Assembly (NCBI GenBank): GCA_029945375.1
Contig: CM057067.1
Location: forward strand, 1,674,001 to 1,738,000
Direction: 5' to 3'
Source: Agaricus subrufescens
Lineage: Eukaryota > Basidiomycota > Agaricomycetes > Agaricales > Agaricaceae
Length of the DNA stretch: 64,000 nucleotides
The notes under the pieces were generated by a model. The model worked only from the letters and a program-made list of their open reading frames with translations. It was not told the DNA's origin and searched no databases. Below are positions 1 through 64,000 of this stretch, one piece after another. Made by a program: the position numbers and the translations under genes. Each line of letters opens with the position of its first letter. Positions within the stretch are counted from its first letter, which is position 1.

Positions 1-1254
1 AGCTCCATCACCGTCATACCTGGATCAGAATTTCGCTCTGATATGCAAGCTTGCGCTGCAAAGGCAAAGCAGTGGCACTTGTATAACATTATGCAGCACG
101 CCACAAATTCTGGTGCAGTTCCCTGGCAATCCGCCATTCATTCCCTGGTCGTTGAGGCCATCCGAAGGGATGAAGCCGACAACTTTCATGCTCATAGGTT
201 CCTCGGGAAAGCTCTGAACGGCCTCTTACCTCGGAGGTCTCAGCTTGAGGATTTACAAGGTATCAATGGCTGGGCCGATCTGGCATGGTTATTGGAGCTG
301 AACCAAGCGTATTACAACCCTGCCCTGCTTGCTGCTGTTTGTAAGCTTGCCGATGATGATGTTGAAGAGTATCGATGGTGGGGAAAACCTATTTTACCGA
401 AAGAAGGGTCGGAGCGTCTCGAGGCATTGGTCCATGCCATTCCTGTCATGTTTCCTGAGACAGATGATCATCCTAAAGAGCCCGCCCTCTCCATTGTTGC
501 TCCTAAATCAATAGCCCTCACTCAATATCTACAACGTGATCCTATTGGCCTCTATCGGAATGCTGAGATGAGAAGTCTCATGTGGTTTATTATTGGAATA
601 AACCTTCCAGTTATCATAAGTTATTTGGTCATGCTCATTCGTGGTTCCACCGAGGTCGGACTCATTCTGGCCTACGTCGATTCTATCGTTTTCTCTATCA
701 TCCAACTACTTGCCGGGACAATCTTTGTGGAAAAGAGTACCTGGGTTGTGATTGAGGATCACACCATCGAAGGTCGAGATGCCTATCGTTGGTTGCAGTC
801 CCAAGATCCGACGTATGGCAAGGCAATCGAGTGGGGCAGTCGACAACTGGTCCCGGAATGGGACACTCCAAAATGGGATCCCAGTCCAGGAAGTCCTCCC
901 TCCCCTTATGCTATCACCCTCATTGATCTTCGGTCTGGCGTATTTACGAGGGCTGCAGTGACAAAACCCCCAAACGATATTGTTGTTCTCGCTGTACATG
1001 GAAGCGGTGTTACATGCATGCTCCTAGATAGGAATCAAGATGTTGAAGAAGAGGCGGCAACGGCGGTCAAAGTAGGGATGGCAAATTTTCCACCATTTGT
1101 GTTAGCTCAAGCGGAAGATTCCGGAACTGTTCACATTGGGAGTCGTATAAAGGATACTGATAATCAAGACATGCGCAAAAAACTCGCCATCTTCGCTTTC
1201 TTATCAAGTTTCTTTGCCGCTGGTAGTCATCTAGTAAATCAAGATATGTGGTAA
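1..1254 (+). CDS. Multi-membrane-span protein of unknown function, 5' end outside window
   Basis: The reading frame is open from base 1 to the TAA at 1254 and has no stop upstream of the first ATG at 43, so the gene probably starts left of the window. At least 403 residues are visible. The first ~170 residues are hydrophilic. Two hydrophobic segments follow at about residues 178-200 (starting MWFIIGINLP) and 206-228 (ending QLLAGTIF). A further hydrophobic stretch lies at the C-terminus (IFAFLSSFFAAGS). This is the layout of an integral membrane protein with a large cytosolic N-terminal part. I recognise no domain. Membrane topology is inferred from hydrophobicity only. Confidence 0.6.
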   Translation, partial: SSITVIPGSEFRSDMQACAAKAKQWHLYNIMQHATNSGAVPWQSAIHSLVVEAIRRDEADNFHAHRFLGKALNGLLPRRSQLEDLQGINGWADLAWLLELNQAYYNPALLAAVCKLADDDVEEYRWWGKPILPKEGSERLEALVHAIPVMFPETDDHPKEPALSIVAPKSIALTQYLQRDPIGLYRNAEMRSLMWFIIGINLPVIISYLVMLIRGSTEVGLILAYVDSIVFSIIQLLAGTIFVEKSTWVVIEDHTIEGRDAYRWLQSQDPTYGKAIEWGSRQLVPEWDTPKWDPSPGSPPSPYAITLIDLRSGVFTRAAVTKPPNDIVVLAVHGSGVTCMLLDRNQDVEEEAATAVKVGMANFPPFVLAQAEDSGTVHIGSRIKDTDNQDMRKKLAIFAFLSSFFAAGSHLVNQDMW

Positions 1255-4200
1255 TTTGTTAGTTGGCTCCGCGAACGCGCTTAACCTATGAGCTGGTCCT
1301 GCCATGTAACCATTAACACTTCCAAATTCTTATCGTTCCCTTTCATCTCGTGTAATTTGACCCTTTTTCATGTGCTATTGCCTGCCAGATGCCTTTTTTG
1401 TATATTTGTTTCGGCTTATATGTTGTCTTTTATCAGAAAAACATCAATTGCGATACTGTTCCATCTGTACCATGGACTTGAAGGATAATTAGAGGACGAT
1501 GCACGGTAATCACATGTTGAAGGAATATAGAAAAAGCTGCATTGCGCAGTTTGTTAAGGGACCTAATAGCATACATGCTCAAGACTCGGCTAAGTTCGGA
1601 ATGAATACACTCCGATCATTACCGGTGATCCGGATGTTGACCCGAGATCTCGATAGAATCGGATTTTCGTTGCAATACACCGACAATATAGAAGCCGAAC
1701 TTCTTCGTTCGCACTGCTATGAAGTTCAGGGAGCGAACGGATCGGGCACCACCTTTGGAGAAAGTTTTACCCTCTCAGGATAATCATATGACCGTGCTGC
1801 GGGGGAGTCAATCAATAGAGATACTGAGACCACTCTCAAAGTAGCCGTCCAGCGCCGATGGGAAGTTCTTGAGTTTGCAGCAAAGGACAAATATATATAA
1901 GCAGGGGTTACCTTATTTCACTCCATGACGATACGTCATCTCTTGAAGATGACTACTTTAAGTCATATCGGGGGAAATGGAAATTCGGAGTGGATTTGCA
2001 CGGACTCGCTGAGGACATATTCACTATGGACTGCCGGAATGTTGTCAGGATTGTTCGGGGATTTTTCGGGGAGTTGACGCGTCTCTCTGATACCGATGAC
2101 CAAGGACTTAGTGAGACTTTTGTGTTTTGAAATGAGACTGGAGCAATAAACGCCTCCGTTGAAAATAAGGAACAGGGCATCCGAGATCGGTTCAATGTCA
2201 TGATGTAATGATGATAATACCCACCCGTTCTTGCTGCGGGATTCAGGGTCAATCTGAACTAACTTCTGATTTACATTTGCAACAGTTTATGGAGTGATGT
2301 CGGTCGGGGGCTAATTGATACCGACCATGATTTCCGTGCCCTCTTCGATCATGATACAATATTGATCGCCCTGCTGTTGAATAATTGACGGATCGGTTCT
2401 TGGATTGATGAAAGTACGGAGTGGGAACATGGAAGGAAGCCCGAAGCCGCCATGCATAGCCCGTGATTAAAGTGTTGGGCGTGTAATACATGTCGTACAT
2501 TGAAAGAGCTATTTTCACATCAACGCTCTCTATCAGACAAAAGAACTTACTTCAGCATACCTGTCGATTGCATACAGCATATTCATGTAGCTTCAGGCGG
2601 GTTAAATCTTGAGAATGGGGGAAACTGGGTTTTGTCTTTTAAGATCCGACAACACCGGACTTCCCAGGATCGCGATGTACTCAAAGAGTGTCATACTATG
2701 TGCGTCGTTACATTTCGCACCATTCACCCCGACTAAGATACAAGAGGAAGTTTCCTCGCAGCCATACCAAAAGTAGGAAAGGCGAGCCAAAAATAAATCT
2801 TAATCCAACTTTTGATGCGTCTTGGCACAGCTACGGCAGGGTACAGCATGCTGTTCAAACACTCCGCTTCGGTTCAACCTTACTGGACGACAACTCAACC
2901 TGACAAAAGAAGAGTAGAATGTATGAATGATAAGATGAAATTGTGGTGGAGGCCTTTAGTTTTCCTTACGTCGGCCCATCTTTCCTGGTGAAAGTGTAGG
3001 ATAAAACTTTTTTTTGGTAATTCATTCAGCACCAAACCCGAGGTGTAAACCACACTAGCGGGTCTTTCTGAGCTAAATTGAAACGTAGCGAAGCTTTCAA
3101 GGCGGGAGGGCTCCAGGTAAGCAAGTCGGTGATGATATCCAGCCAATATGTTTTAGTTCTTGTTCGATTTGTATATTCAATAAGTTCGCGGGTAGCTTTA
3201 CTAGTTGTTGTGATGATCTTGTTGATATATTGTGTCAAAGTTACCGTATGACGGCAGATAAATTCCATATCACTTGGTGGATACTAGCCCTGCTTGTCAC
3301 CAACTTTAGACGACGGGCATTGAGTAGCGACTGCGGCTGAACTTCTTAGTGGAGCATGTACGTTCAATCCGATGGGATGGGCCCCCCGAAGACAGCGGGA
3401 AGGGCGGGTCATCAGCAGTCATAAGCAGTCAACTTGTGTGCAATGGGCGACTGGCGGCTTTTTGGAAGAAATTAGGTCAGGCCCCTCTACTCCGAAGGAT
3501 CTGATGGACACTTTGATAGAAGGCGTAATGATTGATCAGAGAGGTATGGGCGTTCTAATGGAATGCTTGATGTAGTTCTAAAGATGTTTCTCCTCAGTTT
3601 GATTCCATGGAGATACATACAGAGAAAGCATTTGACGGGTCAATGATGACTGGATGTGTGGTCAAAGAGGCCGATGAAATAAACCCATATTTACTGGATC
3701 AGGTACTACTCCGGGGTCGAGGAATGGATGAAACACCAGGCCTTGGCGGAGCCCGTCCTGGACCTGCGTTCCGTTCTTTAGACCTTCGACGTCGTCGAAT
3801 CTCAGATACCAACGGGGACAGATTGATCCGTGTGCCGGCAAAAAGTCACAAATTCTCGCGCCCCCGGATTACGAAATCTGATTGAAAAATTTACGCCTCT
3901 GAATCATCTCGAGACAAATGGAAGGACAAAAGAATATTGATGATGTTATACTATTGATTAGAGAGATCAAGCTCGCCTTAGAGGCTACATGCAGTAGGGC
4001 CGGTCGGTGGTGGTTCGATGTGGCAATCATAGTTTCGGCTCTTTCCGGGACTTACCCACACGCGAAAAGCGCTTGATACTGTGCTAAACGCCTCCGGCTT
4101 GTTCATTTTCCAAGCTACTGTTTCTTATTGGCATCAAGAGCGGGACTCGTGTCGTACTGCTCGTATAGTCAAACTCTGTGTCCTCGAGTCGCTTCGCATC

Positions 4201-4537
4201 GCAAGGCGTGTGGGGGAAGACGAACATTCAAGTGCTCATGACCGTAAAGTTCTCAGAATCTTTGTCGGAGACGGCCCGAACGCAGTAGACTGCTGTAATC
4301 CATCATGCTTCGGGAACATTTCGACACTGATCTGAACAAAATCGAGACCCCAACGTCCATCAGTAGATCGGGGATGTGGACAAGATGCGTGACACAGCCC
4401 TTCCGTGTCTATTTGTGCACTGGTCCCCCTGGTTCGTTTTCTCGGTCGAACTGTATTCACCTTTGCCGCCCGTTCCGGGGCATGTCTTTTAAAGCCCTTC
4501 AGAAATCTTCTTTTGCTCCTACCCAAACACATCCCCC
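1255..4537. other. 3.3-kb stretch without a defensible gene
   Basis: Only short open frames are present. The best is a plus-strand stretch at about 1873-2130 (roughly 85 codons, containing DDTSSLEDDYFKSY and GVDLHGLAEDIF), which looks protein-like but has no start, no clear splice partner and no family I recognise. A second open frame lies at 1499-1783. Either could be exons of a decayed gene. Two further short plus-strand frames (3372-3575, 3607-3885) have no support beyond being open. Confidence 0.3.
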
Positions 4538-6024
4538 ATGTCCTCTTCGTTTAAAACAAGGGTTCTAGGTTACAGCGAAGCAGCTCGCATCCTTACCGAC
4601 GTGGATGTTCAGCGCGATTCTGAGGACGCCTCCCGGGCTTTCACCAAGCTGTTGCCTGAGATTTTGGACAAATTCGAATCTATATCGAAATTGGTTCATT
4701 CAATTGATATACTGAACTTGACGGTGCCTCTGAGGCCGAGATGGGATAGTTTGGAAAGAGTACGTCGTTCTTCAGACAGCATTACTCATTTGTTCTGAGG
4801 ATTACCATTTCAGGACTTTTCTCAATTCCTCTGGCAGTTGCGTACGACTGCAGGAAACATCTCTGGCCGTCTGAAAGGTACGCCACCTATATATACGGGT
4901 ACGCAACACGCATTTACCCGCGCTGGTCGGTCTAGTGTTCTGTGGCACTATCTTGCCGATGGTCGCAACGTCCCCTGGTAGCGGAGCATTGCAAGCGCTT
5001 CAAAATTTCATGAGAGTATGGTGATCTACCCTCTGGTTCGGGATGATTCTCACATGTTTTTCAGATTTCATCCGACCATGCAAATGCGATCAGGGCACTA
5101 GCAGAACATGCAATGCGGTTGAATGTTGTTTTAGCCTCCTTTCACACCGAATTTGCCAAGTTCACCCATGTTCAAACCCGCCTGGGACAAAAGGAACTAA
5201 TGAACTTGTCAAGTCGTATCCATGAATTGGACTCTATCATGCGGGAGTAAGTTTCTGATAGCATCCTGTTAGTACAAGCCGCTTAACCAACTCCCAGGCT
5301 TTCAACTTCGGTTAGTCAACATTCTCGTTTGTAAGTATTGAGCTGACATCACCCCTTTAGAATGGACGCCTGTCAAACCCAGATCCCACACATCTTGTCT
5401 ACACCACGTTGCGTGTCGGGGCATCGACAGGTATGAGATACACGCGGTCAAGGTTGTCGCACCAAAAGCTGGTAGGTTTCCTTACCTTTGTGCCATTCCT
5501 ATTATTAACACCTTTCAAAATATAGTCATTAACTGGGCCGACAGCCCACTTGGGCTCGTTATATGAGTCCTTTGACAGTGAGTATTTTTTTTGTTTTCTT
5601 ACATATGTTGCTGATGAAATCAGAAAAACGGGACGAGGTTGCGTATGCCCTCTATGCGACACAGATGTGTTTCGGTAAAGGGGACAGATTCAGCACCACA
5701 CAAAACTGTCTCTCGACCCTCGTGTTTGACGTGGTGACGCATTTCGAATCCGACTTAGGTCTGCTTCTGGCTATCTGGGCTAGGTTGCTAGCGGATTCTA
5801 CTGATATTTATCAATGGCTAACGAATCCTTCGAAATATGTGAGTTATTCTCTTTACATCACAAACACGATTGACTTACAGGTTGATAGCGTGACCCCGCA
5901 GTCATTGTTGATTATAAGGAGAGAGGTATCTCATTTTACGCGACACTTTCCATGGTCTTGGACACCTACGTGTCTGGCATAGACCCTAGCCGTTTCACCA
6001 AAACATAACTGGAAAGCCGAGTAG
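4538..6024 (+). CDS. Ten-exon gene for a 341-aa protein of unknown function
   Basis: Exons that join in frame with GT..AG introns: 4538-4759, 4814-4877, 4936-5015, 5065-5246, 5298-5310, 5361-5471, 5526-5577, 5624-5838, 5881-5925, 5983-6024 (TAG). Phases match at every junction and total 342 codons, strong evidence that this is a real gene although no family is recognised. The N-terminal half is helical and rich in heptad-like hydrophobics (DKFESISKLVHSIDIL; HAMRLNVVLASFHTEF). The C-terminal half has FDKKRDEVAYALYATQ and a long LGLLLAIWARLLA helix. The fifth exon is only 13 nt, so that junction is the least certain. The start is the ATG followed by SSSFKTRVLGY. Confidence 0.6.
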
Positions 6025-9000
6025 GCCGAGTCAGACAGTAATTGGTCCATTTACTTCATTGGTCGAGATTACTATCTTCCTCGTGATTGCCTCACGACCG
6101 ATTCATGCATACACCGAGCTTCCCTGTCCAGATTTTATCCCCGAGCTGAGGTTGGGAAGATCGACCTCGATAAAAAAAAAAGCTTGGTGACTCCTGATGG
6201 TGACGGTGATGGCAGTGGAGTCGGTGATCCCGTCCAGATCCATTTTTGCACTGGCGGGCTATTAAATTATATTTTCTGTATAATCACCCGCACCTACTCC
6301 CATATACAATACATCCTAATGTATAATCGGCATTCGGATTCTTCCACACAAGGTACAAAAGAAAGCTCATTTCTCTGGCATCAGGCTCGGTCCCGGCGTC
6401 CGGGACCAGCAGAGGCACCAACAACTGACAAGGCTGAATCAAGGGGCCGAAACGGATGATGGTTCGGTCCAAGAAACTCACACTCAAGTCAATACCTGAT
6501 TTAATGGTGCCTTGGCCAAGTTTTTTTAGATCTTTTCTTCCCGATACATGAGGCGAAACTCGAGTTTTTGTGGGTCCCTCAGAGGCGAGAGAGGCGCCAA
6601 GTTTCGCCGATACGTTGATGATCCGAACAGATGCAACAAGTAGTGAGCTTTACTTGTATGATCTTTCAAGTTATTTTAGGTAGATATTATCTAAGAAAAT
6701 CAGTCACTTAGCAATGGAGCTAGTGTTGCCACGAAGCGAGTTTGGCAATTTATTGATACAAGCTGTCTGGTGTCAACAATTTTACCATGGCCGAGATATG
6801 GAATCGCCTATGTCAGCTAATCTTGGCCCATCTAGCACCTATGCTACCTTTATCTTAGACTACCCACGTTCTCAAAGTGTAGAATTCTTGGGTGCTTCTC
6901 GGAATTGAACATGCGTGTACTCCAACCTTTTTTTATCATTTCTCTATCCGAGTGAGCGCAAGCCGATTGTTGGGGATAACATATAGAGAAACCTATCTTC
7001 TCTGAGAAGTAGAGCTTGTTATTATAGGGATTGACATAGAGCAACCCAAATTTAGTCCGTTGCAGCACACAAGCGGGTAACATCTAACAAATCGCTTCCC
7101 AAGTTCTAACTTCACGGGAGTCGACACCGCATTTGTCAACGAGCTGCTAATAAATTTGCAAGGTGTAACAATCTATGACGACGACTTCAGGGGGCTCCCG
7201 AATTAGTCATAGGGACGAATTGACGAGCGTTGGTGTTATTTTTGGATAGCATATAAATTTCAAGTGCTCATCGGAGCCTGAGTACGGATCAACGGACCTC
7301 GGGTTATACATACTTCGCGGGTGATCAAGGAAGCACACAATGGACTCCCTCGATACTGCCTGCCTGTACCACACTAGTACATAACAGGCACCGAGAGGTA
7401 TATGTAAGAATTGAGGTATTGACCGTCTCAACGGCAATAGGAGTATCCGCAAAAACAAAAGAAAAATATTGGTCATGCAACAGGTTGGGCAATGTACGCC
7501 GCTCACTCAGAGTATTGCTGGTGCCCGCAAAACACGCCCCATATCTTACGAACCGGGCCAAGGATATTCCTGTTCCAGTTTGACATGTGTATGTATATAG
7601 TTTGGAAACAGTAATTTTGCTTAGAGATCACCCTAACTCCGTCGAGAGCGTACCTCTCGGACATAGTAGCGCCAAATGTCCGGATAGTCGGAACGATGAC
7701 AGTCTACTCAACTTGATGGTGTGACATGAAAAGTTGACTATTACTAAGTGATACTAGACTGACATCTGTCTAAATTTATGGTAATACCCCAGTATTATGA
7801 ACATGGTCAGAAAGATTGACGTGATCTTGTCAGATACTCTGTGGAGCAAAATATTCGTTTACCTCCTTTTACAGGTTCGACATCAAAAATTTTCTCAATC
7901 ATAAAGCCCTCATTTCTTCCTTCAATAATGCGGGGATATGATTCAGTGAAGTGAGAATTATATCACCGTCAAAGTCAAGATCTGATACATGAGGGCTTTA
8001 TGGTTGGGATAGACAAGGTGAATTGATCAATATTGAGTCGGAGCGCTTGAATGATGGCAAGTGAGTTATGTGTGGAGATCTAACGATGAGGAGACGCTAC
8101 GAAGGAGTTATCGCGTCACTCATCATGCATCAAAAAGCAACTACCTTTGCTGCTATTATAACAGGTGCACTCGTGGGCCCATCAGCCATACACTTTGTAG
8201 CTACCCTAGTACCTGTCAGATTATTTTTCAATCTAATGTTGCTACGACTACCTTCTCCACAAGCTTACCAACGTCGGTCAAACTTTCGCACTAAACATCG
8301 TCTGACAACACAACCCGAACACGTTTTGAGCTTGTGCTCCTCCTTACCATACACCGTGTGAAACACTAGCTTGACAGGCGCGGAGCATCAATTATGATGT
8401 AATATTTAGCCTCAGTAACTGACATTCGGCGAGAGGAATCCCTTTTAACTATCAGTTCCGAGGTACAAGACATGAGTCATTGACCTTGAAGTCCTTCCAC
8501 CAATCACGCACCATACCTCATGACTAAAGTCCAGCGATGAAATGATTCGGGATAAAAAATGCCACATAGGTGGCAATTAAGCCCAAAGGAGACGGTTGCG
8601 CACTTCCCATTAAGCCATTCGGCGGGACCGCCTTTCGTAACTAATACCATTCGATGACATAAGTTCTCAGAAGTTCACATACAATGTACACATTATTCCC
8701 AACTCCGGCTTCGGAGGAGAAAATGAATCCTTCGGAAGGTGAAACCGTTTTGACCATAGTGTTTACATTATCCGGTGAAACAACCCACACATTTCCCATG
8801 ATCCGATTTTATATGCACGCGATGGTTAAGCTCCCAGTCCTCGTATCTCACCGTAGAGAGCAGATGCGTATGCAAACGAGGAAACGATTTCATCAAATTG
8901 ACTAATTGTTTGGTCCTCCCGAAGTCCCGTCACCTCATTCCGAAGTCAATAGAATGCTTTTAATACCCGTGTTTATACAGGTTCATGAAAGGAGAAAACA

Positions 9001-9925
9001 TGTTCCGACAAGCGCCAAACTGTGACAACGAACCGTCTGGCTAATAATATTCCACCAGAGGCATGACGGGACTCGGGGCGGCTCCGATCGGCTTGTTGGA
9101 AGAAGTTGAGAAATCTTGGGAAACATGAAGGCCGGGAAAATGTATAACCTCACATTTTATCCGGGTGGTGATACCGTAACATCGAGTACCTAGCAAATTT
9201 CCTTATTCTCTCTTCTCGATATCTATAACCACAGGGCTCAGGAAATCTGAAGTGGGAAAAGGGACATAAGAGATTGATCTTGCGCCCCTGATTAGTATAC
9301 CTGACCCTTCCTCCCGGTCTCGGGTCAAAGTATGATACTTACAACGTTAGAGGTCTTACTCATACTGGCCCCTAGGGTCCAACAGAGGTAGAGGAGGCTT
9401 TCATGTGGGGAGAGGGTTACTAGACTGCATGTGCGGCCCAGCATTCCTTTTCTAGCTGCATCGACGACTGTCCTCGAGTCTCTACACTAACAAGCGCAAC
9501 TGTGATTAACTCGACGACCGTTTGTTTACACCAAGTTCGCATTTCAAGCTCTGAACTTGGTCGACCACGTACATCGACCATTCCAGACAATTTCCCTTTG
9601 ATAAAAGTGAACCGTTGCAACAAGGAGTTAGAACGTCGCCAAGTGCACGCATGACATAGAGATGTCAGCTGTCCTTGTTTCCACTACCGGTGTTATACGT
9701 CTCGCGGCAGATGGAAGGCTTGTGGGTGAAGGTGAACTTGATGACACCGTAGATAAGGATGAGCGATTTGATTAGACACGAATAGAGATGGTCTACTCTT
9801 ATTCAGTATCGTGACAGGAGAAAACTTCTGGTAGAGGTGACATTGGCATCTGTCTATATTGCAGTAGTAACCCCATATTTCTATACAAAGATGATCGAGA
9901 GATCAACCTAATCAAAACTTGTTGG
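6025..9925. other. 3.9-kb gene-poor stretch
   Basis: No open frame here has a convincing splice structure or recognisable motif. Frames at 8068-8361 (a hydrophobic run including AAIITGALVGPS) and 9663-9776 (a 37-residue acidic peptide) are the longest candidates and could be remnants. I see no transposon ends or tandem repeats here. It separates the unknown gene at 4.5-6.0 kb from the 3' end of threonine synthase. Confidence 0.3.
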
Positions 9926-11790
9926 TCAGGCATTCCGGCGAGCAGTCTCTTCGATAACTTCTTTTACAAGTTCGATGTCAGGCCTTTCAACAAGTAACAC
10001 TCTTCTTTCCTTCTCTAACAATCCACGGAACTCGGTGGGGAGCACATCTCGATCAAAATCAAAATTTGATGCATTCTCAAGGGCACGCGACACAGCCTCT
10101 GAGAATTTCGCAGGATGTGCGGTAGACAACACGATCTGATGAGTGTTCGGAGCGCTTAAGGCGAATATGTCAGAACAACCAGAAGAGACACTAGTAAAGG
10201 GTTGTCCACTTACTTATCGGGAGTAATAATCTTAGCTGCCGCTAGGCCGACGGCGGTGTGAGGATCAGCGATATACTGGGGTTGACCTTGGAAATGTGAA
10301 CGGATGGTATCAAGTGTCTGTTGATAAATCCATCACAAATCAGCTTCTGAAATTTGCCAACGAACATCGTTGCAGGGACACACACCACTTCATCAGAAAT
10401 TCTCTCAGCGATGAAATCGCGGCGGGCAACTTCCAGCACTGATACCGGAACTTCGACCTTTCCATCAACCTTAACCCTATGCATCCATTCATCAAGTGTC
10501 TGAGATGCGTTCACTCTCCTCTCATCTGAGGCCCCAATCGTAGTCTCGTAGGCGAGGTACCATAATAGCCGCTCAAAATTACTTGAAACGAGAATATCCA
10601 TGGCCGGGCTAAGCGTCTCTTTCACACCACTGGCATCGGTGGTTTTTTGACCTTCCACCGAAAGTCGTATTTCGGTATCAACTTTCTCATAACGTCCACT
10701 TTTCCAGAAACGGGCAAGTATATCATTCGCATTCGTCGCGACAGCGAGCTTTCCCATCGGAAGGCCCATACGCTTTGCATAATATCCTGCCAGGATATCT
10801 CCGAAGTTTCCTGTGGGAACGACATATTGGATTTCAACATCATTGATGGAGAGGCCCGATGGCAGATGTTTCTGGATGTGGAAGTAGGAGAGAAAATAGT
10901 ATACAGTCTGAGCGAGGATACGCGCCCAGTTGATAGAATTAACGGCGCCTAGGTGGTGTTTGGCATTAAAATCCTTGTCAGCAAAGAGCGATTTCACAAT
11001 GTCCTACAGCAGCCCATATGAGTCGAGCGGGTAATTAACGGATATAAGGGTCTCACCTGACAATCATCGAATGTGCCTTTTACTGCCACGTTATGAACGT
11101 TTGAGTCTGTGACTGTTGTCATTTGTGCTTCCTGGATTGGCGAGACGCGGCCTTTCGGATGAAGGATGAATATTGAAACATTTGATTTTCCCCGTAGGCC
11201 ATAAATAGCCGCGCTGTCAAACAGTTGAGCACGTACATAGACATTTTGTTTGTCACAACATACCTTCCTGTATCCCCACTCGTCGCTCCTATCACGGTTA
11301 ACCTCTCCGCTTCTGCCTCTGAAGATTTCTTAGCATTTCTTCGGAGTAGGAAAAATTCGAAGAGGTTGCCAAGTAGTTGTAGTGCGACGTCCTTGAAAGC
11401 AAACGTGGGTCCATGGAACAGTTCTAGGATATATTTATTCTCCTCTAACTTCACCAACGGTGTCACGTCGGGATGGCGGAATGTCTGGTAAGATTTTTGA
11501 ACCAGCAGTCGCAGGTCATCCTGGGAGATCTCGTCTGAGGAGATATAAAGCGAGAGAACCGCAACGGAGAGGTCCACGAAAGAATATGTGCTCCATTCGG
11601 TTTTCCAGTCTTTCGGTAGTTGTGGAATGTGTTCGGGAATATAGAGGCCACCGTTCGGAGCCAGTCCTGTAAGAACTGTCTGATTGTCGCGTTGCCTGTC
11701 AAACGAGCACCATATATAACCTAAGAAAGACAATCATACCTCTTCAAAGGTAAGTTTCTGGCTGCCACCTCTGGTGGAGAAATATTTCAT
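9926..11790 (-). CDS. THR4: Threonine synthase
   Basis: PLP enzyme converting O-phosphohomoserine to L-threonine and phosphate, the last step of threonine biosynthesis. Six exons on the minus strand join in perfect phase: 11740-11790, 11264-11679, 11057-11213, 10386-11003, 10214-10317, 9926-10154, giving 524 aa, close to the ~510-520 aa of fungal THR4. Diagnostic stretches: N-terminal KYFSTRGG, GLAPNGGLYIPE, the cofactor-lysine region GPTFAFKDVALQ, IGATSGDTGS across an exon junction, VPTGNFGDILAGYYA, and C-terminal LSTAHPAKF. Introns are 50-68 nt, except the first (60 nt), whose acceptor was chosen because only CAG before ACAGTT keeps frame. The gene looks intact and is the clearest host housekeeping gene in the window. 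Confidence 0.95.
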
Positions 11791-12436
11791 GATGAGTCGT
11801 ACTGGAGCAATAAATGACCATCAATCTTTGATCGATTCGCCGAAATAAGTTGTTTTTCTTTGTTTGGCCCGCCATGCTCGTTCGGAAATATCGGCTTCGG
11901 ACTTGGATTTTCTACCAGTATATATACACTCGTTCCCCTGTCTCTTCCAGTCGTTTCTGACCTCCGTGATTTTTCCGACGTTTTAGTGGTGATGAGTTTT
12001 GCTCATGCACAATCATCCAATTGTTCAACCTCCCGTGATCTCTCGCGACACTTCGAATGCGTTTGTAACTGGCCACACTCCCTGTTGGAAACCATGAAGG
12101 CTGAAACGCGCCGACCATACTGCGTAGCACACTCGCCAGAACCTTATAAACTCACCTATTTTCCCTTCTCCAACTAAGTGAAAAGTAGCAGGAACCGGCA
12201 TTAAAGCTCTGCTCAGAGACAAGCCATTCATGGTCCTCTTCCAATGCACCTACTTGAAGTCACATCGTCAGTGCTCAGGACCCCTCAATGCGAGGCTGAG
12301 CAATCCCCTGAAAAATTCTGGAGGAATTTTAGGTGCTTCTAATTTGGTACGGCCAATCTGATCGTTTTTTGCTGAAGGTCAGCCGCCGTTCGATGATATA
12401 ACAAACCGGCGGGCCTAGTTTCGCTCATGCATCTAA
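11791..12436 (-). other. Intergenic segment with a possible 57-aa small ORF
   Basis: Upstream of threonine synthase. A minus-strand ATG at 12231 opens MNGLSLSRALMPVP and continues to a GTGAGT donor. If spliced over 55 nt to the AG before CCTTCATGG, it yields a 57-residue peptide ending QLDDCA. The splice is plausible but the peptide matches nothing I know. The remainder may contain the threonine synthase promoter; I identify no element with confidence. Confidence 0.2.
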
Positions 12437-13627
12437 ATGACCATCTGCGCAATGTTCTCCATTTCCAGTTTCCTGCGCCTGGCCCTCTTATTCGTAAACA
12501 CATTCTTCTCGAAAGTATGTTCGATCCTACGATTCACTCGGCCTCGAAGCTCTGCGCCCGTGGTGGATGTAGAACTCGGGAGACCCCCTCTCGCTGTGAT
12601 GACACCCGGTGCGCATCTAATTGTAAGGATAACAGGAGTTAACACTTACTTAAAAGAGTTCAGGTCAGAGTAGCTTAGTTGAAACTCATTCAGCTACTAT
12701 TCCGGCATCTAATCCTATCGCAAATTGTCCGCCTTCCGAAACCCCAAAGCATTATAGTATTCTTATCATCGAAGCCCCCGAGCCTACAAACTCTAGCAGT
12801 GAACATTCGGATTCGCACGCATCAACAGAATCATCCATGAAGAGCCCAAGCACCGAGGAACCTTCTCTTGAATCTGCCGCAACATCAGTCACCCCTACTT
12901 TACCTGATGGAATAGAGGATCATGAAGCTGTCGTAAATAAAGATGAAGATTTGTTGTCTTCTAGCTGCGAGACGCCTTCCAACGATTCATCGCCTACTCC
13001 AAATCCAGCGCTCTCGGGCATGATAGAAATCCGAAACATGCATACGCCGGAGCTCGATACTGAAGACTCTGCGGGCCCCACCTTTTCCGTGACTATCTCT
13101 TACGACGAGGACAGCTCCGACAGTGAAGATGACCTAGAAGTGCCGTCGCATAGAAGTCTTAAGCTTGCCATCGACGACATGTGGTGCCACAACGTTCTCC
13201 ATACCATTAAGGAAGTTGACGAAGAGAGTGCAGAGGAAGGCGCCCACACGAGCGTTTCTGGTCCTTCTCCTACTATAGGTAACTCTTTGTCTTTCATTCC
13301 GCCCCTGTGGGCTGACAAACACATTCAGTCGTTCAAAGCCCCAGCTTTGGAAACTCCCTCTCTCGTGCACAATCAGCCACCAATAGATTAGCTGCTTTGC
13401 TCAAACTTCTCGAAGGCGAACTGGCCGAATCCAGAACCTCTATCTCCATAGACTCTTTAATCTCGAATTCTAAGCCTGAGGTCGATGCAAGCACAAGCTC
13501 GGATGATATTGGTTACGACTGGTATAGCAAGACAGCCGACAAGTATCACATACCACCTTCGAAGATGTGCGATGGGGAAGAAAGTTGGAAACTCTTATCT
13601 GATGATCCTTTCCAAAAATCGTTATGA
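12437..13627 (+). CDS. Acidic, Ser/Thr-rich protein of unknown function
   Basis: The reliable part is two exons: one open from about 12665 to 13278 and 13329-13627 (TGA), joined by a 50-nt intron in matching phase. The product is dominated by acidic and serine clusters (SYDEDSSDSEDD, ELDTEDSAGPTF) and a C-terminal segment SATNRLAALLKLLEGEL that looks helical. The 5' end is less sure. An ATG at 12437 opens a hydrophobic run (FLRLALLFVNTFF) and can reach the main exon through a 35-nt intron at 12515-12549, shorter than usual here, followed by a GTAAGG donor. The low-complexity composition suggests a disordered, possibly nuclear protein. It is convergent with the NACHT gene downstream. Confidence 0.5.
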
Positions 13628-14198
13628 TTTGTGATAACGTCCTATACAGCCTTTATGTTTAAATGAAGTATGCTTCTGCGTCGATGATGTATGTGTTACA
13701 AACTAATCATGATATTTAAGATCACAGTAAGCCGATCTTTGTTAGATTTTATTTGTATTTATCTACCATTATCCCGAATGCGTCCCGCTCATCTGAATAA
13801 CTTTGTTTTCAGCTTCATTCGCAACTCTCTCTTCGTAGTGAAGAGCATCAAGTGAACAATATCATTTTGAAAGCAACGTCCTTTCGGACAGCGAGTGCGC
13901 TATCATGTTTTGAGAAGGCTTGAAAAACGAAAGGGGACTAATCGATTAGCTTGGGTGCTGGGGGTCCCTCTCTACACTTCTTGGCGATAGAAACTTCGTC
14001 GACTTAGCAAATGATGAAAGTCTGATCTGTTTTGATGAAACAGAGAGTTTTTGCTCTACAATATGAACATCGGTTAGATCGAAGTTACCCCTTTCAGCAC
14101 CATCTAAAACTTGAAGCGTAGGTAAGTTGCACTTTCCTCGAGTAGCATATCTTGCTAAATTCCATCCGAATTGATCTCTGTATCACATTACAAGTCGC
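13628..14198. other. Convergent 3' flanks
   Basis: Shared 3' region between the acidic protein gene (plus) and the NACHT gene (minus). AT-rich, no ORF or repeat that I can support. Poly(A) sites for both genes would be expected here, but no single signal stands out. Confidence 0.4.
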
Positions 14199-16611
14199 TT
14201 ATCTTTTACAAAGAGAAAAAAGGATCGATCTACAGAAGGAATAAGCGCTGTAGAAAATACTATGGATGAGCTCGGGCCGCTCTAGAAGTGGGCCGTCGGC
14301 AGAGCTTGAGGTCCTACCATGTCCTTCCCGCTCATTGATTTCCACCCCATGTTCCTCGCCCCATGCTTGAAAATCCTCCCCCTGGAAGACCTGCTCGCCT
14401 TCAACTAAATCTATCGCTTCGAATTCCCGGTAATATCTCTTTCGGGGATCCAGGGACCAGTACCAAAACGTGCTCTTCTGGCCATGTCCTCTCGTGTACA
14501 ACCCTGATAAAAGGTCGCCATTCGAATCATAGCGAAAGAGAGGAAGTTCCAATGTTGTCGAGCCGGGCATGTATCGTTGGATAACCTTAGCTTCTTCAAG
14601 TCTCGAGATACCCTACGAGACCGGTTAACATGCTGTATACGGAGGCTGTGAATATCTGTGAGCTTACACTTCGGAATTTTGCGGCATCAAAACGGAGCAT
14701 ATCCAAGCGGGATGCCGAAGATAACATGACGCCTTGGATATTCTTCGTCGTAGAACCAAATCCAAATGTCGAGGATTTCACTAAAGTTTTGGGGGCGAAA
14801 ACTCGCGATCGGGTCAACAGATATCTACGATGATCCATATCACCAAACCTCCGAATCAGTTGGGCATCGAGATCATCGTATTGGAAGAATCCATCGATTA
14901 AAATGTCACCCGTATGTTCAGACACAACATCTCTAAGATTTGAATTCATTGGCTCACTATCAAACGCCCAGGAAAGATCGTTTGTAACCTCCGAACAAGA
15001 CACACCGGAACCACGGTTGTCTAAACACACCAGCTGTGAGCGTCCATTATCTGAAGCTTTCACAGTGCGACCAACCTTTGTTTTTGGAACTTGTTTGAAC
15101 GTCAATGAGTCTTTGGAACAACATGTGGCGTATCTTTTCACTGAAGACACAAATTGGACCGGAACGGGATGGGGTGGAGAGAAAATCAAGAAACGATTTA
15201 TGATAGAAGTTCAACCACCCTTCCCTGCCGTACATCTCGTCTCTCATCAGCATCTGCATAGCGGGTGTCGACTGCGAGGGCGCTGCTTCTTCGGAGCCAA
15301 AGTTTTGGTTGGCAAATTTGGACGGCCTATAGCAAACAACAGCAGCGAGTTCACCACGCAGCATCTTTGCTTTCACTTCAGCAAATCCAAGTGCGTTGCT
15401 CAAGAGGCGCATTCCAACAGGTGAAACACCGTCTACGTTATCGAATGCCATGAAAGAGAGGAAAAGCTGGATAGATGACTGCAGTTCATCTGGAATACGC
15501 TTCAAGATGAGGGTGTAAAACTTGTCCAACGCCTCAAATGGAGTCCCCGTTGGAATGCCATCTGGTCCAGGTGAAGAGTTCTTGAGGACCATTCGCAGCA
15601 ATTCCTGCGGGTCGTGTTGTGTTTTTCTTTGTTCAACGAATCGGAGGACTGTCGCAGCATAAATGAACAGTCCTTGAGTTGCCGACACAAGCCCCCGCAT
15701 GTCTTGTTCTGAGGGCCAAGGGACAGATGTCGTAATCCCACGGCGACGGAGAATGTTTTCGAATCCATTTTGAAGGTAAAGCTCAATTTCCCCGTCAATC
15801 CCACGTGAGACGGGGAGTAAAATCGAGTTGCATATCGATGCCACCACCGGATCTGTAAATGCGGCTTCTATGTGCGGCTCGGGACGGCAGAAGAATGCCC
15901 AGTAGAATGGAGTTGTGCGATCATGGATTGAGGCCGCTACAATTTCGATAATTTCTCTCTGAGCCTCCTTATCCTTGCATTCATCAAGACCGTCGATGAG
16001 GATGACTTTGCAGTCAACATGCTTCCCGGCCTGCTCCAGTTCCCGAAAAGGGTCACCTATCAGTTCCTTGAATTGTGACTGTAATCGCTTCCCGACAAGT
16101 GTTGGGTCAGAATATAACTTCCTGTTGAGATGCTCACGATAGTCGGCGAATTCTGTGGAGAGCTGGTATGCTATCGTCGTGAAAAGGCAGGAGTGATCAC
16201 TGCATCCGTAAGTCGTGAAGAAGAATGAGGCTCCGAGCTGGCCTTGGCAACGAAGTTTCTCTGCGCATGTCTGTGCTATAGCAGACTTTCCCACTCCCGC
16301 AGGTCCAGTCATCAAGTACATTGGGAGGGCAGACAGCCCAGTACTCCAGTTGGCGATGTCCTCGATGTATTGAGATCTAGTCCCGGGAAAGCACGAAGGG
16401 GCGTACTGACGCGAACTCGAATCAAAAGCCGCCCCTTGTGCTGATGATTCTCTGAGAATATCAATACCTAGTTCCTCAACACGATCAATAAATTATTTTT
16501 CAGTTCATGTTATTATGACCCACCAGTACGGCCTGATTGAAAGACAATATCGTGGTGGACAAACACTGGGTTGGACACTGAAAAATTGTGCGCATTCTGG
16601 AATACTGCCAT
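14199..16611 (-). CDS. NACHT-domain P-loop NTPase (fungal NLR-like)
   Basis: Exon 1 is 16524-16611 (ATG, 29 codons); exon 2 starts at 16467 and carries the NACHT domain. Walker A is GPAGVGKSAIAQ, Walker B is VILIDGLDEC, and the sensor stretch is FFCRPEPHIEAAF. The conserved FYHKSFLDFL motif follows. C-terminal exons are about 15033-14668 and 14612-14199 (GISRLEEAKVIQRY, STFWYWSLDP). Family knowledge: fungal NACHT proteins are NTP-driven switches linked to non-self recognition. No WD40, ankyrin or TPR repeats are seen, so the C-terminus is a short family-specific module shared with the two copies at 58-64 kb. It lacks the intron those copies have near FYHKSF. The exon 2/3 junction near 15033-15076 does not keep frame with the obvious donor, so either a less usual donor is used or the gene is disrupted. 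Confidence 0.75.
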
Positions 16612-17306
16612 TGGGAAGAGGTGGGATATGATAGAGAGCGCTCAACACTCTCAGCCCTGTGGGATGAGAACCCTGTCCGTGACGTTGTTAATCATGATGC
16701 CATGTTCCAATGCGTTATCGGCCATTATTAGCACAGGAATATTCCCAAAAGCTGTACAAAGTGAACATTGCGCCTGGGCAGTTGTCCTGTAATAGAGCCA
16801 AAAAAAAATTGTTTAATAACCATCTTGTCTTTATTGGTGTCCAGCTCTGAGGAAGGGCAAGCACTATGTGGTGTGGGTGAGATCTGAACTATTGAAGCCA
16901 CATGGTGACTACATCAGGAAAACCGAAGATGGCGAAAAATGTCTCGCGTAAGCTATATTGTGCACTAATAGTCTAATTTGGTCAGTTTAGCCAAAGTAGG
17001 CTATTTTTACACTACAGGTCTTGGTCTCAAGGGACATGGTCGTTAAATAGATGTAAATTATTCATAATTTTTGACAGTTACGTGTCACTGGAATGAATAA
17101 ACTTGTTTAAGTTACCGCACTCGCAGTCCAATATTATTCAGAATTATCAGTATCTTTGACATCGTTTATCTTGGGTGTGCATTAATTTCATTAACAATAT
17201 CAACTTTGTCTTTGTTGAGACAGCTAATTCTCGCAAACATTAAAGCATCAATTGCTATTATTCGGACATCACAGGGCAAGCTACTAAGTAGATAGAAATT
17301 GACATA
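16612..17306. other. Intergenic, AT-rich
   Basis: Lies between the NACHT gene start and the 3' end of the DUF6532-like gene. One 73-codon frame (16571-16792) is antisense to NACHT exon 1 and not credible. A homopolymer A run occurs near 16800. No transposon terminus identified. Confidence 0.4.
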
Positions 17307-19146
17307 TCACAATTCCTGGGATACATCGGGATCAACGAGAGTACTATTATTGCTAGAATCAGTAGAAGAAGCTGCTTCGGTATCTGTAGGAATATCCTGC
17401 ATGTTATCGAGATCGACGACCCGACTAATTCCTGCCATTATTCCTAAGCCAGCAGTTGGGTTGTTGCTAACATACAATTAGATAACAGGGCTAATGGTTT
17501 ATTAAATCACGTACCAGCATTGATTATAAATACGATGCATCATGACATGATACTTACTCGGGGCCTTTTCCTTGATACTGATCAGCCAGTTCTTATGGCC
17601 ATTGAATATGTCTTCCGTGAGATCGACAACAAAATCAGACGGAGTGTGGATCCCACTACTCCAGTCAATGATAGAGAAATGAACCTGCTTGAAAGTCAGT
17701 GGTTTTCGGTAAACACCTTTATAAAACTTACTGCAGTTGCTACGAGGGCCAACACAGAAGCCGGGATTTCTCTTTGATCCGGGTAGCGAGAATAAGTAGA
17801 CGTAAATATATCTGGATGTTGGTCTGCAAGGGTGGAGCGACGGCCACCATCCCTGAATAAGAATTTCGTGAGGGTCTGAATTATGGAGGGGTGTTCGTAA
17901 GGCCGGCTCTTGATCGGATTACCATTCTAGTATGATATTAACTATGTGTCACAATTATCATGTAAGACATTCCATACCTCCTGAGGAAAGATGTAAGCCG
18001 AGTCACGAAGAAGTGCACTGGCTAAGCTTTTGACAGTATGGATGCTCGCTAATGGGTTTCCAAGCCCATAGCTGACCCCAACAAGGGGTGCAGCGATCAC
18101 CTTGACCCTGCTACGGCGTAAGGCTAAACGATGATTGACCTGTCAAACAATTCAGACTTTATTTGGAAACGTAAAATTTATGTTTACATACCATACGCAC
18201 AGCATACATGGTGAACCTGCGATCCTGCTTAAGGCGGGCAATTATGTGGTCATAAGAGGCATTGCGTGCAACCTCAGTGAGTATCAAAGTGAGAAGGGTG
18301 AATTCGCTGTCATTAACGATGAAAAACCCTTGTTTCAGACACATGTGTGTTGCCTGTATTTCGCCTTGAACAAGAATGTGCTGCATTGGTGCAGGCTGGG
18401 CCTTAGAGCTGATAAGACGCGCGCCCGGTTTCGGTAGCACGTAGTGGGCTTCGATGGGCCAATTCGCATTAACCGCAGCCTGGCAGCTAATAAGCATGTA
18501 ATGCTAATGCTTTATAAAGTACTCACATTTTGCGCATCAATCAAATTCTTCTCATCTTCAGGTCCCTCGTCTTTGGGCCAATGCGGGACCTATGTTGGTC
18601 AATTAAATGCTCAAAGTAAATTGATGTAGTATTACCTCGGAACGATATTGATCCTCCTGCTTTGTGCCCCTATTGGAAGTTGAGGCTTCGCGAGGGGTCG
18701 GATGTACTTGAACAGTTTCTGACCTGAACTGTGAAGCGGCTTCATTGGGAGCGAAGGAATCAAGACCGTCGTTGTCGTTGTCATCGTCATGGAAAGCACC
18801 CTCATCAGCTTCATCAGACTCGTTACCATTACCATTGCCTTGAACTGACTTCTCATCTCCGGATGAGTCAGACAGTTCAAAGAGAGGTGGGGCAGCCGGG
18901 GCAGCCTTCTGGCGCACTGCGGGAGTTTTCTTCTCCCGAACATCTTTAGAAAAAATTGAATGCGTATCAGCAATACACGACCAAGTATGACAAGTAAGAC
19001 ATACTCCTTTGTGCTTGGCGGTTGTCCTCGGGTGAGCGCAACCGTTTCCTTGCACGAGCATTCGGATCCAAGTCTCGTTCTCGTTTCCGAGCTCGAGTGG
19101 ACGCACGACGCGAGTTAGCAGCTTGAGTAGATGTGGTAGGTGGCAT
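17307..19146 (-). CDS. DUF6532-like protein
   Basis: Eight exons join in phase: 19005-19146, 18636-18943, 18527-18589, 18192-18479, 17978-18139, 17732-17926, 17554-17684, 17307-17466, total 482 aa. The N-terminus is basic and disordered (RRASTRARKRERD), resembling a nuclear localisation signal. An acidic stretch (FHDDDNDNDGLDSF) comes next, then the folded domain: AAVNANWPIEAHYV, RVKVIAAPLVGVSYGLG, SAYIFPQE, and a terminal helix DWSSGIHTPSDF. This order matches the agaricomycete-expanded DUF6532 family, whose function is unknown. The start is the ATG followed by PPTTSTQ. The gene is divergent from the Plavaka transposase with only 352 bp between starts, so it may be transposon-linked cargo. 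Confidence 0.75.
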
Positions 19147-19498
19147 GGTACTAACAAGAAGGAAAGGAAGAGCCACGCACCGACATAAAATTTTGCACCG
19201 GTCTTATAAATGGTTAAGAAGTCGACAATTCTGTGCACATCCATTTAATGCCGATATAATGTGACATTGAAATGCAGACGAGCTCCTTTGGGTTGACAGT
19301 GGTAGGTATAATGTAGTAAATGCCATAACTGCATTATAGAGACCTGGTATGCTGCTTTCTCGATTTGTCATCCCGTAAAAGTCACAAATCCGTAAGAGAG
19401 GCCTGGTATGTTGCTTTCTTAATTTGCGTCAGCGTGACCCCAATGCACAGCTTGTTCCACTCACCAGTCATACGTTTAAGCTACAACGCGCTTCAACA
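19147..19498. promoter_or_regulatory. Shared divergent upstream region with short direct repeat
   Basis: This 352-bp gap between two head-to-head starts must contain both promoters if both genes are transcribed. It carries an imperfect direct repeat, CCTGGTATGYTGCTTTCT, at about 19342 and 19402, roughly 60 bp apart. No TATA box is assigned with confidence. Confidence 0.35.
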
Positions 19499-22400
19499 AT
19501 GATTTGTCCAGGGTGTAACGCCAACATCAGACGTCGTGGAATACCAAGTCATCTTCGAAGCACTAAAAACCGTCGATGTCAGCAATACTTTGAAGATCAG
19601 GGTAAACAACTTAGCAGAAACAACATTGTACAGCAAAATGGACAACGAGAGGGTATGTTCTACTTCAATGATAGAAGTTGTATCTGACGGGCAAAAGTGT
19701 TAGTTTTTGATGCAGAGGGCGATATTTTTGGGAATTATCGTACATACCTTCATGAAGACCATGATGACGAGGAAATGGACGTTGATGTGGGAGAAGCTGC
19801 GGGAAATACAAATAGCGATTACTTTGAAGAAAGTGACGGCTCCGAGGGAGATCACGTCGGTGATCTCCATGGGATTGAACCGGAACGGCCTCGCGTTGAT
19901 GGCGATGTTGACAGCGTTGATGACGATGTTGACAACGTTGATGAGGACACTGACACCGAGGGTGAGGCACGATGCAGGGTGTATGACGCGAGCTGTAAGC
20001 TATATGACCCGCCGGTCATCTCTGAATTTCCTGGCAACGCAGGAAAAGTGTACGGTGTCAAGCATCAGAACAAAGTGGGGGAGACAGATGAGATTTACGA
20101 GCCTTTCTCATCTAAGATGGAGTGGGAGATCGCGAGGTGGGCAAAGGAACGCGGCCCAAGTTCAACTGCGTTCACCGACCTGATGTCAATCGATGGGGTA
20201 AGTGAATATATAACCTTAGTATTGTGCAACCAACGTACCTCAGTCGTATCCCCTAGGTTGCCAAACGACTGAACCTCTCCTTCAAGTCATCTACTGAACT
20301 GAATAGGATCATAGATGAAAAGCTGCCAAACGCACGGCCTTCATTCACTCGCCAACAGGTCATAGTGGGCTCTGAAGTATGCGACATATATTTTCGAGAC
20401 ATCATTCAGTGTGTCCAGGCAATCCTACAAGATCATAGGCTCTCACCGCATATGATTTTTGCTCCAGAGAAGCATTACACAGACAACTCAAAAACCACTC
20501 GAATGTTTCATGATATGCATACGGCAAAGTGGTGGTGGGCAACGCAGGTGAGTTTCATGAAGCTGTCCCAGTCATCTCATCAGTGACTGCAATTCCACAG
20601 AAAGCAATTGAAGAGGACTCACCTGGGGGCACGATCATCCCAATCATGATTTCAACAGATAAGACGCAACTCACATTGTTTCGCAATAAGAGTGCCTATC
20701 CGGTCTATCTCACGATTGGTAATGTTCCAAAAGAAATCCGACGTAAGCCATCAGCACGTGCATACGTGCTGCTGGGTTATTTACCGACAACAAAGCTTGA
20801 AAATGTCTCGAATAAAGCCTCACGCCGCCGTATGATTGCAAATTTATATCATTCGTGTATGGGTGAGATCCTCCGGCCTCTGGAAAAAATAGGAGCCCAA
20901 GGCATCATCATGGCAACGGCTGACGGAAAGCTTCGCCGGATGCACCCGGTTATGGCAGGGTTCATTGGGGACTATCCCGAACAAATCCTTGCTACTTGTT
21001 CGTATTCAGGCGATTGCCCCTCTTGTGACGTGGCCCACAAGGACCTAGGAGATAGTGGTGTTGGGCAACCCCGGGACCTCGACCATGTACTCGACATTTT
21101 GTCATCATTTGACGACGACCCAACGGATTTCATTGGCCTCTGTAAACATTCTCGCGTGAAGCCTGTGGTCACGCCGTTCTGGCGTCACCTACCCTATCTC
21201 AACATCTACTCTTCGATAACACCCGATGTCCTTCACCAGCTTTATCAGGGACTGATAAAGCATGTTGTCAGTTGGCTCATCAAGGCATTTGGTCCACTAG
21301 AAATCGATGCCCGCTGTCGTCGACTTCCGCTCAATCACAACATACGGACATTTATCAAAGGGATAAGCGCATTGTCACATGTGTCTGGAAAGGAACACGA
21401 CCAAATCTCCCGCATTCTAATCGGACTTGTTGTCGGCATGCAGCTTGGCAATGGCTACTCAGCTGTTCGGCTTGTCCAAGCTGTCCGTGCATTGCTTGAC
21501 TTTCTATTTCTTGCCCAATATTCTGTTCACACCGACAGAACTCTGGACCTCCTTCAACACGCACTTGACAGGTTCCACGAAAACAAGGAGATTTTTATCG
21601 ACCTCGGTATTCGCAAGGATTTTAACTTACCGAAGCTCCACTTCGCGCAACACTATGCTCAGAAAATCAGGTTTTTTGGCACAGCTGACAACTTCAATAC
21701 CGAGTACACAGAACGCTTACACATTGATCTTGCGAAGGATGCTTATCGGGCCACCAACCGGAAAGAAGAATACTCTCAGATGACGACATGGTTGGAAAGA
21801 AAAGAGAAGATATCTCAGCATGAGCTCTTGATTCAATGGAGGCTCGGTAAAGTCGTCTCACCTTTCCCCTCCTCGTATGAATGGATCACCCCGGGCCTTT
21901 CAATACACAGGACTATCCACGTGTCCGAGCGCCCAAGTGCAAGGCGAGTTCCCCTCAGTGATCTCATCACCAAACATGGCGCAACGTACTTCCATGAGGC
22001 TTTTGCGCGCTTTGTGGTTCTTCTACGCTACCCATCAATCTCCTCAACCCAACTTGAACGTGCGATCTGGGGAGTCGAGATGCCAACGCAAAATTTCTGG
22101 CTATGGCATCGGGTCAAGTTTCTCTCGCCTGATCCTTTTACGCACATAACGAACACGGTCGATGCAATCCATGCCAACCCGAAAACACAGCGATTTGATA
22201 CCGCTCTGCTTCGGATACACAACGAGCGTAGAGGGATACACGGTATAGGTTTTTTTCTCTTTATATTTATTAATGACTCATCCTCATTCCCAGGTTTTCG
22301 CATCGGACGTGTCCGTGCCATATTTTCAATGCCACCAAGCATCCGCCAAGTAGTTTTCCGTGAATGTGTTGTTCCAGAACATCTGGTTTACATAGAATGG

Positions 22401-22658
22401 TTCACTGAATTCACTCAAACCCCCGATCCTCACCACCAGATGTACAAGGTATCAATAGAGCGTGATCAATTGGAACAATCAGGAGGTGGAATTGGAAGCA
22501 TCGTACCTTTGTCGGATGTGGTCCGAAGTATCCATCTTTTCCCGATATTTGGTGCTTTTGCGCCTGTTGAATGGACACAGGATAACGTATTGGATCGATG
22601 TAATGCATTTTATGTAAATCCTTTTACAGACAAGCACTTGTACCGCCTCATTGGATAG
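19499..22658 (+). CDS. Plavaka-type transposase (CACTA-related DDE)
   Basis: Five exons in phase: 19499-19652, 19704-20197, 20257-20547, 20601-22242, 22294-22658, giving 981 aa. The N-terminus has a zinc-binding-like CPGCNANIRRRGIPSH. An acidic repeat region (GDVDSVDDDVDNVDED) follows. The catalytic core includes ISTDKTQLTLF (presumed first Asp), KSAYPVYLTIGNVPK, LLGYLPTTKLE, MHPVMAGFIGDYPEQ, a CPSCDVAH zinc-like pair, TPDVLHQLYQGLIKH and FNTEYTERLHIDLAK. These are hallmarks of the Plavaka family, which mobilises CACTA-like elements in basidiomycetes. The 51-nt intron at 22243-22293 is a multiple of three and lacks a stop, so a naive reading runs through it. The coding region seems uninterrupted. 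I could not define the terminal repeats of its element. Confidence 0.88.
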
Positions 22659-23223
22659 TGGCTACCGACGTACAATATAACTCATGATAATGTATCGCTG
22701 GGGATAATCATGTGATCATCTGTCAGAATTTTAGCGGCAATTGTGTATAATATGAACCATTTTAGTAAGGCGGTCTGAGCTTGATGTTGCTAACCCGTTA
22801 ATAACAAATGTATATACCCTCAAAGTGTTAACAAGGTTATGTTAGTCCATGTTTAGATAATTTATTCATTTTTGTCATTCTCCCGTTTCCCTGATGTACT
22901 AGGTTCGATATTCGTGTGTCAACAAACGCCGAACCAATTTGAAGAATAACCCGAATTTTCAAGGGGCCAGGAATCAAATATTCACACAGATCACTGAAGT
23001 ATCAAGTTACAAATGATGAAAACGTTAAGGCATCGAGGATTCGACAACAGATGGTAGATAGATTCAGCATGAGGTGAAACATTCCAAAATCAGTGAAATA
23101 ACAGCAGTCTAATGTTGTCAATGAGGTCATAAGTACATGTTTGAAGCTAGAGATAGAATATAATCGCGATTTGGACCTTGGGCTCAGCATTCAATGATAA
23201 ATTGCACTTGAAAGTGGACATAC
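22659..23223. other. Intergenic downstream of Plavaka transposase
   Basis: AT-rich sequence between the transposase stop and the CstF64-like fragment. A minus-strand frame at 23002-23190 continues from the fragment but is not homologous to RRM proteins; it looks like unrelated sequence reached after truncation. The Plavaka 3' terminus may lie here. Confidence 0.3.
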
Positions 23224-23489
23224 CAGCAAACTCGCAAAACCCATATCCACGAGGTTTGCCCGTTTCTCGGTCAAAAACCAGCCTGGTTCGCTCGCACTCA
23301 GCTCGTTGTGTACTTACAGAACAATCCTGACTTGGATTACCTGAATCCTATAACTTGCCTGACACTTTTAAATACGTCGATAAGCTGGTCTTCACCCATA
23401 TTGTATGGCACATTCCCAACTAAAAATAGTTGAGCAACTGAATATGCCGTGAAAGACTGACGAAACTGACCGAAGACGACTTTACTCAT
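23224..23489 (-). pseudogene. Captured 5' fragment of a CstF64/Rna15-like RRM gene (left copy)
   Basis: Three exons (23471-23489, 23341-23419, 23224-23282) splice in frame to about 52 codons beginning MSKVVFVGNVPYNMGE and continuing VFDRETGKPRGYGFCEF. These are RNP2 and RNP1 of the single RRM of cleavage stimulation factor 64 kDa (yeast Rna15), a polyadenylation factor. The coding potential stops inside the RRM: after the donor at 23223 no continuation of the domain is seen. It is therefore a truncated copy, not the functional gene. A direct repeat of this segment lies outside the other end of the giant transposon. This left copy retains better splice sites than the right one. Confidence 0.75.
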
Positions 23490-24242
23490 ATCAGAACGCC
23501 CGCCACTTGTATAGCTGTGGACCACCAACTAATGATCTTGGACCTTCGGGTGGTTCTCTTTGTCATGTGATTGACGCTTCAGGGAACGAATCGGAAATGG
23601 CCATCGCCGATCGGAGGTTCCCGTCAAAGGTGATGGTATTAGTCATGCAGTGATGCACAACGTGACGACTCTGACGACAATACACTGCGTGTGAGTTACC
23701 ATAAACCCTAAGGGTTTTTAGTAATTTAATTCTGAGTATTTTTCAAATGAAACTCAGAATAGACTCCGACATCTATATGTAAATTTATTCTGAGTATGTA
23801 TTAAAATAAATAACAGGCGATTATCTTGAATTATTTGTGTATCTATCATGACTCGGCTAGCTAACATACGGTTAAAAATAGGTTCAATAAAGCTCCCATA
23901 CAATATATTGAACTCTTTGTATTAAAAAGTCAACATAGATTCAGGAAATACTGCATCAGTTTATTCTAGCCTTTTGCTACGATCTTTTTGAACTTGTGCA
24001 GAGGTTAATCATGGGCATGAAGTCACCGCTGACCACATATATTACCAAAATATCAGTCTCTAGTTTTTTCTGACTAAATGGTGTGTTTGTGGAGGATAAG
24101 CAGAGTAATTGGAACGTCTCCTGAATTGAAAGGGTAGAGTCATAGTAAGGAGAGATTGAGTTGTACACGCTCAGTGAATCAGAATTGAAGGTAAACAAAT
24201 ATCAATGGAAGCTGTTCTGTTGCCAGCTCAAAAATGTCCCAG

Positions 24243-24773
24243 TCAATACAAGTGCGTTGGTCTGAATGAAAAGAGAACATACCTGCGTTTAGAACCTAAG
24301 TTAATAGTCATTCCCTTCTCAAAAAGTCACTCAAAGTTTTTTCCATCTCTCACTCTTTTTGCCGACGTCGTGTACCACGCACAATCTTTGTGATTCCTGG
24401 GCATAGGGGCATGATAAGTTCCAATTTCGCAATTATGCTTATCGAAAAGGCATATAGTAGAATGCCGATCGCGTTGACGCCACTGTGTTGGGGAGAGGTG
24501 ATTGAGGTTTCTGTACTACAGTAAAAACAAGCAAATGCAACCATATACAAGAACTCACATTATGATACCACATATAGGGCCCTCAATGGCATCTCGGATA
24601 CAATCTACTACAAGTTGTGGCCATAGCTTGCGAAGAGAGGCAGCAATTTTGTAACGGGTTGAGCGTGTCAAGTAGGTTTTCCTTGGACCGTCTAAATACA
24701 GCTTGACTGAGTGTTGCCTGGCGAGATTGTGCTTTTGATGACGCTGTCCATTGCGAGCGAGGTACTGAGACAT
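24243..24773 (-). CDS. Small TIR-borne gene, left copy (144 aa, unknown function)
   Basis: Three exons in phase: 24559-24773, 24331-24510, 24243-24282 (TGA). Key stretches: VKLYLDGPRKTYL, LRKLWPQLVVDCIRDAIEGP, NLNHLSPTQWRQRDRHS, APMPRNHKDCAWYTTSAKR. The inverted copy at 54080-54631 preserves the same exon phases and a similar protein despite base changes, which argues that it was under coding constraint. The sequence is basic and tryptophan-rich. I do not recognise the family; a DNA-binding accessory protein of the element is one possibility but nothing proves it. Confidence 0.5.
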
Positions 24774-27700
24774 GTTCAGTAAGCGGGAGGGGCAATGGAG
24801 GACGAAAATGAAGAGTGATGGAAGGTGAATCGCTTACTGCATCAATGACATGCCTCATTTGCACTTGATTCATGCAAGCCAAACCCTCTCATCTATACGA
24901 CACTCCATCGCTACAGCTACAGCCGGTATGCAGCAGATTCCTGATACCTTCGGTTCATCTTCAGCATGACCTCTCATCTATCAAATTGTCAAGCTATAAT
25001 GTCAATTTGTTCAAAGCGAGAGGCTTGTATCATTCGCTGGAGGGCCAAACTTTGATAGGATAGGAGAGGTCAATGATGCTGACACCGGATTACGACCAAA
25101 CACGTGATCTGGGCATTCTTTTGCCTCCAACATCATCTGTCGTCTGCACCTCGCCGACCTGGTTCTCCTCAACAATAATGCGCATGTGGGATCTCCTTCA
25201 TAGAAAACGAGTCAAAGGCATAAAGTTGGAATTTCGTAATTCCAACTTTCTAGGACTTTTGAAATTCTTTGGAATCCGCAATTTGGGCAGCACAAACTCT
25301 TGATCGAGTGGAAATACGAGGACCAAAAGTCCTACGTTGATATAGAAGTGCATCCCTCTCTGGTTGGCCTTTGGTGCAGAACAGGTTAGCCCATCCAGTG
25401 ACCTTCACAAAGATGCACTTACCAATACAATTTGAACCACATGCCAGATCCATGCTACCAGAACTGAACAGCCTGCGTTTAAAGCAGATACGACAGACAG
25501 AAAAAAACCATAGGATAATCGGATTCTTGGGTTTCAAGTTTCCAGAATCCGGATATAACTACATAGACGTTGTAATTCACAACCTAGCTCAATTTTGCCT
25601 CGACTTGCAGTTAGGTTTGACCGTAGTCGAGCTCTGTGTCACCCATACCTTTTATTAACACGTTCATCTACGGCAAATGGTGACTGTGCTCACTTAAGAC
25701 ATAGAAAACAGGTAGAAGATCGGTTCATATGGTATAATGCAAAATTCCTGAATGAGAATTTGAGCTCAAAGGATCGTGAGTTTTACAATGTCGTTCTGCC
25801 TCCTTCAGATTGAATGAGGCATAGCAGACCCTTCTACCAACTGTCAGCCCAATATTTATGATTGCATCTTCGATAAAGCCTACTTACCATAGTTCGTGTT
25901 GGGGTTCGTAATATTGAGAATTCTGGATTGTTGAAATCCCAAAACCTTGGAATCTTGCATCAAGAAGTGGAAAGGCTAGAGAGCGAAAGACAAGTTCATA
26001 GCTGGAAAACATACTTATGGTAATAGACCATGAAAAATTCAATACGCGTACAAAACCCTCCCAACAAGAAATGGGAATGGGTCAATAGACCCTAGATTTT
26101 GCGATACAAAAAGGTTACTCACCCGGATAGGTGGTCACGCATGGCATATGCAAGCCAAGAATAGTATAGATAGTATATTCACAGCACGATGCATCTACGT
26201 AGAACGCGAGGGGCTTTCTAATAGTCTGCCATTTGTTGCTGCTCCAGCTCTTGACATATACTGTTATAGGAAAGTCAGAACTTTTGATTTTGGATTTTGG
26301 ATTTCTGAAATTCCTAAAAATACTAAATATCCATTATGATGCGCTATTCCATTGTTGGGGTCAGCAAGGGAAACTGGCCACAAAGATAACGTCTGGAGTC
26401 GTTCAAAGTGGCTGCTGCAAGCCGGCAGCTGATGCAGAAAACCTAGCGGTACGTCCCATATGATGAACAATTGATGGAGATAATAACAGTGATGAAGGAT
26501 CATCAGCGAAAGGGGAAATATGGGGCAAGAGCACTTGCTATGTAATGATACATTTTGTGTGCTCCGTCAGACACCCAAAACCACAAGGTTGTTTCTGCGA
26601 TTCATCGCTGCTCCAGTTCTTGATATACAGACAGGGTAGCTACAGAGTGGCAACCACAATTTATGCAGCTGTGATGGATAAGTCAGAACTTTAGATTTTG
26701 GATTTTAGATTTCTGGAATTCCTGAAATTACCAAATCCTGATCATGGTGGCGCGCTTCGGGATTTTAAAGCCTTGCATCCTGGAGCCAGAACTTGAGAAA
26801 TATGATACTAGAATAGTCCTGTATGAGATTTTGAGCGCGCAAGAGCGACTAGTGCGCACCTCCTCTTCTGCACAGGCTAGATCACCCAGGGAGGTGGAAT
26901 AAGTCATTGAATTGGGCCAGATTTAAGATTTGCTCAGTGGAGCAAAAATTCTACTCACCGCTTCAATGCCCCGAGCCCCTAAGGTTTTGGAGTTTGTAAT
27001 GTCGCTAATTATGGATTTGTGTAATTGTTCCAATGTGTTTGAAAGGTACTATCAGAGGATAACTTCGTTAAGTCGATACAAAGTGACCAGAAGTCTCTCA
27101 GTACATGTCCACTCTGTGTACATGTCACTCTTCTGTAGGAATGGCACGTGAAGATACGAGGAGGCAAATCAGTGATGTATATCACTAGTACTTTGATAAG
27201 CGATGAGGAAGGTAATTATACTGTTCAAAACCTCCCCAATAGACAGATGCATTCAGAAGCTGTAGATGCGGCTCGTAGGCTCCAAAGGATTCAAATGAGC
27301 CACTAAGCCTAGAAATTTGATATGCATCAGTTGGCCTATCGTGATTAGGAAGCCAATGAAACGGTTCAAGACTTACAGGGGGTTTGAAAACGCCAGGATC
27401 TGATGGACGCCATCAATAAAGAGGCCAGAGGACTGTAGGCAGTAGGTATTGCCTGATCAGTCAACGAGAAATTACTACTTCCGTTGCCAGCTCCTGGGTA
27501 GCTTGTTATTTTGCAAATCAAACATCGCAGGGTTCATATGTACAAAGGTACTGCCAAATAATCGATTTTGCTAATGATGCGACAGCGTAGTGCATTCCTA
27601 CTGTGCATTTTTTGAGTTGAATTAGCTCCATATAGAGCAGCAAACACAACACTCACAGAAACCTCAGAAACCTCTCTCTTCTGCACATGTCCATATGGCA

Positions 27701-27987
27701 CTCATGACCTCCGCATGGCAGCCCAATTTCATGGCATCAAAACCACAACCTGCAACATATCGCTGCACAAGTCATATCAGCCAAGGGAAGTCGAGAAGAA
27801 TTTTATGAACCATTCTTCAATCCATGCCACAGAAAAGGCTGCAAAGAGCCCTTCAGTTAAAACTCATATTCAGAGCTAGTATCTCAAGGTTACATCTACT
27901 CACCTGAATAGAATGTGGTTGCAGTACAACAGAATCCAACAGGAACGAAACCTTTGCCCGACCAACAAAGGCTATAAGAGAGCATAG

Positions 27988-28125
27988 GGACTCAGGTCTG
28001 CTATGCGACGGCTGGAGGCGACATATGTCTACCTCCAGAATGCATAGGGACTAGTGTCTGCTATGCGTGTGGGCCTTATAAGAGATGAGCAAGAGCCTAG
28101 GGACCATGGTCGTGGTGACTTGTCA
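27988..28125 (+). repeat. Cluster of GAC-N4-GTC dyads at inner end of left TIR
   Basis: Four copies within about 140 bp: GGGACTCAGGTCTGC, GCGACATATGTCTACC, GGGACTAGTGTCTGC and GGGACCATGGTCGTGG. Two lie inside a larger repeat GCATAGGGACT...TGCTATGCG. The same array, inverted, is at 47985-48120, and related dyads recur at 37.1 and 42.9 kb. Likely recognition sites for an element-encoded protein (inference). Confidence 0.5.
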
Positions 28126-28291
28126 AGAGAGTCGATTGAGACTCAGCCATCAAACTTGTGGCAATGTGATTAATCACACACGATTACATTATTGATCACT
28201 CCTGCAGATTGTATAACTCATCAATTAACTATAGACATAGGATATATAGAGGAACAAAAACTTGAGCAGTTGAGTGCTCGGTAGGTATGGG

Positions 28292-28620
28292 TTATATAAA
28301 CGCGACATTGAAGCCAGCTGGAAGGTAAAAACGACCCTCTAGTGTCCCCAGGTATCAACATCAACCAGGTTGTGCCAGCAGCCTGTCACTCCGGCAGGTC
28401 AGGCCGCCATACTGCTTGATTGTCCTGCATGATTGAGGGCATCAGAAAACACGCGTTAGCGCTGGGGTCAATCTTACCTCAGTAGCTCTGGGCTGAAATC
28501 AAGAGAAACTTCGGGCTGTGCATTAATGTGGCTCTTCTCAAGATCGTTGAGATTATTATACCACTGATCATCATAGAAGTTGCATGGCAGTTGTTTCACT
28601 GCTTTGCAAGCACTATCCAC
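28292..28620. other. Boundary between left TIR and first cargo gene
   Basis: 329 bp of unique sequence between the inner end of the inverted repeat and the stop codon of the first minus-strand cargo gene. It would contain that gene's 3' untranslated region. No ORF supported. Confidence 0.4.
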
Positions 28621-30578
28621 TCAAACAGGATTGGTCTCAGTTTGAATCGTTGGCCAATTTCCTTGCTTTGGAATCCCACCTTCGAAACGACGAACCATAT
28701 GCAAGGCATCAAAAACTCTAAACCACTTTCGGACACGGTCACTGTGCCACCCCGGCTCTATAATCACATGAACAGTATCACCAGAGGGCAATATTACCTC
28801 TTCATCCCCGCTGCAGGCATCAGGTGACAAGCACTTCCACAGTTCTGCATACTTTTCCAATTCTGGTGAGAGACCTTCATAGTAGTAGCAAGCATTTGCG
28901 CGCTGTTGTCGTCGCTAATACAAGTTAACAGCAGACTATCAAATGATCAGTGAGATTGCGCACATTATATTTTCGACCATTGGCATTTGTAGCCTTCTTT
29001 TTGAGTTCGCGAGCTGTAACATTTGGTGATGGAGTGCGCTCTTGGGCATAGATATGCTTCAGGGTCTTGAATGTCATCCAAAAGGAATCTTCTATGGCCT
29101 GCTTGGAGTCAAAATTGTCCCCTTCAATATCCGCATAGTGTTCAAAGAAAATGTCCACTGCACGCCTATTCCAAGGGGACTTAAGATTTGAGATGAAGTC
29201 CAAGTGGAATTGGTCCAGCAATGGACCATCACAAAATCTCCTGGTTCTGGCAAATGTTTCGCACTCATATTGAGTTGCTGAGACAAGCTTCGTTAGACCT
29301 CTGCAGTAACCAAGAAGATTCCTCAAACTTTCCCGTATACGTTTCTGGGGAGAGGATGTATGAAAACCCTTACACATATACTCAAAGATTAAATACCTTG
29401 AAAAGATGGAACTCTTCTCCACAGTTCCTAGGGTCCCGGTTTGGGTATTTTCCATTACCGTGGTATCTTACTAAGTCACTTTCATCATCAGCGTCTCCAT
29501 CATCGTCATGACCAGGATGAACAGGCAAACTTCTTGCTGCCTTTCTAGATGGAGCATTGACCTCTTGAAAGTGATGCTAATAAGATAAATTAGTTCTTTT
29601 CTAGGGCCAGAAATAAATGACAAGCAACCTGACTGAAGTCACCAGGAACAGCAGAACTGGGCAACTGTGAACTACCGAAGCCACCAATCAAGCCTTGGAA
29701 ATTATTTGCGGCATTTTGGTGGGTGTTATTAGGAGCTACAGAATTTTGGCCCCACGTGTTGAATACGGTATCCGAAGTTTGCCAATTATGGAAGTGGTTC
29801 ATGGAATGAACTGCTGCTGGATAAAAAGACAGATTTAATAGATGAGCTAGTGGGTGAATAACACCTACTGGTTTCATGGCGCACTGGGGTGTTTGGAGCT
29901 TTGGGGGTGACGTGGCCGTAAGAGGGGTTCACGAGATTTGAGGAATTCACAGAATTCAGATGGTCTGTCTGGAATCTTGCTAGTATTGATAGGTTGGGGT
30001 TTTGAGCCAGTTGAGGCTCACAGCTTTCAAACAAATTCAATGCACCAGGCTGAGACTCTGGTACTTCTGACACAAAATACTGAGTATCATTGAGTTGACA
30101 CTTTGCAGAACTTACCTCTTTCCAGATGATGGTCGACTTGGATTATGCCGGTATTTGTCCCTGCCAATAATCAATGGCTATCTTCCAAGTTACAGGTGAC
30201 ATTACACATACGGGTAGTAGTTATGGTCAAGATTGGGGCCGGATTTGAAGAAGGCGAAGGAATGGAAGGTCCCTCGCCAGTTGCTGGCAGAGAAAACGTT
30301 AAAGTATGGTCATGTTGGTCTCGAGCTGTGAACTCAGTGGCAGCCGGAAGTTGTTGGAGAGGACTTGTGTCATGTACCGAAACCTCAGTTGAGGCCTGAG
30401 ATACAACAGGTCCGTCAGGGACTTGCAACTTGCTGGGAGCTGAAGACAAGGTGGCACTTCCTGCGCTTACGTCTTCAGTCCGAGGATGAGTTAGGAGTGA
30501 TTGACTAGGAATTTGGTTTTGGGGTATAGCCGTATGTGGAGGGTTATTAATAGCTATGATGTGGACATGGTCTAGCAA
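28621..30578 (-). CDS. Conserved transposon-cargo protein of unknown function
   Basis: Well-supported exons in phase: 29869-30066, 29629-29816, 29397-29576, 28964-29344, 28621-28914 (TGA). A Pro/Ser/Thr-rich 5' exon at about 30171-30578 probably belongs here, but its start and junction are unresolved. The middle reads RNCGEEFHLFKKRIRESLRN and GPLLDQFHLDFISNL. The C-terminus has RRQQRANACYYYEG, LSPDACSGDEE, EPGWHSDRVRKWFRVFDALH. This tail resembles proteins I know as repeatedly associated with CACTA/KDZ-like transposons in mushroom genomes; no biochemical role is known to me. The N-terminal part (NHFHNWQTSDTVFNTW, many Asn/Ser) looks disordered. Confidence 0.6.
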
Positions 30579-30658
30579 GTGTATCTGTGATCGAAGGCTG
30601 ATGACATACCATTGTTATTCACATAAGTTATTGTTAAATTATGGCAGCTAACTCGGGC

Positions 30659-31728
30659 TCACTTGATAGGTGTAGTATCCGAGTCTATGAGTGACTGCAA
30701 CACACACTCTTCTTCTGCCAAGCTGTTAGACGGAGAGGACTCCCTGCTTTCGGCACTTGGTAGTTGAGCCTCGCTGCTGGAGGGGGATGGGCGTCTTCTT
30801 TTAGTACTTGCATTAGAGTGTTCTACTTCTCTGTCGGAGTGAGACAATCTTCTTCTTTTGGAAGTACCTGAACAAGGCAGGGCATAATCCAGATTTTCAG
30901 GAATCTGACGGCTGGAATTTTTTTAGTGTCTCCTTGGAACCTTTCATTTGGGGTACATACATCGAGGCTGGCTGCAATGCATTTTGCAAATGGACAGTAT
31001 TTGTGTCGACACTCATACCATTGTTTTCCTGAGGCGACAAGGCCAAAAATGGCATGATTCTGGTAGGAGATGTCGAATAATTGGCAGATATAGATTGAAA
31101 GCCATGCGTACCTTGCATTCGTGACTGCTAAGAGCTCAAGTCCCATCATGGAAGGCCTGATTTCTTCCATCGATGGTCCAATCTCCTCGACTTCCATCCC
31201 AGGATCAGGCTCAGCTTCAACTAGTGACATAGCCTCATCCACAGTCAACTGTACCAAAGGCATTACTTCATCAGGCATTTCATCTTCAGGTTCAAGAGTG
31301 GAGAATTGTCTGGAGTTAATTGATGTCAGCCAGTACGAAAACAAAAGAAGTGTGAGACAGTACGAGTGAATCAGTGGTCCATCACTCATAACGGAATCTA
31401 TATCGCCAAGTAGATCAAATGAATCATCACTGTAAATCTCATATAGGCTGGGTTGTCTGAAAAGTTAAATCAATAAAACACAAGGCGAACTATGTTCATG
31501 TCTATACCTTAGGTCTTCATTCTCGGTCTTGTTCTGAGTTATACATTTGTAGACTTGTCGACGTGTCAAATATATATATGAGGACTTTGATTTGGATTCT
31601 ACTTGCCCATTGGGACTTCGGTTGTGAAGAGAAGCATATAAGCTTCCTCTTTCCTTTCTATGGACATTAGCTGCCATGATGTAGGGATCACTGTCTAAGG
31701 TCCGAGACGGATCGACTTGTGAGGACAT
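30659..31728 (-). CDS. 279-aa nuclear-type cargo protein of unknown function
   Basis: Five exons in matching phase: 31508-31728 (ATG), 31364-31456, 31112-31309, 30941-31059, 30659-30867 (TGA), 280 codons. The N-terminal part is basic (NVHRKERGSLYASLHNR; YLTRRQVYKCI). The middle is acidic (TLEPEDEMPDEVMPLVQL, DPGMEVEEIGPSMEEI). The C-terminal exon has two basic clusters typical of a bipartite nuclear signal (TSKRRRLSHS and STKRRRPSPS) followed by Ser/Glu repeats. No catalytic motif is seen. It could be the second (TnpA-like, DNA-binding) protein of a CACTA element, but that is a guess from position and charge. It lies between two other minus-strand genes, with 80 bp to the unresolved 5' end of the next. 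Confidence 0.55.
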
Positions 31729-32144
31729 CTGAGAAAACATTCACAATTTCTTAGTTGATAATAAAAAGCTGTTATACCATGAAATACTACCTCGATGAAT
31801 GTTAAAAGAGCAAAGGTGGTGAAAGGAGTGTTGTTAATGAAAGGATGGTGAAAAAAAAACTTCACAATGTTTTCAGTGAGACAAATTTTTATGAGTGCAG
31901 CAACCTCACCTTTAAGATGAAAGAGTGCTTGAAAGGACGCGATATGGAAAGAGGGAGAAGAAAATGGCGAAAAAGATGATGTTAAACTATTTATATATAG
32001 GAGCACTGATAGAAATGGACGTACAGGGTCGAGAGAGCTTCTCCAAGGTGTTAAATAAAGCCTTGGGGAAATTCGGTTTCAGATGACATAGTGGTGATAT
32101 TTCGTCTTTGCTTGATTGTTGATATATATACGTGCATCTTATAT
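31729..32144. other. Short intergenic between two cargo genes
   Basis: 416 bp separating the start of the 279-aa gene from the stop of the coiled-coil gene, both minus strand. Contains an A-rich run near 31850 and a TATATATA tract near 31995 that might serve the downstream gene. No ORF supported. Confidence 0.35.
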
Positions 32145-34517
32145 TCACTCAGGGTCGGTAATTGTAAGCCAAAGTAACGAAATGAGGACAGGTGTCACAA
32201 TGAGGGTGAACACACTCCAATAGCAATGCACCCCTGCAATGAACTTCGAAACTCTCCCCTCAGCCTGCACCACTTCTTGAGGAGGGTTTAACGACCCTAG
32301 TTGGTTGTCACTTGTTAGTCCTCATAAATTAATCAAATACTCACTGCAAGCCCACTCGTGAAACCTGTCAGGAGCTTCTTCGGCTTGTCGGCCGTCTAAT
32401 TCTTCTACTGATAGTGTCAGATAAATCTTTGTCATGAGATAGAACGGACCAACCTTTCAAAGTTCTTGGGCTTCGTTGCATAGTCAGGTGCCGCTCAGAG
32501 AGAGATTTTAGCTCTGATTGCAGTCCCTCTAATTCCTTTTCCAGTTCCCAATGTGTCCTGACGCACTCATTATTTATCCGGGTAGAAGTGGCATCAACTT
32601 TGTCAAAATGGTCATGAAGGCTTTCATGGAGCAATTGAAAATGTTGACTACTAGAATTGAGTAGTTTTCTAAAACCATTGACGGACATTTCCATCTTTGA
32701 GAATTCGGACTTCATGGTGGCGACATCGATGTTGAATTGATCATGGGTAGACTCAAGCCCATGTACTTTGTCAAACAATACAGTACACTGCTTGTTGATT
32801 GCTCTGGTAGCTTCATCACATTTCCTCATCCAATCCTCAAACTGTTGAATATGCTGGGAGACGAGGCATTGTAGGCTATAGATTTCTTGCGCCTGCTTAT
32901 CCTAAGTTGAACGTTGAACACACAAGAGCATTAGATTACAATAGTACATACAAGATCTTGTTTACGATATCTGAGAGTGGCTTCCATGTGCTTTTGCTCA
33001 AAAAAGCTGTTGTCCTTCAGCTCTCCTAGTTCCATTTCTACTTGATTGATGTTGTGTGATAGTGAAGTAACATTCTGCTTTTGTTGCCTCTCAAGACTAT
33101 CTAGACGGGAAAGAACCACCAATATATTGTTTTCCATGATCTACTATGGGCGTGAAATAGTTGTATACTCATTAGAACAAGTCTTACCTCTCCGCCAATG
33201 TCCTGCAACTCAACTTGAGCCCCAAAGCTTTCAAATGAAGCATTGGAGCGATTGACTGGTCTTCCATGTTCAAGGACTCTTCGGAGTTCAGCAAATCCAT
33301 GTGTAAGCACTGACTCCAAATTACCGGAACTGAGTTGTGGGTGAGAAGATTCCAATGTTTCAATCCACTTTCTGAATGGACCAAGGGCTTCATCAACAAT
33401 CTGGAGATTTCAGGGAGCGCAGTTGGCAGAAGTCGATCAGCTCACCTTTCGGAGAATATCAGCTGCATTAGGGGATTGCACATGCAGTGTGTCGGAATCT
33501 ATGCATCAGATACTATACTTGAACATTCAACATTGACATTTAAATTAGATGATACTCACCTGAAGGCTGCTCCTCGCTCAACAAACCACATTTGTGTGAC
33601 TCTTCCTGTGACATGGACGTCCAAACTGAAGGTTTCAAACCACCACTCTGTTTGAATACGACGAGACCCTGCGCCTTTGTTTGCTAATGGTATACAGCGT
33701 ATCATATTTTATCCACTGGTGTAATGTGTACCCCCAAAAAATCAGAGATCGGGATCTACAGATCTGCGACATGCATAGGTCTCCTTTAGCACCCAACGGA
33801 CTTGTCTCCCACTAAATTTCAGCTGATACTTTTCATCCCCCGTGATGCGCTCATATCCTTGGCCTGCAGCAACCCATTGGACCTCCTCGCTCCCTTCATT
33901 GACCCACATCTGGTGTCAAAGCCTGGATTTCATTTGAACCTCATGCACAAAGATAGTATACTTGTCCAATTTGAGTTTGAGAGGCACCTTGGGGGGGGGC
34001 ATCAATCATTGTGCGACCAGTTTGTAAATACCAATGGCATCGATCCTTGCCATATGTCTTTGACCAGCGTGGTGAGGAATATGGCATCTAATGAAAAATG
34101 TCAATCGCGGTAGAATGAACCCACATATGTAGCAATGCACAATTTTGTTATTTTGTTCCACCAATATATCACCATTGTCCTCATTCTCATCACTCTGATC
34201 ATCTGAGCTAGTGAGAGGGTCAAGACTCAAGAAACTCGGATGTGGAGAGGTCATAAGTAGATCTCGTTCGGCAACTTCACTAGTCTCTTCAAAAGATTTA
34301 CCAGAGGATAGAATACACTGACTATAACTAAAGATATCCTGCATCAAGTCAGATCCATGTCAGCATATTGTGGAGTGCATACACCAGGTATATGCACTTT
34401 ACCTCCAGGAGAAGGTGAAGGATGCAGTAAAATGGCCACTTTGTCTGAGTTCTGTGGTGATTTGATATATGCCAACTCGCCATCACACACAAAAGGAACT
34501 TCAAAAATGGAAGCCAT
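32145..34517 (-). CDS. 611-aa coiled-coil protein with C-terminal membrane anchor
   Basis: Eleven exons join without a phase error: 34398-34517, 34141-34338, 33962-34087, 33760-33909, 33560-33683, 33446-33498, 33188-33400, 32952-33140, 32454-32901, 32345-32407, 32145-32296 (TGA). The N-terminal ~170 residues form a globular-looking part with YGKDRCHWYLQTG, MWVNEGSEEVQW and KLKFSGRQ-like residues (KYQLKFSGRQVRWVLK). A long coiled coil spans about residues 300-530 (SRLDSLERQQKQNVTSLSHN; RTHWELEKELEGLQSELKSL). The protein ends with a single hydrophobic helix (WSVFTLIVTPVLISLLWL) and only a few residues after it (TITDPE). This is a tail-anchored layout: the coiled coil would face cytosol or nucleoplasm and the tail would cross a membrane. 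It resembles KASH-protein architecture but lacks the luminal PPPX end. A SUN gene lies 1.5 kb away. Confidence 0.65.
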
Positions 34518-35270
34518 CGTGAAAGCCCAAAGGTGAAGGAGTGGTATGGAAGGGTTGAGATTCATTCAACGAGACCACGTAACACGTGTTTGCAAGCAGG
34601 GTGAGGGAAGTTTGATTTGAGATTTGGAATAAGCAAAGCATTTGAATGTGAAAATTTCCAGATCATGCATGGGAGATTGTGAATGCATTAGGAGTAACCA
34701 AGAAGTGAAAAACTAGTCCTGAGACGCATGATATTGATCTAGTAAAAAAAAAAACAAGCGAAAGGCTGGCGTGTTCAATATAAAAAAAAAAAACAAACAA
34801 ACAAAGAGATAAACAAATAAAAAAGAGAACCAGGGCTGTCCTTAACCGACATCCCAATTGAATTATTCCACCTAGGCAACCGATTGGATGCTTCATGCTC
34901 TCTTCAAAACGTCTTAACCTAATGTGAGTAGATTCATTTTGTTTTGTATATAGAGCATCACCTTGATTAGAAAGAATGCATAGTCCGGAAGAAAAGCCGG
35001 ACATTGTACTCGAAATAGTAACCACAAGGCCGATATGCAATTTGAAAGGGCATGTACACCAACATTTTATCATATATAAGGCAGTGCAACCGCGTACTAG
35101 GGTAGTCAGTCACCCATTAATGCCGAATTATTTTCCACGAGAAACCGAGTTTCCTGGGTTACAAGTTAAGTCATTTTTTTCATGTGTTTATTAGATACAC
35201 TAACCTGAGCTTAGGAATCCAAGGATTATCATTACCATGTTGGTTTTCTCTTTTCTGCCAAAGAGAAGGC
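34518..35270. other. Intergenic between divergent cargo genes
   Basis: Contains poly-A tracts near 34743 and 34788 interrupted by CAAACAAACAAA repeats. No exon is supported. It lies between the start of the coiled-coil gene (minus) and the plus-strand cargo exon. Confidence 0.35.
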
Positions 35271-35274
35271 AGTG

Positions 35275-35598
35275 ATTGGTGTTGAAATTCATTGCCGTTC
35301 ACACTTTGGGAGATGTTGCCCATCATTGGGAGGTATCCTCGCATCTGAAGGCCGCAACCTCAAGGTTCACAGCATACCCACTAGGGTCCGGTTCCCCACT
35401 ATGGATGATAAATTTGTTCTCACTTTTCAGCTGTCTAACCACCTCACTATCAATGAAAGCATTCCTGGCAACAAACATTGGAGGGGGGACGTTCTGGTGA
35501 TGCAACGAGCAATGTATGTGAACCGGACTCATGATATTGTGAATATACGCTCTGGAGTAGCAGAAAGAGCCGTGGTCGTTCATCTAGTATCAAGGTAA
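35275..35598 (+). CDS. Cargo exon of a conserved transposon-associated hypothetical
   Basis: An open frame of about 107 codons containing DKFVLTFQLSNHLTIN, SIPGNKHWRGDVLVMQRA and DIVNIRSGVAERAV, then an in-frame stop at a GTAAGA donor. The pattern (a hydrophobic opening, then PGxxWRGDVLVM and VVNIRSG) matches short proteins I associate with mushroom transposons, function unknown. The true start is not clear: no ATG precedes the conserved part except the internal one before DDKFVL. It may be one exon of a larger or degenerate gene. Confidence 0.4.
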   Translation: MGVEIHCRSHFGRCCPSLGGILASEGRNLKVHSIPTRVRFPTMDDKFVLTFQLSNHLTINESIPGNKHWRGDVLVMQRAMYVNRTHDIVNIRSGVAERAVVVHLVSR

Positions 35599-35991
35599 GA
35601 AATTCTACTTAGCGGAGTATAGTCAATGGCTCACAGTAAATCAGCTTTGCAAGGAACTTTTGTCTTCCTTGTCCTGAATTCTTAGTGGAGTATTTCCACC
35701 ATTACTAGGTCCCTCCTTCAAGTTTAATCTGCTCAATGATAGCCACAACACCTTCTTTTATCCACAAGAACACATTCCTTTATATTTACCGTGTTTTCAT
35801 TCAGTCACTCTCCTTGATCCATCCATCTATCCCTCTTCAGGTTCTATTCACCTCTGATAAACATGCTCCTTTATTCACATACTACCCTCCTTCATACTGG
35901 TTATGATTTCAGCTAGTTACCATGCCTTGACACCTATCGCTTATTTAATGATCATATAATATCTATTACTAGGTTCACATGACTTACCAAA
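35599..35991. other. Intergenic, pyrimidine-rich
   Basis: 393 bp, CT-rich, between the cargo exon and the convergent SUN-domain gene. No ORF or repeat supported. Confidence 0.35.
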
Positions 35992-36974
35992 TCAGTGAAC
36001 CCCAACATAATAAACGCAGGTTGAGGATGATCCCCAGTTCCTAAGCACCTCTAAAACAATGGTTTGCGTCATAGCACCAGTTGGCGGGGCAAGAGGAAAG
36101 TATTGGTGTGTGGGTAGAAGGGTAGGATTGAATGTACCATTGTATAGGGCAAAGAAACGGTCTGTCATATGTGTGTTCTGCGGGAGAGATGTCATATGAA
36201 GAAAGTGTGAAATAGGTCGCGAAGGGAGCTGTGACAGCATGGTAGAGGGAAACAGTGCCCAGAAAACGACAGCTCGAGGAGCCTTGCCAATAGAAGCAGC
36301 AAGAGCCAAATCAGGGTGGGGGTAATCAAGGCTGAAGGCAGATAGAGAGACATTCTGTGAAAGCGAGAGGCCTAAACAACCTTGGGAACTACTGAACTCC
36401 CAACAGTCTCCAGCACCTAATTTTTCATTGAGAACCGATGCAGGAGAGTTCTTTGCCGCACAGTTCGGAGAGCGCATTAGTCCTTTTCGGATGGTTGACT
36501 TCCATCCCGGGTTTTTGCAGGAGGTTGTCAAGAGGGGGAGAACTTGGGCCCCATAGGCAGCACTGGCATAATTAATTGACAGAGTAACTACACTGTTGTG
36601 TTTGAGCAGAACATTATGCTCCAAGGTAGAGAGTCGATTTTTGATCATAGGAATGCGGTATGCCAATTCATTTGGCTGCGAAGCGAGGCAAAGGTGACTC
36701 AAAACAGAGCAGAAGGGAGGTATTGGGGAAGTTGGCCTGTGAAACGAATAGAGACTGCAGGCTGATACCACGAGGTCGCGTACCAAGACGAACAGTGTAA
36801 GAGAGATTGTCAACAAGACAAGTCTGCTGAGAAGCTGTCAACTGGAATCAGTCACGATATTAGAAAAAAATATGGATTTCATACATGAGAGTTGCTCGGA
36901 GAGTCAGACTGAGGATTTTCATCACGTAGATTGGGTCTGGGGATGAAGGTACTCCTTGAGGCGACGAAACATGA
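35992..36974 (-). CDS. SUN-domain membrane protein carried by the transposon
   Basis: Two exons are supported: 36885-36974 (5' part, its own start unresolved) and 35992-36834 (TGA). The order fits a SUN protein: a short polar N-terminus, a membrane helix (LVLLTISLTLFVLV), a short helical spacer (RIPMIKNRLSTLEHNV), and then the C-terminal SUN domain. SUN signatures: NYASAAYGAQVLP at the domain start, GAGDCWEFSSSQGCLGLSLS, DYPHPDLALAASIGKAPRAV, and the terminal VLEVLRNWGSSSTCVYYVGV ending in VH. SUN proteins sit in the inner nuclear membrane and bind KASH proteins in the perinuclear space, forming the LINC bridge. This copy is short, with little nucleoplasmic sequence. Upstream exon(s) may be missing from my model. 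A SUN gene inside a DNA transposon is unusual. Confidence 0.7.
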
Positions 36975-37806
36975 CTGTGAAAATCACTCAAAGTGAGTCA
37001 CTAAATATATATATGCAATTACAAATAAATCCTGCTGACCTGTGGATACACTCCATTTCTGTCTATCTTGACCCTGACAATAACATGATAGTAATCACTG
37101 GGGAATCAGCATGGCGGGGAATCGCAACGAGGACCAAGGGTAGACTATCGCGAGGACCTAAGGTCTATCGTACTCTGAAGACTTATGTCTCTCGGAACGT
37201 AGTTGGTGGAAGTTGCAGACAGAGTGGAGACTTTCAGGTCGGTGCTGATGCGTGGGTCCTCAGTTGCTCTAATGTCTGTCTAATGTCATATCGGCGCTGG
37301 TGCGTGGGCCTTCGGCTGCTCTGAATTCGCGTTGGCATTGACATGTGGACTCTAGAAAAACCCAGGAACTGAGGACATCTGTCTCTCGGTAGGGCTAGAA
37401 CACGATGACTCAAGGTCTGTCGTGAAATTCCGAGGACTCAGGTCTCTTGGACGTTGATCAGCTGCCGGCGTGTAGTCTTGACATTGATTCAGGATTCAAT
37501 ATGTGCAAGCTGGGTACGACTCAAGCAAGCAGGACAGCACATGAGCCGTATCATCCCACGATTCTTCTCATATACAGGCGCGTACATATAAGCTTCGAAC
37601 ATCAATCATATATGATAAGCCAACAGACATGTTGTCGTTGGTAGCCGCTGCGTCCCACCGTCCATCAGATTTTCAATCAATGGTATAAATGGTGACATTG
37701 GTCCATTTTTCTGGGTCCCGAAAATGTCTTTCCCCGTAAGGTAAAGGGCCTCTGATTTAAATTAAGTACGTGCCCGCTTTGGAAAACTTCCACTGCGACC
37801 TTCGAC
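36975..37806. repeat. Internal array of GAC-N4/5-GTC dyads
   Basis: Within 37125-37445 about five related motifs occur: GAGGACCTAAGGTCTATCG, GAAGACTTATGTCTCTCGG, GAGGACATCTGTCTCTCGG, GATGACTCAAGGTCTGTCG and GAGGACTCAGGTCTCTTGG; a sixth, decayed, is at 37129. Each centres on GAC-N4/5-GTC followed by a YTCG-like tail. The same dyad is in both TIRs. The array lies between the divergent SUN and WD40 genes, where it could be a promoter or transposase-binding region. An open frame at 36956-37324 overlaps it and is probably chance. Confidence 0.45.
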
Positions 37807-39224
37807 ATGCTGGAGTACAAACTTGCAAAGCGTCTCGATCCCATTGACAACACTTGCTGTATTCGTTGCATTGCATTCTCCCCTGATGGTAACTTTCTAG
37901 CAGCTGGAATAGACCACGAAGTCGTTGTATGGGCGACCACGACATGGACGATTGAACTTGTGCAACAGTCCCCTTCCCCAGTTCTATCTTTGGCTTGGGA
38001 GGGCTTGTACCGACTATATTTGGGCTCAGAGAATGGCTTTTTGACAACGGTGGTGATTTCCGAAAAGGTCAGTGGCAGTTTGAGTGAAATTACAGAAGAA
38101 ATCTCACTCTGGCTAAGGAATTTGTGACAACTTGCTTCCGCGCTTCACAAAAACCCATTGTATTCATTTCAATTCAGGACGAAAGAGGGTACATGGCTCT
38201 CAGTGGCAGCGACGAGGTATCCATTTGGAAATTGAATTCTTCACAAGCTTGGAAGGTGCAAGGCGAGTAACCCAATTTTTGATTCCTAGTGCTTCAGTTG
38301 TTCATTATTCTATATTTGGCTCTTTAGATTATTCTCAACGATTATGGCATTTTTACTCCCTTCTGGAGAGCCTGAAGCATGAAGCTGATCACGCTACAGT
38401 ACAAATCACCAGTCTAGCGTGGCGCAATTCTTGTCTTTGCCTTGTTGTGTCCTATTCAGTCCAAGGAATAATGTGAGCACTTGCATGCGTCCTGGGTAGA
38501 GTTATATGTGCTAATTATATTGGCAGCGAATGGAAGATAATGCCAGAACTCTGTTGCGACGGCCATCACCTATCGACTCCAGTGTAGAGCTGTCTCGCTT
38601 GTCTTTTTGCATACAATACTAATCTCATTACTCAGTTCCCAAGGACAATTATCGATTGATGGAGATTATTTTGCCGTCAGATCAGAGAAGGGGGTTCGAA
38701 TATATTTGATCAACAATGGAAGGAACACAACCTGTCTCAAAAACGAGTTTGCAATTCCAGAAAGCTTGCCCGTGATGTGGCTCCATGGCGATAGCTTTGT
38801 TTTATGTGCACTGCATGGTCGTGCGGCACTGTGGCATGTCAACGAGCGATGTCACACAATGATAGAAGTCGAGTACGGCAAATTCAAGAATACTTCAATA
38901 ACACACCTCGCGGTATGCATGGCGTCTCTCTCACTATTTTTAATTCTGGCTGACAGGATTAAGTATTGGAAACGGGAGATCAATAACCGGACCCAACGCT
39001 TGATTGCCATGGTGTTGGAATCTTGTTTGATCGGTGTTTGGATGGCCGAAGGTACATTTATTTTGAATTTGCATATATACTGCGAGGCTGATATTATATC
39101 TGATGTTCCAGGTCCGGCTCATGAGCCTACCATTTCTGTGTTTCCATCTCTTTTGGTTTTGATCCTAGGTGCACTGACCTTAGGTCTGAGTGTCATCTAT
39201 TACAAATTAGATTTATTGAATTGA
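37807..39224 (+). CDS. WD40-like protein with C-terminal membrane anchor
   Basis: The first exon opens at an ATG at 37807 and has WD40 features: CIRCIAFSPDGNFLAAGIDHEVVVW and PVLSLAWEGLYRLYLGSE. The second (from about 38104) reads GYMALSGSDEVSIWKLNSSQ. Later exons include ITSLAWRNSCLCLV, IEWKIMPELC, then IDGDYFAVRSEKGVRIYL and LPVMWLHGDSFVLCALH. The last exon ends with a hydrophobic helix (SLLVLILGALTLGLSVIYY) and KLDLLN. Junctions after 38250 up to about 38400 could not be resolved, so this part may contain an extra intron or a defect. The layout is a beta-propeller-like domain tethered to a membrane by its C-terminus, the second tail-anchored protein in this element. Partners are unknown. 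Confidence 0.55.
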
Positions 39225-39531
39225 GTCCTCATGTGACCTTCCCGTATTTTATTTGATCTTATTTATATTTACACTGCACGTCCATTTCTGGCTGCTCAAA
39301 TTATAATCAGCATTTCTTACATTCTACCAGCATCCAAAAGCTCCTTATTCTTTCTGCAAACCTAATCAACTCTCAAAAGTGAACGCAAATCTCTACTCCA
39401 ATTGCTCAAAGAAGACTTCAGTCTCTTTGATAACCAGAAGCAGACAACTCTGTCCCTTCCTATAAGCGATCAACAGACACCTGTCCTTGATCTTCTTGCT
39501 GGCTGCCCGATGGTTTCAAGTGCTCCACATC
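39225..39531. other. Intergenic between WD40-like gene and 697-aa gene
   Basis: 307 bp, TC-rich. A frame at 39402-39584 overlaps the next gene's first exon in another phase and is not supported. Confidence 0.35.
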
Positions 39532-41733
39532 ATGGGCGCCCCAAAAATTCGGCCGGAGGAACAATTTTTGAGCCGTATACGTGACCTGGTGACTGTAGGT
39601 GTGAGCGCATATCTCATGAACTATTCAAGCTGACCAGACAGCCAAACTGCATGCCACAGATGCGAAACTGATTGGTGAGCTGGACAGCACTTATATCTCA
39701 ACAATAGGGCAACTCCCGTCTCCCTCCATAGAACGTCTCATTATCACTACCCCTAATGCCGACTTTCTTCCTCTTGTCGACCTTGGAACTCAAGTAATCG
39801 CTATGTGTGAGGATGGTCACTGGGGCGCTAGTAATTGGGGCCAATGGCCTCAGTGGTATTTCGAGCTGAATGACCATTTACCCTACATTCTTCGGAAACC
39901 AGATCCTGGTTCGCTTGTGGGACACCTGATGAACATCCTATGGTGGACCTTTACCAAACAAGACTTTGTTCCCGAGGAGGGCTGGGACGATGGAAGTACA
40001 GGCCGCCTGGCACCAGGTAGTGCTCAAAAGTTGTACGATATCCGCAAAAAGCTTATGCAAGAAGTCCATGGATGTGCGTGCCCCACAGGGGAGGATTTTC
40101 AACAATTGCAAGCTATGGCCGCCCAAATGCGTTTCACCACAAGTGCCTTGCGCTTTACACCACATAAGTTTCTCGACATTGTAATCCTCGTTGCTGCAGC
40201 TCAGAGGTACTGCCTGGAAACCCACGCAATGCTTGACAAGATTCAGAAATGGGATGTCTTCAAGTCTTTGGTCCACAAAGAATTCCTGCTTGTCGATAGA
40301 ACTATCCTTGGTACCATGACTGATAGAACAACAGTGGCCTTCGAGATGCAAGAAAGAGGCATTCCAGTTTGGCTTGTCCGCCCCCCTCAACTGATACCTA
40401 CTGACATCAACATTATCAAGCAACCTGATGTTGAAAAACCAAATAGGCATATTGTCACAACGCGGTGGCCTGGTGGTCCAATTTTCTATCAGGGGCCCCT
40501 GACTCACAAGATGTACAATGCTATCCAACGATGGAAGCCAGGTCAAGTCAATCTCACGATTGTTGGGACGACCCAAACACTTGATAGTCCACCACGTAAA
40601 CCTGGGCCAACGCGCTCCACCAACTCACATTCTGAACTCAGCGTAAAAAACGGTGGCAAGCCCTGTGAGTACTTGCATGACATCCTTTATGATATTCTCA
40701 GCATCCCCACGTAGACCTGAGACTGCAAGGTGACAAAAGTTTAGCTGTGACAAGAACAACAGTCAATGAGAGGCGCTTTAGGCCTCTCATATCCCCATTC
40801 TCCCCTCCCACCATCACTCCCTGGTCAAGCATGCTCCTTCGTGTTGAGGTGAACACACTTCAACTAGTCGATCACCCTCAGGCTGCCCTCTTCAAGGGCT
40901 TTGCGTTCCCCGACAGCTTCATATTCCTAGGTGATGACAACGACAAAACAGTGGGCTTCGTCATTGCCTGGTTGATTATCCGGGCATCTTGGATGGCCAC
41001 TCTCAGTGAAGTTGAACCACGAGAGTCACCTCTACCTAATCCTCAACAATGGCGTGCCCTCCTTCGTGAAATTTCCCTAGATTTAGAACTCGTACAACAT
41101 GATACCCAGAACAAAGCCCCTCAGGAATTGCCACCCGGCCACAAACTCACTTGCTCAACCCGCCGCAACATCAAATCAAAAGCCACTGCTGACAAGATTT
41201 TCAACATCAACATCCTGGGAATGCAGGCCTTACATTTCGTCAAATGGAATGGTCGCACAATCTGGACATGGGACTGCATTGATCTTACACCGCTTGATCG
41301 TCAATTAGTAATATGGGATATTCAAGAGCATAATTTTCGTTTGGAGTTGTTCATGCTTGACAAGTGCTTATTGAGCAATCTATGGGCCACCCCAGAAGGC
41401 GCTTCTATCCGCACAAGCAAACTTCACGCCGTTTTTTCTCAAGAATCAGTTCTCTTAATGGATCTTCCAGAGAATACTGCCAATCTTGCCTTGCCCCATT
41501 GGGAGGATCATCGCGTTTTTGTGGAGGCCTTTTGTTCTGTCCTCTTGGATTGGCCTGGTGCCACCCACAGAGAATTGGCATTGGAATTCAGGAAGACTGT
41601 GGATGATAAGATGTTTTGGCACCATGATAACATGTTGGAGGTCAAGGGTATAGCATTTCATTTCTATTGTCAGACTTTTTTCGATCATTTTGGCTGCGCA
41701 CCATGTGTACCTCATACTTTCCCCATGTCTTGA
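39532..41733 (+). CDS. 697-aa cargo protein of unknown function
   Basis: Three exons in phase: 39532-39598 (ATG), 39642-40664, 40730-41733 (TGA). The long frames and correct splice phases show a well-preserved gene. It has a Trp-rich segment GHWGASNWGQWPQWYFE with NILWWTFT downstream, a hydrophobic helix ILVAAAQRYCLE, and GIPVWLVRPPQLIP. The second half includes RPLISPFSPPTITPW and HREIAL-like helical parts (ATHRELALEFRKTVDDKMFW). No catalytic motif, zinc pattern or membrane helix is clear. I cannot name the family. It is transcribed toward the transposase gene and sits 159 bp before the next small gene. Confidence 0.6.
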
Positions 41734-41891
41734 TGCTACTGTACTCAGACTACAGTACTATAATCCACTAATCGGGTGAATATTATATCGTATGTCAAAA
41801 AATTTTACCAGGGTCATTCCAAGTTCCAAGTGGGGTAAGGGCTTTGAGACTATTTATTAGCCGAGAGTTCATCCATCCGTTTTCTTTCCCA

Positions 41892-42687
41892 ATGGACCAG
41901 ATGGCCGACCTCACCCACTCCCTTCCTTGGGCATACGATGTTGCACAGGTCAACCCTTCAGAGTTGCTCATTATGTCCGAAGAAGACTTTCAAGAAGAGC
42001 AGACTCTGGACAATCCTGCTTCTGATGGGAGTGAAACTGACTCGTCATCTTCAGACATTTCAAGTGATGAGTGCCCTTGGTCAATGCTCCGCGATCTTGC
42101 GAGGCTAAAAGAGGTAAGAAACTTAACCTGATGTAACGACCAACCAGGATGCTAACTGGGCTTATTCACACTCAGTTGGACTTAGCATCCAGGAATTCTC
42201 TTGACTGGGCCATGAATGCTACACATGAATTGTGGAGGGCGATTGATGATATGCAGGCAGGCTTTTTCTCCATCTGATTTTCCCGGGAAATTATATAAAC
42301 TACTGGACTAGGACGCTCGCCATTCACAAATTGAGCTTCTCCAATCTAGTGTAAACAAGATACTCGATGTACAGGAAGAAAAGCCAAAGTCTTATTTCAT
42401 ATCAGACTTTTTGGCCGACATCCAGGAGTCCAAGAAGGTGTGTGTTCACATTGAATCAATACCAACAGCTACTTATTGACATACTCCTAGCTTGATTCAA
42501 AATTTGAAGACCTTTTCAGTGACACTGTCAGCTCGATTTGTCGATTAATGGATTTCATCGCACGGACACAAGTGAGTGCTATCTCGAGTAAAGGTTCCAT
42601 GTAACTAAGCCTCACCTGCATCAGACTATTCACAATCCACGACAGAAACTAATTGAGAAGCTCAAAGACTCGGTGCTTTTCAACTAA
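41892..42687 (+). CDS. Small acidic coiled-coil protein
   Basis: Exons in phase: 41892-42113, from 42176 (LDLASRNSLDWAMNAT), from 42312 (ARHSQIELLQSSVNKI), then LDSKFEDLFSDTVSSI, and a last exon ending at the TAA at 42687. The N-terminus is strongly acidic and serine-rich (DGSETDSSSSDISSDE); the rest is helical with heptad spacing. The second intron would start with GC instead of GT (CAG|GCAGGC), a rare but known splice class. The product could pair with the larger coiled-coil protein of the element, but that is speculation. No family recognised. Confidence 0.5.
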
Positions 42688-43476
42688 ATTAGAAACATCA
42701 AGTGGATTGGTAAAGATCATTTAATATAAATATATAACAAGAGTTGAACAGTGAACGCTATACTATATATATACATACTCCGCATGATTTTCGTGACTTG
42801 TCACGTTTTCATAAGGCAGCATCTTGACTCTAGCCTCTCACCTTCGAGACGATCCTAGTCTCCCTACCCCACCCTGTCAAGAATGTGGCCAGCGTTGATC
42901 TTCTCAGCGGTCGTATTGCACAGCAGACTTTCAGTCCTGTGTGCTATTGGGATAGACCTTTGTCATCCTCACTTCTGAGTAGAGAGACCTATGGTCTTCT
43001 ACTAGCTCCTCGGTATAAGTGTGGCATTTGACTCAGGACCGCAGGCGTGGCGTTCGACTCAGGACTGCAGGGTGAACTTTGTTCCCTTTGCGATATGGAG
43101 CTGAGACCTCTGTCTGCTTCTGGCCTTTCCCCCGATGTCGCTCCATTGTTCAATGGTGCTCTCATTATATATATGCATGGAGTTATTTCAGTTTGTCACT
43201 GCTAGGCATATGTATTTTGCACTCGTTTTATTTCCCTCGCTTTTTTTGCCGATCCACTGATCAATGTGTTAAGATTTCCACCCTGATAGACGTTTCTAGG
43301 GTGAAAAATGCAGAACACAAAATAATTTTCCAGACATTGCAATGATCAGCCCTTAGCATGGACAAGATTTTGTTCTTTCAGCTTGGGTAAGAAATTTTCA
43401 GTCTAACCCGTTGCAGTATACTGACTCCGGCATTTATAAAACTGTTTCCCCCATTTTTGTATGCCATCGTTGTCCA
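42688..43476. repeat. Second internal dyad-motif cluster upstream of transposase
   Basis: At 42950-43070 lie ATAGACCTTTGTCATCC, GAGACCTATGGTCTTC and two tandem copies of TTYGACTCAGGACYGCAGG. These resemble, in opposite orientation, the array at 37.1 kb. The rest of this stretch before the Tnp2 start is AT-rich with no supported ORF. It probably includes the transposase promoter. Confidence 0.4.
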
Positions 43477-46400
43477 ATGACAGAGCATAGTCAGGCTCAA
43501 GCTCCATCAAAACAGCTAGACGCTATTGAAAGCTCGCTGTCTACACATGCTATCAATCGATTTTATCAAATTCTGCAAAAGCATGACCTTTGATTTACTG
43601 CCCCGCCCTCTGTGTCTACCGCTCCTGAGGCCCTTCTGTCGCCAAACGTCCTGAAGCTTGACCCTTACTTTCCCAAGAACAAGGTTGCCATTGATCATGA
43701 AGAAATGCTCGGGCACTACTCTCAAACTATCACTGCTCTCTCCGGCATGCCCCAGAGAGAGATACAGCTGTGAATCATTACATGTACTGCCCTGGTGCAA
43801 GAAGAGACACAATCTTTTCTTACCTGGAAGAAGCAAGAGTGGAAACATCAAATACTCATGGCGCGCGAAGCCCTGACTGCTGATCCTAGTGAGTTTTGAG
43901 ATGTCCATCGTCGATAATTGACTCAGGTTGTGATTCTTCCCTCAGGTATTTATATGGATTCTCCGTTCAAATCTCTCCCTTTGGCTGTTGCCCTGACTCA
44001 CTTGACTGTCGTTTCTACACACTACTTGTCCGGTCTCTCATATAAAGATTCGGATTACGTTCTTTCGGCGCTCACACTTCAGAGCCAGATATCCTCCACT
44101 AAACGTCTCCCCTCCATTCCCATTTCCGCTCACACTATTATAGAGCAACTGAACCTGTCACCTAAAGTCACCATCTATGCTTGTTGCCCCAAATGCTTTT
44201 ACCTTTATGAAACGGACCATCAATACCCCCAGACTTGTACGAAATGCGCCACTCCTGACCTGCCTGTTTGTGGGGCAGAGATCTACAGTGATGACAAGGC
44301 TCGGCTGCATTGTGAATACATCATGCAGGATTTCCATGACTGGTTGGCATGCTTTAATGCTCGCCCTGACATTGAAAACCATCTTGATCGCAACATACTT
44401 GCTCATACTCCTGATGCTATGCATGATATATGGGATGGCAAAGCTTTTCAGGAATTTTGGGGCCATGATGGGAAGTTGTTCCTTGAATGCCCTGAGGGCA
44501 AGAGTCGCTTGCTCTTCAGCATCAATATGGATGGTTTTAATCCGTTGTCAAACAAACAGGGAGGGAAACAAATTTTATGCACTGCCATTTACATGGTTTG
44601 CCTTAATCTTCCACCCCACCTTCACTACCGACCAGAAAATGTTTTTCTGGTTGGCATTATACCCGGACCTCATGAACCCTCAGTTACACAAATGAATTAT
44701 ATTCTGCACCCTTTGGTTGACATCCTTCACAAACTGTGGGACGTCAGTCTTTTCCTCAAACAGACCCATAAATATCCTTTCGGTCGCAGGAGTAGAGTCG
44801 GTGTCGTACCTCTTGTTGCGGACCTTCCAGCTTGTAGAAAAGCGGCCGGATTTGGAAGTGCCACTTGCAAACATTTTTGTTCTTGCTGCAATATCACATT
44901 GGAAGATAAGGACAATATCGATACACACTTATTCAGCCCTCGGGACTGGTCGTCACACCTTTGCTTTGCTCGGCTGTGGCAAGATGCGCCAATGTTGAGG
45001 GATCAGGAGAACATTTTCGATCAATTGGGCATCCGTTGGTCAGAGTTGCTTCACTTGTGCTACTGGGATCCCACATCATATGCGACCATAGATTCCATGC
45101 ATTGTTTCTATCTTGGCCTTTTACACCATCATGTCCTGAAGGTTTGGGGAATGCAAGAAAATGCGGTAGATGGACCCGGTGTTACATACAATGCTCTGGT
45201 TAATAAGCCTTCAAATGTTGAGCTGGATCGTGGCCATAACTACCTCCAGCTCCAGGAGTGGAAAGCTTTACTCGCTCTTCCCAAGGCCATCATAACTTAT
45301 CTCTGTTTCGAGAATGGGCTTCGATTTTCTGGTCGATCGAAACCTATCCTTGTCAGTCGTCTTCAGGAAGTAAGTCCAACCTATTTTCCCTTCTCTTCGA
45401 GGTTTGACTTTCGCAGTGGCAGGCTCAGAAGAAGGGGAAGCAGCGACAGACAGAGATGATTTCCACTCATACAGATCTGGCCCCTCATCAACCACTAATC
45501 GCCTCCAGTACTGGTTCGACATCAACCTGCTTTCCAAACACTCGCCAATCTTCAGCCAGACTTACGTCACACAGGATGATAGAACCAACTACACCAGACC
45601 AAGCGTTTACTTCACCAACCCTACCGCTTCAAGTTGTGCCTACCTCACAGTCTCTCACCAGCGACCTCAGGGAGTCGGGCAGGGTTTATCATATGGCTGC
45701 TCCCCCACCAGATATCAATCCTCTCCCCATCAGTGTATTTGAATCAATATTCACGTCGTCAGCTCCTCAACCAACTTGGTCCACAAAACCAAAATCAACA
45801 TTGTCGATAACCATGGGTACTACGAAAGCGAATATTGCAAAGAAGTCGAAGGATGAAGTACTGACTGCCGAGGAAATCGAAGATTATTGGAATTTTCTGC
45901 ATTCAAATCTGCGCTTTCTCGCCTTCCGAAAGTTCATCTCTATCAAATACTTTCTACAAAGTCACCAAATACCTGCATCAAATCAGAGGCTCTCAAGCCG
46001 GATATCCTCAATGAGATACAATGCTTGGTAGGTTCCTGCCTTTCCATCAATAGTGGTCTCTGACCCCCACTCCCTTCTATAGCGCAAAGCAGCACGAGTC
46101 ATCAATGAAAATGATAAACCAATTCAACAAATTGCTCGTTCAACAGCCTCTCCGGCGTCTGTTCCCCGACACGTTTCTACCCGTTTGTCGACGGTTCCAA
46201 TATCCATGGGTGGCAACAATTCCATTGGTGTTCAGCCCGCTGTTCCTCAAGACCTTACTTTTGACGAAGAGTTCAGGATTTTTGGGGGGATGGAACTTGA
46301 TGGTGAAATGTGTAATCAGGTGAGTTGCTCATTTTATGGTGCAAACATACATTCAACAACCTTCTTTAGGCTCAAATAGGTCCACACAAAAGTACAGCTA

Positions 46401-47770
46401 AATTAGATGTATGTTAAGATGTCAAAGTTGCCTACTCGAGCTAACAATATGTTTAACTTAGCGACTTCCAACAAAACCCCGCAAAGAAACTTGTGTTCTA
46501 GGTAAAGAAAAGGTTGGTGATATAAAATTGGACATGACCTGCACTATTGTCCCATCGTGGGTTCCAAGAGGGTCCAAGAAATCCAGGTTCAACAAAACAG
46601 GGAAAACTTCATGCGGATCAATGGCGCTCGTTCTGCACAATCAACTTGGTGATCACATTAATTAGGCTTTGGGGTTCAGAACCCGAATATAGCAAGGAAG
46701 GTTTAATGCTTACGAATTTTCTGCATCTTGTCTCAGCCATCGAGTATGCATCGCTTTGTGTGGTGACAGAAGAGTCAATTCTCGCTTATGAAACCCACAT
46801 ACATGCCTACCTTCGAACGCTCCTTGAGCTATATCCTGGAACAGAGCTTGTCCCCAATCAGCATATGGCGCTTCATTTTGGTGATCAACTCCGAAGATTT
46901 GGACCAACGCACGGTTGGCATTGCTTTGCATTTGAAAGGTTCAACTATCTTTTGCAGCAAGTTCAAACCAATATGATCGAAAGTTCGTCTTGTTTGACTA
47001 CTTAATTTGAATTAGCTGCTGATACACTGGTAATAGACCAAATGGAGAAAACAATGTTCAACAGTTTCTGTATAATGCAACGGCTCCGTCCTTTATTCCA
47101 TCCATCACAGTTACCTAACGATCTCCACCCCATTGCTAACTCTTTCCGCAAGACTTACGATCAGGATATGTGTGGCACATTCATGAGTGAGGATTTTGGA
47201 CAAGACAATCAAGATCTCGGTCTTGATGCTGATGACAAGCTTCAGTCGCTTCCCCGTGACGTTTTCATGCTCCTTTGTGATTGGTATAAATGGAACAATG
47301 TAGCTGCGAAAGATATATCTCGCGATGTTCATCTCTGCAGCACAATACCGTCACAGGTACTCTACAAGACTGCAGGACGATCCCAGCCGGATAGTCATAT
47401 CATGTTTCATTCACAAGGGCCCAGCAACTCTCAAAGGGCAGTGTGGCATGCTGGATCAATCATGTCGATTTTCCAACACCAGCTCAAAGGCGTCAAGACT
47501 ATGTTCTTTGTAGTCGATCCGTTTATACCTGCCAAATTGGAGTTGGCTCACCCTGAAGTGTTTCGCCAAGCTCACTTATTTTCATTTGTAGCTGGACAGC
47601 TATTCAATGTCGAGGGTCTTTTGCCTCCCACCCTTGTTTCTGTTGATCAGGTGATTGGGCATTTTGCATACGCAAAAACGGATTACTGCGATGCTTCTGG
47701 GCACATGTTATTTCAGGTATTACCCCTCGAAAAGGTCGGGTGCAGTTCAATGTGCGACGTCCTTAACTGA
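43477..47770 (+). pseudogene. Tnp2-type CACTA transposase, disrupted
   Basis: Exon 1 is 43477-43888, exon 2 43946-45369, exon 3 from 45417. Hallmarks of Tnp2: a zinc-like CCPKCFYLYETDHQYPQTC, FSINMDGFNPLSNKQGG, LPPHLHYRPENVFLVGIIPGP, LVADLPACRKAAGF, CSCCNI, and IDSMHCFYLGLLHHH. A SAP-like motif (GLRFSGRSKPILVSRLQE) follows. The C-terminal part has GKLHADQWRSF, LVITLIRLWGSEPEY, PNQHMALHFGDQLRRFGP and FAFERFNYLL. Damage: TGA at 43591-43593 and 43771-43773, both in frame and each one C-to-T step from CGA, and an extra G in the GGG at 46570-46572 that shifts frame (WVPRG then PRNPG). I could not close one junction near 46000. Family knowledge: Tnp2 is the DDE enzyme that excises and inserts CACTA elements. 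This copy probably cannot make it, so mobility would need another source. Confidence 0.8.
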
Positions 47771-47984
47771 TTCTTGTTTACAGCAATGATGACTGTATTG
47801 TATTTTGCATACCCCATACCTACCGAGCACTCAACTGCTCAAGTTCTTGTTCCTCTATATATCCTACGTCTATAGTTAATTGATGAGTTATGCAACCCGC
47901 GGGAGTGATCAATAATGTAATCGTGTGTGATTAATCACGTTGCTGCAAGTTTGATGGCTGAGTCTCAATCGACTCTCTTGACAA

Positions 47985-48125
47985 GTCGCCATGACCATGG
48001 TCCCTAGGCTCTTGCTCATCTCTTATAAGGCCCACACGCATAGCAGACACTAGTCCCTATGCATTCTGGAGGTAGACATATGTCGCCTCCAGCCGTCGCA
48101 TAGCAGACCTGAGTCCCTATGCTCT
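47985..48125 (-). repeat. Cluster of GAC-N4-GTC dyads at inner end of right TIR
   Basis: Inverted copy of the cluster in the left arm: GACCATGGTC, AGACACTAGTCCC, AGACATATGTCGCC, AGACCTGAGTCCC. Conservation of all four dyads in both arms, when much of the arms has diverged, hints that they matter for the element. Confidence 0.45.
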
Positions 48126-49154
48126 CTTATAGCCTTTGTTGGTCGGGCAAAGGTTTCGTTCCTGTTGGATTCTGTTGTACTGCAACCACATTCTATTCAG
48201 GTGAGTAGATGTAACCTTGAGATACTAGCTCTGAATATGAGTTTTAACTGAAGGGCTCTTTGCAGCCTTTTCTGTGGCATGGATTGAAGAATGGTTCATA
48301 AAATTCTTCTCGACTTCCCTTGGCTGATATGACTTGTGCAGCGATATGTTGCAGGTTGTGGTTTTGATGCCATGAAATTGGGCTGCCATGCGGAGGTCAT
48401 GAGTGCCATATGGACATGTGCAGAAGAGAGAGGTTTCTGAGGTTTCTGTGAGTGTTGTGTTTGCTGCTCTATATGGAGCTAATTCAACTCAAAAAATGCA
48501 CAGTAGGAATGCACTACGCTGTCGCATCATTAGCAAAATCGATTATTTGGCAGTACCTTTGTACATATGAACCCTGCGATGTTTGATTTGCAAAATAACA
48601 AGCTACCCAGGAGCTGGCAACGGAAGTAGTAATTTCTCGTTGACTGATCAGGCAATACCTACTGCCTACAGTCCTCTGGCCTCTTTATTGATGGCGTCCA
48701 TCAGATCCTGGCGTTTTCAAACCCCCTGTAAGTCTTGAACCGTTTCATTGGCTTCCTAATCACGATAGGCCAACTGATGCATATCAAATTTCTAGGCTTA
48801 GTGGCTCATTTGAATCCGTTCATTCATGCTCTACAAGCGTCTGGCGAAATACTTTGATCCTCGCATACTTTTGGGGTACACAACTAATCCTTTGGAGCCT
48901 ACGAGCCGCATCTACGGCTTCTGAAGTCTTCGCGTTCCGATGGATCTATATGTGTAAGGGGGTGCTCAGTGAGTGCTATCTTTGGTGCCCTATAACTGGT
49001 TGATTCACATCAGGTACACTTACACGACACACCTACAGCACTTGGACTCTTTAGGAATGGTATTCATCAGAGAACCAAGGATCTCTGAACCTCCAGTTCC
49101 AGACAATTCAATCACCCTTCCCATCACTTATCAAAGTACTACTAGAATAAGATA

Positions 49155-50733
49155 CAGTGGGCAACAAAACCTTTCCAATGTTTTGTATATTTGTAAAGAA
49201 CATGCTATAGCAGTCCAAATAAATTGTGTAAAATCATGAAAATATACAGGAAGGTACATCAGCATCTTGTTTACATGTATGTACAATCTTGTGGCTGTGC
49301 TTTGGATTTAAGTTCAGTTTCAAGAGGGTTTAAGATTGAGGACCATTGGAAAGGTTTTGTTGCTGCTCATTTCAAAGACAGAAAAGGCTAATTGCTGGAG
49401 CTTGCAATGATGTTTGTCAGTTGAAAGTGTTACATAATAATATTCTTATGTTGCTTTCACTATTCTGTGACATGTCACACCTGTTATGTCACACCAAACC
49501 ACTTCCAATATTTGAAAAACATTTACTTGATTATTATATAAGAAATTGTTATTTAGTCAAATGTTTTTAGTGATAATTTTGTATCTGGTCTCAGAAAAAG
49601 TTAGCTTGGAACATAATCACACTCATATAATGTGATTAGACCAGTTTCAGCTGTTTTTGTAGATGTTTTTCAATGTATAGTCTTATTAAAATATTATATT
49701 ATCTACTTTTTGGTCACAAATCTCTGGATTTCTAGGTTGTTCTCATTCTAAAATTTACTATAGGAGTCTCTAGTGTTCTAGTCTTTAATTCTGTTACCCC
49801 TAAAGTGTAGTCAAATGTTTTAATTTACCTGGAAATAGCTTGCAATGTTAGCATAACATGATAGAATCAGGGGTACACATGTAGACTTATGAAAAACAAG
49901 TTTTGATGGACTAAATAATCATGTCATAGGCCCAATATACTAGAATAAGTACCTTGTAGCAAAGTCAATATAGTTCAATAGTAAGAATAAGAAGAAAAAG
50001 GCTAAATCAAAATGGCATATAGAGATAAAGTAATTTACAAGAGGTAATACAGTTATCTGCAACTGTACACTCAGTAACTGAATTGAAATTGCTATGGATA
50101 TTATATATAGAGTAAATGCTCATGTTTTGAAAGTAAATTTGAGATACTAACATCCAAGCAGCTTTCAAAATTTGACATAAAAAAAGAAGAAATTGTGTTT
50201 TCTAGTGAAAAATGGTACAAATACACTGGAAATGATCAAGAGAATAGCCCCAAGATGTCATGCACATACTTTTGAATAATAAATAGCCCATTTGCACACA
50301 AGTAAGCAACTTTAACCTAGGTACAAGATGAGAAGGCTTCAAAGTTTCAAGCAATAGGAGACTTAGACTATTTTCCAAATTACAGGGGGTTTGGTGTGAC
50401 ATAACAGGTGTGACATGTCACAGGATAGTGAAAGCAACATGAGAATATCATTATGTAACATTTTTAGCTGACAAACATCATTGCAAGCTCCAGCAATTAG
50501 CCTTTTCTGTCTTTGAAATGAGCAGCAACAAAACCTTTCCAATGGTCCTCAATCTTAAACCCTCTTGAAACTGAACTTAAATCCAAAGCACAGCCACAAG
50601 ATTGTACATACATGTAAACAAGATGCTGATGTACCTTCCTGTATATTTTCATGATTTTACACAATTCATTTGGACTGCTATAGCATGTTCTTTACAAATG
50701 TACAAAACATTGGAAAGGTTTTGTTGCCCACTG
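49155..50733. mobile_element. Nested non-autonomous Tc1/mariner-like element with ~350-bp TIRs
   Basis: Begins CAGTGGGCAACAAAACC and ends with its inverse, GGTTTTGTTGCCCACTG, flanked by TA on both sides (49153-49154 and 50734-50735). The inverted repeats run about 350 bp, to the GTGTGACATAACAGG region, with only scattered differences. The first ~20 bp recurs inverted inside each TIR (CATTGGAAAGGTTTTGTTGC near 49347), giving a fold-back structure. The 880-bp interior is AT-rich with no transposase frame. The TA duplication and CAGT start fit the Tc1/mariner superfamily. It is absent from the left arm, so it inserted after the arms formed. Confidence 0.78.
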
Positions 50734-52288
50734 TACCAATATGCCTCCCACTGTTTTTGCTCTCGATCGTAATTTCCTACAACCTTTAATCTCAGTACAA
50801 GCCCTACACAACCCACACTCCTGCAATGGTCTCACATCAAATCACTCGATTCTGCAACACGTGCGAAGAGTAGTCATTTACCAAGTGACATGAGTCTTTG
50901 GCTTTACATGACAGACCTTGGTCCTCTTACCCGGCTCAATTGAAAGACTGTTCTCTAATCAAAAATGACTTTGCAGAAGTTGAACAAGGCCTTATATGTG
51001 TATTCAGTTTCATGGTGTAACGCCATACTGTGCTGCCTAATGCCTAGTGAATAAAGCACGTATCTCTGCTCATGTGATTTTGTTTCCGCGCCTTTCCACC
51101 TGTCAATGGACTTAGAAGCTACCTTTTTTGTTTTGTCCATTGAATTTCAAAGAATCAAGGGCGCTATTACAACAATCCTGAAATTCTGGCATTATGGACT
51201 CCGAAAGTTCGGGTGTTACGGAAATGGTGAGTATAGTCATCCTGTCGCCTCATCGATATCATCATGAGTATTGGGCTGACTATGCGTAGGATAATCCGCC
51301 ATGCTTGGGTCAAAGCAAACTCTACACTGTACCAGCAACGTTAAAGTTCAAGTTGCAAAAACCTTGCTCTTGTGAATGTCTGGATTTCCGATATTCCACT
51401 TGGGGCACATAGATGAGCCTTCCATTTGTATTCTACGCTATAAGCGAAACCAGCCTACTGCAGATAATTGTGTTTATAGAAAAGATGGGTGACCAAGCTC
51501 GATACTGTTGTGCCAACACTCGCATATCAGTTTGCCTGGGTATTCTGCCTCTGTTCAATTTTGGAGCCGTTTCTCCATCAGCTGCTTTGAATGAGCGCGG
51601 ACATTACCTTTGAGGCCGGTTTCCCTCACTGACCCCAACAATCAAATAGCGCAAAATATGTCGTACCCGAGAGTGGTCTTTATGGCAAGTCACTACTCTT
51701 TGTGTGAAGTATCATGTACTACTCCTCATATGAAGGATCACGTCCTGTCGGATTCACGCAATGTATATATGCGTGTGGAACATGTTGACTCCCTTGGAGA
51801 CTTATCTCTTGGATTCATCAGAAAAGCCCTTTGCATTCTACGTAGATGTGTCACATCGCAAATATACTATATATGCCATTGCTGGCTTGCGTATGCCATG
51901 CGTGACCACCTATCTGAGTGAGTAACATTTTTGTATTGCAAAACCTAAGGTGTATTGACTCATCTGTATTCTGTCCCAATAGCACCAAAGTTTCCTCAAC
52001 TTCCCAACCTGGAAAAGGAAATCCTGCCTACTAGATGCTGCTAGGTTTGAGAGCAACATTCAGGCATGATATTAACTTTGAAGCATGGGCCAGTGGCTAT
52101 AGTTATTCATCTGCAACCACAAGTCAATGTCAATTGAGGTGTAATACATTATGCAATGGCTAAGATACGTTGTTCGTTGCATAGTATGTCTCTCGACATT
52201 CTCTACCAAAAGCAAATGGCTGATGTCAGTTGCGCTTAGATTCCATGAAAAATATGCATGGATCTAGACGACTATGACCAATTGACAT

Positions 52289-52740
52289 CTGAAGGCGCAT
52301 CTAGAAGAACAAACCACTGCCTTGGAAAGAGAGATCAGGGACAAGGAGTTTGAGGCTCAACCGCTGTACGCAAAAAAATCAGTCTATCAAGACTATGCTT
52401 TAACATGTTGAACTGCAAAACACATGGATGCTGCCATTCTGTAACTCAAAAAACAATCCCATGAGTGTTTTGTTCCAATGCTGCTCTGACTAAAGTGCTG
52501 AGTATCCCACTGCAGCGCTATACCCAAATATCATCGATCACCACAATGCACTCGAGTGAGGTTGAAAAGTATCGCCAGACTGAAAAGAAACTTAGTGACA
52601 TTCTCGATACTCTCAGAAGTGGCTACAACCCAGGATATCAAGATATGGCAGTCTTAGAGGCAGTTCGTGATTGCAAAAAACTTGCAGACCCCCCTCACAT
52701 CAATGACGTTAGTTGGCGAAGCGGATGGAGGAGAAAGAGA
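52289..52740 (+). pseudogene. Captured fragment resembling glucosidase II beta subunit
   Basis: Two protein-like pieces on the plus strand: TALEREIRDKEFEAQP at about 52315-52363 and, from an ATG at 52549, RQTEKKLSDILDTLRSGYNP then GYQDMAVLEAVRDCKKLADP and PHINDV. In glucosidase II beta (GTB1/PRKCSH) a coiled-coil region with ALEREIRDKE is followed by ILDTLRxGYNPxYQDMAVLEAV and PHINDV, so the order is conserved. The rest of the gene (LDL-receptor-like part, MRH domain) is absent. It is a fragment lodged in the right TIR. A following frame at 52724-52861 (MEEKEIETAVHLKVRHEN) may be a chimeric continuation. Confidence 0.55.
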
Positions 52741-54079
52741 TTGAAACAGCTGTACATTTGAAAGTCAGGCATGAGAATCATGCTCTGCAGTCCATAACAT
52801 TCATCAAATCCAGGAAAAAAGTGAACTTTAGAGCTCAGCTTCTGGAAAGAATAAATGAATAAGCTACCTTGCAGTATTTCAGAGATACCTGGATTTCTGA
52901 TCCAACAATTCCAGATTTTCCGGAATTCCACGAATCCGGGAATTCGTAATCTTGGAACCTCTTCGGAGATGATAGTCGCATGAATTTCAATGACGCGGGG
53001 CAATGGAAAATAGTGCATAATGAATCTACTTAGTTCCTAGTTGGCCTTTTTGAGCACATCGCAAGCTTTGGATACATGACCTGCAATTAGAGCCTGTCAC
53101 TGGTAGGCATAGCGTCAGTGTTGTCCCTGTAAACCGGTATTCACACTTTTCGAGTTCCTGCAGTGATTTAATAGCATCTCACAAGTGAGAATGAGCTAGT
53201 GAAAGGATGATGGTAAGTGATTTCCATGTTGACAGGAAGATTGTCAAATCTAGACGTACTGTATACTTGTTTGAGCAATGCTCAGGTGAGCCAACTTCAA
53301 CATTGGGTGAGGGATTCTACGATTCAAAGTGACTATTGTAGGAACATTTCATCAGTCATTGAAGTTTCGTCTCGTTCAAGTCACTTGCGAATTACGATGG
53401 GCTCCATCACATATGTCAAAACTGAAGACTCACAGTGATTGTACTCATCCTCATCAATCAGCAATGAATCAAAATTAAAATCGGTGTTCATTAGTGCCTT
53501 CAGCTCCTTTTACAGCATCTCCTCGGTCCAGACCTCTTCTCCTGATTTCACTTCTGGGGCCATTTCCAGTCTCTTTCTTCTCTTCCTTGGTTGTCTCCTT
53601 TTCTTTTTTGAATACGTGCTCGAGTCGCTTTCATGAAGAAGAGCTGAAAATGTGTCGTTGTTGAAGAAAGATGGATGGGGTGAAGAAAGTGGAGGCTGTT
53701 GGGAATGAGAGGAATACCAAAACAGGTTGGGTTAGAGTACGAGTATTTTTGTGAGCAGGCGTATGCACCATCAAATCGCTACTCAACTCCAGGGGCCTAG
53801 CATTGGGAGCCATGTCCACCCCCACTAATGTTTAACAATTAACCTGATGTTACCAGACTTTCGTTTTGCGACATCTAGTCGCCAGTATCATTGAATGGTT
53901 TAACAGATATGAGCCAATAAGAGGAGCTGTACACTAGCTGTAGTGGAGGAGTGGCATAAGGTTGGGCACATCAATTTGCGTCAACGGAGTACAAGCAAAC
54001 CATAACATCGACGCAGTAAGTGCCTTACCCTCTTCTGTCACTCTTTGTTCTCACCCTCTACTATCGCTCCCACTTGCCG

Positions 54080-54631
54080 ATGATTTGCGACAGCCACAAA
54101 CGCAACAGACGGTACAATCTTACTAGGCAGCGATCGGTCAAGCTGTATTTAGATGGTCCAAAGAAGAAATATCTCACACCTTCGATCCAATACAGAGTAG
54201 CAACCTCTCTCCACAAATTGTGGCCACGACTCATCATAGACTGTGTCCGCGATGCTATTGAAGGCCCTATCTGTGGTGTCATAACGTGAGTTCTGGTATC
54301 CACATATATGTGCTTATTCTCATTGTAATGCAGAAATCTTGAGCATCTCTCCCCTACCCAATGGCATCAACACGATCGACACTCTACCATACGCCTTTTC
54401 GATAAGTATAACCACGAGATAGGGGCATATCATGCCCCTATGCCCAAAAATCATGGAGATCGCGTGTGGTACACGACTTCTGCAAAGAGAGCAAGGGACG
54501 GAAAGGATTTTGGGTGAGTTTTCGAGAAGGGAATGTCAGTCATTTTGTATCATAAATGCAGGTATGTTCTCATTTTCTTCCACACTGATTCCATACTGAC
54601 AATTGTATTGACCAGGATACTTTTGAGATGA
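54080..54631 (+). CDS. Small TIR-borne gene, right copy (151 aa, unknown function)
   Basis: Exons 54080-54285, 54334-54513, 54562-54631 (TGA) join in phase. The middle exon is exactly 180 nt, as in the left copy. Conserved stretches: VKLYLDGPKKKYL, LHKLWPRLIIDCVRDAIEGP, NLEHLSPTQWHQHDRHS, APMPKNHGDRVWYTTSAKR. The N-terminus differs from the left copy (MICDSHKRNRRYN versus MSQYLARNGQRHQ), and the C-terminal exon has diverged to a hydrophobic end. The retained splice sites in both arms favour a once functional gene. Function unknown. Confidence 0.5.
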
Positions 54632-55131
54632 CAATAGTTTTGACAATAGTTTTCTGAATTCCACTGTTTGACGCATCATTAGCCAGTTCACCAGGCCTTG
54701 TATGTTACTTACAAAATACAGTTCGAGACCCTAAGTGAGGTCAGAAAAAGCTAGGCGACCATATTCAGGGAGTATACAGGGCCAACGTTGACTCTATGCT
54801 TGTGATTAAATTCTACATAAAGTCAAAGTGCTCTCAATAAACTGTCGGAATAAATCCATGTAATATATTTGGGATTTATAGTAACTTTCTTACACAATGA
54901 GTTCAGTATAATGTCTAAGAGCTTTATCAAACCTATTATTAGCTATATGTTAGCTAGCCGAGCCATGATAAACACACAAATAATAAAAAACAATTGCCTG
55001 TAACTTATTTTAACATAAGTTCAAAATTAAAATACTAATAGATGTCGGAGCCTATTCGGAGTTTGATTTAACACATACTTGGAAATATATTACTAAAACC
55101 TCCTAGGGTTTATGGTAACCCACATGCAGTG

Positions 55132-55313
55132 AATAGGGTTGGGGAAGAAACCCCCTGGGAGGTTTTTTACAGGTAAATAACAACAACCCTTGGTAGGGGG
55201 GGGTTTTTTACCTGTTATTTACCTGTTATTTACCGGCACATGATGACGCACGCAACTTTCCACGTGATCTGTTCTATTTTTAACTAGCTATGTAGTACTC
55301 GAAAAAAATTAGC
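55132..55313. other. Right flank of the giant element
   Basis: Starts with the presumed AATA target duplication. It then has a G-rich and poly-G stretch near 55196 and repeats of ACCTGTTATTT with an inverted AGGTAAATAAC partner, able to form a hairpin. No gene supported. Confidence 0.4.
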
Positions 55314-55850
55314 TTAGACCTCCAATGGGAGGGAAAAAATGTTGTCATCTTCATGAGAGAACGGCTCTGGCAAGTCACGCAAAGATAAATATGAGATAGG
55401 CGAGACTGAGGCAAGCTCATCAAAAGAAAAGGCCTCTGTGATGAAAGTGGAATTCATTACCACTGTAGAAGCGTTGATAGCACCAGCAGTGGAGCCTGAT
55501 ACTGGGTTATCAGCTTCGTGAGCTAGTCCTTCGTGCTCATTAAATGATAAATTGCACTTGAAAGTGGACATACCAGCAAACTCGCAAAACCCATATCCAC
55601 GAGGTTTGCCCGTTTCTCGGTCAAAAACCAGCCTGGTTCGCTCGCGCTCAGCTCGTTGTGTACTTACAGAACAATCCTGACTTGGATTACCTGAATCCTA
55701 TAACTTGCCCGACACTTTTAAATATGTCGATAAGCCGGTCTTCACCCATTTTGTATAGCACATTTCCAACTAGAGAGTGTTGAGCAACCGAGTAGGGTAT
55801 GAGAGACTGAAGAAAACTGGCTAAAAACGACTTTACTCATATCAGAGCGC
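55314..55850 (-). pseudogene. CstF64/Rna15-like RRM fragment, right copy, fused to unrelated frame
   Basis: Near-identical over much of its length to 23185-23530, in the same orientation. The RRM pieces read GEDRLIDIFKSVGQVIGF and VFDRETGKPRGYGFCEF. Compared with the left copy the first donor is changed from GT to GC, and VPYNMG has become VLYKMG, so this copy is more decayed. The frame then runs as an 85-codon open frame (55314-55571: STFKCNLSFNEHEGLAHE, SFDELASVSPISYL) that is not RRM sequence. A chimeric transcript is possible but nothing shows one. Confidence 0.65.
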
Positions 55851-55969
55851 ACGCCACTTGTATAGTTGTGGACCACTGACTGATCCTGTTTGCCATGGCC
55901 GTCACACAGGATCACTGTATTAGTCATACAGTGACAATACAGTGGCAATACAATCTATGCCAGAAATGA

Positions 55970-56557
55970 CACGGCGGGCATTTAAATGTCCAATCCCGAT
56001 TTGGATGCAACTGTCAAGTGACCTGTCCAGTTGGTTATTGGTCACACTTGTGTGACAATTTCTCGATGTCGCAGTCGCAAGTCTGCCTCTTCTCATTTCT
56101 TGACTTGGATGATAGTACAGTTCACAGAACTTGATCTCTAGGAGTACCTAGTCACAGTAATTGCACAAAGACTGAGACTATCAGCAAAAACAAGCCTCCG
56201 ATCTGCAGGCACCAGACTCAGGAGGCTTAAATTGCAAAGGCGGAACGTGATTTTGCCTAGGTCACAGTTTGAAAATTACTTAAGCTGCCTTATCAACAAA
56301 CAAGAGGCTGCCTCTGTTCTTCTGTTAGTTAGGTAGTCAGTAGCTGTTCCATATCTCTAGACGTAGTTCAAGAGAGGAGATGAAAGTCACAGAATTTGAA
56401 ACGCTCGTAATGAAAGGAGAGCACGAGAAAAGTAGTGGTGTCACACTAGTGTGACCGAGGTCCAATGGCTGACTTGACAGCTCAAGTGACGATCGACTGG
56501 ACAGGTCACTTGACAGTTGCATCCAAATTGGGATTGGACATTTAAATGCCCGCCGTG
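55970..56557. mobile_element. 588-bp MITE with perfect TGA target duplication
   Basis: The termini are CACGGCGGGCATTTAAATG and its inverse. Flanks are TGA on both sides (55967-55969, 56558-56560). TIRs extend about 65 bp with few mismatches (through ACTGTCAAGTGACCTGTCC). Inner imperfect inverted repeats around TCACACTTGTGTGAC and TCACACTAGTGTGAC follow. No coding frame. A 3-bp duplication and CAC start fit a CACTA-related or PIF/Harbinger-like non-autonomous element; which one is unsettled. Confidence 0.75.
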
Positions 56558-56560
56558 TGA

Positions 56561-57083
56561 CTCGAGTCCGATCACTGCTTTCGGGGTCCTCTAATCTGAG
56601 ATCTGAGGTTTCGAAATATAAAAGTCCTGTTTTGACACCATGGCTAATTCCACAAGCTCGCATGCATCTACAACGCTCATCAACTCTCTCTTCTCCAAGG
56701 TCACCCTTTGTAAAAGCATCTGAAATCTGGGAGCCAGCTCAACAAGTACACATTTTTGGAGAGAAAATAGAGGTATCATGTAGACGCATCGCATGCCAAC
56801 GTTGCCAAAGTGAGCCTCCGGTGCCAAATAGTATGTTCCTTGTACTGAATCTTTGTTGATAAGACTGTACTATAAAATGTGATGGCGCCATACCCTCCTG
56901 CTGTAATTGCGAGAGCGAGGGGTATACCTGTGTCTACGTGCCTTCATAAGTGTGCATGTTAATGCTACTTGAGAATACTCAATTTTGTAAAATATTTCAG
57001 AGAGTTTGATGAGCTATAGGTATCCCTATATGCTTGTATATTGGTCCCATATGGTGCTTATCTTGTTGTTCACATTCTTCAGC
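56561..57083. other. Intergenic
   Basis: Between the MITE and the NACHT relic. An open plus-strand frame (56557-56859) lacks recognisable domains or splice partners. Nothing else supported. Confidence 0.35.
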
Positions 57084-58250
57084 CTTGGTAGATGACTTTT
57101 ACACCCTCATCTTACAATGTATCTCAGATGGAACTATACTCTTCTGTTCAACTTTTTCTTCATTTTGTTATGTTAAATGCTCTTGACAGTGCCTCGCTAG
57201 CGGGAGTTCGCTTCTTGACCGACGCGCTCAGATTCACCGAAGTTGAAGGAAAGGAGTTGTGTCCTGAACTCGCCGCTGATATTCACATGAGGCCATCTAA
57301 GTTTATTAATTAAGACCTCGACCCCAAACATGTGGCATCCTTGCAGTTGGCACCCGCAATGCAAATGTTACTGAAAGACAAAATGTATGACTGAGAAGAA
57401 TGGCTGAGCCGTAAATCATTCTGATTTCCTCTGCACACCTGCACGCTCCGGCTGATTTGTGTCTTCGATAAGACAACGCGCTACATGTTGTTTCAACAAC
57501 TTCCTAATATTGAGACTGGTACACTCTCAGCATAATGGTGCGTAATAGAGTGAAGCAGAGTGATTTTCCGACAAACCGCTGTGTCTGGACAACCAAACTT
57601 TCGATGTATCCAATTCAGAAATTGCTAATGACCTTCCCTAATCGCTTAGTACGGAACAACTGATTTAAAACCTGAGAAGTACAGTCCTTCCAAATATATA
57701 GGTGGTATTCTACTTGCTGGTTTCTTCCCGTTCTGTGATTTTGACGTCTAGCTACTTCGCGGATAGGGTGATATGGATCATCGAAATTATGTGTTGTGAC
57801 CACAAGTTTTTTTGCCTCCAATGTATGGGTCGACTGCTCAACATTTGTATTTACCTCTATAGCAAAAATGCACTAGGAACACCTCCATTATTCGATTTCT
57901 CGTTTGGGAATGCTTGATTTTCACATTGATAGATTTCAAAGGAGTAGGTTCATACGTAGATGTACTGAGGATGTTAGGGTACAATATAACCCATAGGGTA
58001 TTTTAAGACTTGAAGAAGCTGGAAGTAATCCAACGATGCGAGCTGAGAGCTCAGCCTGACGTCATTAGGTTTTCCCCCCTTTTGCTACAATTCAAACGGC
58101 GAGGTTCTATCTAGTTTGTACACTAAGGGGGTCAGGACAGTCTATTTTGGTATTGGTCTCTAGATGTCGAGATGAGATATTATCAGGACCTCGAGACCGT
58201 AGATTGTGCTCAAGGCGAGAGTCTTTCGGGAAGAGAAATTTAAGCTATAG
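57084..58250 (+). pseudogene. Decayed NACHT/NLR gene relic, inverted relative to its neighbours
   Basis: Plus-strand fragments in several frames match the C-terminal half of the NACHT genes beside it. They are DDFYTLILQC (57087), VRFLTDALRFTEVEGKEL with AADIHMRPSKFIN (about 57205-57310), APAMQMLLKDKMYD (about 57352), RYMLFQQLPNIETG (about 57480), and LFWYWSLDVEMRYYQDLE (about 58143). Stops and frame changes separate them. No Walker motifs remain. The best match is to the 14.2-16.6 kb gene (PAMQMLMRDEMYG), not to the tandem pair, so this is probably a separate old lineage. Confidence 0.65.
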
Positions 58251-58490
58251 ATTGAGGAGTGCGAGAAGGAGGATGGAAGAATGGAATGGAAGAATATAGT
58301 ATGGCTTCGAACGATCCACCTTCGGATGAGTCCGTGACAGAAATTAGCATTTCCTGCCGAGCCTTAACATTCTGTAAATCGCTCCTTCTCTTAATAAGTA
58401 AATTCAAAGTCGTGTAAAATGAAAAAGTTAGTATGAGTACGATTGTGACATGACAACAGATCACACTTTATGTGGTTGAATGACAGTGTA

Positions 58491-60895
58491 CTACGTAGAA
58501 TACCATTGCACTCCGCCATCACTGGACCCGGATCCGTCTGGAATCGAAAGGCTTGACAAGCTCCACTCGCCCGTGTCCTCGTCCCAGTCGCCAGCCTGGT
58601 CAGGCCACAACTCAAAATTTTCATCTCTGAAAATTCTCTCGCCTTCAGATAGATCTGCCGTCTCAAATTCCCGGTAATATCTCATCTCAGAATCCAATGA
58701 CCAATACCAAAACGTGCTCATATGGCCCCGACCTTTAATGTAGAGCCCAGATAAAGCCTCGCCATCAGAATTGTGCCGAAAGAGAGGGAGCTCCAGGGTT
58801 GTTGGGCTCGGCTCATATCGTTGGATAACTTGAGCTTCTTCAAGCCTCGAAATACCCTGTAAGGCCATTTGTGACATGCTCTTGAGATAGTGTAGAGAAT
58901 GAACTCACCTTTCGAAGCTTATCGGAATCAAAGGCGAGCATGTCCCGATGTGCTACTGAACATAAGAATGTTCCTTGCACATTTTTCATGACGCAGCGAA
59001 AAGTCAAGGTTGAGCCTGGCAAACAAATATGCTCCTCGAAAGTCGATGATTGGATCATTAAATATTTACGATGGTCCACATCCCCGAATCGCCGAAGCGA
59101 TTGATCATCCAAGCCATTGTAGGGAAAGAACTTGTCGAGGAGAAACGTACCCACAAGTTCGAACACAAGGGCTCTAGCAGCTGAATTATACAACTCGGAA
59201 TCAAACCGCCAGGAGAGTACCTCGTGTACCTCGGCCACCCTGTCGGATGCATTAGCAGCCAAAATGAGGCCCCCTATGTATGGTAGTTAGCACAAGATTC
59301 AGTACAAGCATGAGACACATACTATTACTTTGGAAAGGATAGAAATGGGAGTAAGCAGTTTGGACCGCCAGAAGATGCTCGAATAATTTGTTGCGCATCC
59401 TCGAAGTAGCGACGCAAAATGAACCTGAGCGCGTAGGGTCGCGGAGAAAATCAAAGAATGATTTATGGTAAAACCCCAATTGTTCGTCTTGATCTGACAC
59501 TTCCACGAATAATGAAGCTGGTGAATGGGAAGCTACACGTCGAGAACATAAGTTTGCATTAAGGAGAACCAGGCACTGGTATGTGACTGCATACCATTAG
59601 GTCTAGTATGATGAATAACTGCGACAAGTTCGCCGCACAGCATTTTTGTTTTAGCTTCTGTAATCATGAGCATATTACTAGCGGAACGCATTCCTGTTGT
59701 AGCCAATTCGTTGCCATTCATGTGATCAAACACCATGAGGGAAAGAAAAAGTAGAACAGAGGAGTGTAGCTCGTTTGGCACGCGTTGTAAGATAAGGGTG
59801 TAGAAAGCATCCAATTCCTCGAAGGGTGCCCTCATAGAGACCCCATTGGAGTATTGTAGGGAAGCGTTTATGACCATACGTAGGAGCTCCTGTGGATCAT
59901 ATTGCGTGTCCGTTCGTCCTACAAAACGAAGGACTGTCGCGGCGTAAATGTATAGCCCCTCGGCCGTGGATACAAGAATATCCATGTCTTCTTCGGAGGG
60001 CCAAGGGACAGAGGATATGATGCCACGACGATGAAGAATATCTTGAAGGCCAGACCGGAGGTAGAGGTTGATCTCCCCATCGATACCCCGGGAGACTGGG
60101 AGAAATGTGGAGATAGAGAGGGATGTCACTCTATGATCCGCAAATGCAGCCTCTATCTGAGGCTCGGGACGGCTGAACAATAACCAGTAGAACGGAGTGC
60201 TACAAGTGGCGACTGATGATACCACAATTTCAATGATTTCTCTCTGAGCATCTTTGTCTGTGCATTCGTCGAGACCATCGATGAGGATAACACCCCCTCT
60301 AATACGTTTCCCCCTTCGCCCCAGCAGCCGCAAAGGCTCAACTATCAATTCTCTGAATTGGGACCTTAATTGCTTCCTGACAAGAGTAGGATCAAGTTGC
60401 AATTTCTTGTCGAGAAGCTCATGAAAATCAGGGCTTTTGGTGGAAAGCTGGTATGATATCGAGGGGAAAAGGCGGGCGTAATCGCTGCATCCGCGAATTG
60501 TAAAAAAGAATGAGGCCCCGAGCAGGAATCGCGAACGGAGTTCCTCTGCACACGTTTGGGCGATAGCAGATTTTCCCACTCCTGCAGGACCAGTCATCCG
60601 ATATATTGGAACGGCAGATTGGGCGGTAGCCCAGTTGAGGATGTCTTCGATGTACTGCGATCGAGTTCCAGGAAAGCATGATGGCGCATATCGACGAGAA
60701 TCAGAATCAAAGACTGCTTCTGGAGCAGACGACTCTCGGAGGATGTCAATACCTTGAACATAATTATGAGAATGAATAATTTGCTTAGATCACGGGGAAC
60801 GTCCTACCACTTTTCGGGGATTGGTAATGGTTGTTCTGGTCTGTAAACACGGGGTTGGATAAGACGAAGTTTCGTGCATGCTGAAATGCGGGCAT
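58491..60895 (-). CDS. NACHT-domain NTPase (fungal NLR-like), tandem copy 1
   Basis: Five exons in phase: 60808-60895 (ATG), 59595-60752, 59323-59532, 58909-59273, 58491-58856 (stop), 728 aa. N-terminus PAFQHARNFVLSNPVF. Walker A GPAGVGKSAIAQ, Walker B VILIDGLDEC, sensor FSRPEPQIEAAF. The winged-helix-like FYHKSFFDFLRDP follows. The C-terminal module contains RFGDVDHRKYLM and STFWYWSLDSEMRYY and ends in an acidic Ser/Gly-rich tail. No repeat sensor domain. Fungal NACHT proteins of this kind are thought to act in non-self recognition and cell death control; the ligand is unknown. The gene seems intact. It is about 2.95 kb from its twin downstream in sequence. Confidence 0.82.
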
Positions 60896-61436
60896 AGGAA
60901 GAGAAAGCGTGAGACAAGTGCAATTGCTCGATGGGTTACAACACAGCTTTTCCCAGGCTGTTCTTGATACAGAACGAACAGGAAGTTGTCGAACCCGTGG
61001 TAGGTATTATTTGACCAAAGACAGCTCCAGCGCGAGAGACAAGAATTAGAACCGGATTTGTCTTTATATGTTTCAGAGTAGCGACAGCAACAAACAAAGT
61101 TGTATAGAGTCAAGAGACCATGATTGTTCCCAGCAGAACGCGCCAAGTCACGTGAACGTAACCGATCGGCGATCAGCGATACTTGCTTCCCTGGTTCAGA
61201 TTATTCCTCAGGCTCCTACCCGGAGGCAAACATGTCAAAACATGCAATCTAAGGATTGTGCCTCGATCCACTTTCGGATGGGTCCGTGCCAGACATTTCC
61301 TGCAGAGCCTTAACACCCTGTAGATCGCACCTTCTCTGAATAAGTAAATTCAAAGTCGCGTAAAATGGCAAAGCTAGTATGGGTACGATTGCGACATAAC
61401 AACAGATTATACTTTTGCTGGTTGAGTGCCAGTGTA
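60896..61436. other. Spacer between tandem NACHT copies
   Basis: The first ~150 bp matches the sequence after 63846, and the last ~190 bp matches that before 58491, so the junction of the ~2.95-kb tandem unit lies here (around 61070-61240). No ORF supported. Confidence 0.5.
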
Positions 61437-63846
61437 CTACGTAGAATACCATTGCACATCGTCATCACTAGAGTCAGATTCATCCGGAATCGAAGGGCTT
61501 GACGAACTCCACTCGTCTGCGTCCTTGTCCCAGTCGCCAGCCTTATCGGGCCACAACTCAAAATTCTCCTCTCTGAAAATTCTTTCGCCTTCAGATAAAT
61601 CTGCCGTCTCAAATTCCCGGTAGTATTTCATCTCAGGATTTAACGACCAATACCAAAACGTGCTCATCTGACCCCGACCTTTAAGATAGAGCCCAGATAA
61701 AGCTTCGCCATTAGAATTGTACCGAAAGAGGGGGAGCTCCAGGGTGGTTGAGCTTGGCTCATAACGTTGGAGAACTTGAGCCTCTTCAAGCCTCGAAATA
61801 CCCTGTAAGGCCACTTGTGACATGCTCTTGAGATAGTATAGAGAATGAACTTACCTTTCGAAGCTTGTCGGCATCAAAGGTGAGCATGTCCCGATGTGCT
61901 ACTGAACAAATGATTGTTCCTTGCATATTCTTGATGACGCAGTTAAAAGACAAGGTTAAGCCTGGCGAACAAACATCCTCCTCGAAAGTCCGTGATTGGA
62001 TCATTAGATATCTACGATGATCCACATCCCCAAATCCCCGAAGCGATTGATTATCCAAGTTATTGTAGGGAAAAAAACTGTCGAGGAGGAGCGTGCCCAC
62101 AAGTTCAAACACAAGAATTCTAGCGGCTGAATTCAATAGCTCGGAATTAAACCGCAAGGAAAGTACATCATTATGCACTTCAGTAACACTGCCCTCTGCG
62201 TGAGTAGCAAGAATGAGGCCCTCTGCGTGCAGTAGTCAGTACGGGAGTCGGTAAGTGGCGTGAGTCACGTACTGTCACATTGGAAAGGATAAGAAATGGA
62301 GTAAGTAGTCTGAAGCGCAACAAGTCGTTCGAATAACATGTTGCGCATTCTTGTAGTAGTGACACAAAACGGACCCGAGCGAATAGGATCGCAAAGAAAA
62401 TCAAAGAACGATTTATGGTAAAAACCCAGCCATTCTTCTCGAATTATCACCTCTTCGAACGGCGAGGTGGCTGAATGGAAACCTGCATGTTGAAGATATA
62501 CGTTTGTATCAAAGAGATTCAGGCAATGATATGTGACCGGCATACCAGAAGGTCCGATACAATAAACCACTGCGACGAGTTCGCCATACAACATCCTCGT
62601 TTTAGCCTCTGTAATCATGAGCACATTACTGGCGGAACGAATTCCTATTGTACTTGGTTTGATGCCATTTATGTGATCAAGTACTATGAGGGAAAGAAGA
62701 AGTTGAACAGAGGAGTGCAGTTCGTTTGGCACGCGTTGTAAGATAAGGGTGTAGAAAGCATCCAACTCCTCGAAGGGTGAACCCATAGAACCACCATTGG
62801 AACGTTGTATGGAAGCGTTTATGACCATATGTAGGAGTTCCTGTGGATCATATTGTGAGTCCGTTCGCTCTACAAAACGAAGGACTGTCGCAGCATAAAT
62901 GTACAGCCCCTCGGCCGTGGATACAAGAACAGACATGGCTTCCTCGGAGGGCCAAGGGACAGAGGTCGTGATACCGCGACGACGAAGAATGTCTCGAAGG
63001 CCCGATCGGAGGTAGAGGTCAATTTCCCCATCAATACCACGGGAGACTGGGAGTAACACGGAGATAGAGAGGGATGTCGCTCTATTGTCCGCAAATGCAG
63101 CCTCTATCTGAGGCTCAGGACGGCTGAAAAATAACCAGCAGAACGCAGTGCTACGAGTTGCGACTGAGGATATTACAATTTCGATAATTTCTCTTTGAGC
63201 ATCCTTATCTGTGCATTCGTCGAGACCATCGATGAGGATAACATTCCCTCCAATACGTTTTCTCCTTTGCTCCAGCACCCGCAAGGGTTCAACTATCAAT
63301 TCTCTGAATTGGGACCTTAATTGCTTCCTGACAAGAGTAGGATCAAGTTGCAATTTCTTGTCGAGAAGCTCATGAAAATCAGGGCTTTTGGCGGAGAGCT
63401 GGTATGATATCGAGGGGAAAAGGCGGGCGTAATCGCTGCATCCGTGAATTGTAAAAAAGAATGAGGCCCCGAGCAGGAATCGCGAACGGAGTTCCTCTGC
63501 ACACGTTTGGGCGATAGCAGATTTTCCCACTCCTGCAGGACCAGTCATCCGATATATTGGAACGGCAGATTGGGCGGTAGCCCAGTTGAGGATGTCTTCG
63601 ATGTACTGCGATCGAGTTCCAGGAAAGCATGATGGCGCATATCGACGAGAATCAGAATCAAAGGCTGCTTCTGGAGCAGACGACTCTCGGAGGATGTCAA
63701 TACCTTGAACATAATTATGAGAATGAATAATTTGCTTAGATCACAGGGAACATCCTACCACTTTTCGGGGATTGGTAATGATAGTTCTGGTCGGTAAACA
63801 CGGGGTTGGATAAGACGAAGTTTCGCGCATGCTGAAATGCGGGCAT
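61437..63846 (-). CDS. NACHT-domain NTPase (fungal NLR-like), tandem copy 2
   Basis: Exons in phase: 63759-63846, 62546-63703, 62273-62482, 61855-62222, 61437-61802, 729 aa. Exon lengths are the same as in copy 1 except the fourth (368 versus 365 nt). Walker A, Walker B (LIDGLDEC) and FYHKSFFDFLCDP are intact. The second intron (62483-62545, 63 nt) is a multiple of three without stops, so it may look coding, but its GTATGC..GCAG ends align with the 62-nt intron of copy 1. Differences from copy 1 cluster after the NACHT core, in the part before FYHKSF and in the C-terminal module. Duplication is recent relative to the gene at 14-16 kb. Confidence 0.82.
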
Positions 63847-64000
63847 AGGAAGAGAAAGCGTGAGACAAGTGCAATTGCTCGATTGAGTATAACGCGGCTT
63901 TTCCCAGGCTGATACAGAACGAACAGGAAGCTGTCGAACCCGTAGTAGGTATTATTTGACCACAGAGAGTTCCAGTGCGAGAGACAGGAATTAGAACCGG
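63847..64000. other. Upstream region of tandem NACHT copy 2
   Basis: Repeats the sequence upstream of copy 1 (60896-61050) with small changes, including a deletion of about 13 bp in the ttgttcttgata-like part. The tandem array may continue beyond the window. Confidence 0.5.

Follow-up and report, generated by a model that had tools for sequence, protein, structure and literature searches.

The window (the whole 64,000-nucleotide stretch of Agaricus subrufescens DNA analysed here) contains a 31.4-kb unit, copy E1, that carries a Tnp2-family transposase and seven further predicted genes between inverted arms (Table 1). The left end reads CACTGCGTGTGAG... from position 23683, and the right end, inverted, finishes at position 55131 as ...CCACATGCAGTG. 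The unit is delimited by its inverted CACTGC ends, by the AATA duplication, and by three further copies that have the same ends and core. The initial annotation had proposed a unit of this length with CACTGC termini, AATA on both outer sides, collinear inverted arms of ~4.6 and 7.3 kb, and an internal Tnp2 transposase, and the sequence, self-comparison, and domain searches bear it out on these points. Specifically, the transposase matches PF02992 at 41.6 bits against a cut-off of 28.6 (E 1e-10). The assignment to the CACTA type holds in part: the Tnp2 transposase agrees with it, whereas the ends read CACTG and the duplication is 4 bp. CACTA elements usually have target duplications of 2-3 bp. 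Judged from its ends, duplication, and transposase, E1 is a single Tnp2 DNA transposon that is CACTA-like, not canonical CACTA. No match to the Plavaka transposase (PF18759) was found in the E1 transposase exons scanned, and no Pfam match to a tyrosine recombinase (DUF3435) was found in a scan of frames and gene models that took in the core, with gene PB in part. A separate frame at 20529-22655, outside E1, matches PF18759.

Table 1. Features of copy E1 and their positions in the window
Feature	Position	Strand	Description
Whole element, copy E1	23683..55131	.	31,449 bp; C11:1697683-1729131 in host assembly
Left target-site duplication	23679..23682	+	AATA; from sequence
Right target-site duplication	55132..55135	+	AATA; from sequence
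Left terminal inverted repeat	23683..24074	+	~392 bp; 74% identity to right one
Right terminal inverted repeat	54740..55131	-	Pairs with left terminal repeat
Left inner inverted repeat	27284..28295	+	1,012 bp; 98.7% identity to right one; edges gene core
Right inner inverted repeat	47809..48820	-	Pairs with left inner repeat
Nested AT-rich element in right arm	49153..50735	.	1.58 kb; 366-bp inverted ends, TACAGTGGGC...
Gene PA	28474..29802	-	~320 aa; without Pfam domain; dN/dS 0.12
Gene PB	30174..31740	-	Exons modelled only in part; dN/dS 0.33
Gene PC	32145..34517	-	~515 aa; predicted C-terminal transmembrane segment, very short tail; dN/dS 0.20
Small gene	35120..35598	+	~142 aa; without Pfam domain; dN/dS 0.13
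SUN-domain protein gene	35992..37056	-	~308 aa; assigned by Pfam, profile, fold, and hydropathy; dN/dS 0.20
WD40 protein gene	37807..39224	+	Predicted C-terminal transmembrane segment; PF00400; dN/dS 0.19
Gene G39	39642..42687	+	Up to ~800 aa (start uncertain); conserved; dN/dS 0.28
Tnp2-family transposase	43697..47770	+	Start and some splice sites uncertain; PF02992; dN/dS 0.20

The inverted arms are collinear, with the left arm spanning 23683-28300 (4.6 kb), the right arm spanning 47804-55131 (7.3 kb), and individual pieces pairing at 74-99% identity. In particular, identity is 74% for the pairs 23680-24074/54740-55134 and 24217-24730/54114-54637, 82% for the pair 26077-26217/51823-51963, and 98.7% for the pair 27284-28295/47809-48820, which constitutes the inner inverted repeats. 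Inner inverted repeats also flank the core in the three other copies, at 77-90% identity, and those of a distant lineage on contig C9 are 666 bp long and 98.3% identical. The right arm is the longer of the two partly because the nested inverted-repeat element sits there. The direct repeat 23188-23533/55538-55884 (91% identity), considered as part of the element, was rejected as flank sequence that occurs at three genomic places. Likewise, C11:1440932-1441423, a 90-95% paralogue of the E1 left flank, was rejected as a clean empty site: its homology stops close to the left duplication, and a further match, of 45 bp, starts at window position 56558, with other sequence between. The frame adjoining this paralogue, recognised by eye, is presumably HSP20-like.

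The host assembly contains four full copies, each on a different contig. A search for other copies with the same two termini, as the initial annotation had proposed, returned E2 (C9:2536835-2564785; 27,951 bp; duplication CTTT), E3 (C5:33843-62812; 28,970 bp; duplication TATA), and E4 (C2:989398-1026125; 36,728 bp; duplication AATC), each with the gene core between its arms. CACTGC at both ends and a 4-bp target duplication are present in 4/4 giant copies, and the 3-kb flanks show no match between copies, the sole match being the left-right repeat of E1 itself. Core identity is 87% between E1 and E2-E4 and 98-99% within E2-E4. E3 lacks ~0.43 kb inside gene PC. In E3 and E4, the outer arms have exchanged places with respect to the core.

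The genome also contains ~0.5-kb MITEs with the same ends as E1. Both ends are intact in nine of the 12 short loci examined, and all nine have a 4-bp duplication (eight independent cases, two loci having common flanks); the other three loci are without an intact end. "10.7-kb copies" on C6, first read as short elements, were rejected after the stretch had been read: what lies there is a short copy of 529 bp, bounded by a TAGG duplication of its own, next to a further CACTG terminus and a SUN gene, and the portion read gave no match to Tnp2, G39, or PA. Apart from five matches of unrelated sequence, a terminus-pattern search for other lineages returned the ends of E type, the end on C9, and the end on C6.

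A cut-and-paste transposon typically has one or two genes. The count of at least eight genes besides the transposase, given in the initial annotation, is slightly high; comparative coding evidence is present for seven. Comparison of E1 with E2, in which the frame with fewest stops was taken as coding for each exon block, yields dN/dS of 0.12-0.33 across the eight predicted genes, transposase included, each value averaging different histories because E1 is mosaic around 38 kb. The coding frames are free of stops in E1 and contain a single stop in E2 (in PB), while the two shifted frames yield dN/dS of 0.66-3.48 and contain 14-78 stops per gene in E1. On this comparison, the core genes are under purifying selection of the coding type, and the core looks like standard equipment of the element rather than random or variable cargo. 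The "cargo block" of the initial annotation stands as a set of conserved internal genes that is unusual for the class; as cargo in the Starship sense it fits poorly, because the block is common to the four copies and is under purifying selection, and because SUN genes lie beside related transposases in approximately eight diverged lineages.

No sequence relative of PC is detectable outside the E family, and PC is probably a coiled coil, as suggested by weak, below-cut-off matches to coiled-coil families. For PA, 0/1474 candidates in other species were found at E <= 0.001. For G39, no solved relative or matching fold was found, its best PDB matches having E 1.9 by fold (predicted structure, mean pLDDT 64) and E 0.033 by sequence. 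The WD40 protein matches PF00400 at 27.8 bits against a cut-off of 27.

The most striking part of the core, missing from the initial annotation, is a SUN-domain protein accompanied by two proteins with C-terminal membrane segments. The SUN protein matches PF07738 (Sad1_UNC) at 42 bits against a cut-off of 22, with the domain at its C terminus, and matches human SUN2 by profile at E 2.8e-16. Its predicted structure, of modest confidence (mean pLDDT 63), matches the fold of SUN1/SUN2 with modest TM-scores of 0.37-0.44 (by query). Hydropathy places a transmembrane segment N-terminal to the SUN domain, and likewise in the A. bisporus relative P0001, and places a C-terminal transmembrane segment in both PC and the WD40 protein. 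A KASH protein is recognised by a luminal tail ending in PPPX (PMC6034078); this canonical tail is absent from PC (which ends in TDPE) and from the WD40 protein (which ends in KLDLLN), and in each case the tail is very short. We infer that the SUN protein is located in the inner nuclear membrane, with the WD40 and PC proteins as partners. Action of such transposons at the nuclear envelope is undescribed in the literature searched; in E1, the predicted SUN protein would likely make it possible.

The SUN gene is associated with one transposase lineage across the genome. A SUN gene lies within 40 kb at 16/19 close transposase loci (42-100% identity) and at 0/10 next-tier loci (Fisher P 1.4e-5; several loci are segmental duplicates, so that P values overstate independence); these loci were counted by hand from 60 matches to the E1 transposase, the remainder being short or weaker pieces. 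Conversely, with three presumed host genes set aside, 17/21 SUN loci have a Tnp2 match no more than 40 kb away, the share of the genome so placed being 13.3%, and 4/21 have no Tnp2 neighbour. The presumed host genes (one on C8, two on C7) have longer frames and occupy separate loci; for one of them, a different type of Tnp2 lies 39.7 kb away. G39 has a SUN neighbour at 16 of 25 loci, 14 of which show a SUN-G39 spacing of 3.2-4.4 kb, and no such neighbour at nine; PA relatives lie beside SUN genes at 15/16 loci. Matches were collapsed into 24 SUN loci (from 42), 25 G39 loci (from 66), and 16 PA loci (from 48), and the 94 Tnp2 matches yielded 91 typed loci once three that were second pieces of a locus had been dropped. 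The assembly seems to contain large duplicated segments: C1 and C2 each have SUN loci separated by ~134 kb.

By our own grouping, SUN genes lie beside related transposases in approximately eight diverged lineages of the genome, and G39 and PA relatives are present in seven. In the second lineage at C9, the SUN protein, a WD40 protein with a membrane segment, G39, PA, and Tnp2 are present at 23-46% identity, with one transposase exon at 64%, and a Ras-family GTPase also lies inside the inner repeats. At C18, SUN and Tnp2 were found and G39 and PA were not; at C3, the SUN gene adjoins a Tnp2 match missing from the E1-transposase search list. The association of SUN, G39, and PA with this transposase lineage is old.

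The explanation that we favour, to which we give roughly an even chance, is that the four copies represent a Tnp2 transposon with its own cut-and-paste activity and an eight-gene core, in which the SUN protein and its membrane-anchored partners tether the transposon to the nuclear envelope. The transposase would likely excise and re-insert the whole unit autonomously; the predicted core proteins would be made; the predicted tethering would likely aid insertion or transmission to daughter and partner nuclei; and the benefit would fall to the element. Recombination between the inner inverted repeats may flip the core and so account for the swapped outer arms of E3 and E4. A stronger version, which we advance tentatively and consider rather unlikely, is that this giant mushroom transposon lineage possesses its own LINC-like complex as a segregation or drive system, with SUN anchoring at the envelope or spindle pole favouring the element in mitosis, meiosis, or internuclear transfer in the dikaryon. 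If the proteins act as their domains suggest, then in E1 a transposon would be manipulating the architecture of the nucleus, at a Starship-like scale and by a different route. One transposase lineage is accompanied by SUN, a nuclear-envelope bridge protein, and by other conserved genes down to ~42% transposase identity, and the same genome offers a test bed that comprises complete elements, gene-free short copies, and related transposases without SUN neighbours.

It is possible, if doubtful, that the SUN and membrane-anchored proteins control chromatin position or silencing rather than insertion or transmission, positioning element loci at the nuclear periphery to govern their expression. Sad1 of Cryptococcus is located near kinetochores and is a proposed link between chromatin and microtubule forces (PMC6034078), and accessory anti-silencing genes are an established theme, as with the TET/JBP dioxygenase thought to evade methylation-based silencing (PMC12730594); however, no DNA- or chromatin-binding Pfam domain save the transposase was found in the frames and models scanned (PB in part).

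That the non-transposase genes are captured host cargo, kept for service to the fungus as in Starships, appears improbable. Giant cargo-bearing elements are known in fungi, the core genes show purifying selection, and the Ras-family GTPase of the C9 lineage looks like captured cargo. Nevertheless, SUN, and mostly G39 and PA, follow one transposase lineage at 42-45% transposase identity to E1, the same core is present in all four E copies, and the presumed host SUN genes are separate loci.

We regard as very improbable an origin in which a CACTA-like transposon fused with an extrachromosomal replicon dependent on its own segregation system, the near-identical inner repeats being its flipping repeats. 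Teratorn is a fusion with a virus. It is named as a giant transposon (PMC6431247), and the fusion reading would also accommodate the core flip between E3 and E4 and the 98.3-98.7% identity of inner repeats in two lineages with transposases 45% identical; against it, the inner repeats of E2-E4 are only 77-90% identical, and the Pfam scans of core frames and gene models found no domain of a replication protein, polymerase, helicase, or capsid. Finally, the absence of any single mobile unit, with chance meeting of repeats or host segmental duplication in its place, is practically excluded and for E1-E4 is refuted by the duplications: large duplicated segments seem to be present in the assembly, but the four copies have exact ends, differing 4-bp duplications, and unmatched flanks, and the short copies have the same ends and 4-bp duplications.

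Among the known systems closest to the favoured element, a Tnp2 transposon with a predicted nuclear-envelope tether, are the CACTA/EnSpm elements (CMC or CMCT group), with which it shares Tnp2 (PF02992), 5'-CACT...AGTG-3' ends, inverted repeats, and short internally deleted derivatives. It differs in having CACTG and not CACTA ends, 4-bp duplications, a length of 28-37 kb, seven further genes under selection including the SUN protein, and the inner inverted-repeat pair. Puccinia EnSpm families have 3-bp duplications, and the wider CMCT group has 2-5 bp (PMC12730594). CNIRT6, a CACTA element of the basidiomycete Cryptococcus neoformans, resembles E1 in its CACTA-type transposase and CACTG terminal motif, and differs in its 3-bp duplications; the description of CNIRT6 in that source gives a ~6.9-kb transposase gene annotation and no accessory gene set (PMC12810828). 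Fungal EnSpm (also in Agaricus bisporus), Plavaka, and KDZ elements carry a conserved TET/JBP gene. They resemble E1 as DNA transposons of fungi in which an accessory gene is conserved, theirs being a dioxygenase; "SUN domain" and "nuclear envelope" have 0 occurrences in the text of that source (PMC12730594). Starships are likewise giant elements of fungi that carry more than a mobility gene, but have a tyrosine-recombinase captain and variable cargo, whereas E1 has a Tnp2 transposase and a common set (PMC13066641). The E1 version of a LINC complex (SUN-KASH) would be unlike the known one in being transposon-encoded and in the canonical KASH tail not being found in PC or the WD40 protein, and resembles it in the topology of the SUN protein and in the two adjacent proteins with C-terminal membrane segments (PMC6034078).

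The giant element of the window (E1) had been read in the initial annotation as a 31.4-kb CACTA-type transposon with long inverted arms and non-transposase cargo. The sequence directly reveals CACTGC termini in inverse orientation at both boundaries, with AATA at each outer side, and a Tnp2 transposase (PF02992, E 1e-10) is encoded inside. The long arms are borne out as repeat pieces, with 74% identity at the ends and 98.7% identity over 1,012 bp inside; self-comparison of the window places the 1,012-bp repeat innermost in each arm, adjoining the core, a block of eight predicted genes (PA, PB, PC, a small gene, SUN, WD40, G39, and transposase). Searches of the host assembly (44.65 Mb, 44 contigs; window, G000:C11:1674001-1738000) with the two ends gave 33 and 43 matches, one figure per end, and revealed three more giant copies with E1 termini (E2–E4). 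The 3-kb flanks of E1–E4 show no match between copies. Of 12 short loci examined with E1-type ends, nine retain both ends intact, each with a 4-bp duplication (flanks are identical at two of these, which lie in a duplicated segment); the three lacking an intact end have no 4-bp duplication. The anatomy and mobility of E1 are, in our assessment, nearly certain.

Coordinates of element copies and of other features in the window (bare numbers) and on other contigs (C)
Feature	Position	Strand	Length	Details
E1	23683-55131		31,449 bp	
E2	C9		27,951 bp	4-bp duplication CTTT
E3	C5		28,970 bp	4-bp duplication TATA
E4	C2		36,728 bp	4-bp duplication AATC
Nested AT-rich element	49153-50735		1.58 kb	366-bp inverted ends, start TACAGTGGGC; we take it to be possibly mariner-like
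Inverted-repeat stretch	55969-56558		590 bp	63-bp ends, 98%; a short way right of E1
Plavaka transposase domain frame	20529-22655	+	709 aa	PF18759, E 2.2e-83; 1 kb left of E1
NACHT/nephrocystin-type ATPase frames	15050-16321; 62268-63548	-; -		
Repeated stretch	58312-61055; 61264-64000			87%
End of second lineage	C9:54572			CACTGTACAGG...
Inner inverted repeat, second lineage	C9:56668-57333; C9:79679-80342		666 bp	98.3%
Ras-family GTPase	C9:78044-78445			PF00071, E 1.5e-23; within second-lineage inner repeats
G39 relatives without SUN or Tnp2 within 40 kb	C1:50154; C4:3577456; C10:36468			each within ~100 kb of contig end
Paired element loci	C1:1.34-1.49 Mb; C2:0.75-0.90 Mb			two loci ~134 kb apart, inverse order; suggests a large duplicated segment

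A four-way alignment of the core (~20 kb) reveals 87% identity between E1 and the other copies, which are 98–99% identical to each other. In 500-bp bins, E1 is a mosaic: identity to E2–E4 is mostly 70–86% (one bin, 91%) left of ~38 kb and 91–97% from there to the right core edge. The switch, near 38.0 kb, is abrupt, separates the PC/SUN half from the WD40/G39/transposase half, and is likely a recombination or gene-conversion boundary. E3 lacks ~0.43 kb inside PC. E3 and E4 have the same core orientation relative to the left end and swapped outer arms (E3 1-1455 is the inverse of E4 36728-35275, 92.9%); the switch point is the inner repeats, and recombination between these repeats would account for the swap.

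In the coding frames, as predicted by a comparative splice-aware script with uncertain starts and some uncertain splice sites, dN/dS between E1 and E2 is 0.12 (PA), 0.33 (PB), 0.20 (PC), 0.13 (small gene), 0.20 (SUN), 0.19 (WD40), 0.28 (G39), and 0.20 (transposase); these frames are free of stops in E1, while E2 has a single stop, in PB. The two shifted frames of each gene give dN/dS of 0.66 to 3.48 and 14–78 stops per gene in E1. The initial observation is confirmed, and its interpretation stands in part, as to a mobile Tnp2 unit, now extended to four copies. The conserved gene block agrees poorly with variable host cargo of the Starship kind and is very probably integral equipment of the element.

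The SUN protein has a predicted single N-terminal membrane segment and matches PF07738 (42 bits). A profile from eight SUN relatives matches human SUN2 (E 2.8e-16), aligning the C-terminal NWG...TCxY...H motif, and the predicted structure has only SUN1 or SUN2 among its top 12 PDB matches (E 1e-11 to 1e-9; modest TM-scores and model confidence), followed by other beta-sandwich proteins from E 8e-6. One of two protein-search matches is a homologue in Agaricus bisporus (59% identity). The WD40 protein and PC each have a predicted C-terminal membrane segment; the matches of PC to coiled-coil families are all weak and fall below cut-off. The membrane segment of WD40 is also present in the second lineage on C9 and in Leucocoprinus protein P0004, a deposited model joining WD40 and G39. 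A Pfam scan of G39 and PA found no domain above cut-off. The best 7,996 candidates for G39 include nine relatives, six from Leucocoprinus birnbaumii and one from Macrolepiota fuliginosa; PA gave no relatives in other species (0 of 1474 candidates at E <= 0.001). Together with the SUN homologue, these species point to a host that probably belongs to Agaricaceae.

The SUN search of the assembly gave 42 matches, collapsed to 24 loci, three of which (one on C8, two on C7; longer frames) are presumed host genes; one of the three has a Tnp2 of a different type 39.7 kb away. A Tnp2 match lies within 40 kb of 17 of the other 21, compared with 13.3% of the genome (binomial P 4.7e-12, ignoring duplicated segments). 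The remaining four are on C10, on C4 (with a G39 neighbour), and at two duplicated C6 loci. Searching with the E1 transposase gave 19 loci at 42–100% identity, ten at 30–36%, and short or weaker pieces; the Tnp2 match at the 17th linked SUN locus, on C3, is not among them. SUN lies within 40 kb at 16/19 close loci versus 0/10 in the 30–36% tier (Fisher P 1.4e-5). The exceptions are C5:3202 kb, which has no SUN gene nearby, and the starts of C26 and C29, where, judging from spacing, SUN would be missing because its expected position is off the contig. Grouped by hand, the 19 loci form eight lineages, all with a SUN neighbour at at least one locus, and all except C18 also with G39 and PA. SUN is nearby at 15/16 PA loci and 16/25 G39 loci, at a SUN–G39 spacing of 3.2–4.4 kb in 14 of these 16. 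We conclude that the association with the transposase lineage is old.

In the second lineage, the C9 end is followed by transposase, PA, G39, WD40, and SUN, which are 23–46% identical to their E1 counterparts (64% for one transposase exon). Reading on to 82 kb did not reveal its far end.

Tnp2-type transposases act at inverted ends and move DNA by cut and paste. SUN proteins reside in the inner nuclear membrane, where they extend the SUN domain into the perinuclear space and bind KASH tails of outer-membrane proteins. From this background, we predict that the transposase would move the element and that SUN and its membrane partners would hold the element, its nucleus, or the insertion machinery at the envelope. 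We give a nuclear-envelope role aiding the element about an even chance. Canonical KASH ends are absent from both membrane-anchored proteins (WD40 protein and PC), so that a strict LINC complex is unproven. Sad1 of Cryptococcus is placed near kinetochores (PMC6034078).

No SUN gene on a transposon was found in the literature searched, which covers only a minority of subscription papers, and one may exist in print elsewhere. The closest published systems in it are TET/JBP-carrying elements of fungi (PMC12730594), the CACTA element CNIRT6 of Cryptococcus (PMC12810828), Starships in a basidiomycete (PMC13066641), and the giant transposons reviewed in PMC6431247.
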